Assembly (NCBI RefSeq): GCF_002210105.1
Contig: NZ_AQQU01000001.1
Location: forward strand, 1,276,501-1,340,500
Direction of reading: 5' to 3'
Length of the DNA stretch: 64,000 nucleotides
Source of the DNA: Oceanicola sp. 22II-s10i
GTDB lineage: Bacteria; Pseudomonadota; Alphaproteobacteria; Rhodobacterales; Rhodobacteraceae
In this document: positions 1-64,000 of the stretch, in pieces
Layout of the letters: each line of letters starts with the position of its first letter
How positions within the stretch are numbered: position 1 is the first letter of the stretch
Position numbers and translations under genes: made by a program
The notes under the pieces: generated by a model
Database searches by the model: none
What the model was told of the DNA's origin: nothing
The model's input: only the letters and a program-made list of their open reading frames with translations

Positions 1-902
1 GGCGGCACCGTCAGCATCATTGTGGCAAGGGTCATCTTGGTCGGCAACTTGTTTGCCTTCTCCTCGGCGCGCATCACACGCTTGTCACGCATTTCGCCCG
101 CATAGACCCGCAGCGCTTCGGCGATCGAGGTGCCGAAGGTGGCCGACTGGATCAGCACGGTGACGAAGGACGAAATGTCCATCACGCCGCAGCGTTCGGC
201 CATGTCGGACAGCACGGTCGGCTTGTCCTTGCCCGCCTTGATCTCGTGGCTGACGATCTCGAATTCGTCCGCAAGGGCAGGGTAGGAGGTGCGCATTTCC
301 TTGGAGACGCGGATGATCGCCTGGTCCATCGACTGGCCCGCTTCGACGCAGACCAGCAGCATGTCGAGGCTGTCGGGGAAACCGTCCTGGATCTCTTCCT
401 GCCGCTGCTGCTGGCGCTTTGTGACCCAGTATTTCGGGAACATGTAGCCGACGCCGCCGGGACCGAGAATCCAGATCAGCGTCTGCTGCGTGGTCGGGTT
501 GTCGCCGGCCTTGAACAGCACGAAGAAGATGACGCCCACGACGATCCCGATGATGCCGAGCGCAAACTGCGCGAAGTGGAAGAAGCGGACCGCGTCCTTG
601 GTGCGGTAACCGGCCTGCAGCAGCTTGAGCTTGGCGGCCGAGTATTCCTCTTCGCTCTTGGGTTCGAGGAAGGTGGAATACTTCTCCAGCTTGTCGTTCT
701 TGCGCGCCGTCCGCAGACGGTCCTTCTTGCCACCGGCCTTGGGGGCCTCGGTCTGCTGCTTGAGCTTTTCCAGCGGATCCTGCTGCTTTTTCAGCAGGAC
801 CGGCAGGGTAAAAAGGACCAGCAGGGCGCCAAGGCCGCCGACCGCATAGATCGGGCCGAGGGGGCCGAGCATGTCGACCAGGAAGGAATTGATGGCGTCC
901 AT
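1..902 (-). CDS. tadC: TadC, Tad pilus inner-membrane platform protein (3' end beyond window)
   Basis: GspF/type II secretion F-family inner-membrane protein. With TadB it forms the platform on which the TadA ATPase drives assembly and export of the Flp pilus. The protein starts MDAINSFLVDMLGPLGPIYA and has an N-terminal membrane segment, a charged Lys/Glu-rich cytoplasmic stretch, two further hydrophobic segments, and then the T2SSF-type helical domain (for example EAGQSMDQAIIRVSKEMR). The ATG at 900-902 is preceded by GAGGAGAG at good spacing and lies 12 bp after the tadB stop, so the two are co-transcribed. The frame is open to base 1, so the C terminus is missing here. Assignment rests on family features and locus order. 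Confidence 0.9.
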   Translation of the reverse strand, partial: MDAINSFLVDMLGPLGPIYAVGGLGALLVLFTLPVLLKKQQDPLEKLKQQTEAPKAGGKKDRLRTARKNDKLEKYSTFLEPKSEEEYSAAKLKLLQAGYRTKDAVRFFHFAQFALGIIGIVVGVIFFVLFKAGDNPTTQQTLIWILGPGGVGYMFPKYWVTKRQQQRQEEIQDGFPDSLDMLLVCVEAGQSMDQAIIRVSKEMRTSYPALADEFEIVSHEIKAGKDKPTVLSDMAERCGVMDISSFVTVLIQSATFGTSIAEALRVYAGEMRDKRVMRAEEKANKLPTKMTLATMMLTVP

Positions 903-914
903 CGCGGGCTCTCC

Positions 915-1883
915 TCAGACCTTGATGTTCACGAGCATCCGCATCACGTAGAGGTTGGCCGCAAGGAAGGCCGCCACCGCGATGCAGGCGTGGATGAAAT
1001 AGGGGTGGTCCAGCACTTCGTCGTAGTAGTGCGGGTCCATCACGTTGATGACGATCAGCGCGAAGATCGGGAAGCCGGACAGGAACTTGCCGGACCATTG
1101 CGCCTCGGCGGTGATCGCCTTGACGCGCCGGAACAGGCGGAAGCGCGACCGGATCACGGCGGCCAGACCGGCCAGCACCTCGGCCAGGTTACCGCCCGAC
1201 TGCTGCTGGATGGTCACGGCGACGGCGAGGAAGCGAAGGTCCTGCATGTCCAGCCGTTCGGCCATGTCCTTGAGCGCCTCGCCCAGATCGCGGCCATAGG
1301 CGGCCTCGTCCGCGATGACCCCGAATTCCGAGGCGAGCGGATCCTGCACTTCCTTTGCGACGATGCCGATGGCGGACGAGAACGGGTGTCCGACGCGCAG
1401 CGAGCGGACCATCAGTTCCACCGCATCCGGCAGCTGTTCCTCGATCAGCGAGGCACGCTTCTTGGCCTTGTGTCCGACCCAGGTGTAGACCCCGCCGACA
1501 CCCATGGCGACGGACATCACGACACGGATCGGAACCGATGTCGCGGTCATCATCGTCAGGCCGACGAAGGCCACGCCGCTGAGAAGCACCATGATCATGA
1601 TCAGCTGCTGCGGCGTAAAGGCGATGGCCGCCTTCTGCGCCTTGTTGGCCAGCATCGCGTAGAGCGGGATCGACCGCGACGACATGTGCTGCTGCATCTC
1701 CTTGCGGAGCTTTTCCAGCACTTCCTCGCGGCCCGCGCCCTTTTCCATCATCTCCAGACGACGGTTCACGCGGCTGTTGAGGCTGATCGACTTTCCGAAG
1801 ACCGTCAGATAGAGGCCCTCGACCAGCACGATTACGCCGACGAAGATCAGGCCGTAGATGACCAGGGATGCCGTATTTGCCAT
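915..1883 (-). CDS. tadB: TadB, Tad pilus inner-membrane platform protein
   Basis: A 322-residue T2SSF-domain membrane protein, partner of TadC in the Flp pilus platform. A membrane segment opens the protein (LVIYGLIFVGVIVLVEGLYL). A second hydrophobic pair follows near residues 90-140, then the helical GspF-like domain with VELMVRSLRVGHPFSSAIGI and QQQSGGNLAEVLAGLAAVIR, and C-terminal membrane helices. The Shine-Dalgarno GGAG lies within the last codons of tadA, about 9 nt before the ATG, so translation is probably coupled. Length is typical for TadB. The family call is secure; the precise role comes from Tad systems elsewhere. Confidence 0.93.
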   Translation of the reverse strand: MANTASLVIYGLIFVGVIVLVEGLYLTVFGKSISLNSRVNRRLEMMEKGAGREEVLEKLRKEMQQHMSSRSIPLYAMLANKAQKAAIAFTPQQLIMIMVLLSGVAFVGLTMMTATSVPIRVVMSVAMGVGGVYTWVGHKAKKRASLIEEQLPDAVELMVRSLRVGHPFSSAIGIVAKEVQDPLASEFGVIADEAAYGRDLGEALKDMAERLDMQDLRFLAVAVTIQQQSGGNLAEVLAGLAAVIRSRFRLFRRVKAITAEAQWSGKFLSGFPIFALIVINVMDPHYYDEVLDHPYFIHACIAVAAFLAANLYVMRMLVNIKV

Positions 1884-1889
1884 GACATC

Positions 1890-3356
<1,467 letters not shown>

Positions 3357-3379
3357 GATCTTCTACCCTGCTTTTTGCG

Positions 3380-4636
3380 TCAGTCGGCGACGGCGGCTTC
3401 TTGGTCGGCCCCGATCTCGTGGATCTGTTTGGCCAGTTTTGCGAATTCCTTGCGCAGCGGGTTCTTGGCCGCGTTGCGGGCCAGCGGCGCGCCGTGGTCG
3501 CCTGCCTGGACAACCGCCTTGCCGCCGTCGGGAAGCTGCAGTTCGATCGAGATCCCGAGGCTCTCGCCAAGCCGCTTGACCCGCTGCTTGCCGTTCAGGT
3601 CGAACCCGGTCGGCGCGCGGTTCAGAACGAAGCGCAGTTTTTCGACCGGCAGTTCCTCGGCCTGCAGCGCGCGTTTCAGGCGCTGGCAGTTCTGGGCGGA
3701 CCGCATGTCCAGCTCCATCACCGCGAAATAGATCTGGGCCGAGTTCAGGATCGCTTCGGACCACTGCACCAGCGTTTTGGGCATGTCGACGATGACGAAG
3801 TCGAAATGCGAACGCGCCATCGAGATAATGCGGTTCACGTCGTCGGAATTGATGAAATCCAGCGGCAGCATCTCGCCCGGTGCGGTCAGGGCGTGCAGCT
3901 TGTCCTCGTAGGTCAGCAGCGCGCCGAGGAACGCCTCGTCGTCCATCACCTCGGTGTCGGACAGCAGTTCATAGACCGCTTCTCGGCGGGGCAGGTCGAG
4001 ATAGGTGGCGACGGTCCCAAACTGCAGGTCCATGTCGAGGATGCAGACCTTGGGATTGTCTTCGCCCTTCTTGGCGACGTTGCACAGCTCCCACGCCAGG
4101 TTCACGGCCAGCGAGGTCGCGCCGACACCACCGGCAAGGCCATGCGTGACCAGCACGGCCCCGTTGCGGTCGCCCTTGGACTTCTTGCGCTTGGGGGTGT
4201 CGTCCAGTTGCTCGGGTTCGGGCTCGGGCGCCTGGATACGGGAAATCGCGGCGGCCAGTTCGCCTTCGGGCAGCGGATAGGGCACGAATTCATCCGCACC
4301 CTGCCGCAGCAGCTGGTGCAGGGCCGAGGGGCTGACGTCTTCGGCGATCAGGATGACCTTGATCGCCCGCGCCCGCGCCTGGGTGATGACCTCACCCAGC
4401 ATCGCAAGGTTCTTCTCGTCCTCGCTGTCCATGGCGATGGCGACGAATTCCAGCGAAGCCGCTTCGGGTTGGTTGAAGAACATCAGGGCCTCGGAAAATC
4501 CGAGATCCCCCCAGTGTTCACCGAGGGCCTCTTCCATGTCCTCGATAAGCAGATCGAAGCCGTCCGGCTCTCGCCGGATCGTGCAGGCCACGAGCGCGCT
4601 CGGCTCGGGCTGCTGCGAATTAGCGGTCGATGTCAT
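3380..4636 (-). CDS. tadZ: TadZ/CpaE, pilus polar-localisation ATPase-like protein
   Basis: A 418-residue protein with an N-terminal receiver-like domain (about residues 10-140) and a C-terminal ParA/MinD-like domain. Related TadZ/CpaE proteins place the Tad machine at the cell pole. The receiver-like part keeps the fold pattern (IKVILIAEDVSPSALHQLL) but no obvious phospho-acceptor pocket. The ParA-like domain has a deviant P-loop, AGGVGATSLAVNLAWEL near residue 167, lacking both signature lysines of KGGxGKT, so ATP hydrolysis may be weak or absent. It is first in the tadZABC run. A 263-bp gap and a terminator separate it from the ompA-like gene, so it probably has its own promoter in 4637-4848. 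Confidence 0.92.
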   Translation of the reverse strand: MTSTANSQQPEPSALVACTIRREPDGFDLLIEDMEEALGEHWGDLGFSEALMFFNQPEAASLEFVAIAMDSEDEKNLAMLGEVITQARARAIKVILIAEDVSPSALHQLLRQGADEFVPYPLPEGELAAAISRIQAPEPEPEQLDDTPKRKKSKGDRNGAVLVTHGLAGGVGATSLAVNLAWELCNVAKKGEDNPKVCILDMDLQFGTVATYLDLPRREAVYELLSDTEVMDDEAFLGALLTYEDKLHALTAPGEMLPLDFINSDDVNRIISMARSHFDFVIVDMPKTLVQWSEAILNSAQIYFAVMELDMRSAQNCQRLKRALQAEELPVEKLRFVLNRAPTGFDLNGKQRVKRLGESLGISIELQLPDGGKAVVQAGDHGAPLARNAAKNPLRKEFAKLAKQIHEIGADQEAAVAD

Positions 4637-4848
4637 GCCTCAATACCTTTCCACTCACACCTGCGGTTCGGGGAATACTGTGCCTGTTCTGCTCTTCCGG
4701 CCTTCACATCCCTTGTCCGAACCGCCACCCGCACCGCGGGCAAGGCGTTTCCTGATGCAAAATGTCAGCAAACTTGGGCGAGATTACGGCCAAAATCTCG
4801 AAATTGTTTGGTTTTACACAACACTGACCGTCGAGACACAGAAGTGTT
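4637..4848 (-). promoter_or_regulatory. Intergenic region upstream of tadZ
   Basis: No plausible gene lies here. The stretch is less GC-rich than its surroundings around 4755-4850, with runs such as AAATTGTTTGGTTTTACAC. It sits between the terminator of the ompA-like gene and tadZ, so it must hold the promoter of tadZABC if that unit is transcribed separately. I could not pick a convincing -35/-10 pair by eye. Confidence 0.35.
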
Positions 4849-4873
4849 TCCGGCGGCGCAGGGCGCCGCCGGA
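4849..4873 (-). terminator. Hairpin after the OmpA-like lipoprotein gene
   Basis: An 11-bp perfect stem, TCCGGCGGCGC paired with GCGCCGCCGGA around loop AGG, lies 26 bp past the stop of the 4900-5571 gene. Read on the minus strand it is followed by AAACACTTC rather than a uridine run, so it may be a weak or Rho-assisted terminator. It marks the end of the ompA-like transcript before tadZ. Confidence 0.5.
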
Positions 4874-4899
4874 CAGTAAAGTCGCACTGCCGAAACGGC

Positions 4900-5571
4900 T
4901 TAGTTCGGGGTGGTGACGGCGCTCTGCCCGTCCACACCGGTCAGGCCGGTCTGGGGCAGGGCGGACTGCACGTATTCGCGATAGACGATCTGCGCATACT
5001 TGCCGTCGAGCACCAGCGGATCGCCGTCGACGAAGCCGATCACCTCGGTCACGGTGCGCCGGTTCTGACGCTCGCGGCCCTGGGTCACGATCAGCGGCTG
5101 CGTTTCGCCACGCGAAACAACCGCTTCGAGCCGGGACCGCGAAATGCCGAACCGCGTCAGATAGGAGACCACCGCATTGGCGCGGCGCAGGCCAAGCCCG
5201 TAGTTGTAGGAATTCGACCCGACGAGGTCGGTGTGGCCGTAGACCCGGAACCGCACCTCGGGGAACTGGCGGATCCAGTCGGCCTGGCGGCGCAGGATCG
5301 CCGCCGCTTCCGCGTCGATCGTGGCCGAGTTGAAGGCGAAGTTGACCGTTGGCGGCACTTCTTTCGTGAACCGCTCGTTCAGGTTGACGACATAGGTCCT
5401 GTCGCCGTTCTGGATCAGCGTGTTGTTCATCGTGGCGTCGCCAAAGTCGCCGCCGTCCACGATGGAGCCCGCTTCCTTGGTCCACGGCGAATAGCCGTCG
5501 CCGGTACAGGCCGCGATGGCCAGAACGCTGGTCGCTGCCAGCAAGCCCTTGATATGCCCCCGGAAGTTCAT
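4900..5571 (-). CDS. OmpA-family peptidoglycan-binding lipoprotein of the Tad locus
   Basis: A 223-residue exported lipoprotein. The signal peptide ends in lipobox IAAC with the acceptor Cys at residue 22. The C-terminal half is an OmpA domain: VNFAFNSATIDAEAAAILR, then VYGHTDLVGSNSYNYGLGLR, then NRRTVTEVIGF. Its NxxLGxxRA-like helix and the Asp/Arg pair are the usual diaminopimelate-binding residues. It follows rcpA by 4 bp, so the two are co-transcribed. In Rhodobacterales Tad loci such a gene stands in the place of rcpB-like outer-membrane accessory genes. It probably anchors the secretin to peptidoglycan. That role is inferred from position. Confidence 0.87.
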   Translation of the reverse strand: MNFRGHIKGLLAATSVLAIAACTGDGYSPWTKEAGSIVDGGDFGDATMNNTLIQNGDRTYVVNLNERFTKEVPPTVNFAFNSATIDAEAAAILRRQADWIRQFPEVRFRVYGHTDLVGSNSYNYGLGLRRANAVVSYLTRFGISRSRLEAVVSRGETQPLIVTQGRERQNRRTVTEVIGFVDGDPLVLDGKYAQIVYREYVQSALPQTGLTGVDGQSAVTTPN

Positions 5572-5575
5572 GGCC

Positions 5576-7006
5576 TTACTCCATCACATAGCCGTAGGAC
5601 CCGCTGAAGTCCTGCCGGGCGACTTCGCCCGCGGCACCCTTCAGCTTGCGGCTGTTGTCCTTGGCGACGTTGCCGAACAGGAACAGGTCCTTTTCGGAGG
5701 GCGGCCGGACCCGGTCGGTCGGCAGGGCGAGCGCCTCGCCACGGGTCGGCTGCACGAGGTGCGCCGTGATGATGATGACCAGTTCCGTCTGGCGGCGCTG
5801 GTAGTCCGCGCTGCGAAACAGCGCGCCCAGCACGGGGATGTCGCCCAGCCACGGCACCTGCGCGTTGCTGTCGCGGAAGTCGTCCTGCAGCAGGCCGGCG
5901 ATCGCAAAGCTCTGACCGTCGCGCAGTTCGACCGTGGTTTCGGCTTGGCGCTTGGTGAAGGCGTCGATCTCGAACGCGTTCAGGGTAAAGCCGTTGTTCG
6001 GGTCGATCGACGACACGGCGGCCGACAGTTCGAGGTTGATGATGTCGTCATCCACCACGCGGGGGATGAAGTTCATCTCGACGCCGAAGGGCTTGAACTC
6101 GACCGTGACGGTCCCGCCATCCTGCGCGACCGGCACCGGGTATTCACCACCGGCGAGGAACTTGGCTTCCTGGCCCGAAAGAGCGGTCAGGTTGGGTTCG
6201 GCCAGCGTGCGGACCACGCCCTTGGTTTCAAGGGCTTCCAGCAGGACGCCGACCTCGACCGCGCCGACGTCAAAGCCGAACAACATTGCGCCCGTGTTGT
6301 CGTTGATGGCGGGGATCGAGCCGGCCAGCGCGTTGCCCTGGTCGACCGAGTTGGAGCTGCGGCCGTTGCCGCCGGACAGGCCCAGATTGCCGCCGAGGCC
6401 ATTGCCTTTGAGCGCGAGCGAGGAGGACAGCGACTTGGAGACCGAGCGTTCCATCTCGGCGAAGCGAACCTTGAGCATGACCTGCTGCACGCCGCCGACG
6501 CTCATCAGGTTCGACACGCGCTCGGGCGCGTAACGCTCAGCGAGGTCCAGCGCACGCTGAAGCTTCTGCGAGGAGGACACGGTGCCCGACAGCACGATGC
6601 CGTCGTTGGCGGTCCGCACCTCGATCTTCTCACCGGGAAGAATCTGGCGCAGCCGTTCCTTGAATTCGGTGATGTCGGCGGCAACGACCACATCCACGTT
6701 CGCGATCAGCTGGCCGGTCTGGTCCAGCAGCGTCAGCGTCGTGATGCCGGGCGCCTTGCCGAGCACATAGATCGACCGGTCACTCAGCGAAGAGATGTCG
6801 GCGATCTGGGGGTTGGCGATGGAAAGTTCGGCGAAGGGCGTGGCGCTTTCGACGACCACGGCGCGGTTCATGGCCACCTTGACCGAAGACTGGGTGCCGC
6901 GCTCCACGACCCTCAGTTGCTGGGCGAGGACCGGCGTCGAAACCATACCACCCGCAGCCAGAGACAACCCCAAAAGGGCCGCCTTTAGGAATCTGTCGTT
7001 TTTCAT
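5576..7006 (-). CDS. rcpA: RcpA/CpaC, Tad pilus outer-membrane secretin
   Basis: Forms the outer-membrane channel for the Flp pilus; 476 residues from the chosen start. An in-frame GTG at 7027 gives seven more residues, but GGAGAGG sits just before the ATG at 7006 and the signal peptide (MKNDRFLKAALLGLSLAAGG) begins there. An N-terminal pilus-assembly/BON-like region (LRVVERGTQSSVKV to about residue 190) precedes the secretin domain with EVGVLLEALETKGVVRTLAEP, VEFKPFGVEMNFIPRV and VPWLGDIPVLGALFRS. A terminator lies between it and the upstream rcpC gene, so it likely has its own promoter in 7028-7178. Confidence 0.94.
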   Translation of the reverse strand: MKNDRFLKAALLGLSLAAGGMVSTPVLAQQLRVVERGTQSSVKVAMNRAVVVESATPFAELSIANPQIADISSLSDRSIYVLGKAPGITTLTLLDQTGQLIANVDVVVAADITEFKERLRQILPGEKIEVRTANDGIVLSGTVSSSQKLQRALDLAERYAPERVSNLMSVGGVQQVMLKVRFAEMERSVSKSLSSSLALKGNGLGGNLGLSGGNGRSSNSVDQGNALAGSIPAINDNTGAMLFGFDVGAVEVGVLLEALETKGVVRTLAEPNLTALSGQEAKFLAGGEYPVPVAQDGGTVTVEFKPFGVEMNFIPRVVDDDIINLELSAAVSSIDPNNGFTLNAFEIDAFTKRQAETTVELRDGQSFAIAGLLQDDFRDSNAQVPWLGDIPVLGALFRSADYQRRQTELVIIITAHLVQPTRGEALALPTDRVRPPSEKDLFLFGNVAKDNSRKLKGAAGEVARQDFSGSYGYVME

Positions 7007-7178
7007 GTGACCTGCCTCTCCGATCACGCCTCGATAGTGGGTCTTTTTGCGCCCACGTTTTCAGGCATCCTGCGGGAAGCGCGCATTTATTGCAATGAAC
7101 AATGGCTTACGCGCCGCAGCTTATGTGGATAAGTGGCAACAGACTTTACCATGCGGCACATTCTGTTGTGGCTAAACG

Positions 7179-7207
7179 AAAGGGCGGCGCAAATTGGGCC
7201 GCCCTTT
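7179..7207 (-). terminator. Intrinsic terminator between rcpC and rcpA
   Basis: A 10-bp stem, AAAGGGCGGC with GCCGCCCTTT, has a 9-nt loop. Read on the minus strand it is followed by CGTTTAGCC, with T-richness supplied by the stem end. It lies 18 bp after the rcpC stop. It should attenuate read-through into the secretin gene and implies a second promoter for rcpA. Confidence 0.6.
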
Positions 7208-7224
7208 CCAGTATGCTGTCGGGA

Positions 7225-8082
7225 TCAGTCGGTGCAGGGGATGCGGATTTCGACCACTTCCGCGCCGCGGCGGGTACGGATGGAGCAGACTTTCTCTTCC
7301 TGCTTCTGGATCACGACTTCTTTCTCGGGGGCTTCGATGCCCAGCAGGGTCTGCTGGTCGACCTCGATGGCCTCGGCCACGGTGTCGTCCGCGGCGCCGA
7401 CCAGCGACAGGGACAGGCGTCCGGTGGACTGTGCCTGTGCCAGCGCGGCCACCTGCTGCGGGTTGATTGCGACAGTGACGGTGCGGGCGATCATCGCCTG
7501 AGCCTCTTCGGCGGCAGCGGTCTGGTCGATGGCGATCAGGCGGACACCCGCTTCGATCAGCTTGGTGACCTCGCCGGCGCGGCCGCCTTCAAAACCGACA
7601 CGGCCGGTCCAGTAGACGTCCACGCGGTCGCCGGGGCGGAGGAAGCCGGACACGCCGGACGACACATCGACCTTGATGGCGAAGGCGCGCATGCCCTTTT
7701 CAAGCCGGTTGGTCAGGCCCGCATCTTCACCGGGTTCGGTCACTTTCAGCGCCATGACGGCTTCGTTCTTTTCCATCGCGCGCAGCACGAAACGGTTCGG
7801 CTTGCCCGTGGGGAACAGCGCCTCGGCCTGGGTGAAGACACCTTCGGGCAGCGCTTCCTGCGGCCATTTGATCATCCGCACGTCTTCGGGCCGCAGCGCT
7901 TCGCCGTAGCGGAGCGACCGGGTCGAGACGTAGACGTCGACGGTCGGCACGATGTCGGGCCGCTGCGAGCGTTCCATCGCCAGCTGCTGTTCATAGGTTT
8001 GCATGTAGCCCTTGACCATGTAGACGGCGAAACCGGCCAGGCCGACGCCGAGGATAAGGACCAGTCCGAAAAGCGATCGCAT
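7225..8082 (-). CDS. rcpC: RcpC/CpaB, Tad pilus assembly protein with SAF domain
   Basis: A 285-residue exported or membrane-anchored periplasmic protein needed for Flp pilus biogenesis. It has one N-terminal transmembrane segment (LFGLVLILGVGLAGFAVYMV), then an SAF/antifreeze-like beta-clip domain (VDVYVSTRSLRYGEALRPED, residues ~45-110). The RcpC C-terminal domain follows, with KVDVSSGVSGFLRPGDRVDV and a tail ending EVVEIRIPCTD. CpaB homologues are thought to bind peptidoglycan and the secretin. It is upstream of rcpA, separated by a terminator, and 160 bp downstream of the pilin-like gene. Confidence 0.92.
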   Translation of the reverse strand: MRSLFGLVLILGVGLAGFAVYMVKGYMQTYEQQLAMERSQRPDIVPTVDVYVSTRSLRYGEALRPEDVRMIKWPQEALPEGVFTQAEALFPTGKPNRFVLRAMEKNEAVMALKVTEPGEDAGLTNRLEKGMRAFAIKVDVSSGVSGFLRPGDRVDVYWTGRVGFEGGRAGEVTKLIEAGVRLIAIDQTAAAEEAQAMIARTVTVAINPQQVAALAQAQSTGRLSLSLVGAADDTVAEAIEVDQQTLLGIEAPEKEVVIQKQEEKVCSIRTRRGAEVVEIRIPCTD

Positions 8083-8208
8083 CTTGCCACCTCATGTTTT
8101 TGGCCTCTGTCGGGTGCGGATGCACGCGGGCCGTTTCAATTCTCTGCTCCGATAGTGTCCGCCAATTGTGTTCAAACGAGGGACAATTCGGGGTTCTTGA
8201 ATGACTGG

Positions 8209-8232
8209 GCCACCCTGCGGAAACAGGGTGGC
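8209..8232 (-). terminator. Hairpin after the second pilin-like gene
   Basis: A perfect 9-bp inverted repeat, GCCACCCTG and CAGGGTGGC, with loop CGGAAA, starts 10 bp after the 8243-8428 stop. No uridine run follows on the minus strand, so this is either a weak terminator or an RNA 3'-end stabiliser between the pilin-like gene and rcpC. Confidence 0.4.
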
Positions 8233-8242
8233 GTGCGACCGG

Positions 8243-8428
8243 TCATGTGGAGTTCGGATTCATCGTATCCGTCATGTAGGTCGCGGTGTTGTCCGTCAGA
8301 CCGGTTGTCCCGGTCTGCAGCATTCCGTTCACGAGACCCATCAGGGCCACGCCGAGGGCGGTCAGAACCACCCAGTCCACCGTAATGGCGCCTGCGTCGT
8401 CGCGCAGAAATTTCCAGACGCGCTTCAT
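8243..8428 (-). CDS. Flp-family type IVb pilin-like protein (second copy)
   Basis: A 61-residue small protein. The ATG at 8428 is chosen because AAGGA lies 7 nt upstream; an in-frame upstream ATG at 8449 lacks this. The N-terminal MKRVWKFLRDDAGAITVDWV matches the neighbouring pilin's basic leader, Gly-Ala cleavage site and TVDWVVLTA core. The hydrophobic stretch that follows (LGVALMGLVNGML) is shorter and contains Gly/Asn. The tail is Thr/Asn-rich. It resembles a diverged pilin or a minor pilin/pseudopilin. Its gene lies between the main pilin and rcpC. Function as a structural subunit is not shown. Confidence 0.75.
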   Translation of the reverse strand: MKRVWKFLRDDAGAITVDWVVLTALGVALMGLVNGMLQTGTTGLTDNTATYMTDTMNPNST

Positions 8429-8546
8429 TGGCTGTTCCTTCTGCTTCACCGCTGCCGCGATCGAGGCGATTGAGGAAGTCGCTGCCCCGCAATAGCGAAG
8501 CGGATGAGGGGTCCGATCCCGTTGCTGGCCTTCTGCCGCCGGATCG

Positions 8547-8580
8547 AAAAAGGCCGCCCCCGGACTGCCGGGCGCGGCCT
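8547..8580 (-). terminator. Strong intrinsic terminator after flp
   Basis: On the minus strand, AGGCCGCGCCCGG pairs with CCGGGGGCGGCCT (one mismatch, 4-nt loop) and is followed directly by a run of T. It lies 26 bp past the flp stop. It should uncouple abundant pilin mRNA from the downstream assembly genes, a common layout at Tad loci. Confidence 0.8.
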
Positions 8581-8605
8581 CGTGTTCGTCGCCGAAGCGT
8601 GCGTC

Positions 8606-8797
8606 TTACGTGGACGAGCCGTTCGGGTTCTGGTTGCCCATGTAGGTCTGGACGTTGGCGGTCAGGCCGGTTGCACCTGCTTCGATCGAGGTGTAGGCGG
8701 CTGCGCCCAGGCCGACGACGGCTGCGGTCAGAACGACCCAGTCAACAGTCACTGCGCCAGCTTCGTCTTTACGGAAATTCTTGATGAACTTGATCAT
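8606..8797 (-). CDS. flp: Flp type IVb pilin
   Basis: A 63-residue major pilin candidate. Basic leader MIKFIKNFRKDEAG ends at a prepilin-peptidase-type Gly, followed by AVTVDWVVLTAAVVGLGAAA. Classical Flp pilins have Gly/XXXX-Glu-Tyr; here positions +5 and +6 are Asp-Trp. The hydrophobic helix is followed by a Thr/Gln/Asn-rich tail. The start is fixed by GGAGGG 6 nt upstream of the ATG. It is monocistronic by its position before a strong terminator. The prepilin peptidase that would process it (TadV/CpaA) is not in the window. Confidence 0.88.
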   Translation of the reverse strand: MIKFIKNFRKDEAGAVTVDWVVLTAAVVGLGAAAYTSIEAGATGLTANVQTYMGNQNPNGSST

Positions 8798-9180
8798 GGT
8801 GGTCCCTCCAAAGGATCTCTAGGTTTGCACTGTCCGTTTGGGCGATCTGCAACCTGTCTCTCTCACATTCAGGTCACCACCTTCGCGGCACGGAGACATA
8901 TAGCTCCCGGATTGGGGCAGGAATTTGGCGGCTTTCGTTCAAAATTCGTATGGTTTTAAGGTTCGGGCAAGAACTCGCTCAATATTTTGAGAACAAACTG
9001 TTTTTTCCCGTTTTTGGATATTTCGGGTTAGCCTTCCGCCCGTCAATGTGGCCGAAAAACCCGACGATTTCTTGCAGGAGCGGCTGGTTTCTGGTCCGAA
9101 ACGCTGGAATCTGCGATAGTGCCCATCAAGAAAGAACGACCCCGATCGGGGCAGCAACCGCAAAAAGACGGGCAGTACAG
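8798..9180. promoter_or_regulatory. Divergent intergenic region between flp and the lytic transglycosylase gene
   Basis: A 383-bp gap with no supportable gene. It is AT-richer between 8930 and 9040. Small symmetric features include CTCAA-TATT-TTGAG at 8978-8991 and GTTC-N6-GAAC at about 8961-8974. It must hold the flp promoter (minus) and probably the promoter of the plus-strand gene at 9181. No exact CtrA box was seen although pilin genes in Caulobacter are CtrA targets. Confidence 0.4.
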
Positions 9181-10011
9181 ATGAGGCAGATGATTCTTGC
9201 GGCCTGCGCCGCCCCTTTCCTGTTGATCTCGGCTTTGCCGTCCTATGCGGAACCGGCCACCGCCGGGGGCGATTTCACCTTCAAGCGCATCGGTGTCCCG
9301 AAGGATGGCGCGGGCAAGCGCATCACCGTCCAGATCAAGCCCGGTGACGCACTGCCGCCGCCCAAGAAGAAACCCATGGCGGAGGAGCCCGGCGCAACGC
9401 CGCCCGCCGCGGCCAGTCCGGGGCGGCTTGCCTGGTTCTGGGAGACGGTATCGCCTGAACTGACGGCGGCCGGACCGGGACGGCTGGAGCCTGCGCTGCG
9501 CCGGATCGGGGCGCCGCCCGCCGGGCAGGGGGTGCCGACGCCGCGCCTGGGGCAGTTGATGGACATCGCGCGGGCCCACCAGTCCGAGATCCTGCTGCGC
9601 ACGGCTGGCACGCGCGTGTCGCCCGCGCTGGTTCTGGCGGTGATCGCGGTGGAAAGCGCGGGCCGGGTCGATGCGGTATCCGGCGCGGGGGCCGAAGGGC
9701 TGATGCAGTTGATGCCGGCGACGGCGGCGCGGTTCGGCGTGGACGACAGCAAGAACGCGGCGCAGAACATCAAGGGCGGGGTGGCCTTCCTCGACCTGCT
9801 GATGGCGAAGTTCGGGGGTGATCCGATCCTCGTGCTGGCCGGATACAACGCGGGTGAGAATTCGATCGGCAAGCACAACGGCGTGCCGCCCTATGCCGAG
9901 ACGCGGGACTATGTCCCCAAGGTGCTGGCGGCTTTCGAGGTGGCGCGCAGCCTGTGCCGCACCCGGCCCGAGCTGATTTCGGACGGCTGCGTGTTCTCTT
10001 TCCCCAGCTGA
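9181..10011 (+). CDS. Exported lytic transglycosylase, SLT domain
   Basis: A 276-residue murein-cleaving enzyme. The signal peptide MRQMILAACAAPFLLISALP is followed by a Pro/Lys-rich linker (~residues 45-95) and a C-terminal SLT domain. The SLT domain has the catalytic Glu at residue 158 in AVIAVESAGRVDAVS, then GLMQLMPATAARFGV and LAGYNAGENSI. The frame extends upstream to 8950 but only the ATG at 9181 gives a signal peptide. Its divergent position beside the Tad locus suggests it may open peptidoglycan for the pilus machine, which is inference. The C-terminal tail contains two Cys (SLCRTRPELISDGCVF), possibly a disulfide. Confidence 0.9.
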   Translation: MRQMILAACAAPFLLISALPSYAEPATAGGDFTFKRIGVPKDGAGKRITVQIKPGDALPPPKKKPMAEEPGATPPAAASPGRLAWFWETVSPELTAAGPGRLEPALRRIGAPPAGQGVPTPRLGQLMDIARAHQSEILLRTAGTRVSPALVLAVIAVESAGRVDAVSGAGAEGLMQLMPATAARFGVDDSKNAAQNIKGGVAFLDLLMAKFGGDPILVLAGYNAGENSIGKHNGVPPYAETRDYVPKVLAAFEVARSLCRTRPELISDGCVFSFPS

Positions 10012-10028
10012 TTGCGCCGGCCGGGGCC

Positions 10029-10112
10029 CGTCGCGCGGGATCGTATCGAAAGGGCATCGAGCCCTTTCGATACGGCCTTCGGCGGGCATATTTCCGGCAA
10101 GATGAAGCTGGA
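10029..10112 (+). repeat. Intergenic hairpin element, family member R1
   Basis: Modular element: CGTCGCGCGGGA, then a perfect 14-bp hairpin (CGTATCGAAAGGGC at 10042-10055, loop ATCGA, GCCCTTTCGATACG at 10061-10074), then GGCCTTCGGCGGGC, ATATTT, and CCGGCAAGATGAAGCTGG. The same order, loop and flanks recur at 26561-26642 with different but still pairing stem arms. It may also terminate the upstream transglycosylase transcript, though no uridine run follows the stem. Confidence 0.75.
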
Positions 10113-10128
10113 GACCGTCAGGAACGCA

Positions 10129-10158
10129 AACGCGCCGCCCGGTGAGGGACGGCGCGTT
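10129..10158 (-). terminator. Terminator of the scoAB transcript
   Basis: A 9-bp stem AACGCGCCG/CGGCGCGTT has a 12-nt loop. On the minus strand it is followed by TGCGTTCC after the stem's own TT. It lies 21 bp past the scoB stop and is the natural end of the scoAB mRNA. Confidence 0.5.
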
Positions 10159-10178
10159 CGGTTCCTAAGCATGTGAGG

Positions 10179-10805
10179 TCAGCCGACGATGGTGGCTTCG
10201 GTCGAGTTGCGCATCTCTTCCTCGGTCACGCCGTCGGCGAGCTGCACGATCTTCAGACCGCCGTCGACCACGTCGAGCACCCCGAGGTTGGTGATGATGC
10301 GGTTGACCACGCCCTTGCCGGTCAGCGGCAGGGTGCATTCCTTCAGCACCTTGGTCTCGCCCGCCTTGTTGGTGTGATCCATCACCACGATGACGCGACC
10401 GACACCGGCCACGAGGTCCATCGCGCCGCCCATGCCCTTGACCAGCTTGCCGGGGATCATCCAGTTCGCGAGGTCACCGTTCTCGGCCACTTCCATGGCG
10501 CCCAGGATCGCCGCCGCGATCTTGCCGCCGCGGATCATGCCGAAGCTGGTGGCGCTGTCGAAATAGGCGGTGCGCTTGAGTTCGGTGATCGTCTGCTTGC
10601 CGGCGTTGATCAGGTCCGGATCCTCTTCGCCCTCGACGGGGAAGGGGCCCATGCCGAGCATGCCGTTCTCGGACTGGAGGGTGATGTCCTTGTCGCCCAC
10701 GTAGTTGGCGACGAGCGTCGGGATGCCGATCCCGAGGTTCACGTACATCCCGTCTTCGAGTTCCTCGGCCGCGCGGGCGGCCATCTGGTTGCGGTCCCAG
10801 GGCAT
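10179..10805 (-). CDS. scoB: 3-oxoacid (succinyl-CoA:acetoacetate) CoA-transferase, subunit B
   Basis: Beta subunit of a class I CoA-transferase that moves CoA between succinyl-CoA and acetoacetate in ketone-body and polyhydroxybutyrate breakdown. It has 208 residues, the usual length. Motifs: VNLGIGIPTLVANYV, then the catalytic-Glu signature QSENGMLGMGP near residue 46, then GGKIAAAILGAMEV and GMGGAMDLVAGVGRVIV. The ATG overlaps the scoA stop (TAATG), so it is translationally coupled. Reading-frame continuity upstream through scoA in another frame is a shadow. Confidence 0.93.
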   Translation of the reverse strand: MPWDRNQMAARAAEELEDGMYVNLGIGIPTLVANYVGDKDITLQSENGMLGMGPFPVEGEEDPDLINAGKQTITELKRTAYFDSATSFGMIRGGKIAAAILGAMEVAENGDLANWMIPGKLVKGMGGAMDLVAGVGRVIVVMDHTNKAGETKVLKECTLPLTGKGVVNRIITNLGVLDVVDGGLKIVQLADGVTEEEMRNSTEATIVG

Positions 10806-11509
10806 TACGCGGTCTCCTTCTTGCGCACGGTGCGCTGTTCGATGCGTTTCTCGTGCTCGCCCTGGATCAGGCGGTGCACGTAGACGCCGGGGAGGTGGAT
10901 CTTGTCGGGATCGAGCGACCCGGTCGGCACGATTTCCTCGACCTCGACCACGCAGACCTTGCCGCACATCGCGGCGGGCGGGTTGAAGTTGCGGGCGGTC
11001 TTGCGGAACACGAGGTTGCCGGTCTCGTCGGCCTTCCACGCCTTCACGATCGACAGGTCCGCGAAGATGCCGCGTTCGAGGATGTAATCCTGCCCGTCGA
11101 AATTCTTCAATTCCTTGCCCTCGGCGATCTGGGTGCCGACGCCGGTCTTGGTGTAGAAGCCGGGGATCCCCGAGCCGCCCGCGCGCATCCGCTCGGCCAG
11201 CGTGCCCTGCGGATTGAACTCCAGTTCCAGCTCGCCCGAGAGGTACTGGCGCATGAACTCGGCGTTCTCGCCCACATAGGACGACATCATCTTCTTGACC
11301 TGCTTGGTCTGGAGCAACATGCCGAGGCCGAAGTCGTCGACCCCGGCGTTGTTCGACGCGACCGTCAGATCCTTGGTGCCTGCGTCGCGGATCGCCGCGA
11401 TCAGCAGTTCCGGGATGCCGCACAGGCCGAAGCCGCCGGCGGCGATCAGCATGCCGTCGAACAACACCCCGTCGAGCGCCTCGGCTGCGGAGCCGTAGAC
11501 TTTCTTCAT
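10805..11509 (-). CDS. scoA: 3-oxoacid (succinyl-CoA:acetoacetate) CoA-transferase, subunit A
   Basis: Alpha subunit partner of scoB, 234 residues. The CoA-binding region is seen in [51 protein letters not shown] and [20 protein letters not shown], the standard pattern for the A subunit. GGAGGG lies 8 nt before the ATG. The pair forms a two-gene operon on the minus strand ending in the hairpin at 10129-10158. Substrate preference within the class (acetoacetate versus other 3-oxoacids) is inferred from closest motif resemblance. Confidence 0.93.
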
Positions 11510-11592
11510 TGGGAACCCTCCGTCTTGAGATTACCCAATGTCATGACGCCCGGCAGGTCCGGAGTCAACGGAATGCCGCACCGCGGCACCCG

Positions 11593-12183
11593 TCAGAGGA
11601 TGCGGACCTGCGTGCCGATCGGGGTGGCGGCGAAAAGCTCCTCGATCGCGAAGTTGTAGAGCCCGATGCAGCCGTCCGAGCTGCGGCGGCCGATCTTGCG
11701 CGTGTCGTGGGTGCCGTGGATCAGGTAGGCGGGCCAAGACAGGTACATCGCATGGGTGCCCAGCGGGTTGTCGGGGCCGGGGGGCATGTATTTCAGTTCC
11801 GGATTGCGTTCGACCATCGACGGCGTGGGGGTCCAGTCGGGGCCGACGCGCTTGCGCACGACCTCGGTGTAGCCGCGCTTGGTCAATTCGTCGGTCATCG
11901 GGACCGAGGTGGGGTAGATGCGGTAATCGCTGCCATCGGCGGACCAGTAGTGCAGCGCGCGCGAATTGGTATCCGCGACGATGGCGCCCTTGCCGAGGCT
12001 GTCGAAATGATCGCGCCAGTCCTGCCGCTGGAAGGACGAGATGTTGCGCCGCACGGACTCGGAGCCGCTGCGGTCGACCTCCTCGACCGGTATCGCGGTC
12101 TGTGCGCGCAGGATCGAGGGTGCGAACATCAGCGCGCCGGCGCCTGCGAGAAAGCGGCGCCGGGCCGGGCTGGTCTTGGTCAT
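11593..12183 (-). CDS. L,D-transpeptidase (YkuD domain), Tat-exported
   Basis: A 196-residue periplasmic enzyme expected to form 3-3 peptidoglycan cross-links or attach proteins to murein. The signal peptide has the twin-arginine pattern RRRFLAGAGALMF, so export is probably through Tat. The YkuD catalytic block is HGTHDTRKIGRRSSDGCIGL, with the nucleophile Cys near residue 170 and the conserved upstream His. Upstream, GTHAMYLSWPAYLIHG is the usual preceding strand. GGAG lies 8 nt before the ATG. No operon partner is evident. Confidence 0.93.
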   Translation of the reverse strand: MTKTSPARRRFLAGAGALMFAPSILRAQTAIPVEEVDRSGSESVRRNISSFQRQDWRDHFDSLGKGAIVADTNSRALHYWSADGSDYRIYPTSVPMTDELTKRGYTEVVRKRVGPDWTPTPSMVERNPELKYMPPGPDNPLGTHAMYLSWPAYLIHGTHDTRKIGRRSSDGCIGLYNFAIEELFAATPIGTQVRIL

Positions 12184-12280
12184 GTCGGGGTCTCCACTAT
12201 CCGTCTGTCAGCCGGGAAACTGGCGACTCGGGCGGCGGAGGGCCAATCACATACGCTTTACGTGATGTGTGTGTTGCACA

Positions 12281-12301
12281 AACCCGGCATTGCACCGGGT
12301 T
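12281..12301 (-). terminator. Hairpin downstream of topA
   Basis: A 7-bp stem AACCCGG/CCGGGTT has a 7-nt loop, 29 bp past the topA stop. On the minus strand it is followed by TGTGCAACAC. A weak candidate for the topA transcript end. Confidence 0.4.
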
Positions 12302-12329
12302 CGTGCCAAGGGCGATCGAAAGGGACGGC

Positions 12330-14915
12330 CTATTCAGCCGCCTTCTTCTTGGCCGGAGCCTTTTTCTTGGCTGCCGGTTTCTTCGCGGCAGCCTTCTTGG
12401 GCGCCGCTTTCTTGGCTGGGGCCTTCTTGCCGGACTTGGCTGCCTTTTCGGCGATCCATTCGACGGCCTGTTCCATCGTCACCGTCTCGGGCTCCACGTC
12501 CTTGGGGATGGTGGCGTTCACCTTCTCCCATTTCACGTAGGGCCCGTAGCGGCCGGGCATGACGGACACCATGCCGCCGCCGTCGGGGTGCTCACCCAGC
12601 TCCTTGAGCGGTTTGGCCGCGGCACCGCGGCCGCCGCGCATCGCCTTCTGCGCCAGCAGTTCGACGGCCCGGTTCATGCCGACCTCGAACACCTCGTCAA
12701 CGCTGGCGAGGTTGGCGTAGGTCTTGCCATGCCGGACGAAGGGGCCGTAGCGCCCGATCCCCGCCTCGACAGTCTCGCCGTCCTCGGGGTGCGGGCCGAT
12801 CTGGCGCGGCAGGTTCAGCAGCGTCAGCGCCTTTTCGAGGTCGATATCCTCGACCGCCCAGCCCTTGGGCAGGCTGGCGCGGGGCGGCTTCGGCACCTCT
12901 TCGGTCGCCTCGCCGCGCTGGACATAGGGGCCGAAGCGGCCGTCGCGCAGGGTGATCGCCTCTTCGTTGTCATAGCCGAGGATCTTGCCGTCGGGGCCGA
13001 TGGAATGATCCTCGGTGCCCGGCGGGCCGAAGGGCCGGGTGTAGCGGCATTCCGGGTAGTTGGAGCAGCCGATGAAGGCCCCGCCCGAGCGCGCGGTGCG
13101 CATCGACAGCCGTCCCGCGCCGCAGTTGGGGCACAGGCGCGGATCGCTGCCGTCCTCGGTCGGCGGGAACAGGTGCGGCTCCAGCACCTCGTTGATCTTT
13201 TCGAGAACCTCGGTGATCCGCAGTTCCGACGTTTCCGACAGCGCGGCGGAGAAGTCGCGCCAGAAACGGCCCAGCACGTCCTTGTAGTTCCGTTCGCCCG
13301 CCGAGACGTCGTCCAGCTCTTCTTCCAGTCCGGCGGTGAAGTCGTATTCCACGTAGCGGCGGAAGTAGTTCTCGAGGAAGGCGGTCACCAGACGGCCCTT
13401 GTCCTCGGGGATCAGGCGATTCGAGTCCTTGCGGACATAGCCGCGGTCCTGGATCGTGGTGACGATCGAGGCGTAGGTCGAGGGGCGGCCGATGCCGAGC
13501 TCTTCCATCCGCTTGACCAGCGTCGCCTCGGTGTAGCGCGGCGGGGGCTGGGTGAAGTGCTGGTCCGGGGTGATCTGGCCCTTCTTGGCGGGCTCGCCCT
13601 GCGAAATCTGCGGCAGGCGCTTGTCGTCGTCATCGACCACGGCATCGTCGCGGCCTTCCTCGTAGACCCGCAGGAAACCGTCGAACAGCACGACCTGACC
13701 GGTCGCGCGCAGTTCGACCTGGCCGTCGCGGCTGCCGACGTCGACCGTGGTGCGTTCCAGCCGCGCGCCTTCCATCTGGCAGGCCAGCGTGCGTTTCCAG
13801 ATCAGGTCGTAGAGCTTGCGCTGGTCCGCATCGGTGATCTTGAGCGCCGCGGCGTCCTTGGTCATCTCGGTCGGGCGGATGCACTCGTGCGCTTCCTGCG
13901 CGTTCTTGGCCTTGTTCTTGTAGATGCGCGGGCTGCCCGGCACGTAGTCCTTGCCGAAGCGTTCGGCGATGGCGTCGCGGGCGGCCTGCACCGCCTCGGG
14001 CGCCATGTCGATGCCGTCGGTCCGCATGTAGGTGATGTGCCCGGCCTCGTAGAGCCGCTGCGCCGCGCTCATCGTCTGGCGGGCGCCCATGCCGAACTTG
14101 CGGCTGGCTTCCTGCTGCAGGGTCGAGGTCATGAAGGGCGGCGAGGGGTTGCGGCTGGCCGGTTTTGCCTCGACCGACTTCACGGTCAGGTCGCGGCTGG
14201 TGATCGCCTGAACGGCCAGCTCGGCCTGCGTCTCGTTGGCGATGTCGTAGCGGTCGAGTTTCTTGCCCGCGAGGACCGTCAGCCGCGCCTCGTACTCCTG
14301 CCCGCGCGGGGTGGAGAGGATGGCCTTGACCGTCCAGTATTCTCGGGCGCGGAACGCCTCGATCTCCATCTCGCGCTCGACGATCAGGCGGAGGCAGACG
14401 GATTGCACGCGGCCCGCGGATTTCGCGCCGGGGAGCTTGCGCCACAGGACGGGGCTCAGGTTGAAGCCCACGAGGTAGTCGAGCGCGCGGCGGGCCAGGT
14501 AGGCCTCGACGAGGGGCGCATCGACCTGGCGCGGGTTCTTCATCGCCTCGGTCACGGCGGATTTGGTGATGGCGTTGAACACGACGCGGCTGACCGGCGT
14601 GTCCTTCTTGATCGCCTTGCGGTTCCGCAGCGCCTCCTCGAGGTGCCAGCTGATCGCCTCGCCCTCACGGTCGGGGTCGGTGGCGAGGATCAGGGCGTTG
14701 TCGTCCTTGAGCGCGTCGGCAATCGCTTTCACGTGTTTGCGACTGTCGGTCGCGATCTCCCATTTCATGTCGAATTCGTTGTCGGTGTCGACGGAGCCGT
14801 CCTTGGGCGGCAGGTCGCGGACATGGCCGTAGGAGGCCAGAACGGTGTAATCCGGGCCGAGATACTTGTTGATTGTCTTGGCTTTGGCCGGGGATTCCAC
14901 CACGACGACGGGCAT
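12330..14915 (-). CDS. topA: DNA topoisomerase I (type IA)
   Basis: Relaxes negatively supercoiled DNA; 861 residues. The ATG at 14915 is chosen because AAGGA precedes it and the TOPRIM domain begins at once (MPVVVVESPAKAKTINKYL). TOPRIM acidic triad in ATDPDREGEAISWHL. The active-site Tyr is in HITYMRTDGIDM near residue 295. A C-terminal four-Cys zinc ribbon (CPNCGAGRL ... GCSNYPEC) is followed by repeated topoisomerase C-terminal segments. The last ~40 residues are a Lys/Ala/Pro tail of KKAAPKKAAAKK type, typical of alphaproteobacterial TopA and likely DNA-binding. It sits downstream of dprA, as in many Rhodobacterales. Confidence 0.97.
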   Translation of the reverse strand: MPVVVVESPAKAKTINKYLGPDYTVLASYGHVRDLPPKDGSVDTDNEFDMKWEIATDSRKHVKAIADALKDDNALILATDPDREGEAISWHLEEALRNRKAIKKDTPVSRVVFNAITKSAVTEAMKNPRQVDAPLVEAYLARRALDYLVGFNLSPVLWRKLPGAKSAGRVQSVCLRLIVEREMEIEAFRAREYWTVKAILSTPRGQEYEARLTVLAGKKLDRYDIANETQAELAVQAITSRDLTVKSVEAKPASRNPSPPFMTSTLQQEASRKFGMGARQTMSAAQRLYEAGHITYMRTDGIDMAPEAVQAARDAIAERFGKDYVPGSPRIYKNKAKNAQEAHECIRPTEMTKDAAALKITDADQRKLYDLIWKRTLACQMEGARLERTTVDVGSRDGQVELRATGQVVLFDGFLRVYEEGRDDAVVDDDDKRLPQISQGEPAKKGQITPDQHFTQPPPRYTEATLVKRMEELGIGRPSTYASIVTTIQDRGYVRKDSNRLIPEDKGRLVTAFLENYFRRYVEYDFTAGLEEELDDVSAGERNYKDVLGRFWRDFSAALSETSELRITEVLEKINEVLEPHLFPPTEDGSDPRLCPNCGAGRLSMRTARSGGAFIGCSNYPECRYTRPFGPPGTEDHSIGPDGKILGYDNEEAITLRDGRFGPYVQRGEATEEVPKPPRASLPKGWAVEDIDLEKALTLLNLPRQIGPHPEDGETVEAGIGRYGPFVRHGKTYANLASVDEVFEVGMNRAVELLAQKAMRGGRGAAAKPLKELGEHPDGGGMVSVMPGRYGPYVKWEKVNATIPKDVEPETVTMEQAVEWIAEKAAKSGKKAPAKKAAPKKAAAKKPAAKKKAPAKKKAAE

Positions 14916-15038
14916 GAGCGGTCCTTTCTGTGCGACGCTGACGCGTTGGCGGCGGACCATGTGGGGTTTGCCGGGCGGATGTCAATGCGCCTGCTGGACC
15001 GGGGCGGCGCCGCTCCTCCCGCCTGACGGCGCGCCTCG

Positions 15039-16214
15039 CTAGCTGGGGCGCGCCGGGGGACGCAGGGCGATCAGGCCGCCGGGATGGCGTTCGACATCGC
15101 CCGAGATCTCGAGGTCGAGGATCGCCGGCGACAGCTGCCGGGGGGTGCCGCCGAGGTCGCGGATCAGCTGGTCCTCGGCCACGGGGGAGGGGCTGAGTCG
15201 GTCAAGGATCCGGCGATGCAGGGCAGCGGTTTCGCGCAGGGTCCGCGTTTCGGGCTGAGCCGGGGGAATCGGAACGGCCGGGCCGAGGTCGAGAGCTGCC
15301 TGACGGTCGGGTTCGGCGGCTGGCAGGCCGATCGCCTCGATCACATCGGCAGCGTTGCGGACCAGCCGCGCGCCGTCGCGAAGCAGCATGTTGCACCCGG
15401 CGGAACGTCCGTCCAGCGGATGGCCGGGCACCGCCAGCACCTCGCGGCCCTGATCGAGCGCGGTGCGGGCGGTGATGAGGCTGCCGGACCGCGCGGCGGC
15501 CTCGACCACGACGACACCGCGGGCGAGGCCGGAAATCAGGCGGTTGCGGAGCGGGAAGTGCCGGGCGACGGGCTGCAGCCCCATGGGTTGTTCGCTGAGG
15601 CGCAGGCCCGTGGCGGCCATATCGGTGGCCAGCCCGGCGTTTTCGGCGGGGTAGAGCATGTCGACCCCGCCCGCCATGACGCCGATGGTTCCGGTGCCCA
15701 GTGCCGCGTGATGTGCCGCCGCGTCGATCCCGCGGGCGAGACCCGAGACGACCACGTATCCGGCCGCCCCGAGGTCTTCGGCCAGGGCGCGGGCCATGCG
15801 TGTGCCGAGCGACGAGGCGTTCCGGGCCCCGACGATGGCGATGCGGGGCCGGTCGAGCACCGTTTGGTCGCCATGTGCCCACAGGATCGGGGGCGGGTCA
15901 GGAATCGTCAGGAGGTCGTCGGGATAATCGGGGCTGCCGATGCAGATCATCCGCGTTCCGGCCTGCGCCGCAGCGCGAAGCTCGGCCTGTGCGACCTCGG
16001 GCGGGCAGGGGCGATAGTCCGGCACCCCCGCCGCCGCGGCGATGTCCGGCAGGGCATCGAGCGCGGCAGCGGCGGAGCCGTGTTCCGTGAGCAGTCTGTA
16101 GAATGTCGCGATCCCGACCCGGCGGGAGCGCAAGAGACGAAGCCACGACAGCCGACCATCTTCCGTGGTGGGTGGGAGTGGGGGGTGAGTGGAAGGATGT
16201 GTATCCTCGACCAT
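15039..16214 (-). CDS. dprA: DprA, DNA-processing (RecA-loading) protein
   Basis: Binds incoming single-stranded DNA and loads RecA in natural transformation. In Rhodobacter it is needed by recipients of gene-transfer-agent DNA. It has 391 residues from the ATG at 16214, chosen because GGAG lies 5 nt upstream; the frame extends to 16277 without a ribosome site. An N-terminal SAM-like region is followed by the Rossmann DprA core with IVGARNASSLGTRMARALA, SGLARGIDAAAHHAAL and FPLRNRLISGLARGVVVVEA. A C-terminal winged helix (LSPAILDLEISGDVERHPGG) ends the protein. Upstream sequence carries TTAACC-type sites resembling CtrA boxes. Confidence 0.94.
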   Translation of the reverse strand: MVEDTHPSTHPPLPPTTEDGRLSWLRLLRSRRVGIATFYRLLTEHGSAAAALDALPDIAAAAGVPDYRPCPPEVAQAELRAAAQAGTRMICIGSPDYPDDLLTIPDPPPILWAHGDQTVLDRPRIAIVGARNASSLGTRMARALAEDLGAAGYVVVSGLARGIDAAAHHAALGTGTIGVMAGGVDMLYPAENAGLATDMAATGLRLSEQPMGLQPVARHFPLRNRLISGLARGVVVVEAAARSGSLITARTALDQGREVLAVPGHPLDGRSAGCNMLLRDGARLVRNAADVIEAIGLPAAEPDRQAALDLGPAVPIPPAQPETRTLRETAALHRRILDRLSPSPVAEDQLIRDLGGTPRQLSPAILDLEISGDVERHPGGLIALRPPARPS

Positions 16215-16253
16215 CGTGACTCCGCCTGCTTGCAGAATCAGGAATAGCGCATG

Positions 16254-16303
16254 AGCGGTTAACCAAGCGTGAATCACATGGTTAATGGGCTAGGTCATTA
16301 ACC
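16254..16303 (-). promoter_or_regulatory. Candidate CtrA-type sites upstream of dprA
   Basis: Three TTAACC-like half-sites stand within 50 bp. On the minus strand, exact TTAACCAT at 16278-16285 is paired with TGGTTAA near 16259-16265 (TTAACCA-N13-TGGTTAA), and another TTAA block lies at 16298-16302. The 8-mer TTAACCAT is the CtrA half-site known from Caulobacter and Rhodobacter. They lie 40-85 bp before the dprA start. CtrA control of dprA is established in R. capsulatus; here it is inferred from sequence only. Confidence 0.5.
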
Positions 16304-16383
16304 CGAGGCATTCCACACGGGGCTTGATGGACCGGTTGCGCCTGGGGCAATGTCGCTGCGCAGCCGCGAGGGGGAACGCGCCC

Positions 16384-17028
16384 ATGACGACCGCCACCGG
16401 GGACGACAGACGCCGCCAGATCGTCGAAGGTGCCTTTGCCGCCCTACAGGCGCGGGGGCTGCCGCATCTGTCCTATGACGCGATTGCGGAACAGGCCGGG
16501 CTGACGCGGCAGCTTGTCCGCTATCATTATCCCGATCCCGACAGCCTGATGCTGGAACTCTGCGACATGATGGCCGCGATCTATCGCGATGTCCTGATCT
16601 CGACCGCAGGCAGTCTCAGCGGACCGGCGCGGGTCGATGCCTTTCTGGACTTCTACTTCGACATGCTCGACGGCACGGTCAAACCGCGTGACGACAAGGT
16701 CTATGACGCGCTGGTGTCGCTCTCGGCGGGGTCCGAGGCCGTACGTATCAAGCTGGGCGACCAGTATCGCCTGATCGGGCAGGTCCTGTCGCACGAATTC
16801 TCGGTGCAGTTTCCGGACCTCGACCATCAGGCCGCCGAGGAACTGTCGTGGCTGTTCGTCTGTCTCATGTACGGTCACTGGAAAATGGTCGCATCGCTCG
16901 GCTTCGACGATGCGCACCGGACCATTTCGCGGCAGGCAATGGACCGGCTGATTCGCTCGTATTGCGACCACCGCAGCGACCCCGCGGCGCAAACCGAGGT
17001 CTGGCGCCGGCGTGCCTCGGAAAGCTGA
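16384..17028 (+). CDS. TetR/AcrR-family transcriptional regulator
   Basis: A 214-residue one-component repressor. The N-terminal TetR helix-turn-helix is clear: RRQIVEGAFAALQARGLPHL then AIAEQAGLTRQLVRYHYPDP. The C-terminal ligand domain is unassigned. The ATG at 16384 is chosen because GAGGGGGA lies upstream; an in-frame ATG at 16324 would add 20 residues with an Arg/Cys-rich, non-family N terminus. It has no same-strand neighbours, its divergent neighbour is dprA, and no obvious operator palindrome was found. The target is unknown. Confidence 0.88.
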   Translation: MTTATGDDRRRQIVEGAFAALQARGLPHLSYDAIAEQAGLTRQLVRYHYPDPDSLMLELCDMMAAIYRDVLISTAGSLSGPARVDAFLDFYFDMLDGTVKPRDDKVYDALVSLSAGSEAVRIKLGDQYRLIGQVLSHEFSVQFPDLDHQAAEELSWLFVCLMYGHWKMVASLGFDDAHRTISRQAMDRLIRSYCDHRSDPAAQTEVWRRRASES

Positions 17029-17370
17029 ACTTTCGTTTTGGAAAAATCTCCCGCTATGCGTGTGTATAATGACGCTTGGCACTGGCTAAGTGCCGCTAGG
17101 TAAGCGATTTCCGGGCCGAAGGACTTCAGCGCGCCGAAAAAGCGGTTTTTCAAAACGAAAAGGGCTTTTCAAGCGCTTTGACAGGGTGCGGTCGGGTGAG
17201 TCTTGATGCAGTCATTCAATGACGAAGTGACTGCAAAACAAGACTTTTCGATGATGTAGGCCTTAAATGGCGGGGTATCGCAGTCGGGCATTTGCCTGTA
17301 ACGGGACCGCGTGCCCCGCCGATAAGGTGGCCCATGTTGCGATCAGTCGTGAAGATGCAGTCGCGGCCGA
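17029..17370. other. 342-bp gene-free region between tetR-type gene and tldD, possible small RNA
   Basis: No plausible CDS. It contains GAAAAA-GCGG-TTTTTC (17136-17151), a TTGACA at 17178-17183 with a weak -10-like hexamer 17-18 bp later, and then GCAGTCA-N13-TGACTGC near 17212-17238. A longer GGCGGGG ... CCCCGCC pair follows around 17273-17320. Together these could be a promoter and a structured transcript of 100-150 nt, but no uridine-run terminator was found, so this stays a hypothesis. Confidence 0.3.
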
Positions 17371-17380
17371 TCAGGCCGCG
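17362..17380 (-). terminator. Palindrome spanning the tldD stop codon
   Basis: CGCGGCC-GATCA-GGCCGCG forms a 7-bp stem with the tldD stop in its loop on the minus strand. There is no T run after it. It could slow ribosomes or protect the 3' end; terminator function is uncertain. Confidence 0.3.
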
Positions 17381-18792
17381 GATCCCCCGACTGTCAGACC
17401 ACCGATCAGCACCGTCGGCTGACCGACACCGACCGGCACCCATTGCCCGGCCTTGCCGCAGTTCCCCATGCCGGGATCCAGCGCCATGTCGTTGCCGAGT
17501 GCGCGGATTTTCTGCAGCGCCGTCGCCCCGTCGCCGATCAGCGTGGCACCCTTGACCGGGGCCCCGACGACGCCGTTCTTCACGCGATAGGCCTCGGTGC
17601 AGGAAAAGACGAACTTGCCGTTGGTGATGTCGACCTGCCCGCCGCCGAAGCCGACGGCATAGATGCCGTCCTTCAGCTCGCCCACCACCTCCTCGCGGGT
17701 GGCTTCGCCGCCCATCATGTAGGTGTTGGTCATCCGTGGCATCGGGGCATGGGCATAGCTCTCGCGCCGCCCGTTGCCGGTCGGATCGACCCCCATCAGG
17801 CGTGCGTTCTGTCGGTCCTGCATGTAGCCGACGAGGATGCCGTCCTCGATCAGAACGTTCTTGCCAGAGGGCGTGCCCTCGTCATCCACGGTGATCGACC
17901 CGCGGCGGTCCGGGATCGTGCCGTCGTCCAGAACGGTGACGCCCGGCGCGGCGATACGCTGGCCGAGAAGGCCGGCGAAGGCCGAGGTCTTCTTGCGGTT
18001 GAAGTCGCCTTCCAGCCCGTGGCCGATCGCTTCGTGCAGCAGGATGCCGGGCCAGCCGGGGCCGAGGACCACGTCCATCACGCCGGCCGGCGCGGGTTCG
18101 GCGTCGAGGTTCACCAGAGCCACGCGCAGCGCCTCGCGCGCCTTGGCCTGCCAGTCGGCGGGGTCGATCAGGCCGTCCAGACCGATCCGCCCGCCACCGC
18201 CGGCGGTACCGGATTCGCGGCGGCCGCCGTCCTCGACGATGACCGAGACATTGACGCGGGTCATCGGACGGATGTCGCGGACGCGCAGCCCCTCGGGACG
18301 CAGGATCTCGACCTCCTGGCACGACGCCATGATCGTGGCCGACACCTGAACCACCCGCGGATCGAGGTCGCGGCAGAGGGCGTCGATCTCGCGCAGGGTC
18401 TCGACCTTGACCGGGAAGGCGTGGCCGGCGATCGGGTCGATCTCGGCATAGAGCTTGCGATTGGTGGCGCGGGGCGGGGGCGCCATCGTGCCGCCGCCGT
18501 CGCCGACGGCGAGGCGCGCGGTCTCGGCGGCCCGCTTCAGGGCGCTTTCGCTGATCTCGGTCGAATGGGCGTAGCCGGACACCTCGCCGCGCACGGCGCG
18601 CAGGCCGAACCCTTCGGCCGCGTCGTAGCTGGCGGTCTTGATGCGCCCGTCGTCAAAGACAAGAACTTCGGACCTGCGGCGTTCGAGGAACAGTTCCCCG
18701 TCATCGCCACCCGCGACCGCCTCGCGCAGCAGCGCCAGCGCGCGGGCCTCGTCGAGGTCGGTTTCAAAGGGGTTGAACGGTGAATCTGTCAT
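17371..18792 (-). CDS. tldD: TldD, metallopeptidase subunit of TldD/TldE
   Basis: Zinc-dependent peptidase subunit that, with TldE/PmbA, degrades unfolded peptides and matures some modified peptides. It has 473 residues from the ATG at 18792 (GAGG upstream). An in-frame extension to 18879 would run through the FNR box and is rejected. The zinc site [11 protein letters not shown] lies near residues 255-265, with the downstream Cys-containing segment [15 protein letters not shown] and the Gly-rich C terminus [10 protein letters not shown]. The partner tldE is not in the window, so it is encoded elsewhere, as is common. It is divergent from ctaC. Confidence 0.93.
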
Positions 18793-18822
18793 CGGTTTGC
18801 CTCGGTTCGGCGGGGTGCGGGG

Positions 18823-18836
18823 TTGATCCAGATCAA
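18823..18836 (+). promoter_or_regulatory. FNR box upstream of ctaC
   Basis: TTGATCCAGATCAA is a perfect TTGAT-N4-ATCAA FNR/FnrL dyad. It is 133 bp before the ctaC start and 30 bp before tldD. Unlike the boxes at ccoN, uspA and hemN, no good -10 hexamer lies 22-23 bp away in either direction. The nearest, CATTAT, is about 25 bp away toward ctaC. The site may therefore repress, or activate from a shifted position. Confidence 0.7.
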
Positions 18837-18969
18837 AAAAGCGTCCGTTTGCCGCAAGCCGCATTATTGTCGTGGGCACCAGAATATGGTTTTAAGCGGC
18901 GACAAACAACGCGGGCCGGCGGGAATCCGTCATGCTCTGCTGCGGAACACTCAACCATCAGGGTGCATA

Positions 18970-19872
18970 ATGCGACGTATTCTCAGCCTTTTCGCGCTTC
19001 TGGCCGCAACCGCCATGCCCGTGGCGGCACAGGACAGCGGTGTGGTCGGCAAACCCCACGAAGGCGGCATGGGCTTCCAGGTCGCCGCGACCGAGCTGGC
19101 CAGCGACATTCACTGGCTCGACCACATGATCCTGATCATCATCACGGTGATCACGATCTTCGTCTGCGCCCTGCTGGCGATCGTCATCCTGCGCTACAAC
19201 AGCCGCGCCAACCCGAAGCCGGCCAAGTTCACGCACAACACCCCGGTCGAAGTCGCATGGACGATCATCCCGATCGTGATCCTCGTCTTCATCGGCGCCT
19301 TCTCGCTGCCGGTCCTGTTCAAGCAGCAGGAAATCCCCGAGGGCGACATCACCATCAAGGTGACCGGCTACCAGTGGTACTGGGGCTATGAATACGTCGA
19401 CGCGCCCGAAGAAGTGCTGTTCGACAGCTACATGATCGGCCAGCCCGCCACCATGACGGGCGAGGACGAGAGCGCGGGCGCAAGCGCCTACGTCCTGTCG
19501 GACGCCATGAAGGCCAAGCTGGTCGCGGCGGGCTATGCCGAGGACGAGTTCCTGCTGGCAGTGGACAAGCCGGTCATCGTGCCGGTCGGCAAGGTCATCG
19601 TGATGGATGTGACCGGCGCCGACGTGATCCACTCCTGGACCATTCCTGCCTTCGGCGTGAAGCAGGACGCCGTGCCGGGCCGTATCGCACAGCTGTGGTT
19701 CCGCCCCGAGATCGAAGGCACGTTCTTCGGCCAGTGTTCGGAACTCTGCGGCAAGGACCACGCCTATATGCCGATCGCCGTGAAGGTGGTCAGCGAGGCG
19801 ACCTACGAGGCCTGGCTGGCCGCGACTCAGGAAGCGGGCGAATACGTCCAGCTCTCCGCCCTGACCAACTGA
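18970..19872 (+). CDS. ctaC: Cytochrome c oxidase (aa3) subunit II
   Basis: Cu-A subunit of the aerobic aa3 oxidase; it accepts electrons from cytochrome c. It has 300 residues. A signal peptide ([20 protein letters not shown]) is followed by two membrane helices ([20 protein letters not shown] and [20 protein letters not shown]). Next come the aromatic QWYWGYEY strand and the Cu-A loop [20 protein letters not shown] with its Cys, Cys, His and Met ligands. A ~35-residue insertion near residues 155-190 ([20 protein letters not shown]) is common in Rhodobacterales. It leads the ctaC-ctaB-small ORF-ctaG-ctaE operon. Subunit I is absent from the window. Confidence 0.97.
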
Positions 19873-19922
19873 TACGGCAGCGCGCCGGATGACCGGCGCG
19901 CAACCCTGAAGGCAAGACCGAC

Positions 19923-20861
19923 ATGACCGACGCAAGCATCAATACGCAGGTCCAGGAGGGCGAGGCCGGGTTCGGCGATTTCGTCGCGCTGCTGAAGCCG
20001 CGCGTGATGTCGCTGGTGGTCTTCACCGCCGCCGTCGGCCTGCTGGCCGCGCCGGTTTCCGTGCACCCGTTCCTCGCCTTCTGCGCCGTGCTGTTCATCG
20101 CGCTCGGCGGCGGGGCCTCGGGCGCGCTGAACATGTGGTACGATTCCGACATCGACGCCGTGATGAAGCGCACCGCGCGCCGTCCGATCCCGTCGGGCAA
20201 GGTCGCGCCGCAGGACGCGCTGGCGCTTGGCCTCGCGCTGTCGGTGCTCTCGGTCGTCATGCTGGGGCTGGCCGCGAACTGGCTGGCCGCCGGTCTGCTG
20301 GCCTTCACCATCTTCTTCTACGCCGTCGTCTACACGATGTGGCTCAAGCGCTGGACGCCGCAGAACATCGTGATCGGCGGCGCCGCGGGCGCCTTCCCCC
20401 CGATGATCGGCTGGGCCGTCGCCACCGGCGGCATCTCGCTGGAATCGGTGCTGATGTTCGCGCTGACCTTCATGTGGACCCCGCCGCACTTCTGGGCGCT
20501 GGCGCTGTTCATGAACTCGGACTACGAAAAGGCCGGTGTGCCGATGCTGACCGTGACCCACGGCCGCCGCTCCACCCGCCGCCATGTCCTCGCCTACACC
20601 CTGCTGCTGGCGCCGGTCGCCGTCGGCATCGCCTTCACCTCGATCGGCGGGCCGGTCTACCTGACGGTGTCGGTGATCCTGAACCTGCTGTTCATCAAGG
20701 GCGCCTTCGACATCCTGCGCCGTGACGAAGCCGTGGCCGAGGCGGACAAATACCGGGTGGAGAAGCGTTTCTTCGCGCTGTCGCTGCTCTATCTCTTCCT
20801 GCACTTCGGCGCGATCCTCGCCGAAGCCGCGCTGAAGCCCTGGGGGCTCGGGGGATGGTGA
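19923..20861 (+). CDS. ctaB: Protoheme IX farnesyltransferase (heme O synthase)
   Basis: UbiA-family membrane prenyltransferase that adds farnesyl to haem B, giving haem O, the precursor of haem A for the aa3 oxidase. It has 312 residues and about eight or nine membrane helices. The Asp-rich motif is [20 protein letters not shown], and the second Asp region is [18 protein letters not shown]. It follows ctaC by 50 bp and ends in TGATG overlap with the next small gene, so the pair is coupled. Confidence 0.96.
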
Positions 20862-21037
20862 TGCAGTTTCGCGAAGAGCATGAACTTCACAAGCGCCGGT
20901 GGAGCCGGAATCTCGGGCTCGGCCTCGTGCTGGCCGCATTCGTGGCGCTCGTTTTCGGCATGACCGTGGTCAAGGTGTCCAACACGGACTTCTCCAACGC
21001 TCCGGGCGCCACGCCCCAGCAGACGGGGACGAAGTGA
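20861..21037 (+). CDS. Small single-helix membrane protein of the cta operon (CoxF-like)
   Basis: A 58-residue protein: short basic N-tail ([19 protein letters not shown]), one membrane helix ([20 protein letters not shown]), and a short polar tail. A gene of this size and position, between ctaB and ctaG, is standard in Rhodobacterales and is often labelled CoxF. Its role in oxidase assembly is not established. The ATG at 20861 overlaps the ctaB stop (TGATG). An in-frame ATG two codons earlier is possible. Its stop overlaps the ctaG start in the same way. Confidence 0.82.
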
Positions 21038-21624
21038 TGGCGATGAAGGGCACCACGAAGACGCTGGTCGCGACGCTTGGCACCGTGGTGGTGATGGGCG
21101 CGCTGGCCTGGGCGTCGGTGCCGTTCTACAACTGGTTCTGCCGTGTCACCGGTTTCGGCGGTGTCACCAACACCGCCTCGGCGGGCAGCGACGTGATCCT
21201 GGACCGCACCGTCAAGGTGCGCTTCGACGCGAACACCGATGCCGCCATGCCGTGGGAATTCAAGCCGGTCCAGAAAACGATGGAAATCCGGCTGGGCGAA
21301 ACCGGGCTGGCCTTTTACGAGGCCTACAACCCGACCGACCGCGTGATCGCGGGCACCGCCAGCTACAACGTCGCCCCCTACGAGGCGGGCAACTACTTTA
21401 CCAAGATCGACTGCTTCTGCTTCACCATGCAGGTGCTGCAGCCGGGTGAGCGGGTGCAGATGCCCGTGACCTTCTTCGTCGATCCCGAACTGGTGGACGA
21501 CCGGGACGCGAAGTTCATACATTCGATCACGCTGTCCTACACCTTCTACGAAACCGACCTGCCCGAAGACCTGGCCGCCAACAGCGCGTCAGAGCAGAAG
21601 CAGGCGGATACGAACACGAACTGA
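21037..21624 (+). CDS. ctaG: Cytochrome c oxidase assembly protein CtaG/Cox11
   Basis: Copper chaperone that delivers Cu-B to oxidase subunit I. It has 195 residues, one N-terminal membrane anchor ([20 protein letters not shown]), then a periplasmic Ig-like domain. The copper-binding Cys pair is in [20 protein letters not shown], and [15 protein letters not shown] supplies a third conserved Cys. The start is the ATG overlapping the previous stop (TGATG). The polar C-terminal tail after YTFYETDL is poorly conserved. Confidence 0.96.
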
Positions 21625-21646
21625 GAGGCTCCAACGAGGGACCGAT

Positions 21647-22447
21647 ATGGCGCACGTCAAGAACCACGATTATCACATCCTGCATCCGTCGATCCAACCG
21701 TTCCTCGGTGCGGTCGGCGCTTTCATCATGCTCTTCGGGGCGGTCCTGTTCTTCCACGACCACGGTCCGTGGATGCTGCTGCTCGGGTTCGTGATGACGC
21801 TGTACGTCATGTACGCGTGGTGGTCCGAGACCGTCGCCGAGAACAAGGCGGGCGATCACACTCCCGTCGTCCGGCTGGGCCTGAAGTACGGGTTCATCCT
21901 GTTCATCATGTCCGAGGTCATGTTCTTCGTGACGTGGTTCTGGACCTTCTTCAAACACGCCATGTACCCCATGGGCCCCGCGTCGCCGGGCATCGACGGC
22001 CAGTGGCCGCCGCAGGGGATCGAGACCTTCGACCCGTGGCACCTGCCGCTGATCAACACGCTGATCCTGCTGTGCTCGGGCGCGGCTGCAACCTGGGCGC
22101 ACCATGCGCTGGTGCATGAGAACAACCGCAAGGACATCAAGTCGGGCCTGATCCTGGCGATCATCCTCGGCGCGCTGTTCACCGTGTTCCAGATCTACGA
22201 ATACAGCCACGCCGCCTTCGGGTTCTCCGGCAACATCTACGGCGCGACCTTCTTCATGGCGACCGGCTTCCACGGCTTCCACGTCCTGATCGGCACGATC
22301 TTCCTGTTCGTCTGCCTGATGCGCGTCTACGCCGGCCACTTCACCCCGGAAAACCACGCCGGGTTCGAAATGGCGGCCTGGTACTGGCACTTCGTCGACG
22401 TCGTGTGGCTGTTCCTGTTCGCCGCCGTCTACATCTGGGGCGGCTGA
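21647..22447 (+). CDS. ctaE: Cytochrome c oxidase (aa3) subunit III
   Basis: A 266-residue, seven-helix core subunit of the aa3 oxidase that stabilises subunit I. Recognisable segments: [20 protein letters not shown], the helix-III region [20 protein letters not shown] with its conserved Glu, the HALVHENN loop, and the C-terminal [20 protein letters not shown] signature. It lies 22 bp after ctaG and is the last structural gene before two hairpins and SURF1. Confidence 0.97.
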
Positions 22448-22453
22448 GCCAGA

Positions 22454-22472
22454 GGCGGGGGCAAACCCCGCC
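22454..22472 (+). terminator. GC hairpin after ctaE
   Basis: GGCGGGG-GCAAA-CCCCGCC is a 7-bp perfect stem 6 bp past the ctaE stop, followed by CTAAGGCGAG without a T run. It may stabilise the 3' end of the cta mRNA or work together with the stronger hairpin just downstream. Confidence 0.4.
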
Positions 22473-22490
22473 CTAAGGCGAGAATGACGG

Positions 22491-22524
22491 AAGGCGCGAC
22501 GCGGGTCGCGCCTTCGGCTTTTGA
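22491..22524 (+). terminator. Intrinsic terminator immediately before the SURF1 gene
   Basis: AAGGCGCGAC-GCGG-GTCGCGCCTT is a 10-bp perfect stem with a 4-nt loop, followed by CGGCTTTT. Its T stretch ends at the SURF1 ribosome-binding site (AGGAGAG), so transcription reaching SURF1 must read through the hairpin or start within it. Confidence 0.65.
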
Positions 22525-22535
22525 GGAGAGCGGTC

Positions 22536-23213
22536 TTGCGCAATTTACTGATGGTTCTGGTGGTCGGCCTGGGCGGCGTCGCGGTGCTGCTGTCGCTGGG
22601 CACATGGCAGGTCCAGCGCCTGCAGTGGAAGCAGGAGGTGCTGGCCGACATCGAGGCGCGCATCGCAGCGGACCCCGTCGCGCTGCCCGATGCGCCGGAC
22701 CCGGAGGCCGACCGCTACCTGCCCGTGCAGGTCACCGGCGTCCCCGGCGCCCCGATCCTGCAGGTGCTGGCCAGCGCCAAGAACATCGGCGCGGCGCACC
22801 GCCTGATCGTGCCGTTCGAAACCGAGGGCGGGCGCCGCATCCTCGTCGATCTGGGCTTCCTGCGCGACGGCGAACCGTTGCCCGGACTGCCGCCCGTGCT
22901 TGAGGTGACGGGCAACCTGCACTGGCCGGACGAGGTCGACGGCTTCACCCCCGAACCGGACACCCGCGCGAACCTGTGGTTCGCCCGCGACGTCCCGCGC
23001 ATGGCCGCGGCGCTCGACACCGAACCGCTGCTGGTGGTCCGCAGGTCCGGCACCGCGATTCCCGGCCTGTTGTCGATGCCGGTCGATACGGCCGGAATTC
23101 CCAACGATCACTTCGAATATGCCGTCACATGGTTCGGGCTGGCGGCAATCTGGCTGGCGATGACCGGATTTCTGGTCTATCGCATGCGCAAAACGCCAAG
23201 AGGGACGACGTGA
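22536..23213 (+). CDS. SURF1-family oxidase assembly protein
   Basis: Assists haem A insertion into cytochrome oxidase. It has 225 residues with the SURF1 topology of two membrane helices at the ends (LLMVLVVGLGGVAVLLSLGT and TWFGLAAIWLAMTGFLVYRM) and a periplasmic loop. Motifs are GTWQVQRLQWK, LVDLGFLRDGEPLPG and NDHFEYAVTWFGLA. The start is taken as TTG at 22536 because AGGAGAG lies 5-6 nt before it; the longer frame from 22521 would place that ribosome site inside the gene. It overlaps the thrC start (GTGA). Confidence 0.9.
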   Translation: MRNLLMVLVVGLGGVAVLLSLGTWQVQRLQWKQEVLADIEARIAADPVALPDAPDPEADRYLPVQVTGVPGAPILQVLASAKNIGAAHRLIVPFETEGGRRILVDLGFLRDGEPLPGLPPVLEVTGNLHWPDEVDGFTPEPDTRANLWFARDVPRMAAALDTEPLLVVRRSGTAIPGLLSMPVDTAGIPNDHFEYAVTWFGLAAIWLAMTGFLVYRMRKTPRGTT

Positions 23214-24598
23214 AATATATCTCGACCCGCGGGCAGGCGCCCGACCTGACATTCGAAGAGGCGATGCTGACCGGCCTCGCCCGTGACGGCGGCCTCTACG
23301 TGCCCGAAACCGTCCCGACCATGAGCGCCGAGGACATCGCAGCGCTCGGTGGCCTGAGCTACGAGGAAACCGCGTTCCGCGTGATGCGCCCCTTCATCGG
23401 CGGCGCGTTCGAGGACGGCGAGCTGCGCGCGATCATCTCGCGCGCCTACGAGGGCTTCGAACACGCCGCCCGCGCGCCGCTGGTGCAGCTCGAGCCGAAC
23501 CACTTCCTGCTGGAGCTGTTCCACGGCCCGACGCTGGCGTTCAAGGATTTCGCCATGCAGCTGATCGGCCAGCTGTTCCAGGCGTCACTGACCCGCTCGG
23601 GCAATCGCGTGACCATCGTCGGCGCCACCTCGGGCGACACCGGCTCCGCCGCGATCGAGGCCTTTGCCGGGCTGGACAATGTGGACGTCTTCATCCTGTT
23701 CCCGGACGGCAAGGTGTCCGAGGTGCAGCGCCGCCAGATGACCACGCCCGACGCCGAGAACGTGCACGCCATCGCGCTGGACGGCAACTTCGACGACTGC
23801 CAGGCGCGGCTGAAGGACATGTTCAACGACCACGACTTCCGCGACGAGGTCGGACTGGCGGGCGTGAACTCGATCAACTGGGCACGGGTGCTGGCGCAGG
23901 TCGTCTATTACTTTTCCTCCGCCGTCTCGCTCGGCGCGCCGCATCGCAAGGTGTCGTTTACGGTCCCGACCGGCAACTTCGGCGACATCTTCGCAGGCTA
24001 CATCGCGCAGAAGATGGGCCTGCCGATCGAACGCCTGATCATCGCGACGAACCAGAACGACATCCTGCACCGCTGCCTGACGACGGGTGAATATCGCACC
24101 GACAAGGTGACGCCCTCGATCAGCCCCTCGATGGACATCCAGGTGTCGTCCAACTTCGAACGCGTCCTGTTCGACGTCTACGACCGCGACGGCAGCGCCG
24201 TGTCCCAGCTGATGGACGAACTGAAATCCGGCGGCTTCACCGTCAGCCAGGGCGCGCTGGAGCGCCTGCGCGAAACCTTCGACAGCGGCCGCGCCTCCGA
24301 GGAGGAAACCAGCGCCACCATCGCGCACCAGCGCGAGGTGACGGGCGAACTCCTCTGCCCGCATTCCGCCGTCGGCGTGAAGGTGGCCGAGGAACTGCGC
24401 GATCCGGCCGTGCCGATGATCACGCTCGCCACGGCGCATCCGGCGAAATTCCCCGATGCGGTCGAAGCCGCCGCCGGAACCCGGCCGGGGCTTCCCCCGT
24501 TTCTCCAGAGCCTGTATGACCGCGAAGAGCGGGTGACGAAGGCCGGCAACGACCTCGCCGCCCTGCAATCCCTGATCAGAGAGCGCCGCCGCACGTGA
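23210..24598 (+). CDS. thrC: Threonine synthase
   Basis: PLP enzyme converting O-phosphohomoserine to threonine. It has 462 residues, the long bacterial form. The N-terminal domain is KYISTRGQAPDLTFEEAML. The PLP lysine is residue 112 in TLAFKDFAMQ. The phosphate/PLP loop VGATSGDTGSAAIEAF and SINWARVLAQVVYYF follow. The start is GTG at 23210 with AGAGGGA upstream; it overlaps the SURF1 stop, and its own stop overlaps the next gene. Translation of SURF1, thrC, the M16 peptidase and the acetyltransferase is probably linked. Confidence 0.96.
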   Translation: MKYISTRGQAPDLTFEEAMLTGLARDGGLYVPETVPTMSAEDIAALGGLSYEETAFRVMRPFIGGAFEDGELRAIISRAYEGFEHAARAPLVQLEPNHFLLELFHGPTLAFKDFAMQLIGQLFQASLTRSGNRVTIVGATSGDTGSAAIEAFAGLDNVDVFILFPDGKVSEVQRRQMTTPDAENVHAIALDGNFDDCQARLKDMFNDHDFRDEVGLAGVNSINWARVLAQVVYYFSSAVSLGAPHRKVSFTVPTGNFGDIFAGYIAQKMGLPIERLIIATNQNDILHRCLTTGEYRTDKVTPSISPSMDIQVSSNFERVLFDVYDRDGSAVSQLMDELKSGGFTVSQGALERLRETFDSGRASEEETSATIAHQREVTGELLCPHSAVGVKVAEELRDPAVPMITLATAHPAKFPDAVEAAAGTRPGLPPFLQSLYDREERVTKAGNDLAALQSLIRERRRT

Positions 24599-25857
24599 CC
24601 ACCGACTACCACACGCTTCCCAACGGATTTCGCATCGTCACCGAACAGATGCCCGGCCTGCAGTCCGCAGCCATCGGCATCTGGGTTTCGGCCGGTGGCC
24701 GGCACGAGACCGAGGCGGAAAACGGCATCGCGCATTTCCTCGAACACATGGCGTTCAAGGGCACGACCACGCGGACGGCGCTGATGATCGCCGAACAGAT
24801 CGAGGACGTGGGCGGCTACATCAACGCCTACACCTCGCGCGAGGTGACGGCCTACTATGCCCGTGTGCTCAAGGACGACGTGCCGCTGGCGATGGAGGTG
24901 ATCTCCGACATCCTGCGCAACCCGACCTTCGAGGACAGCGAGATCGAGGTGGAACGCGGGGTGATCCTGTCCGAGATCGGGCAGGCGCTGGACACGCCCG
25001 ACGACGTGATCTTCGACTGGCTGCAGGAACAGTGCTATCCCGACCAGCCGCTCGGTCGCACGATTCTCGGCCCGGCGGAACGTGTCCGGTCCTTCGGCAA
25101 GGAGGACCTGCGCCGCTTCATCACCGAGCACTACGGCCCGGAGCAGATGATCCTCACCGCCGCCGGCGCGGTGGATCACGACGCCATCGTCCGTCTGGCC
25201 GAGGCGCTGTTCGGCGACATGACCCCGCGCGCGGAATACGACATCCCGACGGCCCGGTTCCGGGGCGGCGAGGTGCGGCAGGTCAAGAAGCTGGAACAGT
25301 CCCACTTCGCGCTGGCGCTCGAAAGCCCGGACTACCGGCACCCCGACGCCTACGCGGCGCAGATCTATGCCACCGCGCTCGGCGGCGGCATGTCCTCGCG
25401 CCTGTTCCAGGAAATCCGCGAAAAACGCGGCCTCTGCTATACGATCTACGCGCAGGCCGGGGCATATGCGGACACCGGCGTGACGACGATCTACGCGGGC
25501 ACCGCGCCGGACCAGCTCAAGGCGCTGGCGGACATCACGATCGACGAGATGAAGCGCGCCGCCGAGGACATGACCGACGCCGAGATCGCCCGCGCCCGCG
25601 CCCAGATGAAAGCCGGGCTGCTGATGGGGCTGGAAGGCCCCTCCAGCCGCGCGGAACGACTGGCCCGAATGCTCCAGATCTGGGGCCGTGTGCCGCCCAT
25701 CGAGGAGGTGGTCGAAAAGATCGACGCGGTCACGACCGAGGACATCCGCCGCTTCGCCGAACACATGGCGGTCAAGGCACCCGCCGCGCTGGCCATCTAT
25801 GGCCCGAAAGGTCCGGCGCCGCGCCTCGGCGACCTGCAGGTGCGGCGCGCGGCCTGA
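24595..25857 (+). CDS. M16-family zinc metallopeptidase (processing-peptidase-like)
   Basis: A 420-residue inverzincin peptidase resembling mitochondrial processing peptidase beta and bacterial PqqL/YmxG proteins. The zinc motif HxxEH is HFLEH with His47, Glu50 and His51. The downstream Glu is in EVERGVILSEIGQALDTPDD. The second half holds the inactive domain, GGGMSSRLFQEIREKRGLCY. It is a single-domain-pair version that acts as a dimer in relatives. It has a GTG start overlapping the thrC stop. No signal peptide, so likely cytoplasmic. The substrate is unknown. Confidence 0.92.
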   Translation: MTTDYHTLPNGFRIVTEQMPGLQSAAIGIWVSAGGRHETEAENGIAHFLEHMAFKGTTTRTALMIAEQIEDVGGYINAYTSREVTAYYARVLKDDVPLAMEVISDILRNPTFEDSEIEVERGVILSEIGQALDTPDDVIFDWLQEQCYPDQPLGRTILGPAERVRSFGKEDLRRFITEHYGPEQMILTAAGAVDHDAIVRLAEALFGDMTPRAEYDIPTARFRGGEVRQVKKLEQSHFALALESPDYRHPDAYAAQIYATALGGGMSSRLFQEIREKRGLCYTIYAQAGAYADTGVTTIYAGTAPDQLKALADITIDEMKRAAEDMTDAEIARARAQMKAGLLMGLEGPSSRAERLARMLQIWGRVPPIEEVVEKIDAVTTEDIRRFAEHMAVKAPAALAIYGPKGPAPRLGDLQVRRAA

Positions 25858-26441
25858 TGCTGACCCGGCGGCGGAAGGTCAAGATCGAGACGGAGCGCAT
25901 GACCCTGCGCCCGCCGGTCCACGCCGATTGGCGCGCCTGGTCGGACCTCAGGCAGGAAAGCGAAGCCTACCTTGCCCGCTGGGAACCGACCTGGGCAACG
26001 GACCACCTGTCCCGCAAGGCTTTCACCAACCGCGTCTACTGGGCGCAGCGCTCTGTCTCGGGCGGCACGGCCCTGCCGATGTTCCTGATGCGCCGCTCGG
26101 ACGACGCCCTGCTGGGGGCCATCACCCTCGACAACATCCGCCGCGGGCCCGCGCAGTCGGGCACACTCGGCTACTGGACCGGCGAACGCCACGCGCGGCA
26201 GGGCTACATGCGAGAGGCGATTGCGGCGATGGTCCATCACGCCTTCCATCGGCTCGACCTGAGCCGCATCGAAGCCGCCTGCCTGCCGGAAAATGCACCG
26301 TCTCGCAGTCTGCTTGAAAGCTGCGGTTTCAAATACGAAGGCGTGGCGCAGAGCTACCTCCAGATCGACGGCCGCTGGCGAACTCACGTTCTCTACGCCG
26401 CGCTCCGCATGGACCGGCGCGGCAAGACTGTCACGGGCTGA
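25857..26441 (+). CDS. GNAT N-acetyltransferase (RimJ-like)
   Basis: A 194-residue acetyltransferase of the RimJ/RimL group, which acetylate protein N-termini, often ribosomal. Motifs: IETERMTLRPPVHADW at the N terminus, the acetyl-CoA loop GYWTGERHARQGYMREAIAA, and IEAACLPENAPSRSLLESCG. The ATG at 25857 overlaps the M16 stop (TGATG). It ends the SURF1-thrC-M16 series. The target protein is not known. Confidence 0.88.
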   Translation: MLTRRRKVKIETERMTLRPPVHADWRAWSDLRQESEAYLARWEPTWATDHLSRKAFTNRVYWAQRSVSGGTALPMFLMRRSDDALLGAITLDNIRRGPAQSGTLGYWTGERHARQGYMREAIAAMVHHAFHRLDLSRIEAACLPENAPSRSLLESCGFKYEGVAQSYLQIDGRWRTHVLYAALRMDRRGKTVTG

Positions 26442-26448
26442 TCCCCGG

Positions 26449-26480
26449 CTTCATCTGGCGGATTAAACTCCGGGGGAGGC
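26449..26480 (-). repeat. Intergenic element, family member R3 (inverted partner of R2)
   Basis: Read on the minus strand: GGCCTCCCCCGGAGTTTAAT then CCGCCAGATGAAGCC. This is the GGCCTCCGGCGG / AGTTTA / CCAGATGAAG module without an obvious stem-loop on its 5' side. It starts 7 bp after the acetyltransferase stop and faces away from R2, 80-130 bp further on. Confidence 0.6.
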
Positions 26481-26560
26481 CGGCCATGGGCCGGACGGGA
26501 GCAGAGCCCCCATCGACACCGCCGCCCGTGCAAGTACCACGTTTTGCGCCGGCTTGAAGC

Positions 26561-26642
26561 CGTCGCGCGGGGAACGTGGCATCCGGGCATCGAGCCCGGA
26601 CGCCACGGCCTCCGGCGGGAGTTTACTTGGCCAGATGAAGCG
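26561..26642 (+). repeat. Intergenic hairpin element, family member R2
   Basis: Same architecture as R1 at 10029: CGTCGCGCGGGGAA, a 14-position hairpin with one mismatch (CGTGGCATCCGGGC at 26575-26588, loop ATCGA, GCCCGGACGCCACG), then GGCCTCCGGCGGGA, GTTTAC and TTGGCCAGATGAAGCGGG. Stem arms differ from R1 at about half of the positions yet remain complementary. It lies between the acetyltransferase and SulP genes, close to the end of the convergent SulP gene. Confidence 0.75.
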
Positions 26643-26660
26643 GGGGATCTGGGTAGCGGC

Positions 26661-28289
26661 TCAGTGGCCGCCCAGGATCCCCGTGCGGACACCGTAATCC
26701 ACCGCCAGCGCGTATTCAGGATCGTCGTCGCTGTCGATGACGAGGTGGCCTGCCTTCTTCAGCAGACGATGGCAGTCCCGGGACAGGTGACGCAGTTGCA
26801 GCCGCTTGCCGGCGGCGGCGTATTTCGCGGCCACGCCCTCGATTGCTTGCAGGGCTGACTGGTCGACCACGCGGCTGTCGGCGAAGTCCACGATCACCGA
26901 GCTGGGGTCGTTCTTGATGTCGAAGAGTTCCGTGAAGCCGTCGGTGGAGCCGAAGAACAGCGGGCCGCGGATCTGGTAGACCTTGGCGCCTTCCGGCGTG
27001 CGGTAGGTCCGCGCGCCGATCCGTTTCGCCGCGTTCCATGCATAGGCGAGGGCCGAAACGATCACGCCCACGACCACCGCCATGGCGAGGTCCGACAGGA
27101 CCGTGACCACCGTCACCAGCACGATGACGAAGGCGTCGGTCGCCGGAACGCGGGCGAGGATGCGCAGCGAGTTCCACGCGAAGGTGCCGATCACGACCAT
27201 GAACATCACCCCCACGAGCGAGGCGAGCGGGATCCGCTCGATGAGCGGGCTGCCGACGAGGATGAAGAGCAGCAGGAACAGCGCGGCGGCAATCCCCGCC
27301 ACCCGCGTCCGGCCGCCGGAGTTCACGTTGATCATCGACTGGCCGATCATCGCGCAACCGCCCATGCCGCCGAAGAAACCGGTGATCAGGTTGGCCGAGC
27401 CCTGCGCGATGCATTCCTGGCTGGCGCCGCCGCGCTGGCCGGTCAACTCGCCGACGAGGTTCAGGGTCAGCAGGCTTTCGATCAGGCCGACCGCGCCGAG
27501 GATGATCGCGTAGGGCAGTATGATTTCCAGCGTTTCCCAGGTCAGTGGGACCATCGGGATGTGGAACTGCGGCAGGCCGCCCTCGATGGAGGCCATGTCG
27601 CCCACCACCGGCACGTCGAGGCCGAGGCCGATCACGATCGCCGCCGTCAGGCCGATGCCCATCAAGGGCGCGGGGATGGCGCGGGTGACACGCGGGGTCA
27701 GCCAGATCACCGCCATCGTCAGCGCAGTCAGACCCAGCATCATTGCCAGCGGCACGCCCGAGAGCCATTCGCCGCCCGCGGTGCCGTGGCCCGAGACCTC
27801 GGCGGTGCCCGGCACCTTGAACTGGGTCAGCTGCGCCATGAAGATCACGATGGCCAGTCCGTTGACGAAGCCCAGCATCACCGGATGCGGCACCAGCCGG
27901 ATGAACTTGCCCCATCTCAGCACGCCGGCGGTGATCTGCAGGATCCCCATCAGGACCACCGTCGCAAACAGGTATTCGACCCCGTGCTGCGCCACCAGCG
28001 CCACCATGACCACCGCAAGTGCGCCGGTCGCGCCCGAGATCATGCCCGGACGTCCGCCGATCACCGCCGTGACCAGCCCGACGATGAACGCGGCATAGAG
28101 CCCGACCAGCGGTTCGACACCCGCGACAAAGGCAAAGGCCACCGCTTCGGGCACCAGCGCGAGCGCCACGGTCAGGCCCGACAGCAGTTCGATCTTGATC
28201 CGCGAGGGCGTCAGCGGGGTAGTCGGCGCGATGCGCAGGTCGGGGCGGTCGAAATAGCGGGCGAATGCCGCGAGGGAGGGTCGGGTCAT
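26661..28289 (-). CDS. SulP-family anion transporter with STAS domain
   Basis: A 542-residue inner-membrane permease of the SulP/SLC26 family, moving sulfate, bicarbonate or dicarboxylates. About 11-14 membrane segments include the signature [39 protein letters not shown], and [20 protein letters not shown]. The C-terminal STAS domain (~residues 430-530) contains [24 protein letters not shown] lies just before the ATG. Substrate cannot be told from sequence; an absence of sulfate-assimilation genes nearby gives no help. Confidence 0.92.
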
Positions 28290-28468
28290 GGGCTCCGGGA
28301 GGGGTGTTTATGAGAAGATTTCCCTCCCTAACGACTCTGCCCTCATATGCCCATGCTGCGACGCAGAACCCTGCTATGCGCCGTGCGCATACCCGCCCCG
28401 CGCCCTCGCGCAATCGTGAGGTCAGGCGCGGGGATCCTGCCGCTAGGTTGACGACAGGAGGTCCCTAC

Positions 28469-29302
28469 ATGCACCGTGCCCTTGCCGCCCTTGCCACGTC
28501 TTTCGCCCTTGCCCTGCCTGCCGCCGCGCAGGACGAGGGGCGGCGGCTGAGCCATTGCATCGCCATCGCCGATGCGACCCCCGGCGTCACCTATATCCAC
28601 AAGGCCAGTTTCCGCGATCCGGTCCCCGATTTCTCGGCCCGGATCACCTACCTGTCGCATTCGATGTTCCTGATCCAGACCCCCGGCGGGCTGTCCGCCG
28701 TGACGGATTACAACGGCTGGATCGGCAGCGCGGATTTCCTGCCCGACGTGGTGACGATGAACCACGCCCATTCCAGCCACTGGACCGGCGCGCCGGACCC
28801 GGCGATCCCCAACGTCCTGCGCGGCTGGTCCGAGACCTATGGCGAGGCGGCGGATCATCACCTCGATCTGGGCGAGATGCTGGTGCGGAACATCTCGACC
28901 GACATCCGGTCGATGGGCGGGGTCGAGGAGAACGGCAACTCGATCTTCATCTTCGAGATCGAGGGTCTGTGCATCGGCCACCTCGGCCACCTGCATCACG
29001 AGCCGAACGAGGAGCAGTATGCCGCGCTCGGCCGGGTCGACGTGCTGATGGCGCCGGTCGACGGCGGCATGACGTTGGACCTGCCCAGCATGATCCGCGT
29101 GGTGGAGCGGCTGAAGTCCTCGATCGTGCTGCCGATGCACTGGTTCTCGGACACCTCGCTGCGGTGGTTTTTGGACGGCGTGTCGGACGTGTTCGAGGTC
29201 GAATATGTCGGCGGCAACGAACTGACCGTCTCTCTGCGCGATCTGCCGCAGCGTCCGACGGTGATGGTCCTGCGTCCGAATCCGCTGCGCGACACCGAGT
29301 AG
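28469..29302 (+). CDS. Periplasmic MBL-fold protein (UlaG-like), degenerate metal motif
   Basis: A 277-residue protein with signal peptide (MHRALAALATSFALALPAAA) and a metallo-beta-lactamase fold. ITYLSHSMFLIQTPGG and LSAVTDYNGWIG resemble the UlaG-like opening strands, and IGHLGHLHHEPNEEQYAALG is the later His region. The canonical HxHxDH is HAHSSH at residues 99-104, so the metal-ligand Asp is Ser. Catalysis may be altered or lost. AGGAGG lies 8 nt before the ATG at 28469. It is divergent from SulP and 75 bp before the GlcD-like gene. Confidence 0.8.
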   Translation: MHRALAALATSFALALPAAAQDEGRRLSHCIAIADATPGVTYIHKASFRDPVPDFSARITYLSHSMFLIQTPGGLSAVTDYNGWIGSADFLPDVVTMNHAHSSHWTGAPDPAIPNVLRGWSETYGEAADHHLDLGEMLVRNISTDIRSMGGVEENGNSIFIFEIEGLCIGHLGHLHHEPNEEQYAALGRVDVLMAPVDGGMTLDLPSMIRVVERLKSSIVLPMHWFSDTSLRWFLDGVSDVFEVEYVGGNELTVSLRDLPQRPTVMVLRPNPLRDTE

Positions 29303-29377
29303 CCGGGTCGCAATTCGCATCCTTGGTGCGGCGCGAATGCCGCTTTACCGGGCGGGGTCCGGTGCTATCGTCGCGCC

Positions 29378-30796
29378 ATGACATACGCACCCGCAGATGC
29401 CGCATTCGCCGCCCGGCTGGAGGGCAAGATCTCTCCCAAGGCGTTCAAGGAGCCCGAGCCGCGCTATTTCGAGGAGCCGCGCGGGCGCTGGACCTCGCCC
29501 GTGGGCCTCGTCCTTGCGCCCGAGAACGTGGAGGAGGTGCGCCAGATCCTGATGGCGGCGAACGAGGCGCGCGTGCGGGTCGTGCCTTATGGCGGCGGCA
29601 CCGGGCTGGTCGGCGCGCAGATCCCCGGACCGGGGCCCGCGCCGCTGATCCTGTCGATGGAGCGCATGAACCGGGTGCGCGCGGTCTATCCCGAGGAGAA
29701 CGTGATGATCGTCGAGGCCGGCGTCATCATGCAGGATGTCCACGAGGAGGCCCGGAAACACGACCGGATGTATCCGCTGTCGCTGGCGGCCAAGGGTTCG
29801 GCCCGGATCGGCGGCAACCTCGGCACCAATGCGGGCGGCGTGAACGTGGTGCGCTATGGCAATGCGCGCGACCTGTGCCTCGGGATCGAGGCGGTGCTGC
29901 CGGACGGGCGTGTCATCAACGGGCTGTCGCGGCTGCGCAAGGACAACACCGGATACGACCTGCGCAACCTGCTGATCGGGTCCGAGGGCACGCTGGCGGT
30001 CATCACCGCCGCGACGCTGAAACTGGTGCCGATCCCGCCCGAGGAGGGCACGGCCTACATGGTCGTCGAGAGCCCGGATGCGGCGGTCAAGCTCTTGTCG
30101 ATGGCCAAGTCCCAGCTGGGCGAGGGGGTGTCGGCGTTCGAGCTGATCAAGGGCATGAGTTTCGACTTCATGCGCGCCTCGTTCCCCGAGATGCAACTGC
30201 CGTTCTACCCCGCGCCGCCGTGGATGGTGCTGATCGACGTGGGTCTGGCCCGTGGCAACGATCCGCAGGAGGCGCTGGAAAACCTCTTTGCCGAGGCGGC
30301 GGAGGCCGGATTGGTCAGCGACGGCGTGATCGCGCAGTCCGAGGCGCAGCGGCAGGCATTCTGGGACATCCGGGAATACATGCCGCTGGCCAGCCGCGCG
30401 GTCGGCGGCATCTGTTCGCATGACGTGTCGCTGCCGCTGTCCGAAATACCGGAGTTCCTGCGGCGCGCGGACCAGCTCGTGTCCGGCCTCGGGCCCTTCC
30501 GGATCAACTGTTTCGGCCACATGGGCGACGGCAACCTGCACTACAACCTGTTCCCGCCCGAGGGCGAGACGCGGGACGCCTACATGCCGCGCAGCAAGGA
30601 GATCTATGCCGTCGTCCACGAACTGGTGGTGAAGATGGGCGGGTCCTTCAGCGCCGAGCATGGTGTCGGGCGGCTGAAGACGGACGAGATGAAGAAATTC
30701 GCCGACCCGACGCGGCTGGACCTGATGCGCGGCATCAAGGCGCTGTTCGATCCGAACGGCATCATGAATCCGGGCGCGGTATTGCCCGAGGCCTGA
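29378..30796 (+). CDS. FAD-binding dehydrogenase, GlcD / D-2-hydroxyacid type
   Basis: A 472-residue flavoprotein of the FAD-linked oxidase C family (glycolate oxidase GlcD, D-lactate and D-2-hydroxyglutarate dehydrogenases). The N-terminal PCMH FAD domain shows VVPYGGGTGLVGAQIPGPG and GGNLGTNAGGVNVVRYGNAR. The C-terminal domain shows the metal/substrate His region INCFGHMGDGNLHYNLFPP and FSAEHGVGRLKTDEMKKF. The full-length form without an iron-sulfur domain points to a D-lactate or D-2-hydroxyglutarate enzyme rather than a GlcDEF complex, whose partners are not adjacent. Substrate is inferred. Confidence 0.88.
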   Translation: MTYAPADAAFAARLEGKISPKAFKEPEPRYFEEPRGRWTSPVGLVLAPENVEEVRQILMAANEARVRVVPYGGGTGLVGAQIPGPGPAPLILSMERMNRVRAVYPEENVMIVEAGVIMQDVHEEARKHDRMYPLSLAAKGSARIGGNLGTNAGGVNVVRYGNARDLCLGIEAVLPDGRVINGLSRLRKDNTGYDLRNLLIGSEGTLAVITAATLKLVPIPPEEGTAYMVVESPDAAVKLLSMAKSQLGEGVSAFELIKGMSFDFMRASFPEMQLPFYPAPPWMVLIDVGLARGNDPQEALENLFAEAAEAGLVSDGVIAQSEAQRQAFWDIREYMPLASRAVGGICSHDVSLPLSEIPEFLRRADQLVSGLGPFRINCFGHMGDGNLHYNLFPPEGETRDAYMPRSKEIYAVVHELVVKMGGSFSAEHGVGRLKTDEMKKFADPTRLDLMRGIKALFDPNGIMNPGAVLPEA

Positions 30797-30803
30797 CAGG
30801 GCC

Positions 30804-30823
30804 GGGCGGGGTTTGCCCCGCCC
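30804..30823 (+). terminator. Terminator of the GlcD-like gene
   Basis: GGGCGGGG-TTTG-CCCCGCCC is an 8-bp perfect stem 7 bp past the stop, followed by CTTTGGGG. It separates the plus-strand gene from the convergent apt gene. Confidence 0.6.
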
Positions 30824-30946
30824 CTTTGGGGAAGGAGCGGGGCGGGGTGCAACATCCCCGGCAAGCAAGCGCCAAGTCCCGACTGGCTTTATCCGGGTAG
30901 CGGGATTCCGGTTAATTTTCCGTTGTCGCCGAGCCGGCCGAGCCTG

Positions 30947-31480
30947 TCACAGACCCTCGAACGAGCACAGCGCCTTGGCGTTGATGCCCATCTTGGTCAG
31001 CTTCTTCATCCCGCCGACATCCGGCAGGTCGACGACGAAGCCACAGCCGACGATGTTTCCGCCAAGGCGTTCGATCAGCCGGATGGCCGCGACGGCGGTC
31101 CCGCCCGTGGCGATGAGATCGTCCACGATCAGCACCTTCTCGCCCGGCAGAACGGCGTCCTCGTGCACCTCGAGCGTTGCCTCGCCGTATTCCAGCGCAT
31201 AGCGCTCGCCAATGGTCAGACCCGGCAGCTTGCCCGCCTTGCGCAGCGGGACGAAACCGACGCCCAGCTGATGCGCGACCGCCCCGCCAAGGATGAAGCC
31301 GCGCGCCTCCAGCCCCGCCACCTTGTCGATCGTCTTGTCCTTGAACGCATGGATCAGCCCGTCGATCGACAACCGGAATCCGCGCGGATCGCCGAACAGG
31401 GTGGTCACGTCACGGAACATGATCCCTTCGTGCGGGAAATCGGGAATCGTGCGGATGTAGGTGCGGACGTCGCTGAACAT
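30947..31480 (-). CDS. apt: Adenine phosphoribosyltransferase
   Basis: Salvages adenine to AMP with PRPP. It has 177 residues, the usual length. Motifs: [20 protein letters not shown] at the N terminus, the hood [20 protein letters not shown], and the PRPP loop [20 protein letters not shown]. The ATG at 31480 has GAGGAAA upstream; reading upstream in this frame stays open but loses family similarity. It follows mtnP on the same strand, fitting adenine recovery from methylthioadenosine. Confidence 0.96.
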
Positions 31481-31661
31481 CAGGTGGCTTTCCTCGGGGC
31501 TATGGTCGCTGTCATCGTGAGCAACGCGGAAACGCCCACCCGGTTCAGAATTAGGGCGCGCCATGGACCGTGCAACCGGTTCTGTCCAATCGACAGAATG
31601 GCAGGTGTCCCGGCGGACGACGGCGCAAAGGCAAGGGCCCGGATCATCCGCCGATGGACGC

Positions 31662-32534
<873 letters not shown>

Positions 32535-32594
32535 TGCCGCCTCCTGCTGCCTGCCCGAACAGACCCCGGCAGGCGCAGGAACGCAAGCCGGGCG

Positions 32595-33200
32595 TCAGTC
32601 GTCGGGACGCGCGAGCTCGAAGACGTCGCGAACGACGGCATAATCGCGGTAGCCGAGGCGCGAAAGCGGGTTGAAGGTGGTCACGTCGAAGCGGCCATCG
32701 ACGATGCAGTCGTCCTTCATGTGCACGCCCGTCACCTCGCCGAAGACGACGAAGTTGTGCTTGCCCTCGATCTTGACGATCTGGGTCATCCGGCATTCCA
32801 GCACGGCGGGCGCGGCGGCGACGAAGGGGCAGTCGACGGTGGTCGCCTGACCTTTCTGCAGGCCCGCCTTCTCGAATTCGTCCACACCGGCCGGGAAGCT
32901 GGCCGAAGAGGTGTTCATCACGTCCTTCAGCGCCTCGCTGACGATGTTCACGCAGAACACCCCGGTTTCGCGGATCACCGCGACGCTGTCCTTGGTGTCG
33001 CCGCGGTCGTCCTTGGCCGAGGTCGAGGCGAACATCACCTGCGGCGGCACATAGGCGACGGCGTTGAAGAAGGAGTAGGGGGCGAGGTTGTCGCGGCCCT
33101 CGCTGTCGCGGGTCGAGATCCAGCCGATCGGGCGCGGCGTGACGATTGCGTTGAACGGATTGTGCGGCAGGCCGTGGCCGTCTTTGGGTTCGTAGAACAC
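32595..33200 (-). CDS. Flavin reductase-like FMN-binding protein
   Basis: A 201-residue flavin-reductase-domain protein. NPFNAIVTPRPIGWISTRDS, NLAPYSFFNAVAYVPPQVMF and ETGVFCVNIVSEALKDVMNT are the FMN-binding split-barrel signature. It has a GTG start at 33200 with GGAG 7 nt upstream. It lies 60 bp upstream of mtnP on the same strand but has no known link to that pathway. It may supply reduced flavin to an oxygenase elsewhere, or act alone. Confidence 0.87.
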   Translation of the reverse strand: MFYEPKDGHGLPHNPFNAIVTPRPIGWISTRDSEGRDNLAPYSFFNAVAYVPPQVMFASTSAKDDRGDTKDSVAVIRETGVFCVNIVSEALKDVMNTSSASFPAGVDEFEKAGLQKGQATTVDCPFVAAAPAVLECRMTQIVKIEGKHNFVVFGEVTGVHMKDDCIVDGRFDVTTFNPLSRLGYRDYAVVRDVFELARPDD

Positions 33201-33263
33201 GGATGGGCTCCCTGATGGTTTGATCCCGCATTACCGGCATGTTACGGGCGTTTCCACCGAAAC

Positions 33264-33761
33264 GTGGAACAGACCTTGTACGAGATCGCACAGGAAGCCC
33301 CCGAGGACTGGTGGGAGGTCGAGGCTCTGTATGACCTCTGCTTCGCGCCCGGCCGCACCGCCCTGTCCTCCTACCGGCTGCGCGATGGCGTGCCGCAGGT
33401 GGCGGAGCTGAGCCGCGTCGCGCGCGATGAGCATGGCATTCTGGCGGGCGCCATCCGGTACTGGCCGGTCCGCGTCGGCGGCAAGATCGCGCTGCTGCTC
33501 GGCCCGGTGGCGGTTCACCCGACCCGGCAGGGCGAAGGGCTGGCCGCCCGGCTGATCCGCGAGTCGCTGCAACTGGGCGCCGCACGGGGCTGGGACCGGG
33601 TCATGCTGGTCGGGGACGCGCCCTATTATTCGCGTTTCGGGTTCACCAAGCTGGAGGGCGTGCGGATGCCCCCGCCGACCAACCCCGACCGCGTTCTGGG
33701 GTATGAACTGCAGCCCGGCGCGTGGAAGGGCGTGCGCGGGCAGGTGACGCGCGCCTATTGA
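33264..33761 (+). CDS. GNAT N-acetyltransferase (YhbS-like)
   Basis: A 165-residue acetyltransferase with GTG start. The acetyl-CoA binding motif is LLLGPVAVHPTRQGEGLAAR followed by LIRESLQLGAARGWDRVMLV. The YhbS-type tail is YYSRFGFTKLEGVRMPPPTN. Divergent from the flavin reductase gene and 48 bp upstream of the EcsC gene. Substrate unknown. Confidence 0.85.
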   Translation: MEQTLYEIAQEAPEDWWEVEALYDLCFAPGRTALSSYRLRDGVPQVAELSRVARDEHGILAGAIRYWPVRVGGKIALLLGPVAVHPTRQGEGLAARLIRESLQLGAARGWDRVMLVGDAPYYSRFGFTKLEGVRMPPPTNPDRVLGYELQPGAWKGVRGQVTRAY

Positions 33762-33809
33762 TTTGCGCGCGCGGGACACGATCTTTTCAGACAGACGAGA
33801 GGATCGCGG

Positions 33810-34574
33810 ATGCCTGAAACCATCGACCTGAACGCTGAAACGCTGGCCGAACTGGACCTGCTGGCCAAACGCTATCGCCGCGCGGGCGGGGTGGGGATGC
33901 AGGTGCTGAACCTGATCGGCGGGTCTGCCGAGAATCTGATCGACAAGCTGCCCAAGGAGGTGCGCGGACGGCTGGACGGCGCGACCGAGGCCGCGCTGGC
34001 CGTGGCGATCCGCGCCGCGCAGGGATCGCGCGGGGTGGTGAACGACCAGCCGGAATGGCTGAACATCGCCGTCACGACCGCCATGGGCGCGGCGGGCGGG
34101 TTCGGTGGCCTGCCCTCGGCGCTGGCGGAGCTGCCGGTGACGACGACGGTCCTGCTGCGCACGATCCAGGGCGTCGCGGCGGAGCATGGGTTCGACCCGG
34201 CGGAAGAAAACGTGCAGTTCGACAGCATCCGCGTTTTCGCCTCGGCCGGGCCGCTCGGGTCGGGCGAGGGGGCCGACCTGGCGTTCCTGACGACCCGCGT
34301 TGCACTGCGGGGCGCGACGGTCAATTCGCTGATCACCAAGGTCGCGCCGCGCCTTGCCACCGTGCTGGGCCAGAAGCTGGCCGCACAGACGGTGCCTGTT
34401 CTGGGCGCCGTCGCCGGGGCGGCGACCAACTACGCCTACACCAGCTATTACTACGAGATGGCGCATGTGCATTTCGGCCTGCGCCGGCTGGCGATCGAGG
34501 CCGACGTGCCGCACGAACAGCTTGTGCTCGGTCTGCGGGAAAGGGTCGAAAGGCGCCCGCTCAAGACGGCCTGA
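33810..34574 (+). CDS. EcsC-family protein
   Basis: A 254-residue protein of the EcsC family, named after a Bacillus gene beside an ABC transporter but of unknown biochemical role. Features: AKRYRRAGGVGMQVLNLIGG, a hydrophobic Gly/Ala-rich middle (TAMGAAGGFGGLPSALAELP), and VPVLGAVAGAATNYAYTSYY near the C terminus. Amphipathic and hydrophobic stretches suggest membrane association. GAGAGGATC precedes the ATG. Its stop is 6 bp from the convergent ptsP stop. Confidence 0.82.
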   Translation: MPETIDLNAETLAELDLLAKRYRRAGGVGMQVLNLIGGSAENLIDKLPKEVRGRLDGATEAALAVAIRAAQGSRGVVNDQPEWLNIAVTTAMGAAGGFGGLPSALAELPVTTTVLLRTIQGVAAEHGFDPAEENVQFDSIRVFASAGPLGSGEGADLAFLTTRVALRGATVNSLITKVAPRLATVLGQKLAAQTVPVLGAVAGAATNYAYTSYYYEMAHVHFGLRRLAIEADVPHEQLVLGLRERVERRPLKTA

Positions 34575-34580
34575 CCTGTC

Positions 34581-36824
34581 TCAGGGCTGGGTCTTCAGCC
34601 ACTCCATCACCGCCGGGCGCACCGACTGGTTGCCCTCGTTCCGCGCGGTCTCGATCACGCCGCGCAGGGCGTCGAGGTCGGTGCGCATCAGCAGCGATTT
34701 CACCGGACCGATGGAGGCCGGGCGCATCGACAGTGCCTTGAGGCCCATGGCGGTCAGGCAGATCGCCTCGATCGGGCGGCCCGCATCTTCGCCGCAGAAC
34801 GACAGTGGCGTGCCGGTCGCCTCGCAGCGTTTCACGATGCCTTCGAGGAAGGTCAGGAACGACACGTTCAGGGTGTCGTAGCGCCGACGGACCCGCTCGT
34901 TCTCGCGGTCGGCGGCAAAGAAGAACTGCTTGAGGTCGTTGCCGCCGATCGACAGGAAATCCACGTCGCGAAAGAACTTGTCGGGGGCAAACGCCAGCGA
35001 CGGCGTCTCGAGCATCGCGCCGACTTCCAGCGTCGCGGGCAGGGGGTGGCCGAGGATGCGTTCCCGATCCATCGCCTTGTCCACCTCGGCGCGGGCGGCC
35101 TTGTATTCCTCGTATTGCGCGACGAAGGGGAACATCACCGTCAGCGGACGCCCCGCCGCCGCCCGGATCAGCGCCTGCAGCTGCATCCGCATGACGCCCG
35201 GCTTGTCGAGGCCGACGCGGATCGCCCGCCAGCCGAGCGCGGGGTTCGGTTCGTCCGTGGGTTTCATGTAGCTCAGGACCTTGTCCGAGCCGATGTCCAG
35301 CGTGCGGAACACGACGCGCTTGCCATGCGCGGAATCAAGCACGCGGGAATAGAGCGCGGCCAGCTCGGTCCGGGTGGGCATCTTGTTGCGGATCAGGAAC
35401 TGCAGCTCGGTCCGGAACAGGCCCACGCCCTCGGCCCCCGAGCCCTGCAGCGAGGGCAGGTCCGCCATCAGCCCCGCGTTCATCGTCAGCGCGATGGTCT
35501 TGCCGCAGAGCGTGACCGCCGGCTTGTCGCGGATCGAGGCGTAGCGTTCCTGCGCCTCTTCCTTCATCGCGATCTTGTCGCGGAAGGCGGCCAGGACCGT
35601 ATCCTCGGGCCGCAGATGCGCGACGCCGTTGTCGCCGTCCACGATGATGTGGTCGCCGTTCAGCGCCTCGGTCGTGATCCGTTCGGCATGGATCACCAGC
35701 GGAATCGCCAGCGACCGCGCGACGATGGCGGCATGCGACCCGACAGAGCCTTCCTCCAGCACGATCCCGCGCAGCGAGCGGCCGTAGTCCAGCAGCTCAG
35801 CCGGACCGATGTTTCGTGCGACGAGGATCGGATCGGCGGGCAGTTCCGCCCCGGTTTCCTTGCCCTGACCCGTCAGGATGCGCAGCAGCCGGTTCGACAG
35901 GTCGTCGAGGTCATGCAGGCGGTCGCGCAGGTAGGCGTCGGTCGCCATGCCCATCCGGGCGCGGGCGGTGGACTGTTCCTTTTCCACGGCCGCCTCGGCG
36001 GACAGGCCGCGGCCCACGTCCTCCTCCATCCGCTTCATCCAGCCGCGGGAATTGGCGAACATGCGGTAGGCTTCGAGGATCTCGCGCTGTTCGGCATCGC
36101 CCTGCTGGACGCTTTGCAGCATCTGGTCGACCGAGACTCGCAGGCTCTCCACCGCCTCGCGCAGACGTTCGGTTTCGCGCTGCGGATCGTCGGCGATCGG
36201 GTTGGTGATGACGACGCGCGGTTCGTGCAGCCAGACGTGGCCCTCGGCGGTGCCTTCCTGTGCCGACAGGCCGCGGAACCCGACGGGGTTCTTGTGCCGC
36301 GCCGACAGCGCCGCGCCCTCGCCTATGAAGGCGCCCAGCTCGGTCATTTCGGCGAGCACCATCGCGACGACTTCGAGCGCGTAGATCTCGTCTTCGGAAT
36401 ACTGCCGCGCGGTCTTGGACTGGACGACCAGCACGCCCAGTTTCTCGCCAAGGCGCTGCACCGGGATGCCCGCGAACGAGGAGTAAATCTCCTCGCCCGT
36501 CTCCGGCATGTAGCGGAATCCGTGCTCACGCGGGGCGTCGGCGGTGTTCATCACGGTGCCAGTGCGAGCCACCCGCCCGACGAGGCCCTCGCCCAGCTTC
36601 ATCCGGGTCTGGTGCACCGCCTCGGCCTTCAGGCCCTCGGTCGCGCAGAGCTCCAGCGTCTCGGCGTCGCGGAACAGGTAGATCGAACACACCTCGGTGT
36701 GCATCTCGGATGCGATCAGCTGTGTGATGCGGTCCAGACGTGTCTGGCCCGTCGCCTCCTCGGCCATGACCTCGCGCAGGCGGCCCAGCATCTGGCGGCT
36801 GTCGGTCTTGAAGGCGTCGGTCAT
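34581..36824 (-). CDS. ptsP: PtsP, enzyme I of the nitrogen-related phosphotransferase system
   Basis: Phosphorylates the NPr carrier with PEP to start the regulatory PTS-Ntr cascade. It has 747 residues. An N-terminal GAF domain (~20-160; RLDRITQLIASEMHTEVCSI) is followed by the PTS N-domain and the swivelling His domain with phospho-His near residue 364 in GSVGSHAAIVARSLAIPLVI. The C-terminal PEP-binding TIM barrel has GVGLFRTELQFLIRNKMPTR, LDIGSDKVLSYM and FLSIGGNDLKQFFFAADREN. Start MTDAFKTD is chosen by family length; the frame extends 28 codons upstream. Paired with lysC as in other Rhodobacterales. Confidence 0.95.
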   Translation of the reverse strand: MTDAFKTDSRQMLGRLREVMAEEATGQTRLDRITQLIASEMHTEVCSIYLFRDAETLELCATEGLKAEAVHQTRMKLGEGLVGRVARTGTVMNTADAPREHGFRYMPETGEEIYSSFAGIPVQRLGEKLGVLVVQSKTARQYSEDEIYALEVVAMVLAEMTELGAFIGEGAALSARHKNPVGFRGLSAQEGTAEGHVWLHEPRVVITNPIADDPQRETERLREAVESLRVSVDQMLQSVQQGDAEQREILEAYRMFANSRGWMKRMEEDVGRGLSAEAAVEKEQSTARARMGMATDAYLRDRLHDLDDLSNRLLRILTGQGKETGAELPADPILVARNIGPAELLDYGRSLRGIVLEEGSVGSHAAIVARSLAIPLVIHAERITTEALNGDHIIVDGDNGVAHLRPEDTVLAAFRDKIAMKEEAQERYASIRDKPAVTLCGKTIALTMNAGLMADLPSLQGSGAEGVGLFRTELQFLIRNKMPTRTELAALYSRVLDSAHGKRVVFRTLDIGSDKVLSYMKPTDEPNPALGWRAIRVGLDKPGVMRMQLQALIRAAAGRPLTVMFPFVAQYEEYKAARAEVDKAMDRERILGHPLPATLEVGAMLETPSLAFAPDKFFRDVDFLSIGGNDLKQFFFAADRENERVRRRYDTLNVSFLTFLEGIVKRCEATGTPLSFCGEDAGRPIEAICLTAMGLKALSMRPASIGPVKSLLMRTDLDALRGVIETARNEGNQSVRPAVMEWLKTQP

Positions 36825-36975
36825 CGGAGATGCGGGTCCTTGCGGCGAGTCCGTCGGTGAATAGACCATACAAGACGCGAAAGCGAAACGGCTAAGGATC
36901 GTCCGCATCGTGGAAATTGTTCTACGTGCACGCCCATACTGTGCACAAAATGGAAACGAATAAATGTCGTGGGCA

Positions 36976-36999
36976 CGGGGCCGACAGCCTTCGGCCCCG
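36976..36999 (-). terminator. Terminator of lysC
   Basis: CGGGGCCGA-CAGCCT-TCGGCCCCG is a 9-bp perfect stem 28 bp past the lysC stop on the minus strand. ACATTTATTCG follows a few bases later. It separates lysC from ptsP. Confidence 0.55.
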
Positions 37000-37027
37000 C
37001 ATTCGGTTCATGATCGGCGCAGACCGA

Positions 37028-38263
37028 TCAGGCCTTTTCCAGTTCGAACGCGTCGTGCAGGGCCTGAACGGCCAGCTCCATGTACTTGCGGTCGATCAGG
37101 ACGGAAATCTTGATCTCGGAGGTCGCGATCACCTTGATGTTGATCCCTTCGTCCGAGAGCGTCTTGAACATCTTCGCGGCAACGCCCGACTGCGAGCGCA
37201 TCCCGATCCCGACGGCCGAAACCTTGGCGACGTCCTTGTCCGCGACCAGATCGCTGTAGTCGATGGAGCCGGCGGCCTTCGCCGCGCTCAGCGCCTTGTC
37301 CGCGCGCATGACCTGATCGACGGGGCACGAGAACGTCATGTCCGTCCGGCCCTCTTCGGCGATGTTCTGGATGATCATGTCGACATTGACGCCCGCCTCG
37401 GCCAGCGGGCCGAAGATCGCGGCGGCGATGCCGGGGCGGTCGGCGACCGAGATCAGCGTCATCTTGGCTTCGTCGCGGGAATAGGCGATGCCGTTGACCA
37501 CTTTGGATTCCATGATGTCCTCCTCGGCACAGACCAGTGTGCCGGCGTTATCGTCCATTTCCTCGAAGCTCGACAGAACGCGCAGCTTCACATTGTAGCG
37601 CATCGCCAGTTCGACCGACCGAGTCTGCAGCACTTTCGCGCCGAGCGAGGCGAGTTCCAGCATCTCCTCGAAGGCGATGCGGTCCAGCTTGCGGGCCTTC
37701 GATGCGATGCGGGGGTCGGTGGTGTAGACCCCGTCGACATCGGTGTAGATGTCGCAGCGTTCGGCGTCGAAGGCGGCAGCGAAAGCGACGGCGGTGGTGT
37801 CGGACCCGCCCCGGCCCAGCGTCGTGATCCGGCCCTCGGGGCTGAGGCCCTGGAACCCGGCGACGACGGCGACCTTCATGCCCTCGGAGAACTTGGCGTT
37901 GATGTTGTCGGTCGGGATCTCCTCGATCCGGGCCGAACTGTGCGCCGAGTTGGTTTTCAGCGGCACCTGCCAGCCCTGCCAGGACCGTGCGGGAATGTCC
38001 ATTTCCTGAAGGACGAGGGCCATCAGGCCGGCCGTGACGTTTTCACCCGAGGACACGACCGCATCGTATTCGCGTGCGTCGTAGAGCGGGGAAATCTCGC
38101 TGACCCAGCCGACCAGTTCGTTGGTCTTGCCGGCCATGGCCGAGACGATGACGATCACGTCATAACCCTTGGCGACCTCGACGCCCACGCGTTTCGCGGC
38201 GCGGCGGATCCGGTCGATGTTGGCGACCGAGGTGCCGCCGAATTTCATTACGAGTACGGGCAT
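37028..38263 (-). CDS. lysC: Aspartate kinase
   Basis: First enzyme of the aspartate pathway to Lys, Thr and Met. It has 411 residues. The kinase domain carries VMKFGGTSVANIDRIRRAAK, GENVTAGLMALVLQ and TTLGRGGSDTTAVAFAAAF. Two C-terminal ACT domains (AKMTLISVADRPGIAAAIFG and AKVSAVGIGMRSQSGVAAKM) point to feedback control by lysine and/or threonine. It supplies the same branch as thrC elsewhere in the window. Confidence 0.97.
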   Translation of the reverse strand: MPVLVMKFGGTSVANIDRIRRAAKRVGVEVAKGYDVIVIVSAMAGKTNELVGWVSEISPLYDAREYDAVVSSGENVTAGLMALVLQEMDIPARSWQGWQVPLKTNSAHSSARIEEIPTDNINAKFSEGMKVAVVAGFQGLSPEGRITTLGRGGSDTTAVAFAAAFDAERCDIYTDVDGVYTTDPRIASKARKLDRIAFEEMLELASLGAKVLQTRSVELAMRYNVKLRVLSSFEEMDDNAGTLVCAEEDIMESKVVNGIAYSRDEAKMTLISVADRPGIAAAIFGPLAEAGVNVDMIIQNIAEEGRTDMTFSCPVDQVMRADKALSAAKAAGSIDYSDLVADKDVAKVSAVGIGMRSQSGVAAKMFKTLSDEGINIKVIATSEIKISVLIDRKYMELAVQALHDAFELEKA

Positions 38264-38547
38264 TCCATCCTGTCCCGGCTGTCAGGTTGCGCGGCGGTTT
38301 ACGCGCAGGCGGGCGCGCGCGCAAGGTCGCGCGTGACGCAGGGGCCGGCCGGGCGATGTGGAATTGTGCAGCCGATTGCAGACGGGAAACATTCCGCAGA
38401 TCAATTCTTAATTCCGCACGCTCAGGCCACAATTCCGCCGCAAAGGATTGAAATTCTCAACCTGCGGGTGTGGGGCCGGTTTTTTCTTCCTCTGTTTGTG
38501 TTTCGGCATGGGGCGGTCCCGGATCTTCAAAGACTGGAGACGAGAAA
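38264..38547. promoter_or_regulatory. Intergenic region between lysC and the CHASE histidine kinase gene
   Basis: A 284-bp divergent gap without a supported gene. It contains an AT-richer part around 38400-38460 (GATCAATTCTTAATTCC, ATTGAAATTCTC). A T-rich run, CCGGTTTTTTCTTCC, lies near 38470. It must hold the promoters for lysC (minus) and the kinase (plus); no clear hexamer pair was selected. Confidence 0.3.
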
Positions 38548-40611
38548 ATGAAGAAAAAAGCGCTGGCCCTGTCGAGATTGCCGTATCTCGCGCATATCCT
38601 GATGGCCACGCTCACGATCATCGCCCTCGGGTTCGTGATCGTTCGCCAGGAAAACGCCCGGTACACGACCTGGGAGCGTGATCTGGTGGCGCGGGACATC
38701 GTAGACATCGCGGAGGTGCTCGAAGAAAAGCTCTTCGGGATGGAGCTGATCGCCGATCGTCTGGCGACGATCGCGACGATATCCGACGTCATTCCCGATC
38801 AGCTGCTGTCTGACAGCGCCGCCGCGCTGGTCGACCGGCATCCCGACATCGTCTCGGTCGCGATCGCCCCGGATCTCAAGGTCAGCCATGTCGCGCCGGC
38901 AATCGGCAACGAGCAGGTTCTGGGACTGGATTACCGCGAGGTGCCGAACCAGCTCGCCTCGATTGCCCACGCCTACCGGTCGCATACCCCGATTCTGTCT
39001 GGCCCGATTTCGCTGGTCCAGGGCGGGCGGGGATATGTCGCGCGGTATCCGGTGTTCATTCCGGCCGGGCCGTCCGGTACGGAAAAGTTCTGGGGCGTGA
39101 TTTCCATCGTCTTCAACGAAAACGGCCTGTTCTCGGGCGGGATGGGCGAGGCCAACTTTACCGGGCCGCTGGACCTGTCGCTGCTGGCCAATACCGAGCT
39201 GGGTCGCTGGGGCAGCAAGGTGTTCGGCGACACCACCGTGCTGGACCGGGATCCGGTGTCGCATGTCGTGACGCTGTTCGCGGCGGACTGGACGATTTCC
39301 GCCGTGCCGTCGGCGGGCTGGACCCGTTTTTCGCCCAACATGGTGCCGATCATCCTGATGATCGCCGTCGCCTCGACCTTCGTGATCGGCGCGATCATCT
39401 GGATCAGGAACCTGCAGAAACAGAGCGAGCGGGCGCACAAGCTGCTGTCGAACGCGGTCGAGGCGCTGGACGAAGGCTTCGTGCTCTATGACGAGCGGGA
39501 CAAGCTGGCGGTCTGGAACTCCAAGTTCGCGCGGTTCTATGAAACCGCGATCCCCGAAATGCGCGCCGGCCTGCGGTATGAAACGCTGATCCGCATCGCC
39601 TCCAAGCTGCCGCAGCCGACCGAAGACGGCTATGACGAGGAACGCTGGGTGCAGTCCCGCCTCGCCGCGCACAAGGACGGGCAGGAATTCCTGTATCTTC
39701 AGGCGGACGGGCGCTGGCAGAAGGTGTCCGAAGCCCGCACCGAAGACGGGTTCTCGGCCTCGATCCTGTCGGACATCACCGAACAGAAGGCAGCACAGGC
39801 GCTGGCCGAAGAGGCCAACCTGCAGAAAACTGAATTCCTGTCGAACGTCACTCACGAGTTGCGGACCCCGCTGACGGTCATCAACGGCTACGCGCAGATT
39901 CTGCAGCAGTCCATGTTCGTGCCGCAGCGCGCCCTGCTGGAACAGGCGCTGGCCGCCGAACCGCTGGATCCGCAAGCGGTCAGGACCGCGGCGGCGGATT
40001 ACGACAAGGCCATCTCGCAGTTCAGCGAAAAGATCGACGGATCCTCGACGCATATGCTGCGCCTCGTGAACGACTTGCTGGACTGGGCCGAGGTCGAGCG
40101 CGGCAAGGCCAAGATCAAGCCGCAGGATCTGCTGGTGTCCGAAGTCTTTGCCGACATCGTCGAGGACCTGCGCGCGCAGGCCGAGGACAAGGGCCTGCAG
40201 CTGACCACCCATTTCGAAGAGGCGCAGCTGCACGCCGATCCCAAGCGGCTGAAGCAGGTGCTCTACAACCTGATCGGGAATGCCATCAAGTTCACCGACG
40301 AGGGCAGCGTCAAGGTCACGGCCAAGGTGATGGACGAGACGATCCGCTTTACCGTTCAGGACACCGGCTGCGGGATCGCGGCGGACGATCAGGACCGCAT
40401 TTTCGAACGCTTCCAGCAGGCGGACGGGTCGAACACCCGCGCCTATGGCGGGTTCGGGCTGGGGCTCGCCATTGCCTCGCAGATCGTGGAAAGCCACGGC
40501 GGGCGCATCGCTGTCGCCAGCAAGCTGGGCCGGGGCAGCCGGTTCAGCTTTGAAATGCCGCGCACCTGCGAAGGGTCCGTGTTCGCCGCGCCCGAGAACA
40601 AGGCGGCCTGA
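38548..40611 (+). CDS. CHASE-PAS sensor histidine kinase
   Basis: A 687-residue membrane sensor kinase with no receiver domain. TM1 is at about 12-32. The extracellular CHASE domain is at about 35-260, with VLGLDYREVPNQLASIAHAY and SGPISLVQGGRGYVARYPVF. TM2 is at 265-286, then a PAS-like domain (AVEALDEGFVLYDERDKLAV). HisKA has phospho-His436 in THELRTPLTVINGYAQIL, and HATPase_c has LYNLIGNAIKFTDEGSVKV, DTGCGIAADDQDRIFERF and GGFGLGLAIASQIVESHGG. The HisKA hairpin holds an extra ~25-residue segment rich in Ala/Gln. No response regulator is adjacent, so its partner is unknown. Confidence 0.9.
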   Translation: MKKKALALSRLPYLAHILMATLTIIALGFVIVRQENARYTTWERDLVARDIVDIAEVLEEKLFGMELIADRLATIATISDVIPDQLLSDSAAALVDRHPDIVSVAIAPDLKVSHVAPAIGNEQVLGLDYREVPNQLASIAHAYRSHTPILSGPISLVQGGRGYVARYPVFIPAGPSGTEKFWGVISIVFNENGLFSGGMGEANFTGPLDLSLLANTELGRWGSKVFGDTTVLDRDPVSHVVTLFAADWTISAVPSAGWTRFSPNMVPIILMIAVASTFVIGAIIWIRNLQKQSERAHKLLSNAVEALDEGFVLYDERDKLAVWNSKFARFYETAIPEMRAGLRYETLIRIASKLPQPTEDGYDEERWVQSRLAAHKDGQEFLYLQADGRWQKVSEARTEDGFSASILSDITEQKAAQALAEEANLQKTEFLSNVTHELRTPLTVINGYAQILQQSMFVPQRALLEQALAAEPLDPQAVRTAAADYDKAISQFSEKIDGSSTHMLRLVNDLLDWAEVERGKAKIKPQDLLVSEVFADIVEDLRAQAEDKGLQLTTHFEEAQLHADPKRLKQVLYNLIGNAIKFTDEGSVKVTAKVMDETIRFTVQDTGCGIAADDQDRIFERFQQADGSNTRAYGGFGLGLAIASQIVESHGGRIAVASKLGRGSRFSFEMPRTCEGSVFAAPENKAA

Positions 40612-40616
40612 TCCCG

Positions 40617-41261
40617 TCAGATCGCGTGGGGGCGACCGTCCCAGTTCATGAAACAGCCGGTGGTGCCGGGGGACAGGTCCGCGAATCGCGTGCTTAGCCC
40701 CTCGGCGCTTTCCCGCGGTGAGATCGCCGCCGATGTCCCGCCCATGTCGGTGCGCACCCAGCCGGGGTGGTAGATGCCAACCGGGATGCCGTCGGACTTG
40801 AGCAACGTGGACAGGTTCAGCCCGAGGTTCAGCGCGGCCGCCTTGCTGACGCGGTAGATCAGCGAATTGCCCTTGGCGAGCGTAGACGATCCCATCTGTG
40901 ACGAGATGATTGCGATCTTGCCCGTGGCGGCGCGCAGGTTCGGCAGCAGTGCCTGCACGCAGAGGAAGGGCGCGGTCACGTTCACCGCCAGTTCCTCGGC
41001 CCACATCTCGGCCGGATAGCCGGTGTCGAGCGTTTCGTTCCGGTCGGGCAGGATCCCCGCGTTGCAGACCAGCAGATCGACCGGTTTGCCGGCCAGTGCC
41101 TTGCCGAAAGCGGTGATGGAGGCTGCATCCGTCATCTCGACCGCATGCAGGCCGTCCTCACCCTTGCGCGAGGTGCCCGTCACCTCGTGCCCCGCGGCCT
41201 CGTAAATCCGGCGCAGTTCGGCGCCGACCCCGCGGCTCGCGCCGGTGATCACGACATGCAT
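40617..41261 (-). CDS. Short-chain dehydrogenase/reductase
   Basis: A 214-residue classical-type SDR. Cofactor motif VITGASRGVGAELRRIY, then LLVCNAGILPDR, the catalytic Ser in IAIISSQMGSSTL, and YRVSK as the Tyr-x-x-x-Lys pair. The early Thr-Ser-Arg (TGTSRKGED) after the second strand suggests NADP(H). Convergent with the histidine kinase gene (5-bp gap) and upstream of nothing else on its strand beyond that. Substrate unknown. Confidence 0.9.
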   Translation of the reverse strand: MHVVITGASRGVGAELRRIYEAAGHEVTGTSRKGEDGLHAVEMTDAASITAFGKALAGKPVDLLVCNAGILPDRNETLDTGYPAEMWAEELAVNVTAPFLCVQALLPNLRAATGKIAIISSQMGSSTLAKGNSLIYRVSKAAALNLGLNLSTLLKSDGIPVGIYHPGWVRTDMGGTSAAISPRESAEGLSTRFADLSPGTTGCFMNWDGRPHAI

Positions 41262-41277
41262 GTCAGGTCCTTCCGTA

Positions 41278-41703
41278 TCAGTTCGATTTGCGCCCGGTCA
41301 TGAAGGGCAGGGGCGCGACGGGCACGCCGTCCTCGATCAGGCTCTTGGCCTCGTCCAGCCGGGCCTCGCCACGGATGGCACGCTTGGGCTTCTCGCCCTC
41401 GTGGATCGCGCGGGCCTCGCGGGCGAAGTCGCTGCCGACATCCTCGGTCTCGGCCTCGATCCGGCGGCGCAGCTCGGCCAGCGCCTGTTCGGCGGCCGTG
41501 CGGGGCTGTGACAGGGGCCGCGCCTCGGCCTCGTCGCGCGATTTCGCGATGCGCGGGGCCATGACCGCCTTTTCCACCCCGTCCGACCCGCAGACCGCGC
41601 AGGAGACATGGCCGGCCGCGGCAAGCTTGTCGAAGGCTTCGGCAGACTGGAACCAGCTGTCGAAGCGGTGATCTTTGGGGCATTTGAGCGAAAACTGGAT
41701 CAT
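41278..41703 (-). CDS. DUF1178 family protein
   Basis: A 141-residue protein of the DUF1178 family found widely in alphaproteobacteria, function unknown. The N-terminal part carries a likely zinc ribbon: FSLKCPKDHRFDSWF and SCAVCGSDGVEKAVMAPR, three Cys and a His. The middle is charged and helical, and the C-terminal block DEAKSLIEDGVPVAPLPF is the family end motif. Sixteen bp upstream of the SDR gene and on the same strand. Confidence 0.85.
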   Translation of the reverse strand: MIQFSLKCPKDHRFDSWFQSAEAFDKLAAAGHVSCAVCGSDGVEKAVMAPRIAKSRDEAEARPLSQPRTAAEQALAELRRRIEAETEDVGSDFAREARAIHEGEKPKRAIRGEARLDEAKSLIEDGVPVAPLPFMTGRKSN

Positions 41704-41766
41704 CTGGCCTGGTCCGCACCTATCTACATGAAGATATTCACGGAACCGGCAAGTTCAAGCAGATGC

Positions 41767-42243
41767 TCAAGGCTTGAAGTGCTTGGGATCGAAGTCGCGG
41801 ATCATCTGTGCAAGTGGCGGCTCGATCACCCGCGACGCGGCCTTCTTGCGGCTCAGCCAGTCGCGGCGGCGCTGGCCCTCTTCCGGGAAGTCGGATTTCA
41901 GGCGGGACACCCGGACCGGGAACAGCACCACGGTGCAGGGCAGCGCCGAACCGTCGGGCAGCAGCTTGTCATAATCATACGTTCCGACCGGTTTCTCGAT
42001 CACGCGTCCCACGACCCCGGCTTCCTCGAATGCTTCGCGCAGCGCGGCCTCGGCCGGGGTGCGGCCCGTCATCGGCCAGCCCTTGGGCACGATCCACCGG
42101 CGCGTCCCGCGCGAGGTGATCAGCAGTATCTGAGGCTTGTCCTTGACGATCCGATAGCAGAGCGCGCCGAATTGAAGCCGCCGTTCCGGTGAAGTCGCTG
42201 CGAAATTCGTAAGTGACAGGTCCACGGGATTGAGTGCGTTCAC
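41767..42243 (-). CDS. NUDIX hydrolase (DIPP-like)
   Basis: A 158-residue protein with GTG start. The sequence TRRWIVPKGWPMTGRTPAEA followed by ALREAFEEAGVVGRV matches the Nudix box, except that the Glu of Gx5E is Arg61; the REUxEExGU part (residues 69-77) is intact. The Trp-Val-Pro-Lys-Gly opening is typical of diadenosine/diphosphoinositol-polyphosphate hydrolases. Upstream of the DUF1178 and SDR genes on the same strand. Substrate unknown. Confidence 0.87.
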   Translation of the reverse strand: MNALNPVDLSLTNFAATSPERRLQFGALCYRIVKDKPQILLITSRGTRRWIVPKGWPMTGRTPAEAALREAFEEAGVVGRVIEKPVGTYDYDKLLPDGSALPCTVVLFPVRVSRLKSDFPEEGQRRRDWLSRKKAASRVIEPPLAQMIRDFDPKHFKP

Positions 42244-42413
42244 GGCGGGATCGGCTCGGCCTCGGTATAGTGTTTTTGGGTTGAGGAAAGATTACCAGAA
42301 AAACGGGCCCGTAAATAATGAAAATGCGATGACGGGCCCACGGCTGGTGATTGCGGCTGTTCCGCCCCGCAACTGCTGCTAGCTTGCGCAGGACAGACCG
42401 AGGAGGAGACATC

Positions 42414-43109
42414 ATGGTCAAGACCCGCACGCACAGCTATTCCGACGGCACCACCGAATTCGTGGGCTACGTGGCCGAACCCGACACCATCGACGGCACC
42501 CGCCCCGCCGTCCTGATCGCCCCGGCCTTCATGGGCCTGCGCGACTTCGAAATTGAGCAGGCGCGGCGGCTGGCCGAACTGGGCTATATCGCCTTCGCCA
42601 TGGACTATTACGGCGGGGGGTTCCGGACCGAGAGCCGGGAAGAGGCGGCGGTCCAGATGAAGACCGTCAACGACGACCGCAAGATGCTGGCCGACCGGAT
42701 GGTCTGCGCGCTGGACGAGATGAAGAAACTGCCCGGCGTGGATGCGGCCCGGACGGCGGCCATGGGCTATTGCCTCGGCGGCAAGGCGGTGCTGGACCTC
42801 GCGCGGACGGGGGCCGACTTCAGGGTGTCGATGCCGCTGCACGGGATTTTCGACAAGCCGAACTTCCCGACCGAGAAGATGAAATGCGCCGTCGTGCTGC
42901 TGCACGGCTGGGACGATACGCTGGCCAAGCCCGACGCGGTCGTCGCCATCGCCGAGGAACTGACCGAACATTGCGAGGACTGGGAAATACTCGGTTTCGG
43001 CCACACCCCGCACGCCTTCACCAACCCGGCGGGTGCGGGCTATCGCCAGACCTCGGCCGACCGCAGCTGGCGCTGGCTGACCTCGACGCTGGAGGAACAC
43101 CTCGGCTGA
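42414..43109 (+). CDS. Dienelactone hydrolase family protein
   Basis: A 231-residue alpha/beta hydrolase of the DLH family. The nucleophile Cys120 is in MGYCLGGKAVLDLA, with Asp in LLHGWDDTLAKPDAVV and His in GHTPHAFTNPAG, giving a Cys-Asp-His triad. The start is fixed by AGGAGGAG 6-8 nt before the ATG. No catechol-pathway genes are nearby, so the natural ester is not predictable. Confidence 0.9.
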   Translation: MVKTRTHSYSDGTTEFVGYVAEPDTIDGTRPAVLIAPAFMGLRDFEIEQARRLAELGYIAFAMDYYGGGFRTESREEAAVQMKTVNDDRKMLADRMVCALDEMKKLPGVDAARTAAMGYCLGGKAVLDLARTGADFRVSMPLHGIFDKPNFPTEKMKCAVVLLHGWDDTLAKPDAVVAIAEELTEHCEDWEILGFGHTPHAFTNPAGAGYRQTSADRSWRWLTSTLEEHLG

Positions 43110-43244
43110 CCCCCGATCCGGGCATCTTCCGCATGACGGGATTTGTCACGGGTAAACGCAGGCCGCCCGGTGCATGGTCATACCTGTTCCGGGCGACTTA
43201 CCTGTCTCCACCGTCCGGGACGAAACCAGACCGGAGGTGAGGTC

Positions 43245-43472
43245 ATGAAACGGGTTACCATCCCTGCTGTCGTCCTGGCAGCCGCCCTTCTTCTCCTCTT
43301 CGGGGCCTACCTGGCCTTGTCCGGTCCGGCCCTCGCCGACGAGCAGGGTGAGGGAATGGTGGTGGCGGGTCTGTCCGAGGGGCAGGGTCCTGACGCTGGC
43401 GTGTCGCCTGTCCCGTTTCAGGGCAGGCCCGCCGCCGCCTCTGTGTCGGAGCGACCGCAACGCTTGCCATAA
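43245..43472 (+). CDS. Small exported or membrane-anchored protein upstream of the CHAT protease
   Basis: A 75-residue protein. A single hydrophobic segment (VTIPAVVLAAALLLLFGAYL) is followed by SGPALADEQG, which could be a signal-peptide cleavage region (ALA-DE), and then a Gly/Pro/Ser-rich tail. GGAGGTGAGG precedes the ATG. It ends 28 bp before the CHAT gene on the same strand, so both are likely on one mRNA. I do not recognise a family. The longer frame from 43143 lacks a ribosome site. Confidence 0.6.
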   Translation: MKRVTIPAVVLAAALLLLFGAYLALSGPALADEQGEGMVVAGLSEGQGPDAGVSPVPFQGRPAAASVSERPQRLP

Positions 43473-43499
43473 CGGCACCGGGCAGGGCAGATTTGCGCC

Positions 43500-45161
43500 A
43501 TGTGGAAAGTCATTTCAGCACTCCTACTCATTTCTCTAAGCGCCCTGCCCGGGGCGGCGCAGGACACGCGCGCCTCGATCCGTGACCGCGTCTTCATGAC
43601 GGCCCAGAGCGGCCAGAGCTCCACCGCCGGCAAGGCGCTGGCGCAGGCCGCGACCCGGATCGCCGCCGGAAGTTCCGACCTTGCCGCGCTGCTGCGCGAA
43701 CGTCAGGACACGGCGGACCGGCTGGACGTGCTGAACGACCGCCTCGCCGGTGCCGCGCTGGAAACCGGGGCCGCCAGCGAACAGACGGTCGCCCGCCTGC
43801 GCACCAACATCGCCGAGGCACGATCCCGCCTTGCCGCGCTCGACCGCGACCTCGACGCGCGATTCCCGGATTTCCGCGAACTGACCAACCCTCGTCCGCT
43901 GTCGCGCGAGGCGCTTCAGGCGCTGCTGCGTGACGACGAGGCGCTGGTGATGACCTTCACCGACGAAAGCTTCTTCTACGTCTGGGCGATCTCCAAGACC
44001 AAGGCCGACTGGTATCGCCACGAGATCCAGTCGTCCGAGATCACCACCCGCGTGCAGGCCCTGCGCGCGCAGCTGTCGGTCACGGCCAACAACCGTGGCG
44101 GCCTCTCGCTGAAACAACAGGATCGGGGCGATGTGCAGCCCTTCGACCGGACGCTGTCGTTCCAGATCTACACCGACCTCTTCGCACCGCTGGAACATGT
44201 GTTCGGCGACGCGCGGCACGTGATGATGGTCCTCGACGGCCCGCTCACATCGCTGCCGCCCGCGATCCTCGTCACCGAGGCGCCGCAGGGGGCCGACGAC
44301 AGCGCCGCCGCCCTGCGCAGCACGGCCTGGCTGCTGCGGCGGCACGCCCTGACCACGCTGCCGTCCGTCTCAGCGCTCAAGGCCCTGCGCCGCGCCGGTG
44401 CGGCCGAGGCGGTGGACCGGGCGGATGTGCCTTTCGTCGGCTTCGGCAACCCGCTGCTCGGCTACAGCCTGATGGCCGCCGCCGAGACGGGGACCACCCA
44501 GCAGGTCGTCACGCGCGGCGTCTACGAGGACGTCACCCGCGTCGCCGACCTGTCGCCGCTGCCCAACACCGAATCCGAACTCAGGGCGCTGGCCCGGACC
44601 ATGGGCGCCGACGACAGCGCGCTCTACCTCGCATCTGCCGCGACCGAGCGGAACGTGAAGGAAGCCGACCTGTCGCGCGCTCGCATCCTCGCCTTCGCGA
44701 CCCACGGCCTGCTGGCCGACGGCCTGCCGGGGCTCGAGGAACCGGCGCTGGTCTTTACCCCGCCGGATCAGCCTTCGCCCGTCGACGACGCGCTGCTGAC
44801 GGCGACCGAGGCGGCACAGCTGAACCTCTCCGCCTCTCTCGTGATCCTGTCGGCCTGCGACACGGCGGGCAGCGACGGCACGCCGGGATCCGAGGGCCTG
44901 TCGGGCCTCGCCCGCGCGTTCATCTACGCAGGCGCCCGCGCGATCCTCGTGTCGCACTGGCCGGTCGACGACTACGCCGCCCGTGTCCTGACCACCGGCA
45001 TGCTCTCCCGGATGCAGGGCGCAGATGCGCTCGACCGGGCCGAGGCGCTGCGCCGCTCGACGCTCGCGATCCTCGACGACACCTCGGAGGCGCGTTTCGC
45101 GCATCCCCGGATATGGGCGCCCTTCGTGGTGGTCGGCGAAGGCGCCAGCGACGCGGGCTGA
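43500..45161 (+). CDS. Exported CHAT-domain (caspase-like) protease
   Basis: A 553-residue protein. The signal peptide is MWKVISALLLISLSALPGAA. A helical region of heptad character (~25-130) stands where TPR repeats occur in many relatives. The CHAT domain follows. The catalytic His402 is in FATHGLL and Cys453 in VILSACDTAG, separated by 51 residues as usual. LSGLARAFIYAGARAILVSH and WPVDD follow. Other blocks: LDGPLTSLPPAILVTEAP and LPNTESELRALARTMGA. CHAT peptidases are separase-like; export to the periplasm is predicted from the signal sequence. Target unknown. Confidence 0.85.
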   Translation: MWKVISALLLISLSALPGAAQDTRASIRDRVFMTAQSGQSSTAGKALAQAATRIAAGSSDLAALLRERQDTADRLDVLNDRLAGAALETGAASEQTVARLRTNIAEARSRLAALDRDLDARFPDFRELTNPRPLSREALQALLRDDEALVMTFTDESFFYVWAISKTKADWYRHEIQSSEITTRVQALRAQLSVTANNRGGLSLKQQDRGDVQPFDRTLSFQIYTDLFAPLEHVFGDARHVMMVLDGPLTSLPPAILVTEAPQGADDSAAALRSTAWLLRRHALTTLPSVSALKALRRAGAAEAVDRADVPFVGFGNPLLGYSLMAAAETGTTQQVVTRGVYEDVTRVADLSPLPNTESELRALARTMGADDSALYLASAATERNVKEADLSRARILAFATHGLLADGLPGLEEPALVFTPPDQPSPVDDALLTATEAAQLNLSASLVILSACDTAGSDGTPGSEGLSGLARAFIYAGARAILVSHWPVDDYAARVLTTGMLSRMQGADALDRAEALRRSTLAILDDTSEARFAHPRIWAPFVVVGEGASDAG

Positions 45162-45178
45162 GCACCCGCACCGCCGCT

Positions 45179-46534
45179 TCAGATCGCTGCGGAGTGGCGC
45201 GCCTGGCTCATCACGTAGGCGTCGAAATGGCGCGCGACCATCCGCGTGAGCGGCCGGGCCGCGACAGGTATGCTGAGCCCGCGGTCCGAAACCTCCAGCA
45301 GACCCTCGAACCGGTCGTTCACATCATCGAACATCCGGCGCAGATCCGCCGCGCCGATTCCGTGCTGCGCCACGATCTCTTTGGAGCGGACCTCGAAATC
45401 GCACATCAGCGCCTCGATAATGCGTCCGCGCAGCCGGTCGTCGGCGCCGAACACATGGCCGCGCGCGGTCGAGAACTGGCCGTCGCGGATCGCCGCCGTA
45501 TGCAGCGAGGTCGCCGAGGCGTTCTGCGCATAGCCCTGCGGAAACTGCGAGATGGACGAGGCGCCGACACCGATCAGCACATTGGCCGGATCGTCCGTAT
45601 AGCCCTGGAAATTCCGCCTGAGCCGGCCGGCCCGTTGCGCCGCCGCGAGCCCGTCATCGGGCAGCGCGAAATGGTCGATGCCGATTTCAGCGTAACCATC
45701 CCAGCGGAACAGCTCCGCCGCAGTCTCGAACAGCGCCAGCCGCTCGGTCGGGGTGGGCAGCGCATCGGAGGGCAGCAGAGACTGCCGCCGCGCCATCCAC
45801 GGCACATGCGCATACCCATAGAGCGCCACCCGGTCCGGGGCGAGCGACAGCAGCTTCTGCACGCTGTCGGTGATCTTGGCGGGCGTCTGGTGCGGCAGGC
45901 CATAGAGGATGTCCGCATTCAGGCTGTAGACTCCCTGCGAACGGATCAGTTCGACCGCGTCGCGGGTGGCCTCATAGCTCTGGATCCGTCCGATCGCCAG
46001 CTGGATGTCCGGGTCGAAATCCTGCACCCCGACCGAGGCGCGGTTCATCCCCGCCTTCTTCAGCGCCAGCGCGCGGGGCAAGTCGATCTCCTTGGGGTCG
46101 ATCTCGACCGAGAACTCGTAGTCATGGGTGAACGGGGCGACCTCGGCGATGGCGCCGGCCAGCTCCTCGATCATGCCGGCGGGCAGCAGGGTCGGCGTGC
46201 CGCCGCCCCAGTGCAGCCGCGACAGCCTGACCCCCGGCGCCAGATGCTCGCGCAGCATCGCAAGCTCTGCCTTGAGCGTGTCGAGATAGGCGGCAATCGG
46301 GCGGTCGCTCTGGGTGCCCTGTGTGCGGCAGGCGCAGAACCAGCACAGCCTGCGGCAGAACGGCACATGCACATAAAGCGATATGTCCGACCGCGCGGGA
46401 ATGGCGCGGATCCAGTCCGAAAACTGGCCGGATCCGACGGTATTGCTGAAGTGTGGGGCCGTGGGATAGCTCGTATAGCGCGGAACTTTCGCGTCAAAGA
46501 GACCCAGCCGTTCAAGTTGCGTTTCGCGTTTCAT
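45179..46534 (-). CDS. hemN: Oxygen-independent coproporphyrinogen III oxidase
   Basis: Radical-SAM enzyme decarboxylating coproporphyrinogen III when oxygen is scarce. It has 451 residues. The cluster motif is CRRLCWFC (Cys60, Cys64, Cys67; CX3CX2C as in HemN), followed by CRTQG. SAM-binding LHWGGGTPTLLPAGMIEELA and the HemN C-terminal domain with FQGYTDDPANVLIGVGASSI follow. The family includes HemW-like proteins, but CX3CX2CXC and the length favour true HemN. It is divergent from fnrL with an FNR box between them. The ATG has no Shine-Dalgarno sequence. Confidence 0.94.
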   Translation of the reverse strand: MKRETQLERLGLFDAKVPRYTSYPTAPHFSNTVGSGQFSDWIRAIPARSDISLYVHVPFCRRLCWFCACRTQGTQSDRPIAAYLDTLKAELAMLREHLAPGVRLSRLHWGGGTPTLLPAGMIEELAGAIAEVAPFTHDYEFSVEIDPKEIDLPRALALKKAGMNRASVGVQDFDPDIQLAIGRIQSYEATRDAVELIRSQGVYSLNADILYGLPHQTPAKITDSVQKLLSLAPDRVALYGYAHVPWMARRQSLLPSDALPTPTERLALFETAAELFRWDGYAEIGIDHFALPDDGLAAAQRAGRLRRNFQGYTDDPANVLIGVGASSISQFPQGYAQNASATSLHTAAIRDGQFSTARGHVFGADDRLRGRIIEALMCDFEVRSKEIVAQHGIGAADLRRMFDDVNDRFEGLLEVSDRGLSIPVAARPLTRMVARHFDAYVMSQARHSAAI

Positions 46535-46569
46535 GCGCGTAGCTATGAAGGGGCGAACAGGACTTCGCC

Positions 46570-46583
46570 TTGACGCAGATCAA
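46570..46583. promoter_or_regulatory. FNR box between hemN and fnrL
   Basis: TTGACGCAGATCAA, identical to the ccoN box. It is 35 bp before hemN and 17 bp before the fnrL ATG. Toward hemN, ATAGCT (minus strand, 46541-46546) lies 23 bp away, matching the spacing seen at ccoN and uspA. Toward fnrL the site is too close to the start codon to activate and is better placed to block transcription. Confidence 0.85.
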
Positions 46584-46600
46584 CCGCGTTCGGGACCGCC

Positions 46601-47350
46601 ATGCTGCTGCCGGATAACCTCACCGCAACGCCGCACGAATGCGGCGACTGCCCGATCCGACATCGGGCCGTCTGTGCGCGCTGCGACACGGATGAGCTGC
46701 TGCGCCTCGAAGAGATGAAGTACTACCGCTCGTTCGAGGCCGGTCAGACCGTGATCTGGTCCGGCGACCGGATGGATTTCGTGGGCTCCGTGGTGTCCGG
46801 TGTCGCGACTCTGACGCAGACGATGGAAGACGGACGGACCCAGATGGTCGGCCTGCTGCTGCCATCGGACTTCGTCGGCCGACCGGGGCGGCAGGGTGCG
46901 GCCTACAACGTGGTGGCGACGACCGATCTTGTGATGTGCTGCTTCCGCAAGAAGCCGTTCGAACACATGATGGAAATCACCCCCCACATCGCACAGCGCC
47001 TGCTGCAGATGACGCTCGACGAACTCGACGCGGCACGCGAGTGGATGGTTGTTCTGGGGCGCAAGACCGCGCGGGAAAAGATCGCCTCGCTGCTGGCGAT
47101 CATCGCACGCCGCGACGCCTCGCTTCACCTCGTGCCGACGGAAGGCAAACTCGCCTTCGACCTGCCCCTCACGCGCGAGGCGATGGCGGATTATCTGGGG
47201 CTGACCCTGGAAACCGTCAGCCGCCAGGTTTCGGCGCTGCGCAAGGACGGGGTGATCGAGCTGCAGGGCAAACGCCACGTCATCGTGCCGGATTTCGACC
47301 GGCTGATGGAAGAGGCCGGCGACGACAGCGACGGCGGTCTCTTGAGCTGA
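46601..47350 (+). CDS. fnrL: FnrL, oxygen-sensing CRP/FNR-family regulator
   Basis: A 249-residue global regulator of anaerobic gene expression. The [4Fe-4S] ligands are visible: Cys14, Cys17 and Cys25 in HECGDCPIRHRAVCARC (Cys28 is extra) and Cys113 in DLVMCCFRKKP. A cyclic-nucleotide-like beta barrel and dimer helix (ITPHIAQRLLQMTLDELDAA) precede the helix-turn-helix LGLTLETVSRQVSALRKDGV, whose Glu-x-x-Ser-Arg recognises TTGAT half-sites. Five such sites are present in this window. Cluster order with hemN and ccoNOQP is as in Rhodobacter. Confidence 0.96.
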   Translation: MLLPDNLTATPHECGDCPIRHRAVCARCDTDELLRLEEMKYYRSFEAGQTVIWSGDRMDFVGSVVSGVATLTQTMEDGRTQMVGLLLPSDFVGRPGRQGAAYNVVATTDLVMCCFRKKPFEHMMEITPHIAQRLLQMTLDELDAAREWMVVLGRKTAREKIASLLAIIARRDASLHLVPTEGKLAFDLPLTREAMADYLGLTLETVSRQVSALRKDGVIELQGKRHVIVPDFDRLMEEAGDDSDGGLLS

Positions 47351-47380
47351 CGTCTACGCTTCGGTGGCCAGCCGGGCAAC

Positions 47381-47450
47381 GGGGGCTCTGCCCCCGCCGG
47401 GCCTGAGGGCCCGTCTCCCCCGAAGTATTTCTGACCAGAAGAAGCAAGGG
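47381..47450 (+). repeat. Intergenic hairpin element, family member R4
   Basis: GGGGGC-TCT-GCCCCC hairpin (47381-47395), spacer, then CCCCCGAAGTATTTCTGACC and AGAAGAAGCAAGGG. The same hairpin and CCCCCGAAGTATTT core occur in R7 at 54294-54345. It begins 31 bp after fnrL and may also act as its transcript end. Confidence 0.7.
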
Positions 47451-47521
47451 TTTGTTAACCCAAGTGTGCGAGAAAGAATCTGCGGTACAGGTGGAAGCAC
47501 CGATGACCGCACCAGGAGAAG

Positions 47522-47633
47522 CCCCCTGCCTCCGTGCAGGGGGTGGACCCAGGCAAAATACCCCTGCTTCTTCTGGTTTCAAATACTTCCGCCGGAGGCA
47601 TCGCGTCTTTACACGCGCAGCGGGGAAAGACGC
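47522..47633 (-). repeat. Intergenic hairpin element, family member R5
   Basis: Read on the minus strand: hairpin GCGTCTTT-N15-AAAGACGC (47603-47633), GATGCCTCCGGCGG, AAGTATTTGAAACCAGAAGA, AGCAGG, then a second hairpin GCAGGGGG/CCCCCTGC (47522-47543). It faces R4 with their CCAGAAGAAG ends pointing at each other about 110 bp apart. Confidence 0.65.
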
Positions 47634-47646
47634 CAAGTAAGAGAAT

Positions 47647-47663
47647 GCGCCGCCCTGCGGCGC
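47647..47663 (-). terminator. Hairpin after the DUF1428 gene
   Basis: GCGCCGC-CCT-GCGGCGC is a 7-bp stem 35 bp past the DUF1428 stop. On the minus strand ATTCTCTTACTTGG follows. A modest terminator candidate. Confidence 0.4.
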
Positions 47664-47697
47664 GCCGCATGGCCAGGCCGGACCAGGGGCGGCGGTT

Positions 47698-48045
47698 TCA
47701 GGCGGTGAAGATGGGCGTGAACGTGCCGTAGATCATCCGTTTGCCGTCGAAGGGCATGGCCATCTGCGCCCATCGTTCGTCGGTCTCCGTAGAGGCAATA
47801 CAGCGCTCGTAGGTCGCCTTGTCCGGCCAGATGATCCAGCTGACCACGATCTTCTCTCCGGGCTCGCGTTTCACCGCCATCGGGAAGGACGTGACCTTGC
47901 CATCCGGCACGTCATCCTCCCAGCATTCGTGAACGCCGAGCGCACCGTACTCGCTGAACAGTTTCCACGCCTCGCGGGCGGCCTCGACATAGGCGTCCTT
48001 GTTGCTCTCCGGAACGGCGGCGACGAAGGCGGATACATAGCTCAT
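47698..48045 (-). CDS. DUF1428 family protein
   Basis: A 115-residue small protein of the DUF1428 family, a dimeric alpha/beta ferredoxin-like barrel related in fold to antibiotic-biosynthesis monooxygenases; function unknown. Family blocks: YVSAFVAAVPESNKDAYVEA, ALGVHECWEDDVPDGKVTSF, VVSWIIWPDKATYERCIAST and AMPFDGKRMIYGTFTPIF. It lies downstream of uspA on the same strand, with a hairpin between, and is an unusual insert in the fnrL-ccoN cluster. Confidence 0.88.
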   Translation of the reverse strand: MSYVSAFVAAVPESNKDAYVEAAREAWKLFSEYGALGVHECWEDDVPDGKVTSFPMAVKREPGEKIVVSWIIWPDKATYERCIASTETDERWAQMAMPFDGKRMIYGTFTPIFTA

Positions 48046-48114
48046 GGTGATCTCCCTATCTCGGCGGGAGGATACAGCATTCTACGTTGATGCCAACATA
48101 GCCGATCGCGGGAG

Positions 48115-48146
48115 ACCCGCGCCGGCATCGAACGGCCGGCGCGGGT
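48115..48146 (-). terminator. Long hairpin after uspA
   Basis: ACCCGCGCCGGC-N8-GCCGGCGCGGGT is a 12-bp perfect stem 8 bp past the uspA stop. No T run follows, so termination may be Rho-dependent, or the hairpin may stabilise the mRNA. Confidence 0.55.
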
Positions 48147-48153
48147 CGGATCG

Positions 48154-48993
48154 TCAGTGCGCCATGAAGACCGGCACCGGGGCTTCTTCGAGCATGTTGC
48201 GGGTCGCGCCGCCGAGGATCGCCTCGCGGAACCGCGAGTGCCCGTAGGCGCCCATGACCACCATGTCGGCGTCGATGTCGACCGCGTGGCGTTTGAGGAT
48301 GTCGGACACCTTGGGCATCGTCTTGGACAGCACGTCGATTTCCGCGTGGACACCGTGCCGGGCGAGGTATTGCGCCAGCATCCCGCCCGGATCGGACCGG
48401 TTGCGGCCATGCACCGGCGGGTCGATCACCACGATATGCACCGTCTTGGCATGGCGCAGCAACGGCAGCGACTTGCGGATGGCGCGCAGGGCCTCGGCGC
48501 TTTCGTTCCAGGCCAGCATGATTTTCTGCGGCTTGGGCACCAGCTTGGCGGTGTCCGGCACCACGAGGATCGGGGACTGGCCCTCGAACAGCGCGGCTTC
48601 CAGCACCGGCTCCAGTTCCGGTCCCTTGCCTTCGCCGTAGGGCAGGGGCAGCACCACCAGATCGGCAAAGCGGGCGCGTTCGGCCACGTGCCGCCCGAGG
48701 TCGCCCATCTGGGCGACTTCGGCGTCGGTGCCGTAGCGCAGGCCGCTGGCGTCGAGCGCGGCAGAAGTCGCCGCTTCGATCTCGCCCGCCTCGGCGCGGG
48801 CGCGGTCGATGGCGTCCTGCAGCGCGACGGCGCTGGCGCCTTCGTAGTAGTAACCGATGTTGGTCCGGTCGATGCCGAGGCATAGCGCGTCGAGGTGTGC
48901 GCCGTAGGCTTCGGCCACCGCGAGCGCAGGGGCCAGGCTGTCCTTGACGGTGGCCTTGTCGGTGACGACGGACAGGATGGTTTGGAAAGACAT
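48154..48993 (-). CDS. uspA: Universal stress protein, tandem-domain
   Basis: A 279-residue protein with two Usp folds. Domain 1 is residues ~1-140 (MSFQTILSVVTDKATVKDSL). Domain 2 is residues ~150-279 and ends in the ATP-binding pattern VVMGAYGHSRFREAILGGAT, with RNMLEEAPVPVFMAH. The ATG at 48993 has GGAGGAG upstream; the frame runs open to 49128 through the FNR boxes and that part is not coding. A usp gene divergent from ccoN is usual in Rhodobacter. An FNR box and a -10-like ATAGCT imply anaerobic induction. Confidence 0.92.
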   Translation of the reverse strand: MSFQTILSVVTDKATVKDSLAPALAVAEAYGAHLDALCLGIDRTNIGYYYEGASAVALQDAIDRARAEAGEIEAATSAALDASGLRYGTDAEVAQMGDLGRHVAERARFADLVVLPLPYGEGKGPELEPVLEAALFEGQSPILVVPDTAKLVPKPQKIMLAWNESAEALRAIRKSLPLLRHAKTVHIVVIDPPVHGRNRSDPGGMLAQYLARHGVHAEIDVLSKTMPKVSDILKRHAVDIDADMVVMGAYGHSRFREAILGGATRNMLEEAPVPVFMAH

Positions 48994-49057
48994 CTTCGAT
49001 CTCCTCCGGGGAAGCTGTGTCATGCACAAAGCTATCTGCCATTGAATGTAGCGCGCT

Positions 49058-49071
49058 TTGACACGCATCAA
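49058..49071 (-). promoter_or_regulatory. FNR box for uspA
   Basis: TTGACACGCATCAA fits TTGAY-N4-ATCAA. On the minus strand a -10-like ATAGCT at 49030-49035 lies 22 bp away, placing the box centre near -41.5 from a start around 49023, 30 bp before the uspA ATG. That is a class II FNR promoter geometry. Confidence 0.85.
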
Positions 49072-49089
49072 ATCGACAGGACCGACGGC

Positions 49090-49131
49090 TTGACGCAGAT
49101 CAAGGCAGGCCATGGGCGCACCGATCATTAA
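49090..49131 (+). promoter_or_regulatory. FNR box and promoter of ccoNOQP
   Basis: TTGACGCAGATCAA at 49090-49103, then CATTAA at 49126-49131 after a 22-bp gap. The box centre would be at -41.5 from a start near 49138, giving a leader of about 65 nt. Fits oxygen-limited induction of the cbb3 oxidase. Confidence 0.87.
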
Positions 49132-49202
49132 CCGAACCAGTCTGAAATCCGCGACGCGGGGGGATTCGTCCGCCCGTGAAGGACACGACGAAGGGACGCG
49201 AA

Positions 49203-50804
<1,602 letters not shown>

Positions 50805-50816
50805 GGAAACAGGACA

Positions 50817-51545
50817 ATGGCAATCCTTGAAAAGCACAAGATCCTGGAAAAGAACGCCACGCTTCTGCTGGTCTTCTCCTTCCTCGTGGTCACCATCGGC
50901 GGTCTGGTGCAGATCGTGCCCCTCTTCTACCTCGAGAATACCATCGAGGAAGTCGACGGGATGCGGCCCTACACCCCGCTCGAACTGACCGGGCGCGACG
51001 TCTACATCCGCGAAGGCTGCTACGTCTGCCACAGCCAGATGATCCGCCCGATGCGGGACGAGGTCGAACGCTACGGCCACTACTCGCTGGCGGCGGAGTC
51101 GATGTACGACCACCCGTTCCAGTGGGGCTCCAAGCGGACCGGGCCGGACCTGGCCCGCGTGGGCGGCCGCTACTCGGACGAGTGGCACGTCGACCACCTG
51201 CACAACCCGCAGTCGGTCGTGCCTGAATCGGTCATGCCGAAATACGGCTTCCTCGAAAATCGCCTGATCGAAGGGGAACACGTGGCCGACCTGATGCGGA
51301 CGCACCGGTTCGTCGGCGTGCCCTACACCGACGAGATGATCGAGAACGCATCGGCCGACTTCGCCGCGCAGGCGGATCCGGACAGCGACTACGACGGTCT
51401 GGTCGAGCGTTACGGCGAGACGGTGCAGGTGCGCAACTTCGACGGTCAGCCCGGCATCTCGGAAACGGACGCGCTGATCGCCTATCTCCAGATGCTCGGA
51501 ACGCTGGTCGACTTCTCGACCTTCACGCCCGACGCGAGCCGCTGA
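50817..51545 (+). CDS. ccoO: cbb3-type cytochrome c oxidase subunit II (mono-haem)
   Basis: Membrane-anchored c-type cytochrome passing electrons to CcoN. It has 242 residues. The N-terminal anchor is [20 protein letters not shown]. The haem-binding site is CYVCH (Cys68, Cys71, His72) in [20 protein letters not shown]. The family feature [20 protein letters not shown] and a Met ligand region follow. It lies 12 bp after ccoN. Confidence 0.97.
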
Positions 51546-51555
51546 GGAGGACACG

Positions 51556-51750
51556 ATGGAACTCTATTCCCTGCTCCGCGAATTCGCAGACAGCTGGATG
51601 CTGCTGGCCCTGTTCACCTTCTTCATAGGGGTGATCGTCTGGGTCTTCCGGCCGGGCAGCCGGTCGACCTACGAGGACACGGCAAGCATCCCGTTCCGCC
51701 ACGAACAGGCCCCGGCGAAAGCCGGCGCCAACGCCGCCAAGGAGGCGTGA
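51556..51750 (+). CDS. ccoQ: cbb3-type oxidase subunit CcoQ
   Basis: A 64-residue single-helix protein ([20 protein letters not shown]) that stabilises the cbb3 complex and, in Rhodobacter, passes the redox signal to PrrB/RegB. The C terminus is polar, Ala/Lys-rich. It lies 10 bp after ccoO and its stop nearly touches ccoP. Confidence 0.92.
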
Positions 51751-51751
51751 G

Positions 51752-52612
51752 ATGAGCAACGATCTGAAAGACAAGCACGGCACGACCGGCCACAGCTGGG
51801 ACGGCATCGAGGAGCTGAACACGCCGCTGCCGCGGTGGTGGCTCTGGACCTTCTACGCCTGCATCGTCTGGGGTGTGATCTATACCATCGCCTTCCCGGC
51901 ATGGCCGATGATCTCGGGCGCGACACCCGGGGTGCTCGGGTTCTCGACCCGCGGCCAGGTGGCCGAGGACATCGCGGCGGTCGAACAGTCCAACGCGGCG
52001 ATCAACGAACGGCTGGCTTCGGCCGACCTGACGGCGATCGCGGCGGATGGCGACCTGAATGGCTATGCCGTGTCCAAGGGCGCGGCCGTCTTCAAGACCT
52101 GGTGCGCCCAGTGCCACGGGTCCGGCGCGGCCGGGGCCAAGGGCTATCCCAACCTGCTGGACGACGACTGGCTCTGGGGTGGCGATATCGAGGCGATCCA
52201 CACGACGATCACCCACGGTATCCGCAACACCGAGGACGACGACGCCCGCTATTCGCAGATGCCGGCCTTCGGTCGCGACGAACTGCTGGAGCCGGACCAG
52301 ATCGACCAGGTGGTCAACTACGTGATGTCGCTCTCCGGCGACCCGCAGGACGCCTCCAAGGTGGCCGAAGGGCAGACGGTCTTTGCCGACAACTGCGCCT
52401 CTTGCCACGCGGAGGATGCGACGGGCGACCGCGCGCAGGGCGCGCCGAACCTGACCGACGCCATCTGGCTCTACGGCGGCGATTACGCGACCCTGACCGA
52501 GACGGTGAACAACGCCCGCTTCGGCGTGATGCCCGCGTGGTCCAAGCGTCTGGACGAGGCGCAGATCCGCGCGGTCGCGGCCTATGTCCACCAGCTGGGC
52601 GGTGGCGAGTAA
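51752..52612 (+). CDS. ccoP: cbb3-type cytochrome c oxidase subunit III (di-haem)
   Basis: Di-haem cytochrome c that is the electron entry point of the cbb3 oxidase. It has 286 residues. Membrane anchor in [20 protein letters not shown]. Two c-haem sites: CAQCH at residues 118-122 and CASCH at 215-219, each followed by a Met-containing segment ([13 protein letters not shown] and [11 protein letters not shown]). GAGATGAGC overlaps the ccoQ end. The maturation genes ccoGHIS do not follow. Confidence 0.97.
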
Positions 52613-52627
52613 TCCCTGATGCGAATT

Positions 52628-52649
52628 CCCCCGGCCCTCGGGCCGGGGG
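52628..52649 (+). terminator. Hairpin after ccoP
   Basis: CCCCCGGCCC-TC-GGGCCGGGGG is a 10-bp stem with a tight 2-nt loop, 15 bp past the ccoP stop, without a T run. Very stable; the probable end of the ccoNOQP mRNA. The rest of 52650-52831 holds no feature I can name. Confidence 0.55.
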
Positions 52650-52831
52650 AGGCGCCGGCGCGTTCGTCCTGTTCGCGCGTTTCCAGAACCGTCGGCGCCA
52701 CCATCATCCCGGACCCGTGTCCGGTGTCAAACGCCCGGAGGTCCCGTGCCGCCGGGCGTTTTCCATTTCGCAGGGGCGTGTGCGCGCCTTCGACCCTTTC
52801 CAGTCCCCGCGCGGCGCATTAGATAAGCGCC

Positions 52832-53491
52832 ATGATCTGGACACTGCCGAATATCCTTACGGTTCTGCGTCTGCTGGCCGCGCCCGCGCTGGTGGTCGTG
52901 TTTGCCGTTCTGCCGCGCCCGGCCGCCGACTGGCTGGGCCTGATCCTGTTTGTCGGCGCTTCGCTGACCGATTACCTGGACGGCTGGCTCGCCCGCGCCT
53001 GGCAGCAGCAGTCCAAGCTGGGGACCATGCTCGACCCGATCGCGGACAAGGCGATGGTGGTGATCGCGATCATGGTGCTGGCCGCCTATTCCGGCCTCGC
53101 TCCGGCCATCGTCATCCCCGCCGGCCTGATCCTTTTCCGCGAGGTCTTCGTCTCGGGCTTGCGCGAATTCCTCGGCGACGTGGCGGGCACGCTCAAGGTC
53201 ACGAAACTTGCCAAGTGGAAGACGGCCAGCCAGATGGTGGCCATCGCGGTGCTGTTCTGGCACGGTATCCTCGAACACGACCTGTCGATGACCATCTTCG
53301 GCCTCGACCAGTCCGTGGTCGCCGGGATCATGGATGGCTCGGTCGAGGACACGCTGGGCCTGCGGCGCGAGATCGCGCTGATCGAATGGACCGCGTGGGG
53401 CGGTATCGGGCTGATCTGGATCGCCGCCGGGCTGACCGCCATCACCGGCGCGGACTACTTCCTCAAGGCCCGCCCGCATCTGAGGGACTGA
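52832..53491 (+). CDS. pgsA: CDP-diacylglycerol-glycerol-3-phosphate 3-phosphatidyltransferase
   Basis: Makes phosphatidylglycerophosphate, committed step of phosphatidylglycerol synthesis, in the inner membrane. It has 219 residues. The CDP-alcohol phosphotransferase signature is complete: Asp47, Asp50-Gly51, Ala54-Arg55, Gly64, Asp68 and Asp72 in SLTDYLDGWLARAWQQQSKL followed by GTMLDPIADK. N-terminal MIWTLPNILTVLRLLAAPAL is typical of PgsA. It precedes moaD by 4 bp. Confidence 0.95.
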   Translation: MIWTLPNILTVLRLLAAPALVVVFAVLPRPAADWLGLILFVGASLTDYLDGWLARAWQQQSKLGTMLDPIADKAMVVIAIMVLAAYSGLAPAIVIPAGLILFREVFVSGLREFLGDVAGTLKVTKLAKWKTASQMVAIAVLFWHGILEHDLSMTIFGLDQSVVAGIMDGSVEDTLGLRREIALIEWTAWGGIGLIWIAAGLTAITGADYFLKARPHLRD

Positions 53492-53495
53492 CGCG

Positions 53496-53744
53496 ATGAT
53501 CGACGTTCTCTATTTCGCATGGGTCCGCGAACGGATCGGCCTGCCGAAGGAAAAGGTCGAAACCTCTGCGGCCACCGTGGCCGACCTCGTGGCGGAACTC
53601 TCCGCGCGCGAGGAACGATATGCGCTGGCCTTCTCCGATACCTCGGCCCTGCGCGTGGCGCTGGATCAGGACCTGTCCGATTTCGACGCCCCGCTCGCCG
53701 GCGTGCGCGAGGTCGCCTTCTTTCCGCCGATGACCGGGGGCTGA
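53496..53744 (+). CDS. moaD: Molybdopterin synthase small subunit
   Basis: An 82-residue ubiquitin-like sulfur carrier of molybdenum cofactor synthesis. It ends in the required Gly-Gly (VAFFPPMTGG), which is adenylated by MoeB and thiocarboxylated. The beta-grasp start is IDVLYFAWVRERIGLPKEKV. It sits between pgsA and moaE with 4-bp gaps. Confidence 0.94.
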   Translation: MIDVLYFAWVRERIGLPKEKVETSAATVADLVAELSAREERYALAFSDTSALRVALDQDLSDFDAPLAGVREVAFFPPMTGG

Positions 53745-53748
53745 GCCC

Positions 53749-54195
53749 ATGCGGATCGTCGTGCAGGAACCGGCCTTCGACATCGGCGCCGAAACCGCCG
53801 CCTTCGCCTCGGGCCGTCACGACATGGGCGCCATCGTCACCTTCACAGGGGTGGTCCGCGACGACACCGGCACGCTCGATCACTTGGAGATCGAGCACTA
53901 TCCCGGCATGACCGAGCGCGCCATCACCGCCATCGCGGACGAGGCGCGCACCCGCTGGTCCCTCGGCGACGTGCTGGTCATCCACCGCCACGGATGTCTG
54001 GCACCCGGTGCGCCGATCATGATGGTCGCCACCTGCGCCCCGCACCGCGCCGACGCCTTCGCCGCGGCCGAGTTCCTGATGGACTACCTCAAGTCCCGCG
54101 CGCCCTTCTGGAAAAAGGAAGTCACCCGCGACGGCGCGGCATGGGTGGCGGCGAAGGACGCAGACGAGGATGCGCTGACCCGGTGGAAAGGGTAG
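53749..54195 (+). CDS. moaE: Molybdopterin synthase large subunit
   Basis: Catalytic subunit that, with MoaD, inserts the dithiolene into precursor Z. It has 148 residues. Motifs: GAIVTFTGVVRDDTGTLDHL, EIEHYPGMTERAITAIADEA, VIHRHGCLAPGAPIMMVATC, and the C-terminal active-site region PFWKKEVTRDGAAWV with its Lys residues. It directly follows moaD. Confidence 0.95.
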   Translation: MRIVVQEPAFDIGAETAAFASGRHDMGAIVTFTGVVRDDTGTLDHLEIEHYPGMTERAITAIADEARTRWSLGDVLVIHRHGCLAPGAPIMMVATCAPHRADAFAAAEFLMDYLKSRAPFWKKEVTRDGAAWVAAKDADEDALTRWKG

Positions 54196-54254
54196 GGCGT
54201 CCACTGATCCGCCCGCACCCGACGCGGATCATTGACGAAAAGACCCCATACATC

Positions 54255-54345
54255 CGGCAGGACTTTCCCCCACCAGATGAAGATGGACCCGGTCCCCTGC
54301 TTCTTCTGGTTCCAAATACTTCGGGGGTCCGGGGGCAGAGCCCCC
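54255..54345. repeat. Paired inverted intergenic elements, family members R6 and R7
   Basis: R6 (plus, 54255-54282) reads CCGGCAGGACTTTCCCCC then ACCAGATGAAG. R7 (minus, 54294-54345) reads GGGGGCTCTGCCCCC, GGACCCCCGAAGTATTTGGA, then ACCAGAAGAAGCAGGGG. Their CCAGAWGAAG ends face each other only ~12 bp apart, forming a 10-position inverted repeat with one mismatch. They lie between moaE and the rpmI promoter. Confidence 0.65.
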
Positions 54346-54379
54346 GGCGAGTCGTGCGGAACCCGCACGAAAAACCGGC

Positions 54380-54408
54380 TTGATCCGCCAGCCCTTCCCC
54401 CCTATACG
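54380..54408 (+). promoter_or_regulatory. Candidate housekeeping promoter of rpmI-rplT
   Basis: TTGATC at 54380-54385, a 17-bp spacer, and TATACG at 54403-54408, a good sigma-70-type arrangement. The start would be near 54415, leaving a ~72-nt leader before rpmI. The leader could hold an L20-binding control site, but no clear structure was identified. Confidence 0.5.
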
Positions 54409-54486
54409 GCGCACTCCAACCGCGCGGCCGGCCGATGTGGCATGCCGAGTCGCGCGCAATTCGACCGCACCCGGAAGGAGACGGAA

Positions 54487-54687
54487 ATGCCCAAGATGAA
54501 GACGAAATCGAGCTGCAAGAAGCGGTTCAAGGTGACGGCCTCCGGCCGCATCAAGGTGGCGCAGGCCGGCAAGCGCCACGGCATGATCAAGCGGACGAAC
54601 AAGTTCATCCGCAATGCTCGCGGCACCACCGTTCTGTCCAAGGCTGATGAACAGATCATCAAGCCGATGATGCCCTACGCGCGCTGA
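54487..54687 (+). CDS. rpmI: 50S ribosomal protein L35
   Basis: A 66-residue basic ribosomal protein: [20 protein letters not shown], then [20 protein letters not shown], ending KPMMPYAR. The ATG at 54487 has AAGGAGA upstream. The longer frame from 54232 runs through the repeats and is rejected. It lies 12 bp before rplT. The usual upstream gene infC is absent. Confidence 0.97.
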
Positions 54688-54699
54688 GGAGGATAGAAG

Positions 54700-55065
54700 A
54701 TGCCCCGAGTTAAAGGCGGAACCACCACGCACGCCCGTCACAAGAAGGTCCTGGATCAGGCCAAAGGCTATTACGGCCGCCGGTCCACCACCTTCAAGGT
54801 CGCCAAGCAGGCGGTCGACAAGGCGAACCAGTACGCCACCCGCGACCGCAAGGTCCGCAAGCGGAACTTCCGCGCTCTGTGGATCCAGCGGATCAACGCG
54901 GCCGTCCGCGCCCATGACGAGGCGCTGACCTATTCGCGTTTCATCAACGGTCTGGCGCTGGCCGGGATCGAGGTGGACCGCAAGGTGCTCGCCGATCTGG
55001 CCGTGCACGAGCCCGCAGCGTTTGGCGCGATCGTCGATCAGGCGAAAGCCGCGCTGCCCGCCTGA
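54700..55065 (+). CDS. rplT: 50S ribosomal protein L20
   Basis: A 121-residue, 23S rRNA-binding assembly protein. [40 protein letters not shown] and [20 protein letters not shown] are family signatures. GAGGA precedes the ATG. In other bacteria L20 represses its own operon; the short rpmI leader could be the site. A strong terminator follows. Confidence 0.98.
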
Positions 55066-55089
55066 TCCGTTCAGGCTCCGAGTTACGGA

Positions 55090-55117
55090 AAGGGCCGCCC
55101 GGCTGGGCGGCCCTTTT
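55090..55117 (+). terminator. Intrinsic terminator of rpmI-rplT
   Basis: AAGGGCCGCCC-GGCT-GGGCGGCCCTT is an 11-bp perfect stem with a 4-nt loop followed by TT (CCCTTTT in all). Its A-rich start makes it bidirectional, so it can also serve the convergent gene ending at 55157. Confidence 0.8.
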
Positions 55118-55156
55118 CGCGTTCAACTAGGTTCCATCATGCGCACCTTTTCCCCC

Positions 55157-55429
55157 TCAGTTCCTGAGCGATCCCGGACAGCCCCGGCGCGCCCGCGGCT
55201 TGCCGAGGTGGTGCGGGTTGATGATCAGGTGCCAGGTGGGTCGGAACCCCGGCGCCTGCGCGCGGCGGTAGGTGCAGCCGTCATCGGTCGTGAAATAGGG
55301 CGTGGTGACCGAGTCGGGCGGCGGGGTGTAGCCCTCCTTGCCCCGCATCGAGACCGCCTGCGCGGTCTGGAGTGCGGTTGCGGGTGTGGCGGCCAGCAGG
55401 GCGAGCCCAAGGACGGTCTGGCGGATCAT
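55157..55429 (-). CDS. Small secreted protein of unknown function
   Basis: A 90-residue protein. A signal peptide (MIRQTVLGLALLAATPATAL) is followed by a short mature region with TTDDGCTYRRAQAPGFRPTW and HLIINPHHLGKPRARRGCPG; two Cys could pair. GGAGG lies 7 nt upstream of the ATG, supporting translation. I do not recognise a family. Its neighbour upstream is another exported protein on the same strand. Confidence 0.7.
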   Translation of the reverse strand: MIRQTVLGLALLAATPATALQTAQAVSMRGKEGYTPPPDSVTTPYFTTDDGCTYRRAQAPGFRPTWHLIINPHHLGKPRARRGCPGSLRN

Positions 55430-55534
55430 GTCGTAACCTCCGGATATGTTCGGGGGTCACAGACACTCCGGCGCGGTCATGGTTCGGGCACCCCGATGGC
55501 CGGAGCGCGACCTTTGCCTTGGATTGAACCGATC

Positions 55535-56122
55535 TCAGGACCCGCGCAGCCGTGCGCCGAGTTCCACGATCCGCTCGATATAGGTCGTTCCGATGCAGAC
55601 CTGATCCGTCCCGCAGGCGTCCCGCTCGCCCCGCAGCCAGCGCATCTGCTCGCGGTCGCTGTCCGCGGCCTTGGTCTGCCCGTAGACGGCCCCGAGCGCG
55701 GCGTCCATGTCGGCCAGGCGCGGTGTGGCGCAGATCGTCGTCTCGGTCGGGTTCAGCCGCCCGTCGCACCATGGCCGCAGCATTGCGTTCCGCGGCGGTT
55801 CCGATTCCGCCCGGCCTCCGTCTCCGTCTCCGATGTCCAGATAGGCGATCCGGTCGCGATAGGCCCGCTCGATGCACCGCGCATCCGTTCCGCAGGCATC
55901 CCGCCGCGCCAGCCAGCGCTGCTGCGACAGGCTGGCACCGGCATAGCCGCTTCCCTCGCGGGTGTAGAGCCGGGTCATCCGCCGGTCGAGCCGGGACAGA
56001 ACCGGGTCGTCGCAGATCACCGCCTCGGTCGCCGTCAGCCCGCCGGTGCCGCACCACGCCTGCGCCTGTGCGGCGGCGGGCAGGCTCAGGACAAGGGCGG
56101 CGGCGGCGAAAAGATGTCTCAT
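55535..56122 (-). CDS. Exported protein with two LprI/DUF1311-like repeats
   Basis: A 195-residue protein. The signal peptide MRHLFAAAALVLSLPAAAQA is followed by two copies of a Cys-rich unit related to the lysozyme-inhibitor LprI N-terminal domain (DUF1311). Copy 1 has WCGTGGLTATEAVICDDPVL and RRDACGTDARCIERAYRDRI. Copy 2 has WCDGRLNPTETTICATPRLA and ERDACGTDQVCIGTTYIERI. Four Cys per unit suggest disulfides. The ATG at 56122 begins the signal peptide; the frame opens 20 codons earlier. Lysozyme inhibition is possible but only inferred. Confidence 0.82.
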   Translation of the reverse strand: MRHLFAAAALVLSLPAAAQAQAWCGTGGLTATEAVICDDPVLSRLDRRMTRLYTREGSGYAGASLSQQRWLARRDACGTDARCIERAYRDRIAYLDIGDGDGGRAESEPPRNAMLRPWCDGRLNPTETTICATPRLADMDAALGAVYGQTKAADSDREQMRWLRGERDACGTDQVCIGTTYIERIVELGARLRGS

Positions 56123-56273
56123 GCCGGTACAATCCCCGGCCCCCGCCATATGTTCCCGGCCGCGCCGCCCTGCAGGCGGCAACCGGCCACCCCCCGTTCC
56201 ACCCCCCGTGCAGCTTGCGCTGCGGCCCGTCTGCCGCTAGCTAGGCCGCGCGACCGCGATCCCGGAGGATTGG

Positions 56274-57338
56274 ATGCAAGAACTGCGTGACAAGTACATT
56301 CACGCGATCGCCTCGGCCACGGACGAGGCGGCGCTTGAGGAGCTGCGCCTCGCCGCCGTCGGCAAGAAGGGCGAGATCAGCCTGAAGATGCGCGAGCTGG
56401 GCAAGATGACCCCCGAGGAACGCCAGACGGCGGGCCCCGCGCTGAACGCGCTCAAGGACGAGATCAACTCGGCGCTGGCCGCCAAGAAGACCGCGCTGTC
56501 CGACGCCGCGCTGGACGAGAGGCTGCAGGCCGAGTGGCTGGACGTCACGCTGCCCGGCCGCGACCGGCGGCAGGGCACGATCCACCCGGTCAGCCAGGTC
56601 TGGGAGGAATGCACGGCGATCTTCGCGGACATGGGCTTCGCCGTCGCCGAGGGCCCGCAGGTCGAGGACGACTGGTACAACTTCGACGCGCTGAACATCC
56701 CCGGCCACCACCCCGCGCGGGCCGAGATGGACACGTTCTATATCCACCGCGCCGAGGGCGACAACCGCCCGCCGCACGTACTGCGCACCCACACCTCGCC
56801 GGTGCAGATCCGCGCGATGCAGGCGCAGGGCGCGCCGATCCGCGTGATCGCGCCGGGCCGCGTCTACCGGTCGGACTTCGACCAGACGCACACGCCGATG
56901 TTCCACCAGATCGAGGGTCTGGCGATCGACCGCGACATCTCGATGGCCAACCTGAAATGGGTGCTGGAGGAGTTCTTCTCGGCCTATTTCGGCACCAAGG
57001 TCAAAACCCGCTTCCGCGCCTCGCATTTCCCCTTCACCGAACCCTCGGCCGAGGTCGATATCCAGTGTTCGTGGGAAGGCGGCACCGTGAAGGTGGGCGA
57101 GGGCGACGACTGGCTTGAAGTGCTTGGGTCGGGCATGGTCCATCCCAAGGTGCTGCAGGCCGGGAACGTCGATCCCGCCCAGTGGCAGGGCTTTGCCTTC
57201 GGCATGGGGATCGACCGGATCGCGATGCTGAAATACGGCATCCCCGACCTGCGGGCGTTCTTCGATTCCGACCTGAGGTGGCTCAGGCACTACGGCTTCT
57301 CGGCGCTGCAGGTGCCGACGCTGCGGGGTGGTATCTGA
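56274..57338 (+). CDS. pheS: Phenylalanyl-tRNA synthetase alpha subunit
   Basis: Catalytic subunit of the (alpha-beta)2 enzyme charging tRNA-Phe. It has 354 residues. An N-terminal coiled coil ([20 protein letters not shown] to ~residue 85) contacts tRNA. Class II motif 2 is [20 protein letters not shown], followed by [20 protein letters not shown] and, for motif 3, [25 protein letters not shown] lies 6 nt before the ATG. pheT is 856 bp further on, with two small genes between. Confidence 0.98.
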
Positions 57339-57342
57339 CATC

Positions 57343-57501
57343 ATGGTTTCCATGGCCGCATCCGATCCGCGCCTGACCAAGGGGCGTGACCGGCCGCGGG
57401 GGGGCGCAATCGCGCCCGCCCGGGGGGGCGGCCGGGCGCGGCCCGGGACGATGTCCCGGGCGGTGCATGATGCGGGATCGGCGCGAGGTGCGCGGCGATG
57501 A
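57343..57501 (+). CDS. Doubtful 52-codon Arg/Gly-rich ORF filling the pheS-ASCH gap
   Basis: ATG is 5 bp after the pheS stop and the TGA overlaps the next ATG (ATGA), so the frame exactly fills the gap. The product (MVSMAASDPRLTKGRDRPRG and onward) is Arg/Gly/Ala-rich, lacks any recognised domain, and no ribosome site precedes it. The DNA is dominated by hairpins and two runs of seven G (57398-57404, 57422-57428). More likely a non-coding, GC-structured spacer than a gene. Confidence 0.2.
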   Translation: MVSMAASDPRLTKGRDRPRGGAIAPARGGGRARPGTMSRAVHDAGSARGARR

Positions 57502-57902
57502 CCCCCGTCACCTTCACCTTCGGCGACAACGAGGCGCTGTGTAACGAGGTCCTCGCCCTCGTCAGGGCGGGCAAGAAGACCGTCACTTGCGCACCGCTTT
57601 CGGACTTCGGTCCGGGCAAGGACCCGATGCCGCAGGTCGGGCGGCAGGACATCGCGCTGGAATGGGACGGCACGCCCGCCGTGCAGATGGAAACCGTCGA
57701 GGTGCTGACCATGCCCTTTGACGAGGTGGGCGAAGACCTCGTCGCGCCGATGGCCGAATTCCGGGACCGCGACGACTTCCGCACCCAGTACCAGGCGTAT
57801 TTCGAGGCGCAGGGGAAGTGGTCGCCGAACCTGAAGCTGATGGTCGAACGGTTCCGCCTGATCCGCGATTTCGCCACCGATCCCGCAGAAAAGGAGACCT
57901 GA
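57498..57902 (+). CDS. ASCH domain protein
   Basis: A 134-residue protein of the ASCH superfamily, a PUA-like fold that can bind RNA or, in some members, hydrolyse modified cytidines. It opens TFGDNEALCNEVLALVRAGK and KTVTCAPLSDFG, then the ALEWDGTPAVQMETVEVLTM strand-rich core and VERFRLIRDFAT. It sits inside the pheS-pheT interval and next to the YrhK gene (1-bp gap). Confidence 0.82.
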   Translation: MTPVTFTFGDNEALCNEVLALVRAGKKTVTCAPLSDFGPGKDPMPQVGRQDIALEWDGTPAVQMETVEVLTMPFDEVGEDLVAPMAEFRDRDDFRTQYQAYFEAQGKWSPNLKLMVERFRLIRDFATDPAEKET

Positions 57903-57903
57903 C

Positions 57904-58185
57904 ATGGCCCTGTTCCGCCACGAGAACCGAGAGAAGTCCGAAGCCTCGCGTGCCATGTGGGCGCGTTACGAGATCGCCTACACCTGCGTCGATTTCGGCG
58001 CAGCCTTCGCGTTCGTCGTGGGCTCGGTCCTGTTCTTCTGGGCGTCGACGCAGATCCCGGCCACATGGCTCTTCCTGATCGGCTCCATCCTCTTCGCCGC
58101 GAAACCGACGATCCGTCTGGTGCGCGAGATCCACCTGTACCGCATGGGCGACACCGACGACCTCGCCCAGCGTCTTCACTCCTGA
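57904..58185 (+). CDS. YrhK-like small membrane protein
   Basis: A 93-residue protein with two membrane helices: YTCVDFGAAFAFVVGSVLFF and TWLFLIGSILFAAKPTIRLV. The polar ends and length match the YrhK domain family, whose function is unknown. The stop lies 9 bp before pheT, so it is co-transcribed with it. Confidence 0.8.
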   Translation: MALFRHENREKSEASRAMWARYEIAYTCVDFGAAFAFVVGSVLFFWASTQIPATWLFLIGSILFAAKPTIRLVREIHLYRMGDTDDLAQRLHS

Positions 58186-58194
58186 GGCCCGACG

Positions 58195-60594
58195 ATGAAA
58201 TTCACGCTCTCCTGGCTGAAAGACCACCTCGACACCACCGCCACGCTGGACGAGATCCTCGATACCCTGACCGACATCGGGCTCGAGGTCGAAGGGGTCG
58301 AGAACCCGGCTTCGAAACTCTCGACCTTCACGCTGGCGAAAGTGAAGCACGCCGAGCAGCATCCCGACGCCGACCGGCTGCGGGTCTGCACCGTGGAAAC
58401 CGACGAGGGCGACAAGCAGATCGTCTGCGGCGCGCCGAACGCGCGGGCGGGGATCACCGTCGTGCTCTGCAAGCCCGGCGACTACGTGCCCGGCATCGAC
58501 GTGACCCTGTCGATCGGCAAGATCCGCGGCGTCGAAAGCCACGGCATGATGGCGTCGGAGCGCGAGCTGGAACTGAGCGACGAGCACGACGGCATCATCG
58601 AACTGCCCTCGGGTGAGGTCGGCGAGAAATTCATCGACTGGCTGGCCGCGAACAAGCCGGAGAAGGTCGACCCGGTGATCGAGATTGCGATCACGCCGAA
58701 CCGTCCCGACGCGCTCGGCGTCCGCGGCATCGCCCGCGACCTCGCGGCGCGCGGCCTCGGAACGTTGAAGCCCGTGGACAAGGCGAAGATCGACGGGACA
58801 TTCCCCTGCCCGGTTTCCGTCACCATCGACGCGGATGCCGCCGATGGCTGCTACCTGTTCGCAGGGCGCCTGGTGAAAGGGGTCAAGAACGGCCCCAGCC
58901 CGCAATGGCTGCAGGACAAGCTGAAGGCGGTCGGACTGCGCCCGATCTCGGCGCTGGTGGATATCACCAACTTCTTCACCTACGACCGCAACCGCCCGCT
59001 GCACGTCTTCGACGCGGCCAAGGTCGCGGGCAACGCGCTGACCATCGCCAAGGCGAAGGGCGGCGAGGAACTGCTGGCGCTGGATGAAAAGACCTATACG
59101 ATCCCGGCGGGCGTGCTGATCATCTCGGACACCAAGGGCGTCGAGTCGATCGGCGGTATCATGGGCGGCGAGGAAACCGGCTGCACCGAAGAGACGACGG
59201 ACGTCTTCATCGAGGCCGCGTTCTGGGATTTCGTCCAGATCGCCCACGGCGGCCGCGCGCTACGCATCAACTCCGACGCGCGCTACCGCAACGAACGCGG
59301 GATCGACCCGGCCTACAACATGCAGGCGCTGGACGACGCGACGCGGATGGTCATGGACCTCTGCGGGGGCGAGCCGTCCGACGTTGTCGTCGCGGGCGCG
59401 GTCCCGGACGTCAGCCGCGCCTACCGGCTGGACACCGCCCGCTGCTCCTCGCTCGTCGGGATGGACATCCCGGCGGCCGACCAGCGCGCGACGCTGGAAC
59501 GGCTGGGCTTCGTGATGGAGGGCGACATGGCCCACGTCCCGTCGTGGCGCCCGGACGTGCTGGGCGAGGCTGACCTCGTGGAAGAAGTCGCGCGCATCGC
59601 CTCGCTCACCAAGCTTGAGCCCAAGCCGCTGGCCCGCACCCAGCCCGGCGTGCCAAAGCCGATCCTGACCCCGATCCAGCGGCGCGAGCAGGTCGCGCGG
59701 CGGACGGCGGCGGCGCTCGGCTACAACGAATGCGTCACTTACTCCTTCATCGACCAGAAATCGGCCACGCTGTTCGGCGGCGGGACCGAGGCGACGATGC
59801 TGGCGAACCCGATCTCGTCCGACATGAGCCACATGCGCCCAGACCTGCTGCCGGGTCTGCTGCAGGCCGCCGCGCGCAACCAGGCGCGGGGGATGGGCGA
59901 TCTGGCGCTGTTCGAAGTCGGCGCGGCATGGCACGGCGGCGAACCGGGCGAACAGCGCCTGTTCGTGGCGGGCCTGCTGGTCGGGCGGACCGGGCCCAAG
60001 GACGTCCACGGCGCGGCCCGCGCGGTCGATGTCTACGACGTCAAGGCGGATGCCGAGGCGATCCTGTCGGCCATCGGCGCGCCCGCCAAGGTGCAGATCC
60101 TGCGTAACGGCCCCGCATGGTGGCATCCGGGTCGGCACGGGCAGATCTGCCTTGGACCCAAGAAGGTGCTGGCCACTTTCGGCGAGGTGCATCCGAAGAT
60201 CCTGCGCGAGATGGATGTGAAGGGCCCAGCCGTGGCCTTCACCATCTGGCCCGAGGAGATCCCGCAGCCGCGCGCCACCTCCGCCTCGCGCGGGGCGCTG
60301 GCGATCAGCGACCTGCAGGCGGTGGAACGTGACTTCGCCTTCGTCGTCGATGCGCAGGTCGCCGCGCTCGATCTGGTGAACGCGGCCGCCGGTGCCGACA
60401 AGGCGCTGATCGCGGATGTGCGGGTGTTCGACGAATTCGTCGGCGGCTCTCTCGGTGAGGGCAAGAAATCCCTCGCCATCACCGTGCGCATCGAACCCAA
60501 GGACGCGACGCTGAAAGAGGCCGAGATCGAGGCGCTGTCGGCGAAGATCGTCGAGAAGGTGCAGAAGGCCACAGGCGGCACCCTGCGCGGCTGA
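58195..60594 (+). CDS. pheT: Phenylalanyl-tRNA synthetase beta subunit
   Basis: A 799-residue partner of PheS. An N-terminal tRNA-binding EMAP-like domain carries VEGVENPASKLSTFTLAKVK and QIVCGAPNARAGITVVLCKP. B3/B4 editing domain follows (ESIGGIMGGEETGCTEETTD and ALRINSDARYRNERGIDP), then B5 and a degenerate class II core. The C-terminal ferredoxin-fold anticodon-binding domain contains VERDFAFVVDAQVAALDLVN and GEGKKSLAITVRIEPKDATL. Confidence 0.98.
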   Translation: MKFTLSWLKDHLDTTATLDEILDTLTDIGLEVEGVENPASKLSTFTLAKVKHAEQHPDADRLRVCTVETDEGDKQIVCGAPNARAGITVVLCKPGDYVPGIDVTLSIGKIRGVESHGMMASERELELSDEHDGIIELPSGEVGEKFIDWLAANKPEKVDPVIEIAITPNRPDALGVRGIARDLAARGLGTLKPVDKAKIDGTFPCPVSVTIDADAADGCYLFAGRLVKGVKNGPSPQWLQDKLKAVGLRPISALVDITNFFTYDRNRPLHVFDAAKVAGNALTIAKAKGGEELLALDEKTYTIPAGVLIISDTKGVESIGGIMGGEETGCTEETTDVFIEAAFWDFVQIAHGGRALRINSDARYRNERGIDPAYNMQALDDATRMVMDLCGGEPSDVVVAGAVPDVSRAYRLDTARCSSLVGMDIPAADQRATLERLGFVMEGDMAHVPSWRPDVLGEADLVEEVARIASLTKLEPKPLARTQPGVPKPILTPIQRREQVARRTAAALGYNECVTYSFIDQKSATLFGGGTEATMLANPISSDMSHMRPDLLPGLLQAAARNQARGMGDLALFEVGAAWHGGEPGEQRLFVAGLLVGRTGPKDVHGAARAVDVYDVKADAEAILSAIGAPAKVQILRNGPAWWHPGRHGQICLGPKKVLATFGEVHPKILREMDVKGPAVAFTIWPEEIPQPRATSASRGALAISDLQAVERDFAFVVDAQVAALDLVNAAAGADKALIADVRVFDEFVGGSLGEGKKSLAITVRIEPKDATLKEAEIEALSAKIVEKVQKATGGTLRG

Positions 60595-60639
60595 CCCGAC
60601 GGGGGCCGCTCTTCCCGCCTCGCGGCGGGCCTCGCCGGT

Positions 60640-60661
60640 CCGGGCGCTATACGGCGCCCGG
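60640..60661. terminator. Hairpin between convergent pheT and the oxidoreductase gene
   Basis: CCGGGCGC-N6-GCGCCCGG is an 8-bp perfect stem with the minus-strand stop codon inside its left arm/loop junction. With CCCGC-N5-GGCGGG just before it (60615-60630), this could end transcription from both sides; no T run on either strand. Confidence 0.4.
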
Positions 60662-61768
60662 CACCTCTTGGCCCGTGACCAAATCCGCGCCGCGTCGGCC
60701 CAGTTCATCCGAACATTTCGCTCCGCGTCCGCAGCCTGCCGTGGCCACGGCAATGCGGCTGGACAGAGCGCGGATGATGGCGCGGTCGTCGGCGGAAAAG
60801 CTGGTCACGCAGGCCGCGGTGCGCCGCGGACCGCAGATCAGCCCCGGCATCCTGGCGCGGACCTTCGCTTCCAGAACCGCGCCGACCGCGTCATCCCCGC
60901 CGGACCGGAACCAGTCGCCGATCTCGGGGCCCGCGACGATGCGATCGACCGGATCGCCGCCCATCTTGAGATAGAACCGGCCGTCCGGGTAGCGGATCGG
61001 TGGCAGCAGGTAGGGATCGCTGCCGTCCGGGTCGAACCAGATCAGCGTGGGCATGGCGGACAACCGGTGCGCTTCTTCGTCCGGAACCGGTAGCAGGACG
61101 ACCGTGCGGGCATAGACGGTGGTCCCGACCGCGCCGCCGAGCATTGCGCCGGTGAAGGCGCCTGCGGCCACCAGCACGCGGTCGGCCCGCACGGTGCCGT
61201 CCTGCGTCGCGATGCGCACGCCGTTGCCGTCCTCGTCGATCCCCTGCGCCTCGCAGCGCAGGATGCGGGCCCCGGCGCGTTCCGCCGCGACCCCCTGTGC
61301 CGCGACGAGGCGGCGCGGGTTGATGTAACCGGCAGCGGTCGGCTCGAACAGCCCTTCGGCGCCCTGCGGGAAGCTGAACATCGGAAAGGTCTCGGCCAGC
61401 GTCCCATCGGTCAGGGTGCGGAAGGGGATGCCGTCGCGCTCCGCCCCCTCGGCGATCCGCTGCAACGGCGCGGCGCCCTGCATCCCGGCGATGAGCGAGC
61501 CGCACTCGGTAAAGAAGCGCACCCCGCTCTCGGCCTCGATTTCGGCGTAACGGGCGATCGAGGCGCGGCTGACCTCGGACCAGAAGGGCGTGGCGTCGAG
61601 GCTTCGGGTGATCCGCCCTTCGTCATAGTGGCTGCCGAAGGCACCGGAGTGGGCCGCCATGTCGGCAGGCTCGTCCGGACCGATCAGCGTCACCTCGTGC
61701 CCGGCGCGCGCCAGATGTCGCGCCGCCGCCGATCCGATCATCCCGCGCCCGACCACCGCGATATGCAT
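60647..61768 (-). CDS. FAD-dependent oxidoreductase (DAO / sarcosine-oxidase-like)
   Basis: A 373-residue flavoenzyme of the D-amino-acid oxidase superfamily. The dinucleotide-binding start is HIAVVGRGMIGSAAARHLAR. The GSHYDEGRITRSL segment is the usual FAD-contacting loop of MSOX-type oxidases. ADRVLVAAGAFTGAMLGGAV is the ATG motif region. AGCGRGAKCSDELGRRGADL near the end holds the Cys that in monomeric sarcosine oxidase binds FAD covalently. GGAGGC precedes the ATG. Last gene of a four-gene minus-strand operon. Substrate unknown. Confidence 0.87.
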   Translation of the reverse strand: MHIAVVGRGMIGSAAARHLARAGHEVTLIGPDEPADMAAHSGAFGSHYDEGRITRSLDATPFWSEVSRASIARYAEIEAESGVRFFTECGSLIAGMQGAAPLQRIAEGAERDGIPFRTLTDGTLAETFPMFSFPQGAEGLFEPTAAGYINPRRLVAAQGVAAERAGARILRCEAQGIDEDGNGVRIATQDGTVRADRVLVAAGAFTGAMLGGAVGTTVYARTVVLLPVPDEEAHRLSAMPTLIWFDPDGSDPYLLPPIRYPDGRFYLKMGGDPVDRIVAGPEIGDWFRSGGDDAVGAVLEAKVRARMPGLICGPRRTAACVTSFSADDRAIIRALSSRIAVATAGCGRGAKCSDELGRRGADLVTGQEVPGAV

Positions 61769-61801
61769 GTCGCCTCCCTCTTTCGTTCGGAGGCGACCCT
61801 G

Positions 61802-62707
61802 TCACGGACGCGTGGCGGTCGGAAGGGGGACCTTGACCGGGCGGTTCACCAGAATCACTCCAAGCACCGCCAGCGCGACACCGGCAAAGACCATGGGCCC
61901 CGGCCGTTCGCCCAGCACGAGGATCCCCAGCCCGACCCCCACCGCCTGCCGCAGGTAGGCCTGGCTGGCCACGCCGAGCGATCCGATCCGCTCCAGCAGG
62001 TGGAAATAGATCAGCAGCGCCAGACCGGTGCAGAAGAACGCCAGCACCGACCAGGCCCCGAGCGCGCGGGCCGAGGGTGTCAGCGTCCATGGCTGTTCAA
62101 AGGTCAGCGCGGCGGGCCAGAGCGTGACCGAAGCGCAGAGCATGGTGCCCGTCGCCACCGCCAGCGGATGCAGCCCCGCGAACCGCCGTCCCCAGATCGC
62201 CGCCAGCGCATAGATCATCGCCCCCGCCACGCAGGCGAGTTGTCCCAGCACCTGGTTCCCCAGACCCTGCAGTGCCGCCGGGCCGACAATCAGCACGACG
62301 CCCGACAGCCCGGCCAGCGTGCCCGCCAGATGGGCCGGCCGCGCGCCGCGCCCGCCCGCCGCGATCATGGTGAAGACGAAGACCCACAGCGGCGAGGTCG
62401 AGTTCAGCACCGTCGCCAGCGCCGATTCGACATGCCGCAGGCCCCATGCCAGCAACACCCACGCCGCGCTGGCGTTCAGGAAGGACTGCACCACCAGCGC
62501 CCCCCATATCCGCCCGCGCGGAAACCGCACGCCCTGCACGAGCATCACCGCAAAGAGCAGCGCCGCCCCGCCGGTGACGCGTCCCGCGACGAGGGTGAGG
62601 GGCGGGATTTCGGGCACCGAGACGCGCTGGAACAGGTAGCTGGAGCCCCAGAGGGTCGCCAGCACCAGCAGCAGCGCGTAGTCCCGCCGCCGTGTGTCAG
62701 CTGTCAT
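61802..62707 (-). CDS. DMT-superfamily transporter (EamA)
   Basis: A 301-residue inner-membrane exporter-like protein with about 10 membrane helices and two EamA repeats. Repeat 1 has LLLVLATLWGSSYLFQRVSV and LATVLNSTSPLWVFVFTMIA. Repeat 2 has VAGAMIYALAAIWGRRFAGL and SLGVASQAYLRQAVGVGLGI. It overlaps the upstream ABM gene by 11 bp and precedes the oxidoreductase by 33 bp. It may export the product or substrate of that enzyme; that is inferred from the operon only. Confidence 0.9.
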   Translation of the reverse strand: MTADTRRRDYALLLVLATLWGSSYLFQRVSVPEIPPLTLVAGRVTGGAALLFAVMLVQGVRFPRGRIWGALVVQSFLNASAAWVLLAWGLRHVESALATVLNSTSPLWVFVFTMIAAGGRGARPAHLAGTLAGLSGVVLIVGPAALQGLGNQVLGQLACVAGAMIYALAAIWGRRFAGLHPLAVATGTMLCASVTLWPAALTFEQPWTLTPSARALGAWSVLAFFCTGLALLIYFHLLERIGSLGVASQAYLRQAVGVGLGILVLGERPGPMVFAGVALAVLGVILVNRPVKVPLPTATRP

Positions 62708-63044
62708 GGATCGCCCTGCTGTCCTCGGGCGCCTCGGCGCGCTCGGTCATGCCGTAGTCGCGGATGACATGGGCGATGCGCAGACGGTAGTCCGAGAAGA
62801 TGCTCTTGCGCCCGGCCTCCTGCGCCGCGCGGTGTTCCTCGGTCCGCCGCCAGTTCGCCAGCGCCTCCTCGTCCTCGAAAAAGCTGATCGACAGCATCTT
62901 TTCGGGGTTTGTGATGCTCTGGAACCGCTCGACCGAGATGAAGCCCGGCATCTGTTCGACGACCGGGCGCAGCCCGGCGGCGCGGGCGAGGTAGGCGTCA
63001 CGCTTGCCCTCGGCGGGGGTGACTTCGAAAATGACGGCGATCAT
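62697..63044 (-). CDS. Antibiotic-biosynthesis monooxygenase (ABM) domain protein
   Basis: A 115-residue small protein with the dimeric ferredoxin-like ABM fold: MIAVIFEVTPAEGKRDAYLA, QMPGFISVERFQSITNPEKM, then LSISFFEDEEALANWRRTEE. Such proteins can be cofactorless oxygenases, haem-degrading enzymes, or of unknown role. GAGGAGG lies just before the ATG. Its gene overlaps the transporter gene. Confidence 0.85.
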   Translation of the reverse strand: MIAVIFEVTPAEGKRDAYLARAAGLRPVVEQMPGFISVERFQSITNPEKMLSISFFEDEEALANWRRTEEHRAAQEAGRKSIFSDYRLRIAHVIRDYGMTERAEAPEDSRAIHDS

Positions 63045-63053
63045 GGCTCCTCC

Positions 63054-63359
63054 TCAGCGCGCGATCTTCTTCAGGAACGTCCGGTCCTCGCGGGTGATGA
63101 ACCGTTCGGCCTTCGCGAATTCGAAGTTTGCGCGCCCCACGGGGTCCTCTGCAAGCCGGGCCTTGTAAGCTTCATATGCGGCGAGGCTTTCGATGTCGTA
63201 GATGCCGTAGGCCAGCGTGGTGGAGCCCTCGTGCGGCAGGTAGTAGCCCGTCAGCTGCGCGCCGCAGCGCGGGATCGCGACCACCCAGTTGCGGGCGTAT
63301 TCCTCGAAAGCGTCCTTTCGGGTCGGGTCGATGTGATAGCGGATGATGCAGCTGAGCAT
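63054..63359 (-). CDS. NIPSNAP family protein
   Basis: A 101-residue protein of the NIPSNAP family, also a dimeric alpha/beta-barrel fold: MLSCIIRYHIDPTRKDAFEE, GAQLTGYYLPHEGSTTLAYG, and RANFEFAKAERFITREDRTF. AAGGA is 6-9 nt before the ATG. First gene of the minus-strand operon, 74 bp from the divergent regulator. Function unknown. Confidence 0.87.
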   Translation of the reverse strand: MLSCIIRYHIDPTRKDAFEEYARNWVVAIPRCGAQLTGYYLPHEGSTTLAYGIYDIESLAAYEAYKARLAEDPVGRANFEFAKAERFITREDRTFLKKIAR

Positions 63360-63433
63360 GGGTTTTCCTTGATCCGTTGACGGGACCGGTCTACCGCAGG
63401 GGCAAACGCAAATGCTTCGATGGGGGTCGAACT
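63360..63433. promoter_or_regulatory. Divergent promoter region of the NIPSNAP operon and ArsR-type gene
   Basis: A 74-bp gap between two divergent genes. Short spacing suggests overlapping promoters under control of the regulator. No clear palindromic operator longer than 5 bp per arm was seen. Confidence 0.4.
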
Positions 63434-64000
63434 GTGAGGGAAGGTCCCGACATTTCCGCCATCGCCGCGCTGATCGGCGATCCGGCGCGGGCGAACATCC
63501 TGACGGCGCTGATGTCGGGCAAGGCCCTCACCGCGACGGAACTGGCGGCCGAGGCGGGAATCACCGCGCAGACCGTGTCCTCGCACCTCGCGCGGCTGGA
63601 CGAGGGCGGGCTGATCGCCACCCGGCGGCAAGGGCGGCACAAGTATGTGACGCTCGCCTCGGACGAGGTCGGGGCGGTGCTTGAGGCGCTGATCGGGCTG
63701 GCGGCGCGGTCCGGTCATCTGCGGACCCGTCCCGGCCCGCGCGACGCGGCGCTCAGACATGCGCGGGTCTGTTACAACCATCTGGCGGGGGACCGGGGCA
63801 TCCAGCTTTACGACTCGCTCGTCGCGCGCGGGATGCTTCGGGCGGACGAAGAGGTGCCCGCGCTGACCAGCGGGGGCGTCGATTTCCTGATCGATCTGGG
63901 TGTCGACGTGGACAGCCTGTCGCGGGCGCGCGCGCCGCTGTGCCGGAACTGTCTGGACTGGAGCGCCCGGCGCTATCACCTCGGCGGCAGTCTGGGCCGG
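63434..64000 (+). CDS. ArsR-type winged-helix regulator (3' end beyond window)
   Basis: The first 189 residues are visible, open to the window end. The N-terminal winged helix is clear: IAALIGDPARANILTALMSG, TATELAAEAGITAQTVSSHL and ARLDEGGLIATRRQGRHKYV. The longer C-terminal part, with CYNHLAGDRGIQLYDSLVAR and a CRNCLDWSARRYHLGGSLG block, is characteristic of an ArsR subgroup in proteobacteria and contains a Cys-x2-Cys pair. The start is GTG at 63434 with GGGGGT upstream. It is divergent from the four-gene operon and probably regulates it. Confidence 0.87.
   Translation, partial: MREGPDISAIAALIGDPARANILTALMSGKALTATELAAEAGITAQTVSSHLARLDEGGLIATRRQGRHKYVTLASDEVGAVLEALIGLAARSGHLRTRPGPRDAALRHARVCYNHLAGDRGIQLYDSLVARGMLRADEEVPALTSGGVDFLIDLGVDVDSLSRARAPLCRNCLDWSARRYHLGGSLGR

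Follow-up and report, generated by a model that had tools for sequence, protein, structure and literature searches.

Two intergenic hairpins of Oceanicola sp. 22II-s10i as members of a composite, probably REP/BIME-like repeat with variable stems and a conserved tail

Two hairpins located in the window (the whole 64,000-nucleotide stretch analysed, positions 1276501-1340500 of contig C1 in the 5.11 Mb genome; C1 has 1,596,207 bases, 31% of the genome) probably represent a composite REP/BIME-like repeat, a new variant within the REP/BIME kind. This reading is based on copy number, placement, covariation, within-genome similarity, a presence/absence difference and free orientation. It suggests a short non-coding DNA element that would be copied or converted between many intergenic sites and would survive where it is least harmful, in many cases immediately after a stop codon and at a distance from promoters. 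A possible reason for keeping the hairpin is that copying or processing of the element requires one of its strands to fold, with the invariant loop and tail as the parts that would be recognised; gene conversion or some enzyme would bring about the spread. Where transcription of a neighbouring gene runs into the element, the mRNA of that gene may be ended or protected by the hairpins, as a side effect or a secondary use.

In a full element, about 105 nt long, the left hairpin region (TTGCGCC..GTCGCGC) is followed by a hairpin of 14 bp whose loop reads ATCGA, and then by CCTCCGGCGGG, the T-rich core and AGATGAAGC. An earlier note on this DNA described both copies from CGTCGCGCGGG onwards (beginning at 10029 and 26561), and its letters were reproduced with respect to the loop (10056-10060 in copy 1, 26589-26593 in copy 2), the right flank (CCTTCGGCGGG at 10076, CCTCCGGCGGG at 26609), the end of AGATGAAGC (10108 and 26641) and the stem, which has no mismatch in copy 1 and a single A.C mismatch in copy 2. 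The two hairpins are real, but the extent assigned to them was too short: the unit starts at TTGCGCC, at 10012 and 26544. The gap of copy 2 also holds an opposed element (26441-26511, minus strand) that was absent from that description. The members of the family present in the window are arranged as follows:

10012..10115, plus strand: copy 1, whole element, directly after the TGA stop (10009-10011) of a transglycosylase-domain gene
10014..10036, plus strand: left hairpin region of copy 1, GCGCC..GTCGCGC; other pairings win in the minimum-energy fold
10042..10074, plus strand: variable hairpin of copy 1, 14-bp stem, loop ATCGA 10056-10060
10076..10108, plus strand: conserved tail of copy 1, with CCTTCGGCGGG, T-rich core and AAGATGAAGC
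26544..26648, plus strand: copy 2, whole element
26546..26568, plus strand: left hairpin of copy 2, present in the minimum-energy fold
26575..26607, plus strand: variable hairpin of copy 2, 14-bp stem with one A.C mismatch, loop ATCGA 26589-26593
26609..26641, plus strand: conserved tail of copy 2
26441..26511, minus strand: opposed GGGGG-type element sharing the gap of copy 2, with a tail (26441-26476) that extends to the acetyltransferase stop codon
47380..47452, plus strand: further member of the GGGGG type, tail 47417-47452
47559..47672, minus strand, left edge approximate: further member preceded by another module containing TTACTTGG, tail 47559-47594
54292..54347, minus strand, left edge approximate: further member of the GGGGG type, tail 54292-54327

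Both copies occupy convergent gaps: copy 1 lies between the transglycosylase-domain gene (plus strand, stop 10009-10011) and a CoA-transferase gene (minus strand, ending at 10179), and copy 2 between a GNAT acetyltransferase gene (plus strand, ending at 26441) and a sulfate-permease-family gene (minus strand, ending at 26661). RNA folding of both strands of both copies was better than 200/200 shuffles (z -7.2 for copy 1 and -3.6 for copy 2), and when the left part was included, the left hairpin formed in the minimum-energy fold of copy 2 and not of copy 1. Inside the window, CCTYCGGCGGG with at most one mismatch gave an unremarkable 12 matches against 11.1 expected, and GGCATCGAGCCC gave 4 against 1.5. 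These short motifs alone are not enriched in the window; the case for the hairpin elements rests on the whole genome.

Genome-wide, CCTYCGGCGGGNNTATTT with up to 2 mismatches occurs 50 times against 2 in the reversed control, and the 17-letter tail core with up to one mismatch occurs 106 times (49 + 57) against 0. BLAST with copy 1 (E up to 10) returned 43 places, its own site included, many of which comprised the tail only. A 36-column tail model, trained on half of C1 and applied there with a cut-off of 28 bits, detected 59 elements (training sites included) and 0 in the reversed sequence; six elements fall within the window. At 24 bits or more the same model gave 11 matches in 80 named loci (control 0), among which the nearest named genome was Pseudooceanicola nanhaiensis (TldD 93% identical). 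By our own reading, the tail has three subtypes in the source genome, and the hairpin modules ahead of it differ: there are the ATCGA hairpin with the TTGCGCC..GTCGCGC region, the GGGGGCTCTGCCCCC type and others. Because one tail follows different hairpin modules, the arrangement is that of a mosaic. A TTACTTG module is described by eye only, the pattern search for it giving no matches.

Some elements form opposed pairs: five such pairs (starts less than 200 nt apart) account for 10/59 elements of C1, including 26441/26613 of the window, and pairs are also present in the fetched loci L352 and L354. TTGCGCC left hairpins located away from tails were sought on C1; each of the 5 intergenic ones proved to lie no more than 250 nt from a tail, while the remaining 10 lie in called genes, which is the level of the reversed control (12). 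An autonomous parent element was rejected, as C1 contains no intergenic TTGCGCC left hairpin more than 250 nt from a tail. A search of a plasmid collection with copy 2 gave no match at E 0.01.

The pairing of the variable stem was analysed in two sets of copies. The first comprised ten ATCGA copies of equal geometry, chosen by loop and tail from 15 rows (L015, L019, L171 and L017 were dropped for length, though paired, and L049 as an edge hit). Their stems are paired in 98.6% of 140 cells, and both partners have changed in 10/14 pairs. Covariation scores 0.743, compared with 0.161 after shuffling, and no slid control has more than 42.1% of its cells paired. As the apex string was one of the means by which the loci were collected, the four innermost pairs do not count as independent evidence. 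In the second set, 53 distinct ATCGA copies from 14 genomes, 701/742 cells are Watson-Crick, against a mean of 406 and a maximum of 448 in 500 arm shuffles; this percentage is biased upward because copies with fewer than 7 Watson-Crick pairs among the first 10 were excluded and many copies were found by the structure model. The outermost pair of the 53 copies is C-G in 26, G-C in 22 and T-A in 5, and the second is G-C in 40, C-G in 10, A-T in 2 and C.A in 1. The covariation in both sets supports the earlier suggestion that the folded form is under selection: copies are many and the stem changes are compensated, so neither a restriction to two copies nor uncompensated change, which the earlier note named as refuting its proposal, was observed.

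A covariance model, which that note had proposed as a check, was built from the ten copies and revealed widespread occurrence: it matches 20/20 genomes searched in the genus (E up to 0.01) and 98/121 in the order (E up to 0.001), the source genome being included in both. Many of the inspected matches outside the genus have other hairpins ahead of the same kind of tail. The 17-letter tail core of the source genome was found in 52/196 genomes of the order, and no genome apart from the source has more than 16 occurrences; its 106 occurrences at home combined with this sparseness indicate that the tails are lineage-specific. In addition, the 53 copies are more similar within genomes than between them, both in the tail (87% vs 71% identity) and in the outer arms (50% vs 37%), and 0/500 label permutations were as high in either case.

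Orthologous gaps give a more complicated picture. In the gap of copy 1, an ATCGA or ATTGA element with different stems is present in 4/19 other genomes of the genus, some of these four carrying two or three stem mismatches; by eye, two more genomes have a shorter form and two have a GGGGG-type element before a similar tail. At the locus of copy 2, no ATCGA element was found in the 260 nt before the stop of the partner gene in 19 other genomes of the genus, two of which are represented by hits to a distant paralog.

The closest comparison was performed with G202, taken as P. nanhaiensis, in which 4/16 ATCGA elements have both flanks on C1. In two of these four gaps the element is present in both genomes with wholly different stems. 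The third gap is longer in C1 (1.2 vs 0.2 kb) and contains two opposed elements of another hairpin type, and the fourth is short and empty in C1 (34 vs 170 nt), this single empty gap being seen at a distance (75-88% DNA identity for the nearest compared genome) too large for empty-site proof. The stems of copy 1 and of the C1:1458248 element are alike except in 1/14 pairs, yet each differs wholly from its own G202 counterpart, which suggests that whole stems probably move or convert between copies. The compensating arms described in the earlier note stand, although stepwise compensation need not explain every change of an arm; transfer or conversion of whole stems probably contributes beside it.

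Gene contexts were assigned with a simple purpose-made gene caller. Among the 58 C1 elements counted (59 minus one inside a called gene), all intergenic or stop-overlapping, 27 are convergent (p = 4e-9), 16 sense and 15 antisense co-directional, and none divergent (p = 1e-10), divergent junctions representing 33% of the intergenic length considered; two of the convergent elements extend 22 nt into the opposed gene as called. The 53 ATCGA elements (14 genomes, four on C1) comprise 20 convergent, 15 sense, 15 antisense and 3 divergent ones. Whichever end of the element faces a stop codon often touches it: the tail end lies at most 6 nt from the stop in 10/15 antisense co-directional elements of C1 (two overlapping), and in 11/15 sense co-directional ATCGA elements the estimated left end lies at most 10 nt from the stop or overlaps it, six of these having a default left edge (no left hairpin recognised) and a negative gap. 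A similar placement, in convergent and co-directional gaps near 3' ends, is published for REPs (PMC3733652).

This placement also bears on a possible but less probable explanation, according to which the element is a Rhodobacterales intrinsic terminator, composed of a G+C hairpin followed by TATTT/TTTAT, with AGATGAAGC modulating release and the stems drifting by compensation. Most of the listed copies have the T-rich core after G+C-rich letters, the elements often adjoin stop codons, and several element-less relatives have ordinary terminator-like hairpins in the same gaps, by eye. However, orientation is free relative to genes (16 sense vs 15 antisense on C1, 15 vs 15 among the 53 ATCGA elements), which argues against a plain terminator, and the T-rich core of antisense copies is equally intact, by eye. 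A terminator scan (5 T in 8) reports neither copy, though TATTT/TTTAT is present in the sequence, and stem G.U is rarer than A.C, unlike in the terminators of C1 (see below). The proposal of a transcript 3'-end module made in the earlier note is thus upheld in the frequent adjacency to stop codons and weakened by the use of either orientation in nearly equal numbers.

The constancy of loop and tail together with the many copies could also suit a site on the chromosome that is bound by a protein, such as one acting in the nucleoid or in segregation. We consider this very improbable: the strand of elements relative to the GC-skew switch of C1 shows no clear bias (33/59 on the G-rich strand, our own sum), and a variable yet paired stem would be unnecessary in a site that acts as a double strand. 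A segregation or skew-oriented motif was rejected on the same lack of a clear strand bias on C1.

The rare mismatches of the ATCGA stems are distributed asymmetrically between the strands. The 53 copies contain 41 mismatched stem cells, which on the strand carrying the T-run read as 4 G.U, 1 A.G, 16 A.C and 20 C.C or C.U, while on the opposite strand the 36 cells of A.C, C.C and C.U become G.U, G.G and G.A, the milder kinds. Mild mismatches therefore fall on the T-run strand in 5 cells and on the opposite strand in 36; counted per element, the ratio is 2 vs 26, with 2 tied. The corresponding counts are 53 to 37 in 107 one-sided T-run terminators of C1 (14 two-sided ones, 2 vs 1, being left out; p = 4e-7 for the difference from 5 to 36) and 28 to 22 in 72 hairpins that precede such tails but belong to other types (7 symmetric cases being left out; p = 2e-5), i.e. 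without asymmetry; these p-values are nominal because the 53 copies are mutually related. The strand argument is consequently limited to the ATCGA type. The ratio of G.U to A.C is 4 vs 16 in the element stems and 30 vs 16 in the 107 terminators, and in the published account of Bacillus cereus terminators G.U is the commonest intermediate (PMC5381666).

The same bias is found for sense (1 to 8), antisense (1 to 10) and convergent (3 to 17) elements, hence it is not tied to the transcript of the neighbouring gene. These mismatches favour folding of the strand opposite the T-run, whatever the gene direction, other explanations being possible; for example, disruptive mid-stem mismatches may be selected on the T-run strand.

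Folding of this strand, which carries the tail first, might occur in RNA, as a 3'-UTR element in which the opposed gene is followed by a fixed leader (the reverse complement of the tail) and then by a hairpin stabilising or processing the mRNA. The short distance of the tail end from the opposed stop in the antisense co-directional elements of C1 (10/15 at most 6 nt away) agrees with this, as does the mismatch count of 36 vs 5 in favour of the tail-first strand. Nevertheless, an equal number of copies face the other way with the same asymmetry (8 vs 1), and the 72 non-ATCGA hairpins that precede such tails lack it (22 vs 28), which makes a 3'-UTR element quite improbable. A more specific DNA-based version of the REP/BIME-like reading can be offered tentatively, being itself unlikely as a whole: the working molecule would be the tail-first DNA strand, in which the ATCGA hairpin folds, an enzyme other than Y1 (RAYT) would copy or convert the element, and whole stems would be exchanged. 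This would explain the wholesale stem differences at orthologous gaps, the ratio of 5 vs 36 and the indifference to transcription.

Among the natures considered in the earlier note, a mobile non-autonomous repeat fits best, owing to placement, the one empty gap and within-genome similarity; the element of this proposal that lacks a counterpart is a transposase, none having been found. The points standing against a REP/BIME-like repeat are this same lack of a detected transposase, the single empty gap, the persistence of an element in the gap of copy 1 in 4/19 genomes, which suits a useful feature equally, and the terminator-like sequence in which G+C-rich letters lead into a T-rich core. Gene ends are shaped by REP-like repeats in many bacteria, and the present family offers many Rhodobacterales copies, a possible built-in record of the fold-selected strand and orthologous gaps with whole-stem differences.

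Comparison with known systems started from collections: Rfam gave 0 hits in the window at the gathering threshold, the best match (26430-26680) having 19.3 bits against a threshold of 45, and no MITE-like terminal inverted repeats were noticed by eye. The open-licence literature yielded no description of the family, which may be described elsewhere, and a search of it by the tail letters matched only papers titled on other subjects, e.g. Caulobacter (PMC6538847). The HRC-8-4 motif, compared by context and published description only, is likewise a terminator-like hairpin with a conserved tip from Rhodobacterales, but it occurs mostly in one gene context, ccoP/ccoG (PMC8632094); in the source genome, the 450 nt around the ccoG start contain no tail, and copies 1 and 2 adjoin other genes. 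Intrinsic terminators with compensating stems, as reported, also keep the hairpin while the stem letters change, whereas here orientation is free, G.U is rare, and the loop and long downstream tail are fixed (PMC5381666).

As for REPs mobilised by RAYT transposases, no Y1_Tnp was found in the source genome, and across the order it occurs in 13/121 genomes (12 over the cut-off), against 98/121 for the covariance model. A RAYT-driven REP was rejected, given this absence from the own genome and patchiness in the order. CGTC-tagged REPs, reported mainly from alpha-Proteobacteria, resemble our family in the taxonomic group, in the lack of a detected dedicated transposase and in CGTC within the left flank (PMC3733652); how REPs lacking a dedicated transposase are spread is still an open question, raised in that source for the CGTC type (PMC3733652). 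They differ in having CGTC at the stem foot (here 9-10 nt away from the stem and within the left hairpin region), a stem of 8-9 bp (here 14 bp), A-T as first and second pairs and a CCA tail (here neither, with GCCTCCGG after the stem) (PMC3733652). The CGTC-REP pattern gave 0 matches in the window, and membership in this group was rejected because the foot CGTC, stem length, A-T pairs and CCA tail all fail.

The closest likeness is to REP/BIME elements in general, which, as published, also have many intergenic palindromic copies, lie in convergent and co-directional gaps close to 3' ends and form some opposed pairs (PMC3733652). In contrast to them, our family is composite, combining within about 105 nt two hairpin regions and a long tail that is conserved and not palindromic; its stems vary widely, and several hairpin modules precede the same tail. 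All the features of the REP/BIME class that we tested, namely copy number, placement and opposed dimers, are present in this family.

Elements of the GGGGG type, in which the family's tail stands unchanged behind a different hairpin module, lie at these window positions:

26441-26511, minus strand, GGGGG-type element
47380-47452, plus strand, GGGGG-type element
54292-54347, minus strand, GGGGG-type element

Their hairpin has the form GGGGGC..GC(C/T)CCC and, because a second CCCCC run is present ahead of the T-rich core, its G arm has two possible partners. In relatives, an A+T-rich inverted repeat, AAAATTCTTCGAAGAATTTT, immediately precedes a GGGGG-type element at locus L274 (genome G203), and a diverged form of this repeat occurs at L272 (G200).

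A further module, TTACTTG behind a G+C hairpin, was recognised by eye ahead of several tails:

window 47559-47672, minus strand, element with the TTACTTG module
contig C1 (NZ_AQQU01000001.1) 809199, 1040747, 1114375, 1324059 and 1486834, elements with the TTACTTG module

A pattern search for this module, with a pattern that was too strict, returned no matches. At C1:1417735-1417830 a pair of elements is arranged tail to tail, and the joint is palindromic (GGGATCGATCCC); loci L006 and L007 have palindromic joints too, different from this one.

Copy 1 (window 10012-10115) is adjoined by a second G+C hairpin, ACGCGCCG..CGGCGCGT, at window 10130-10157. The same gap in several relatives without the element holds, as judged by eye, ordinary terminator-like hairpins. 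The P. nanhaiensis counterpart of the copy 2 gap (L171 reverse complement, 19031-19330) contains unrelated palindromes, one of which is GGTGCGTGCTTGCACGCACC. The sulfate-permease-family gene, the minus-strand neighbour of copy 2, reads with one internal TGA in the relative G209 (G209:C1:474566-476170).
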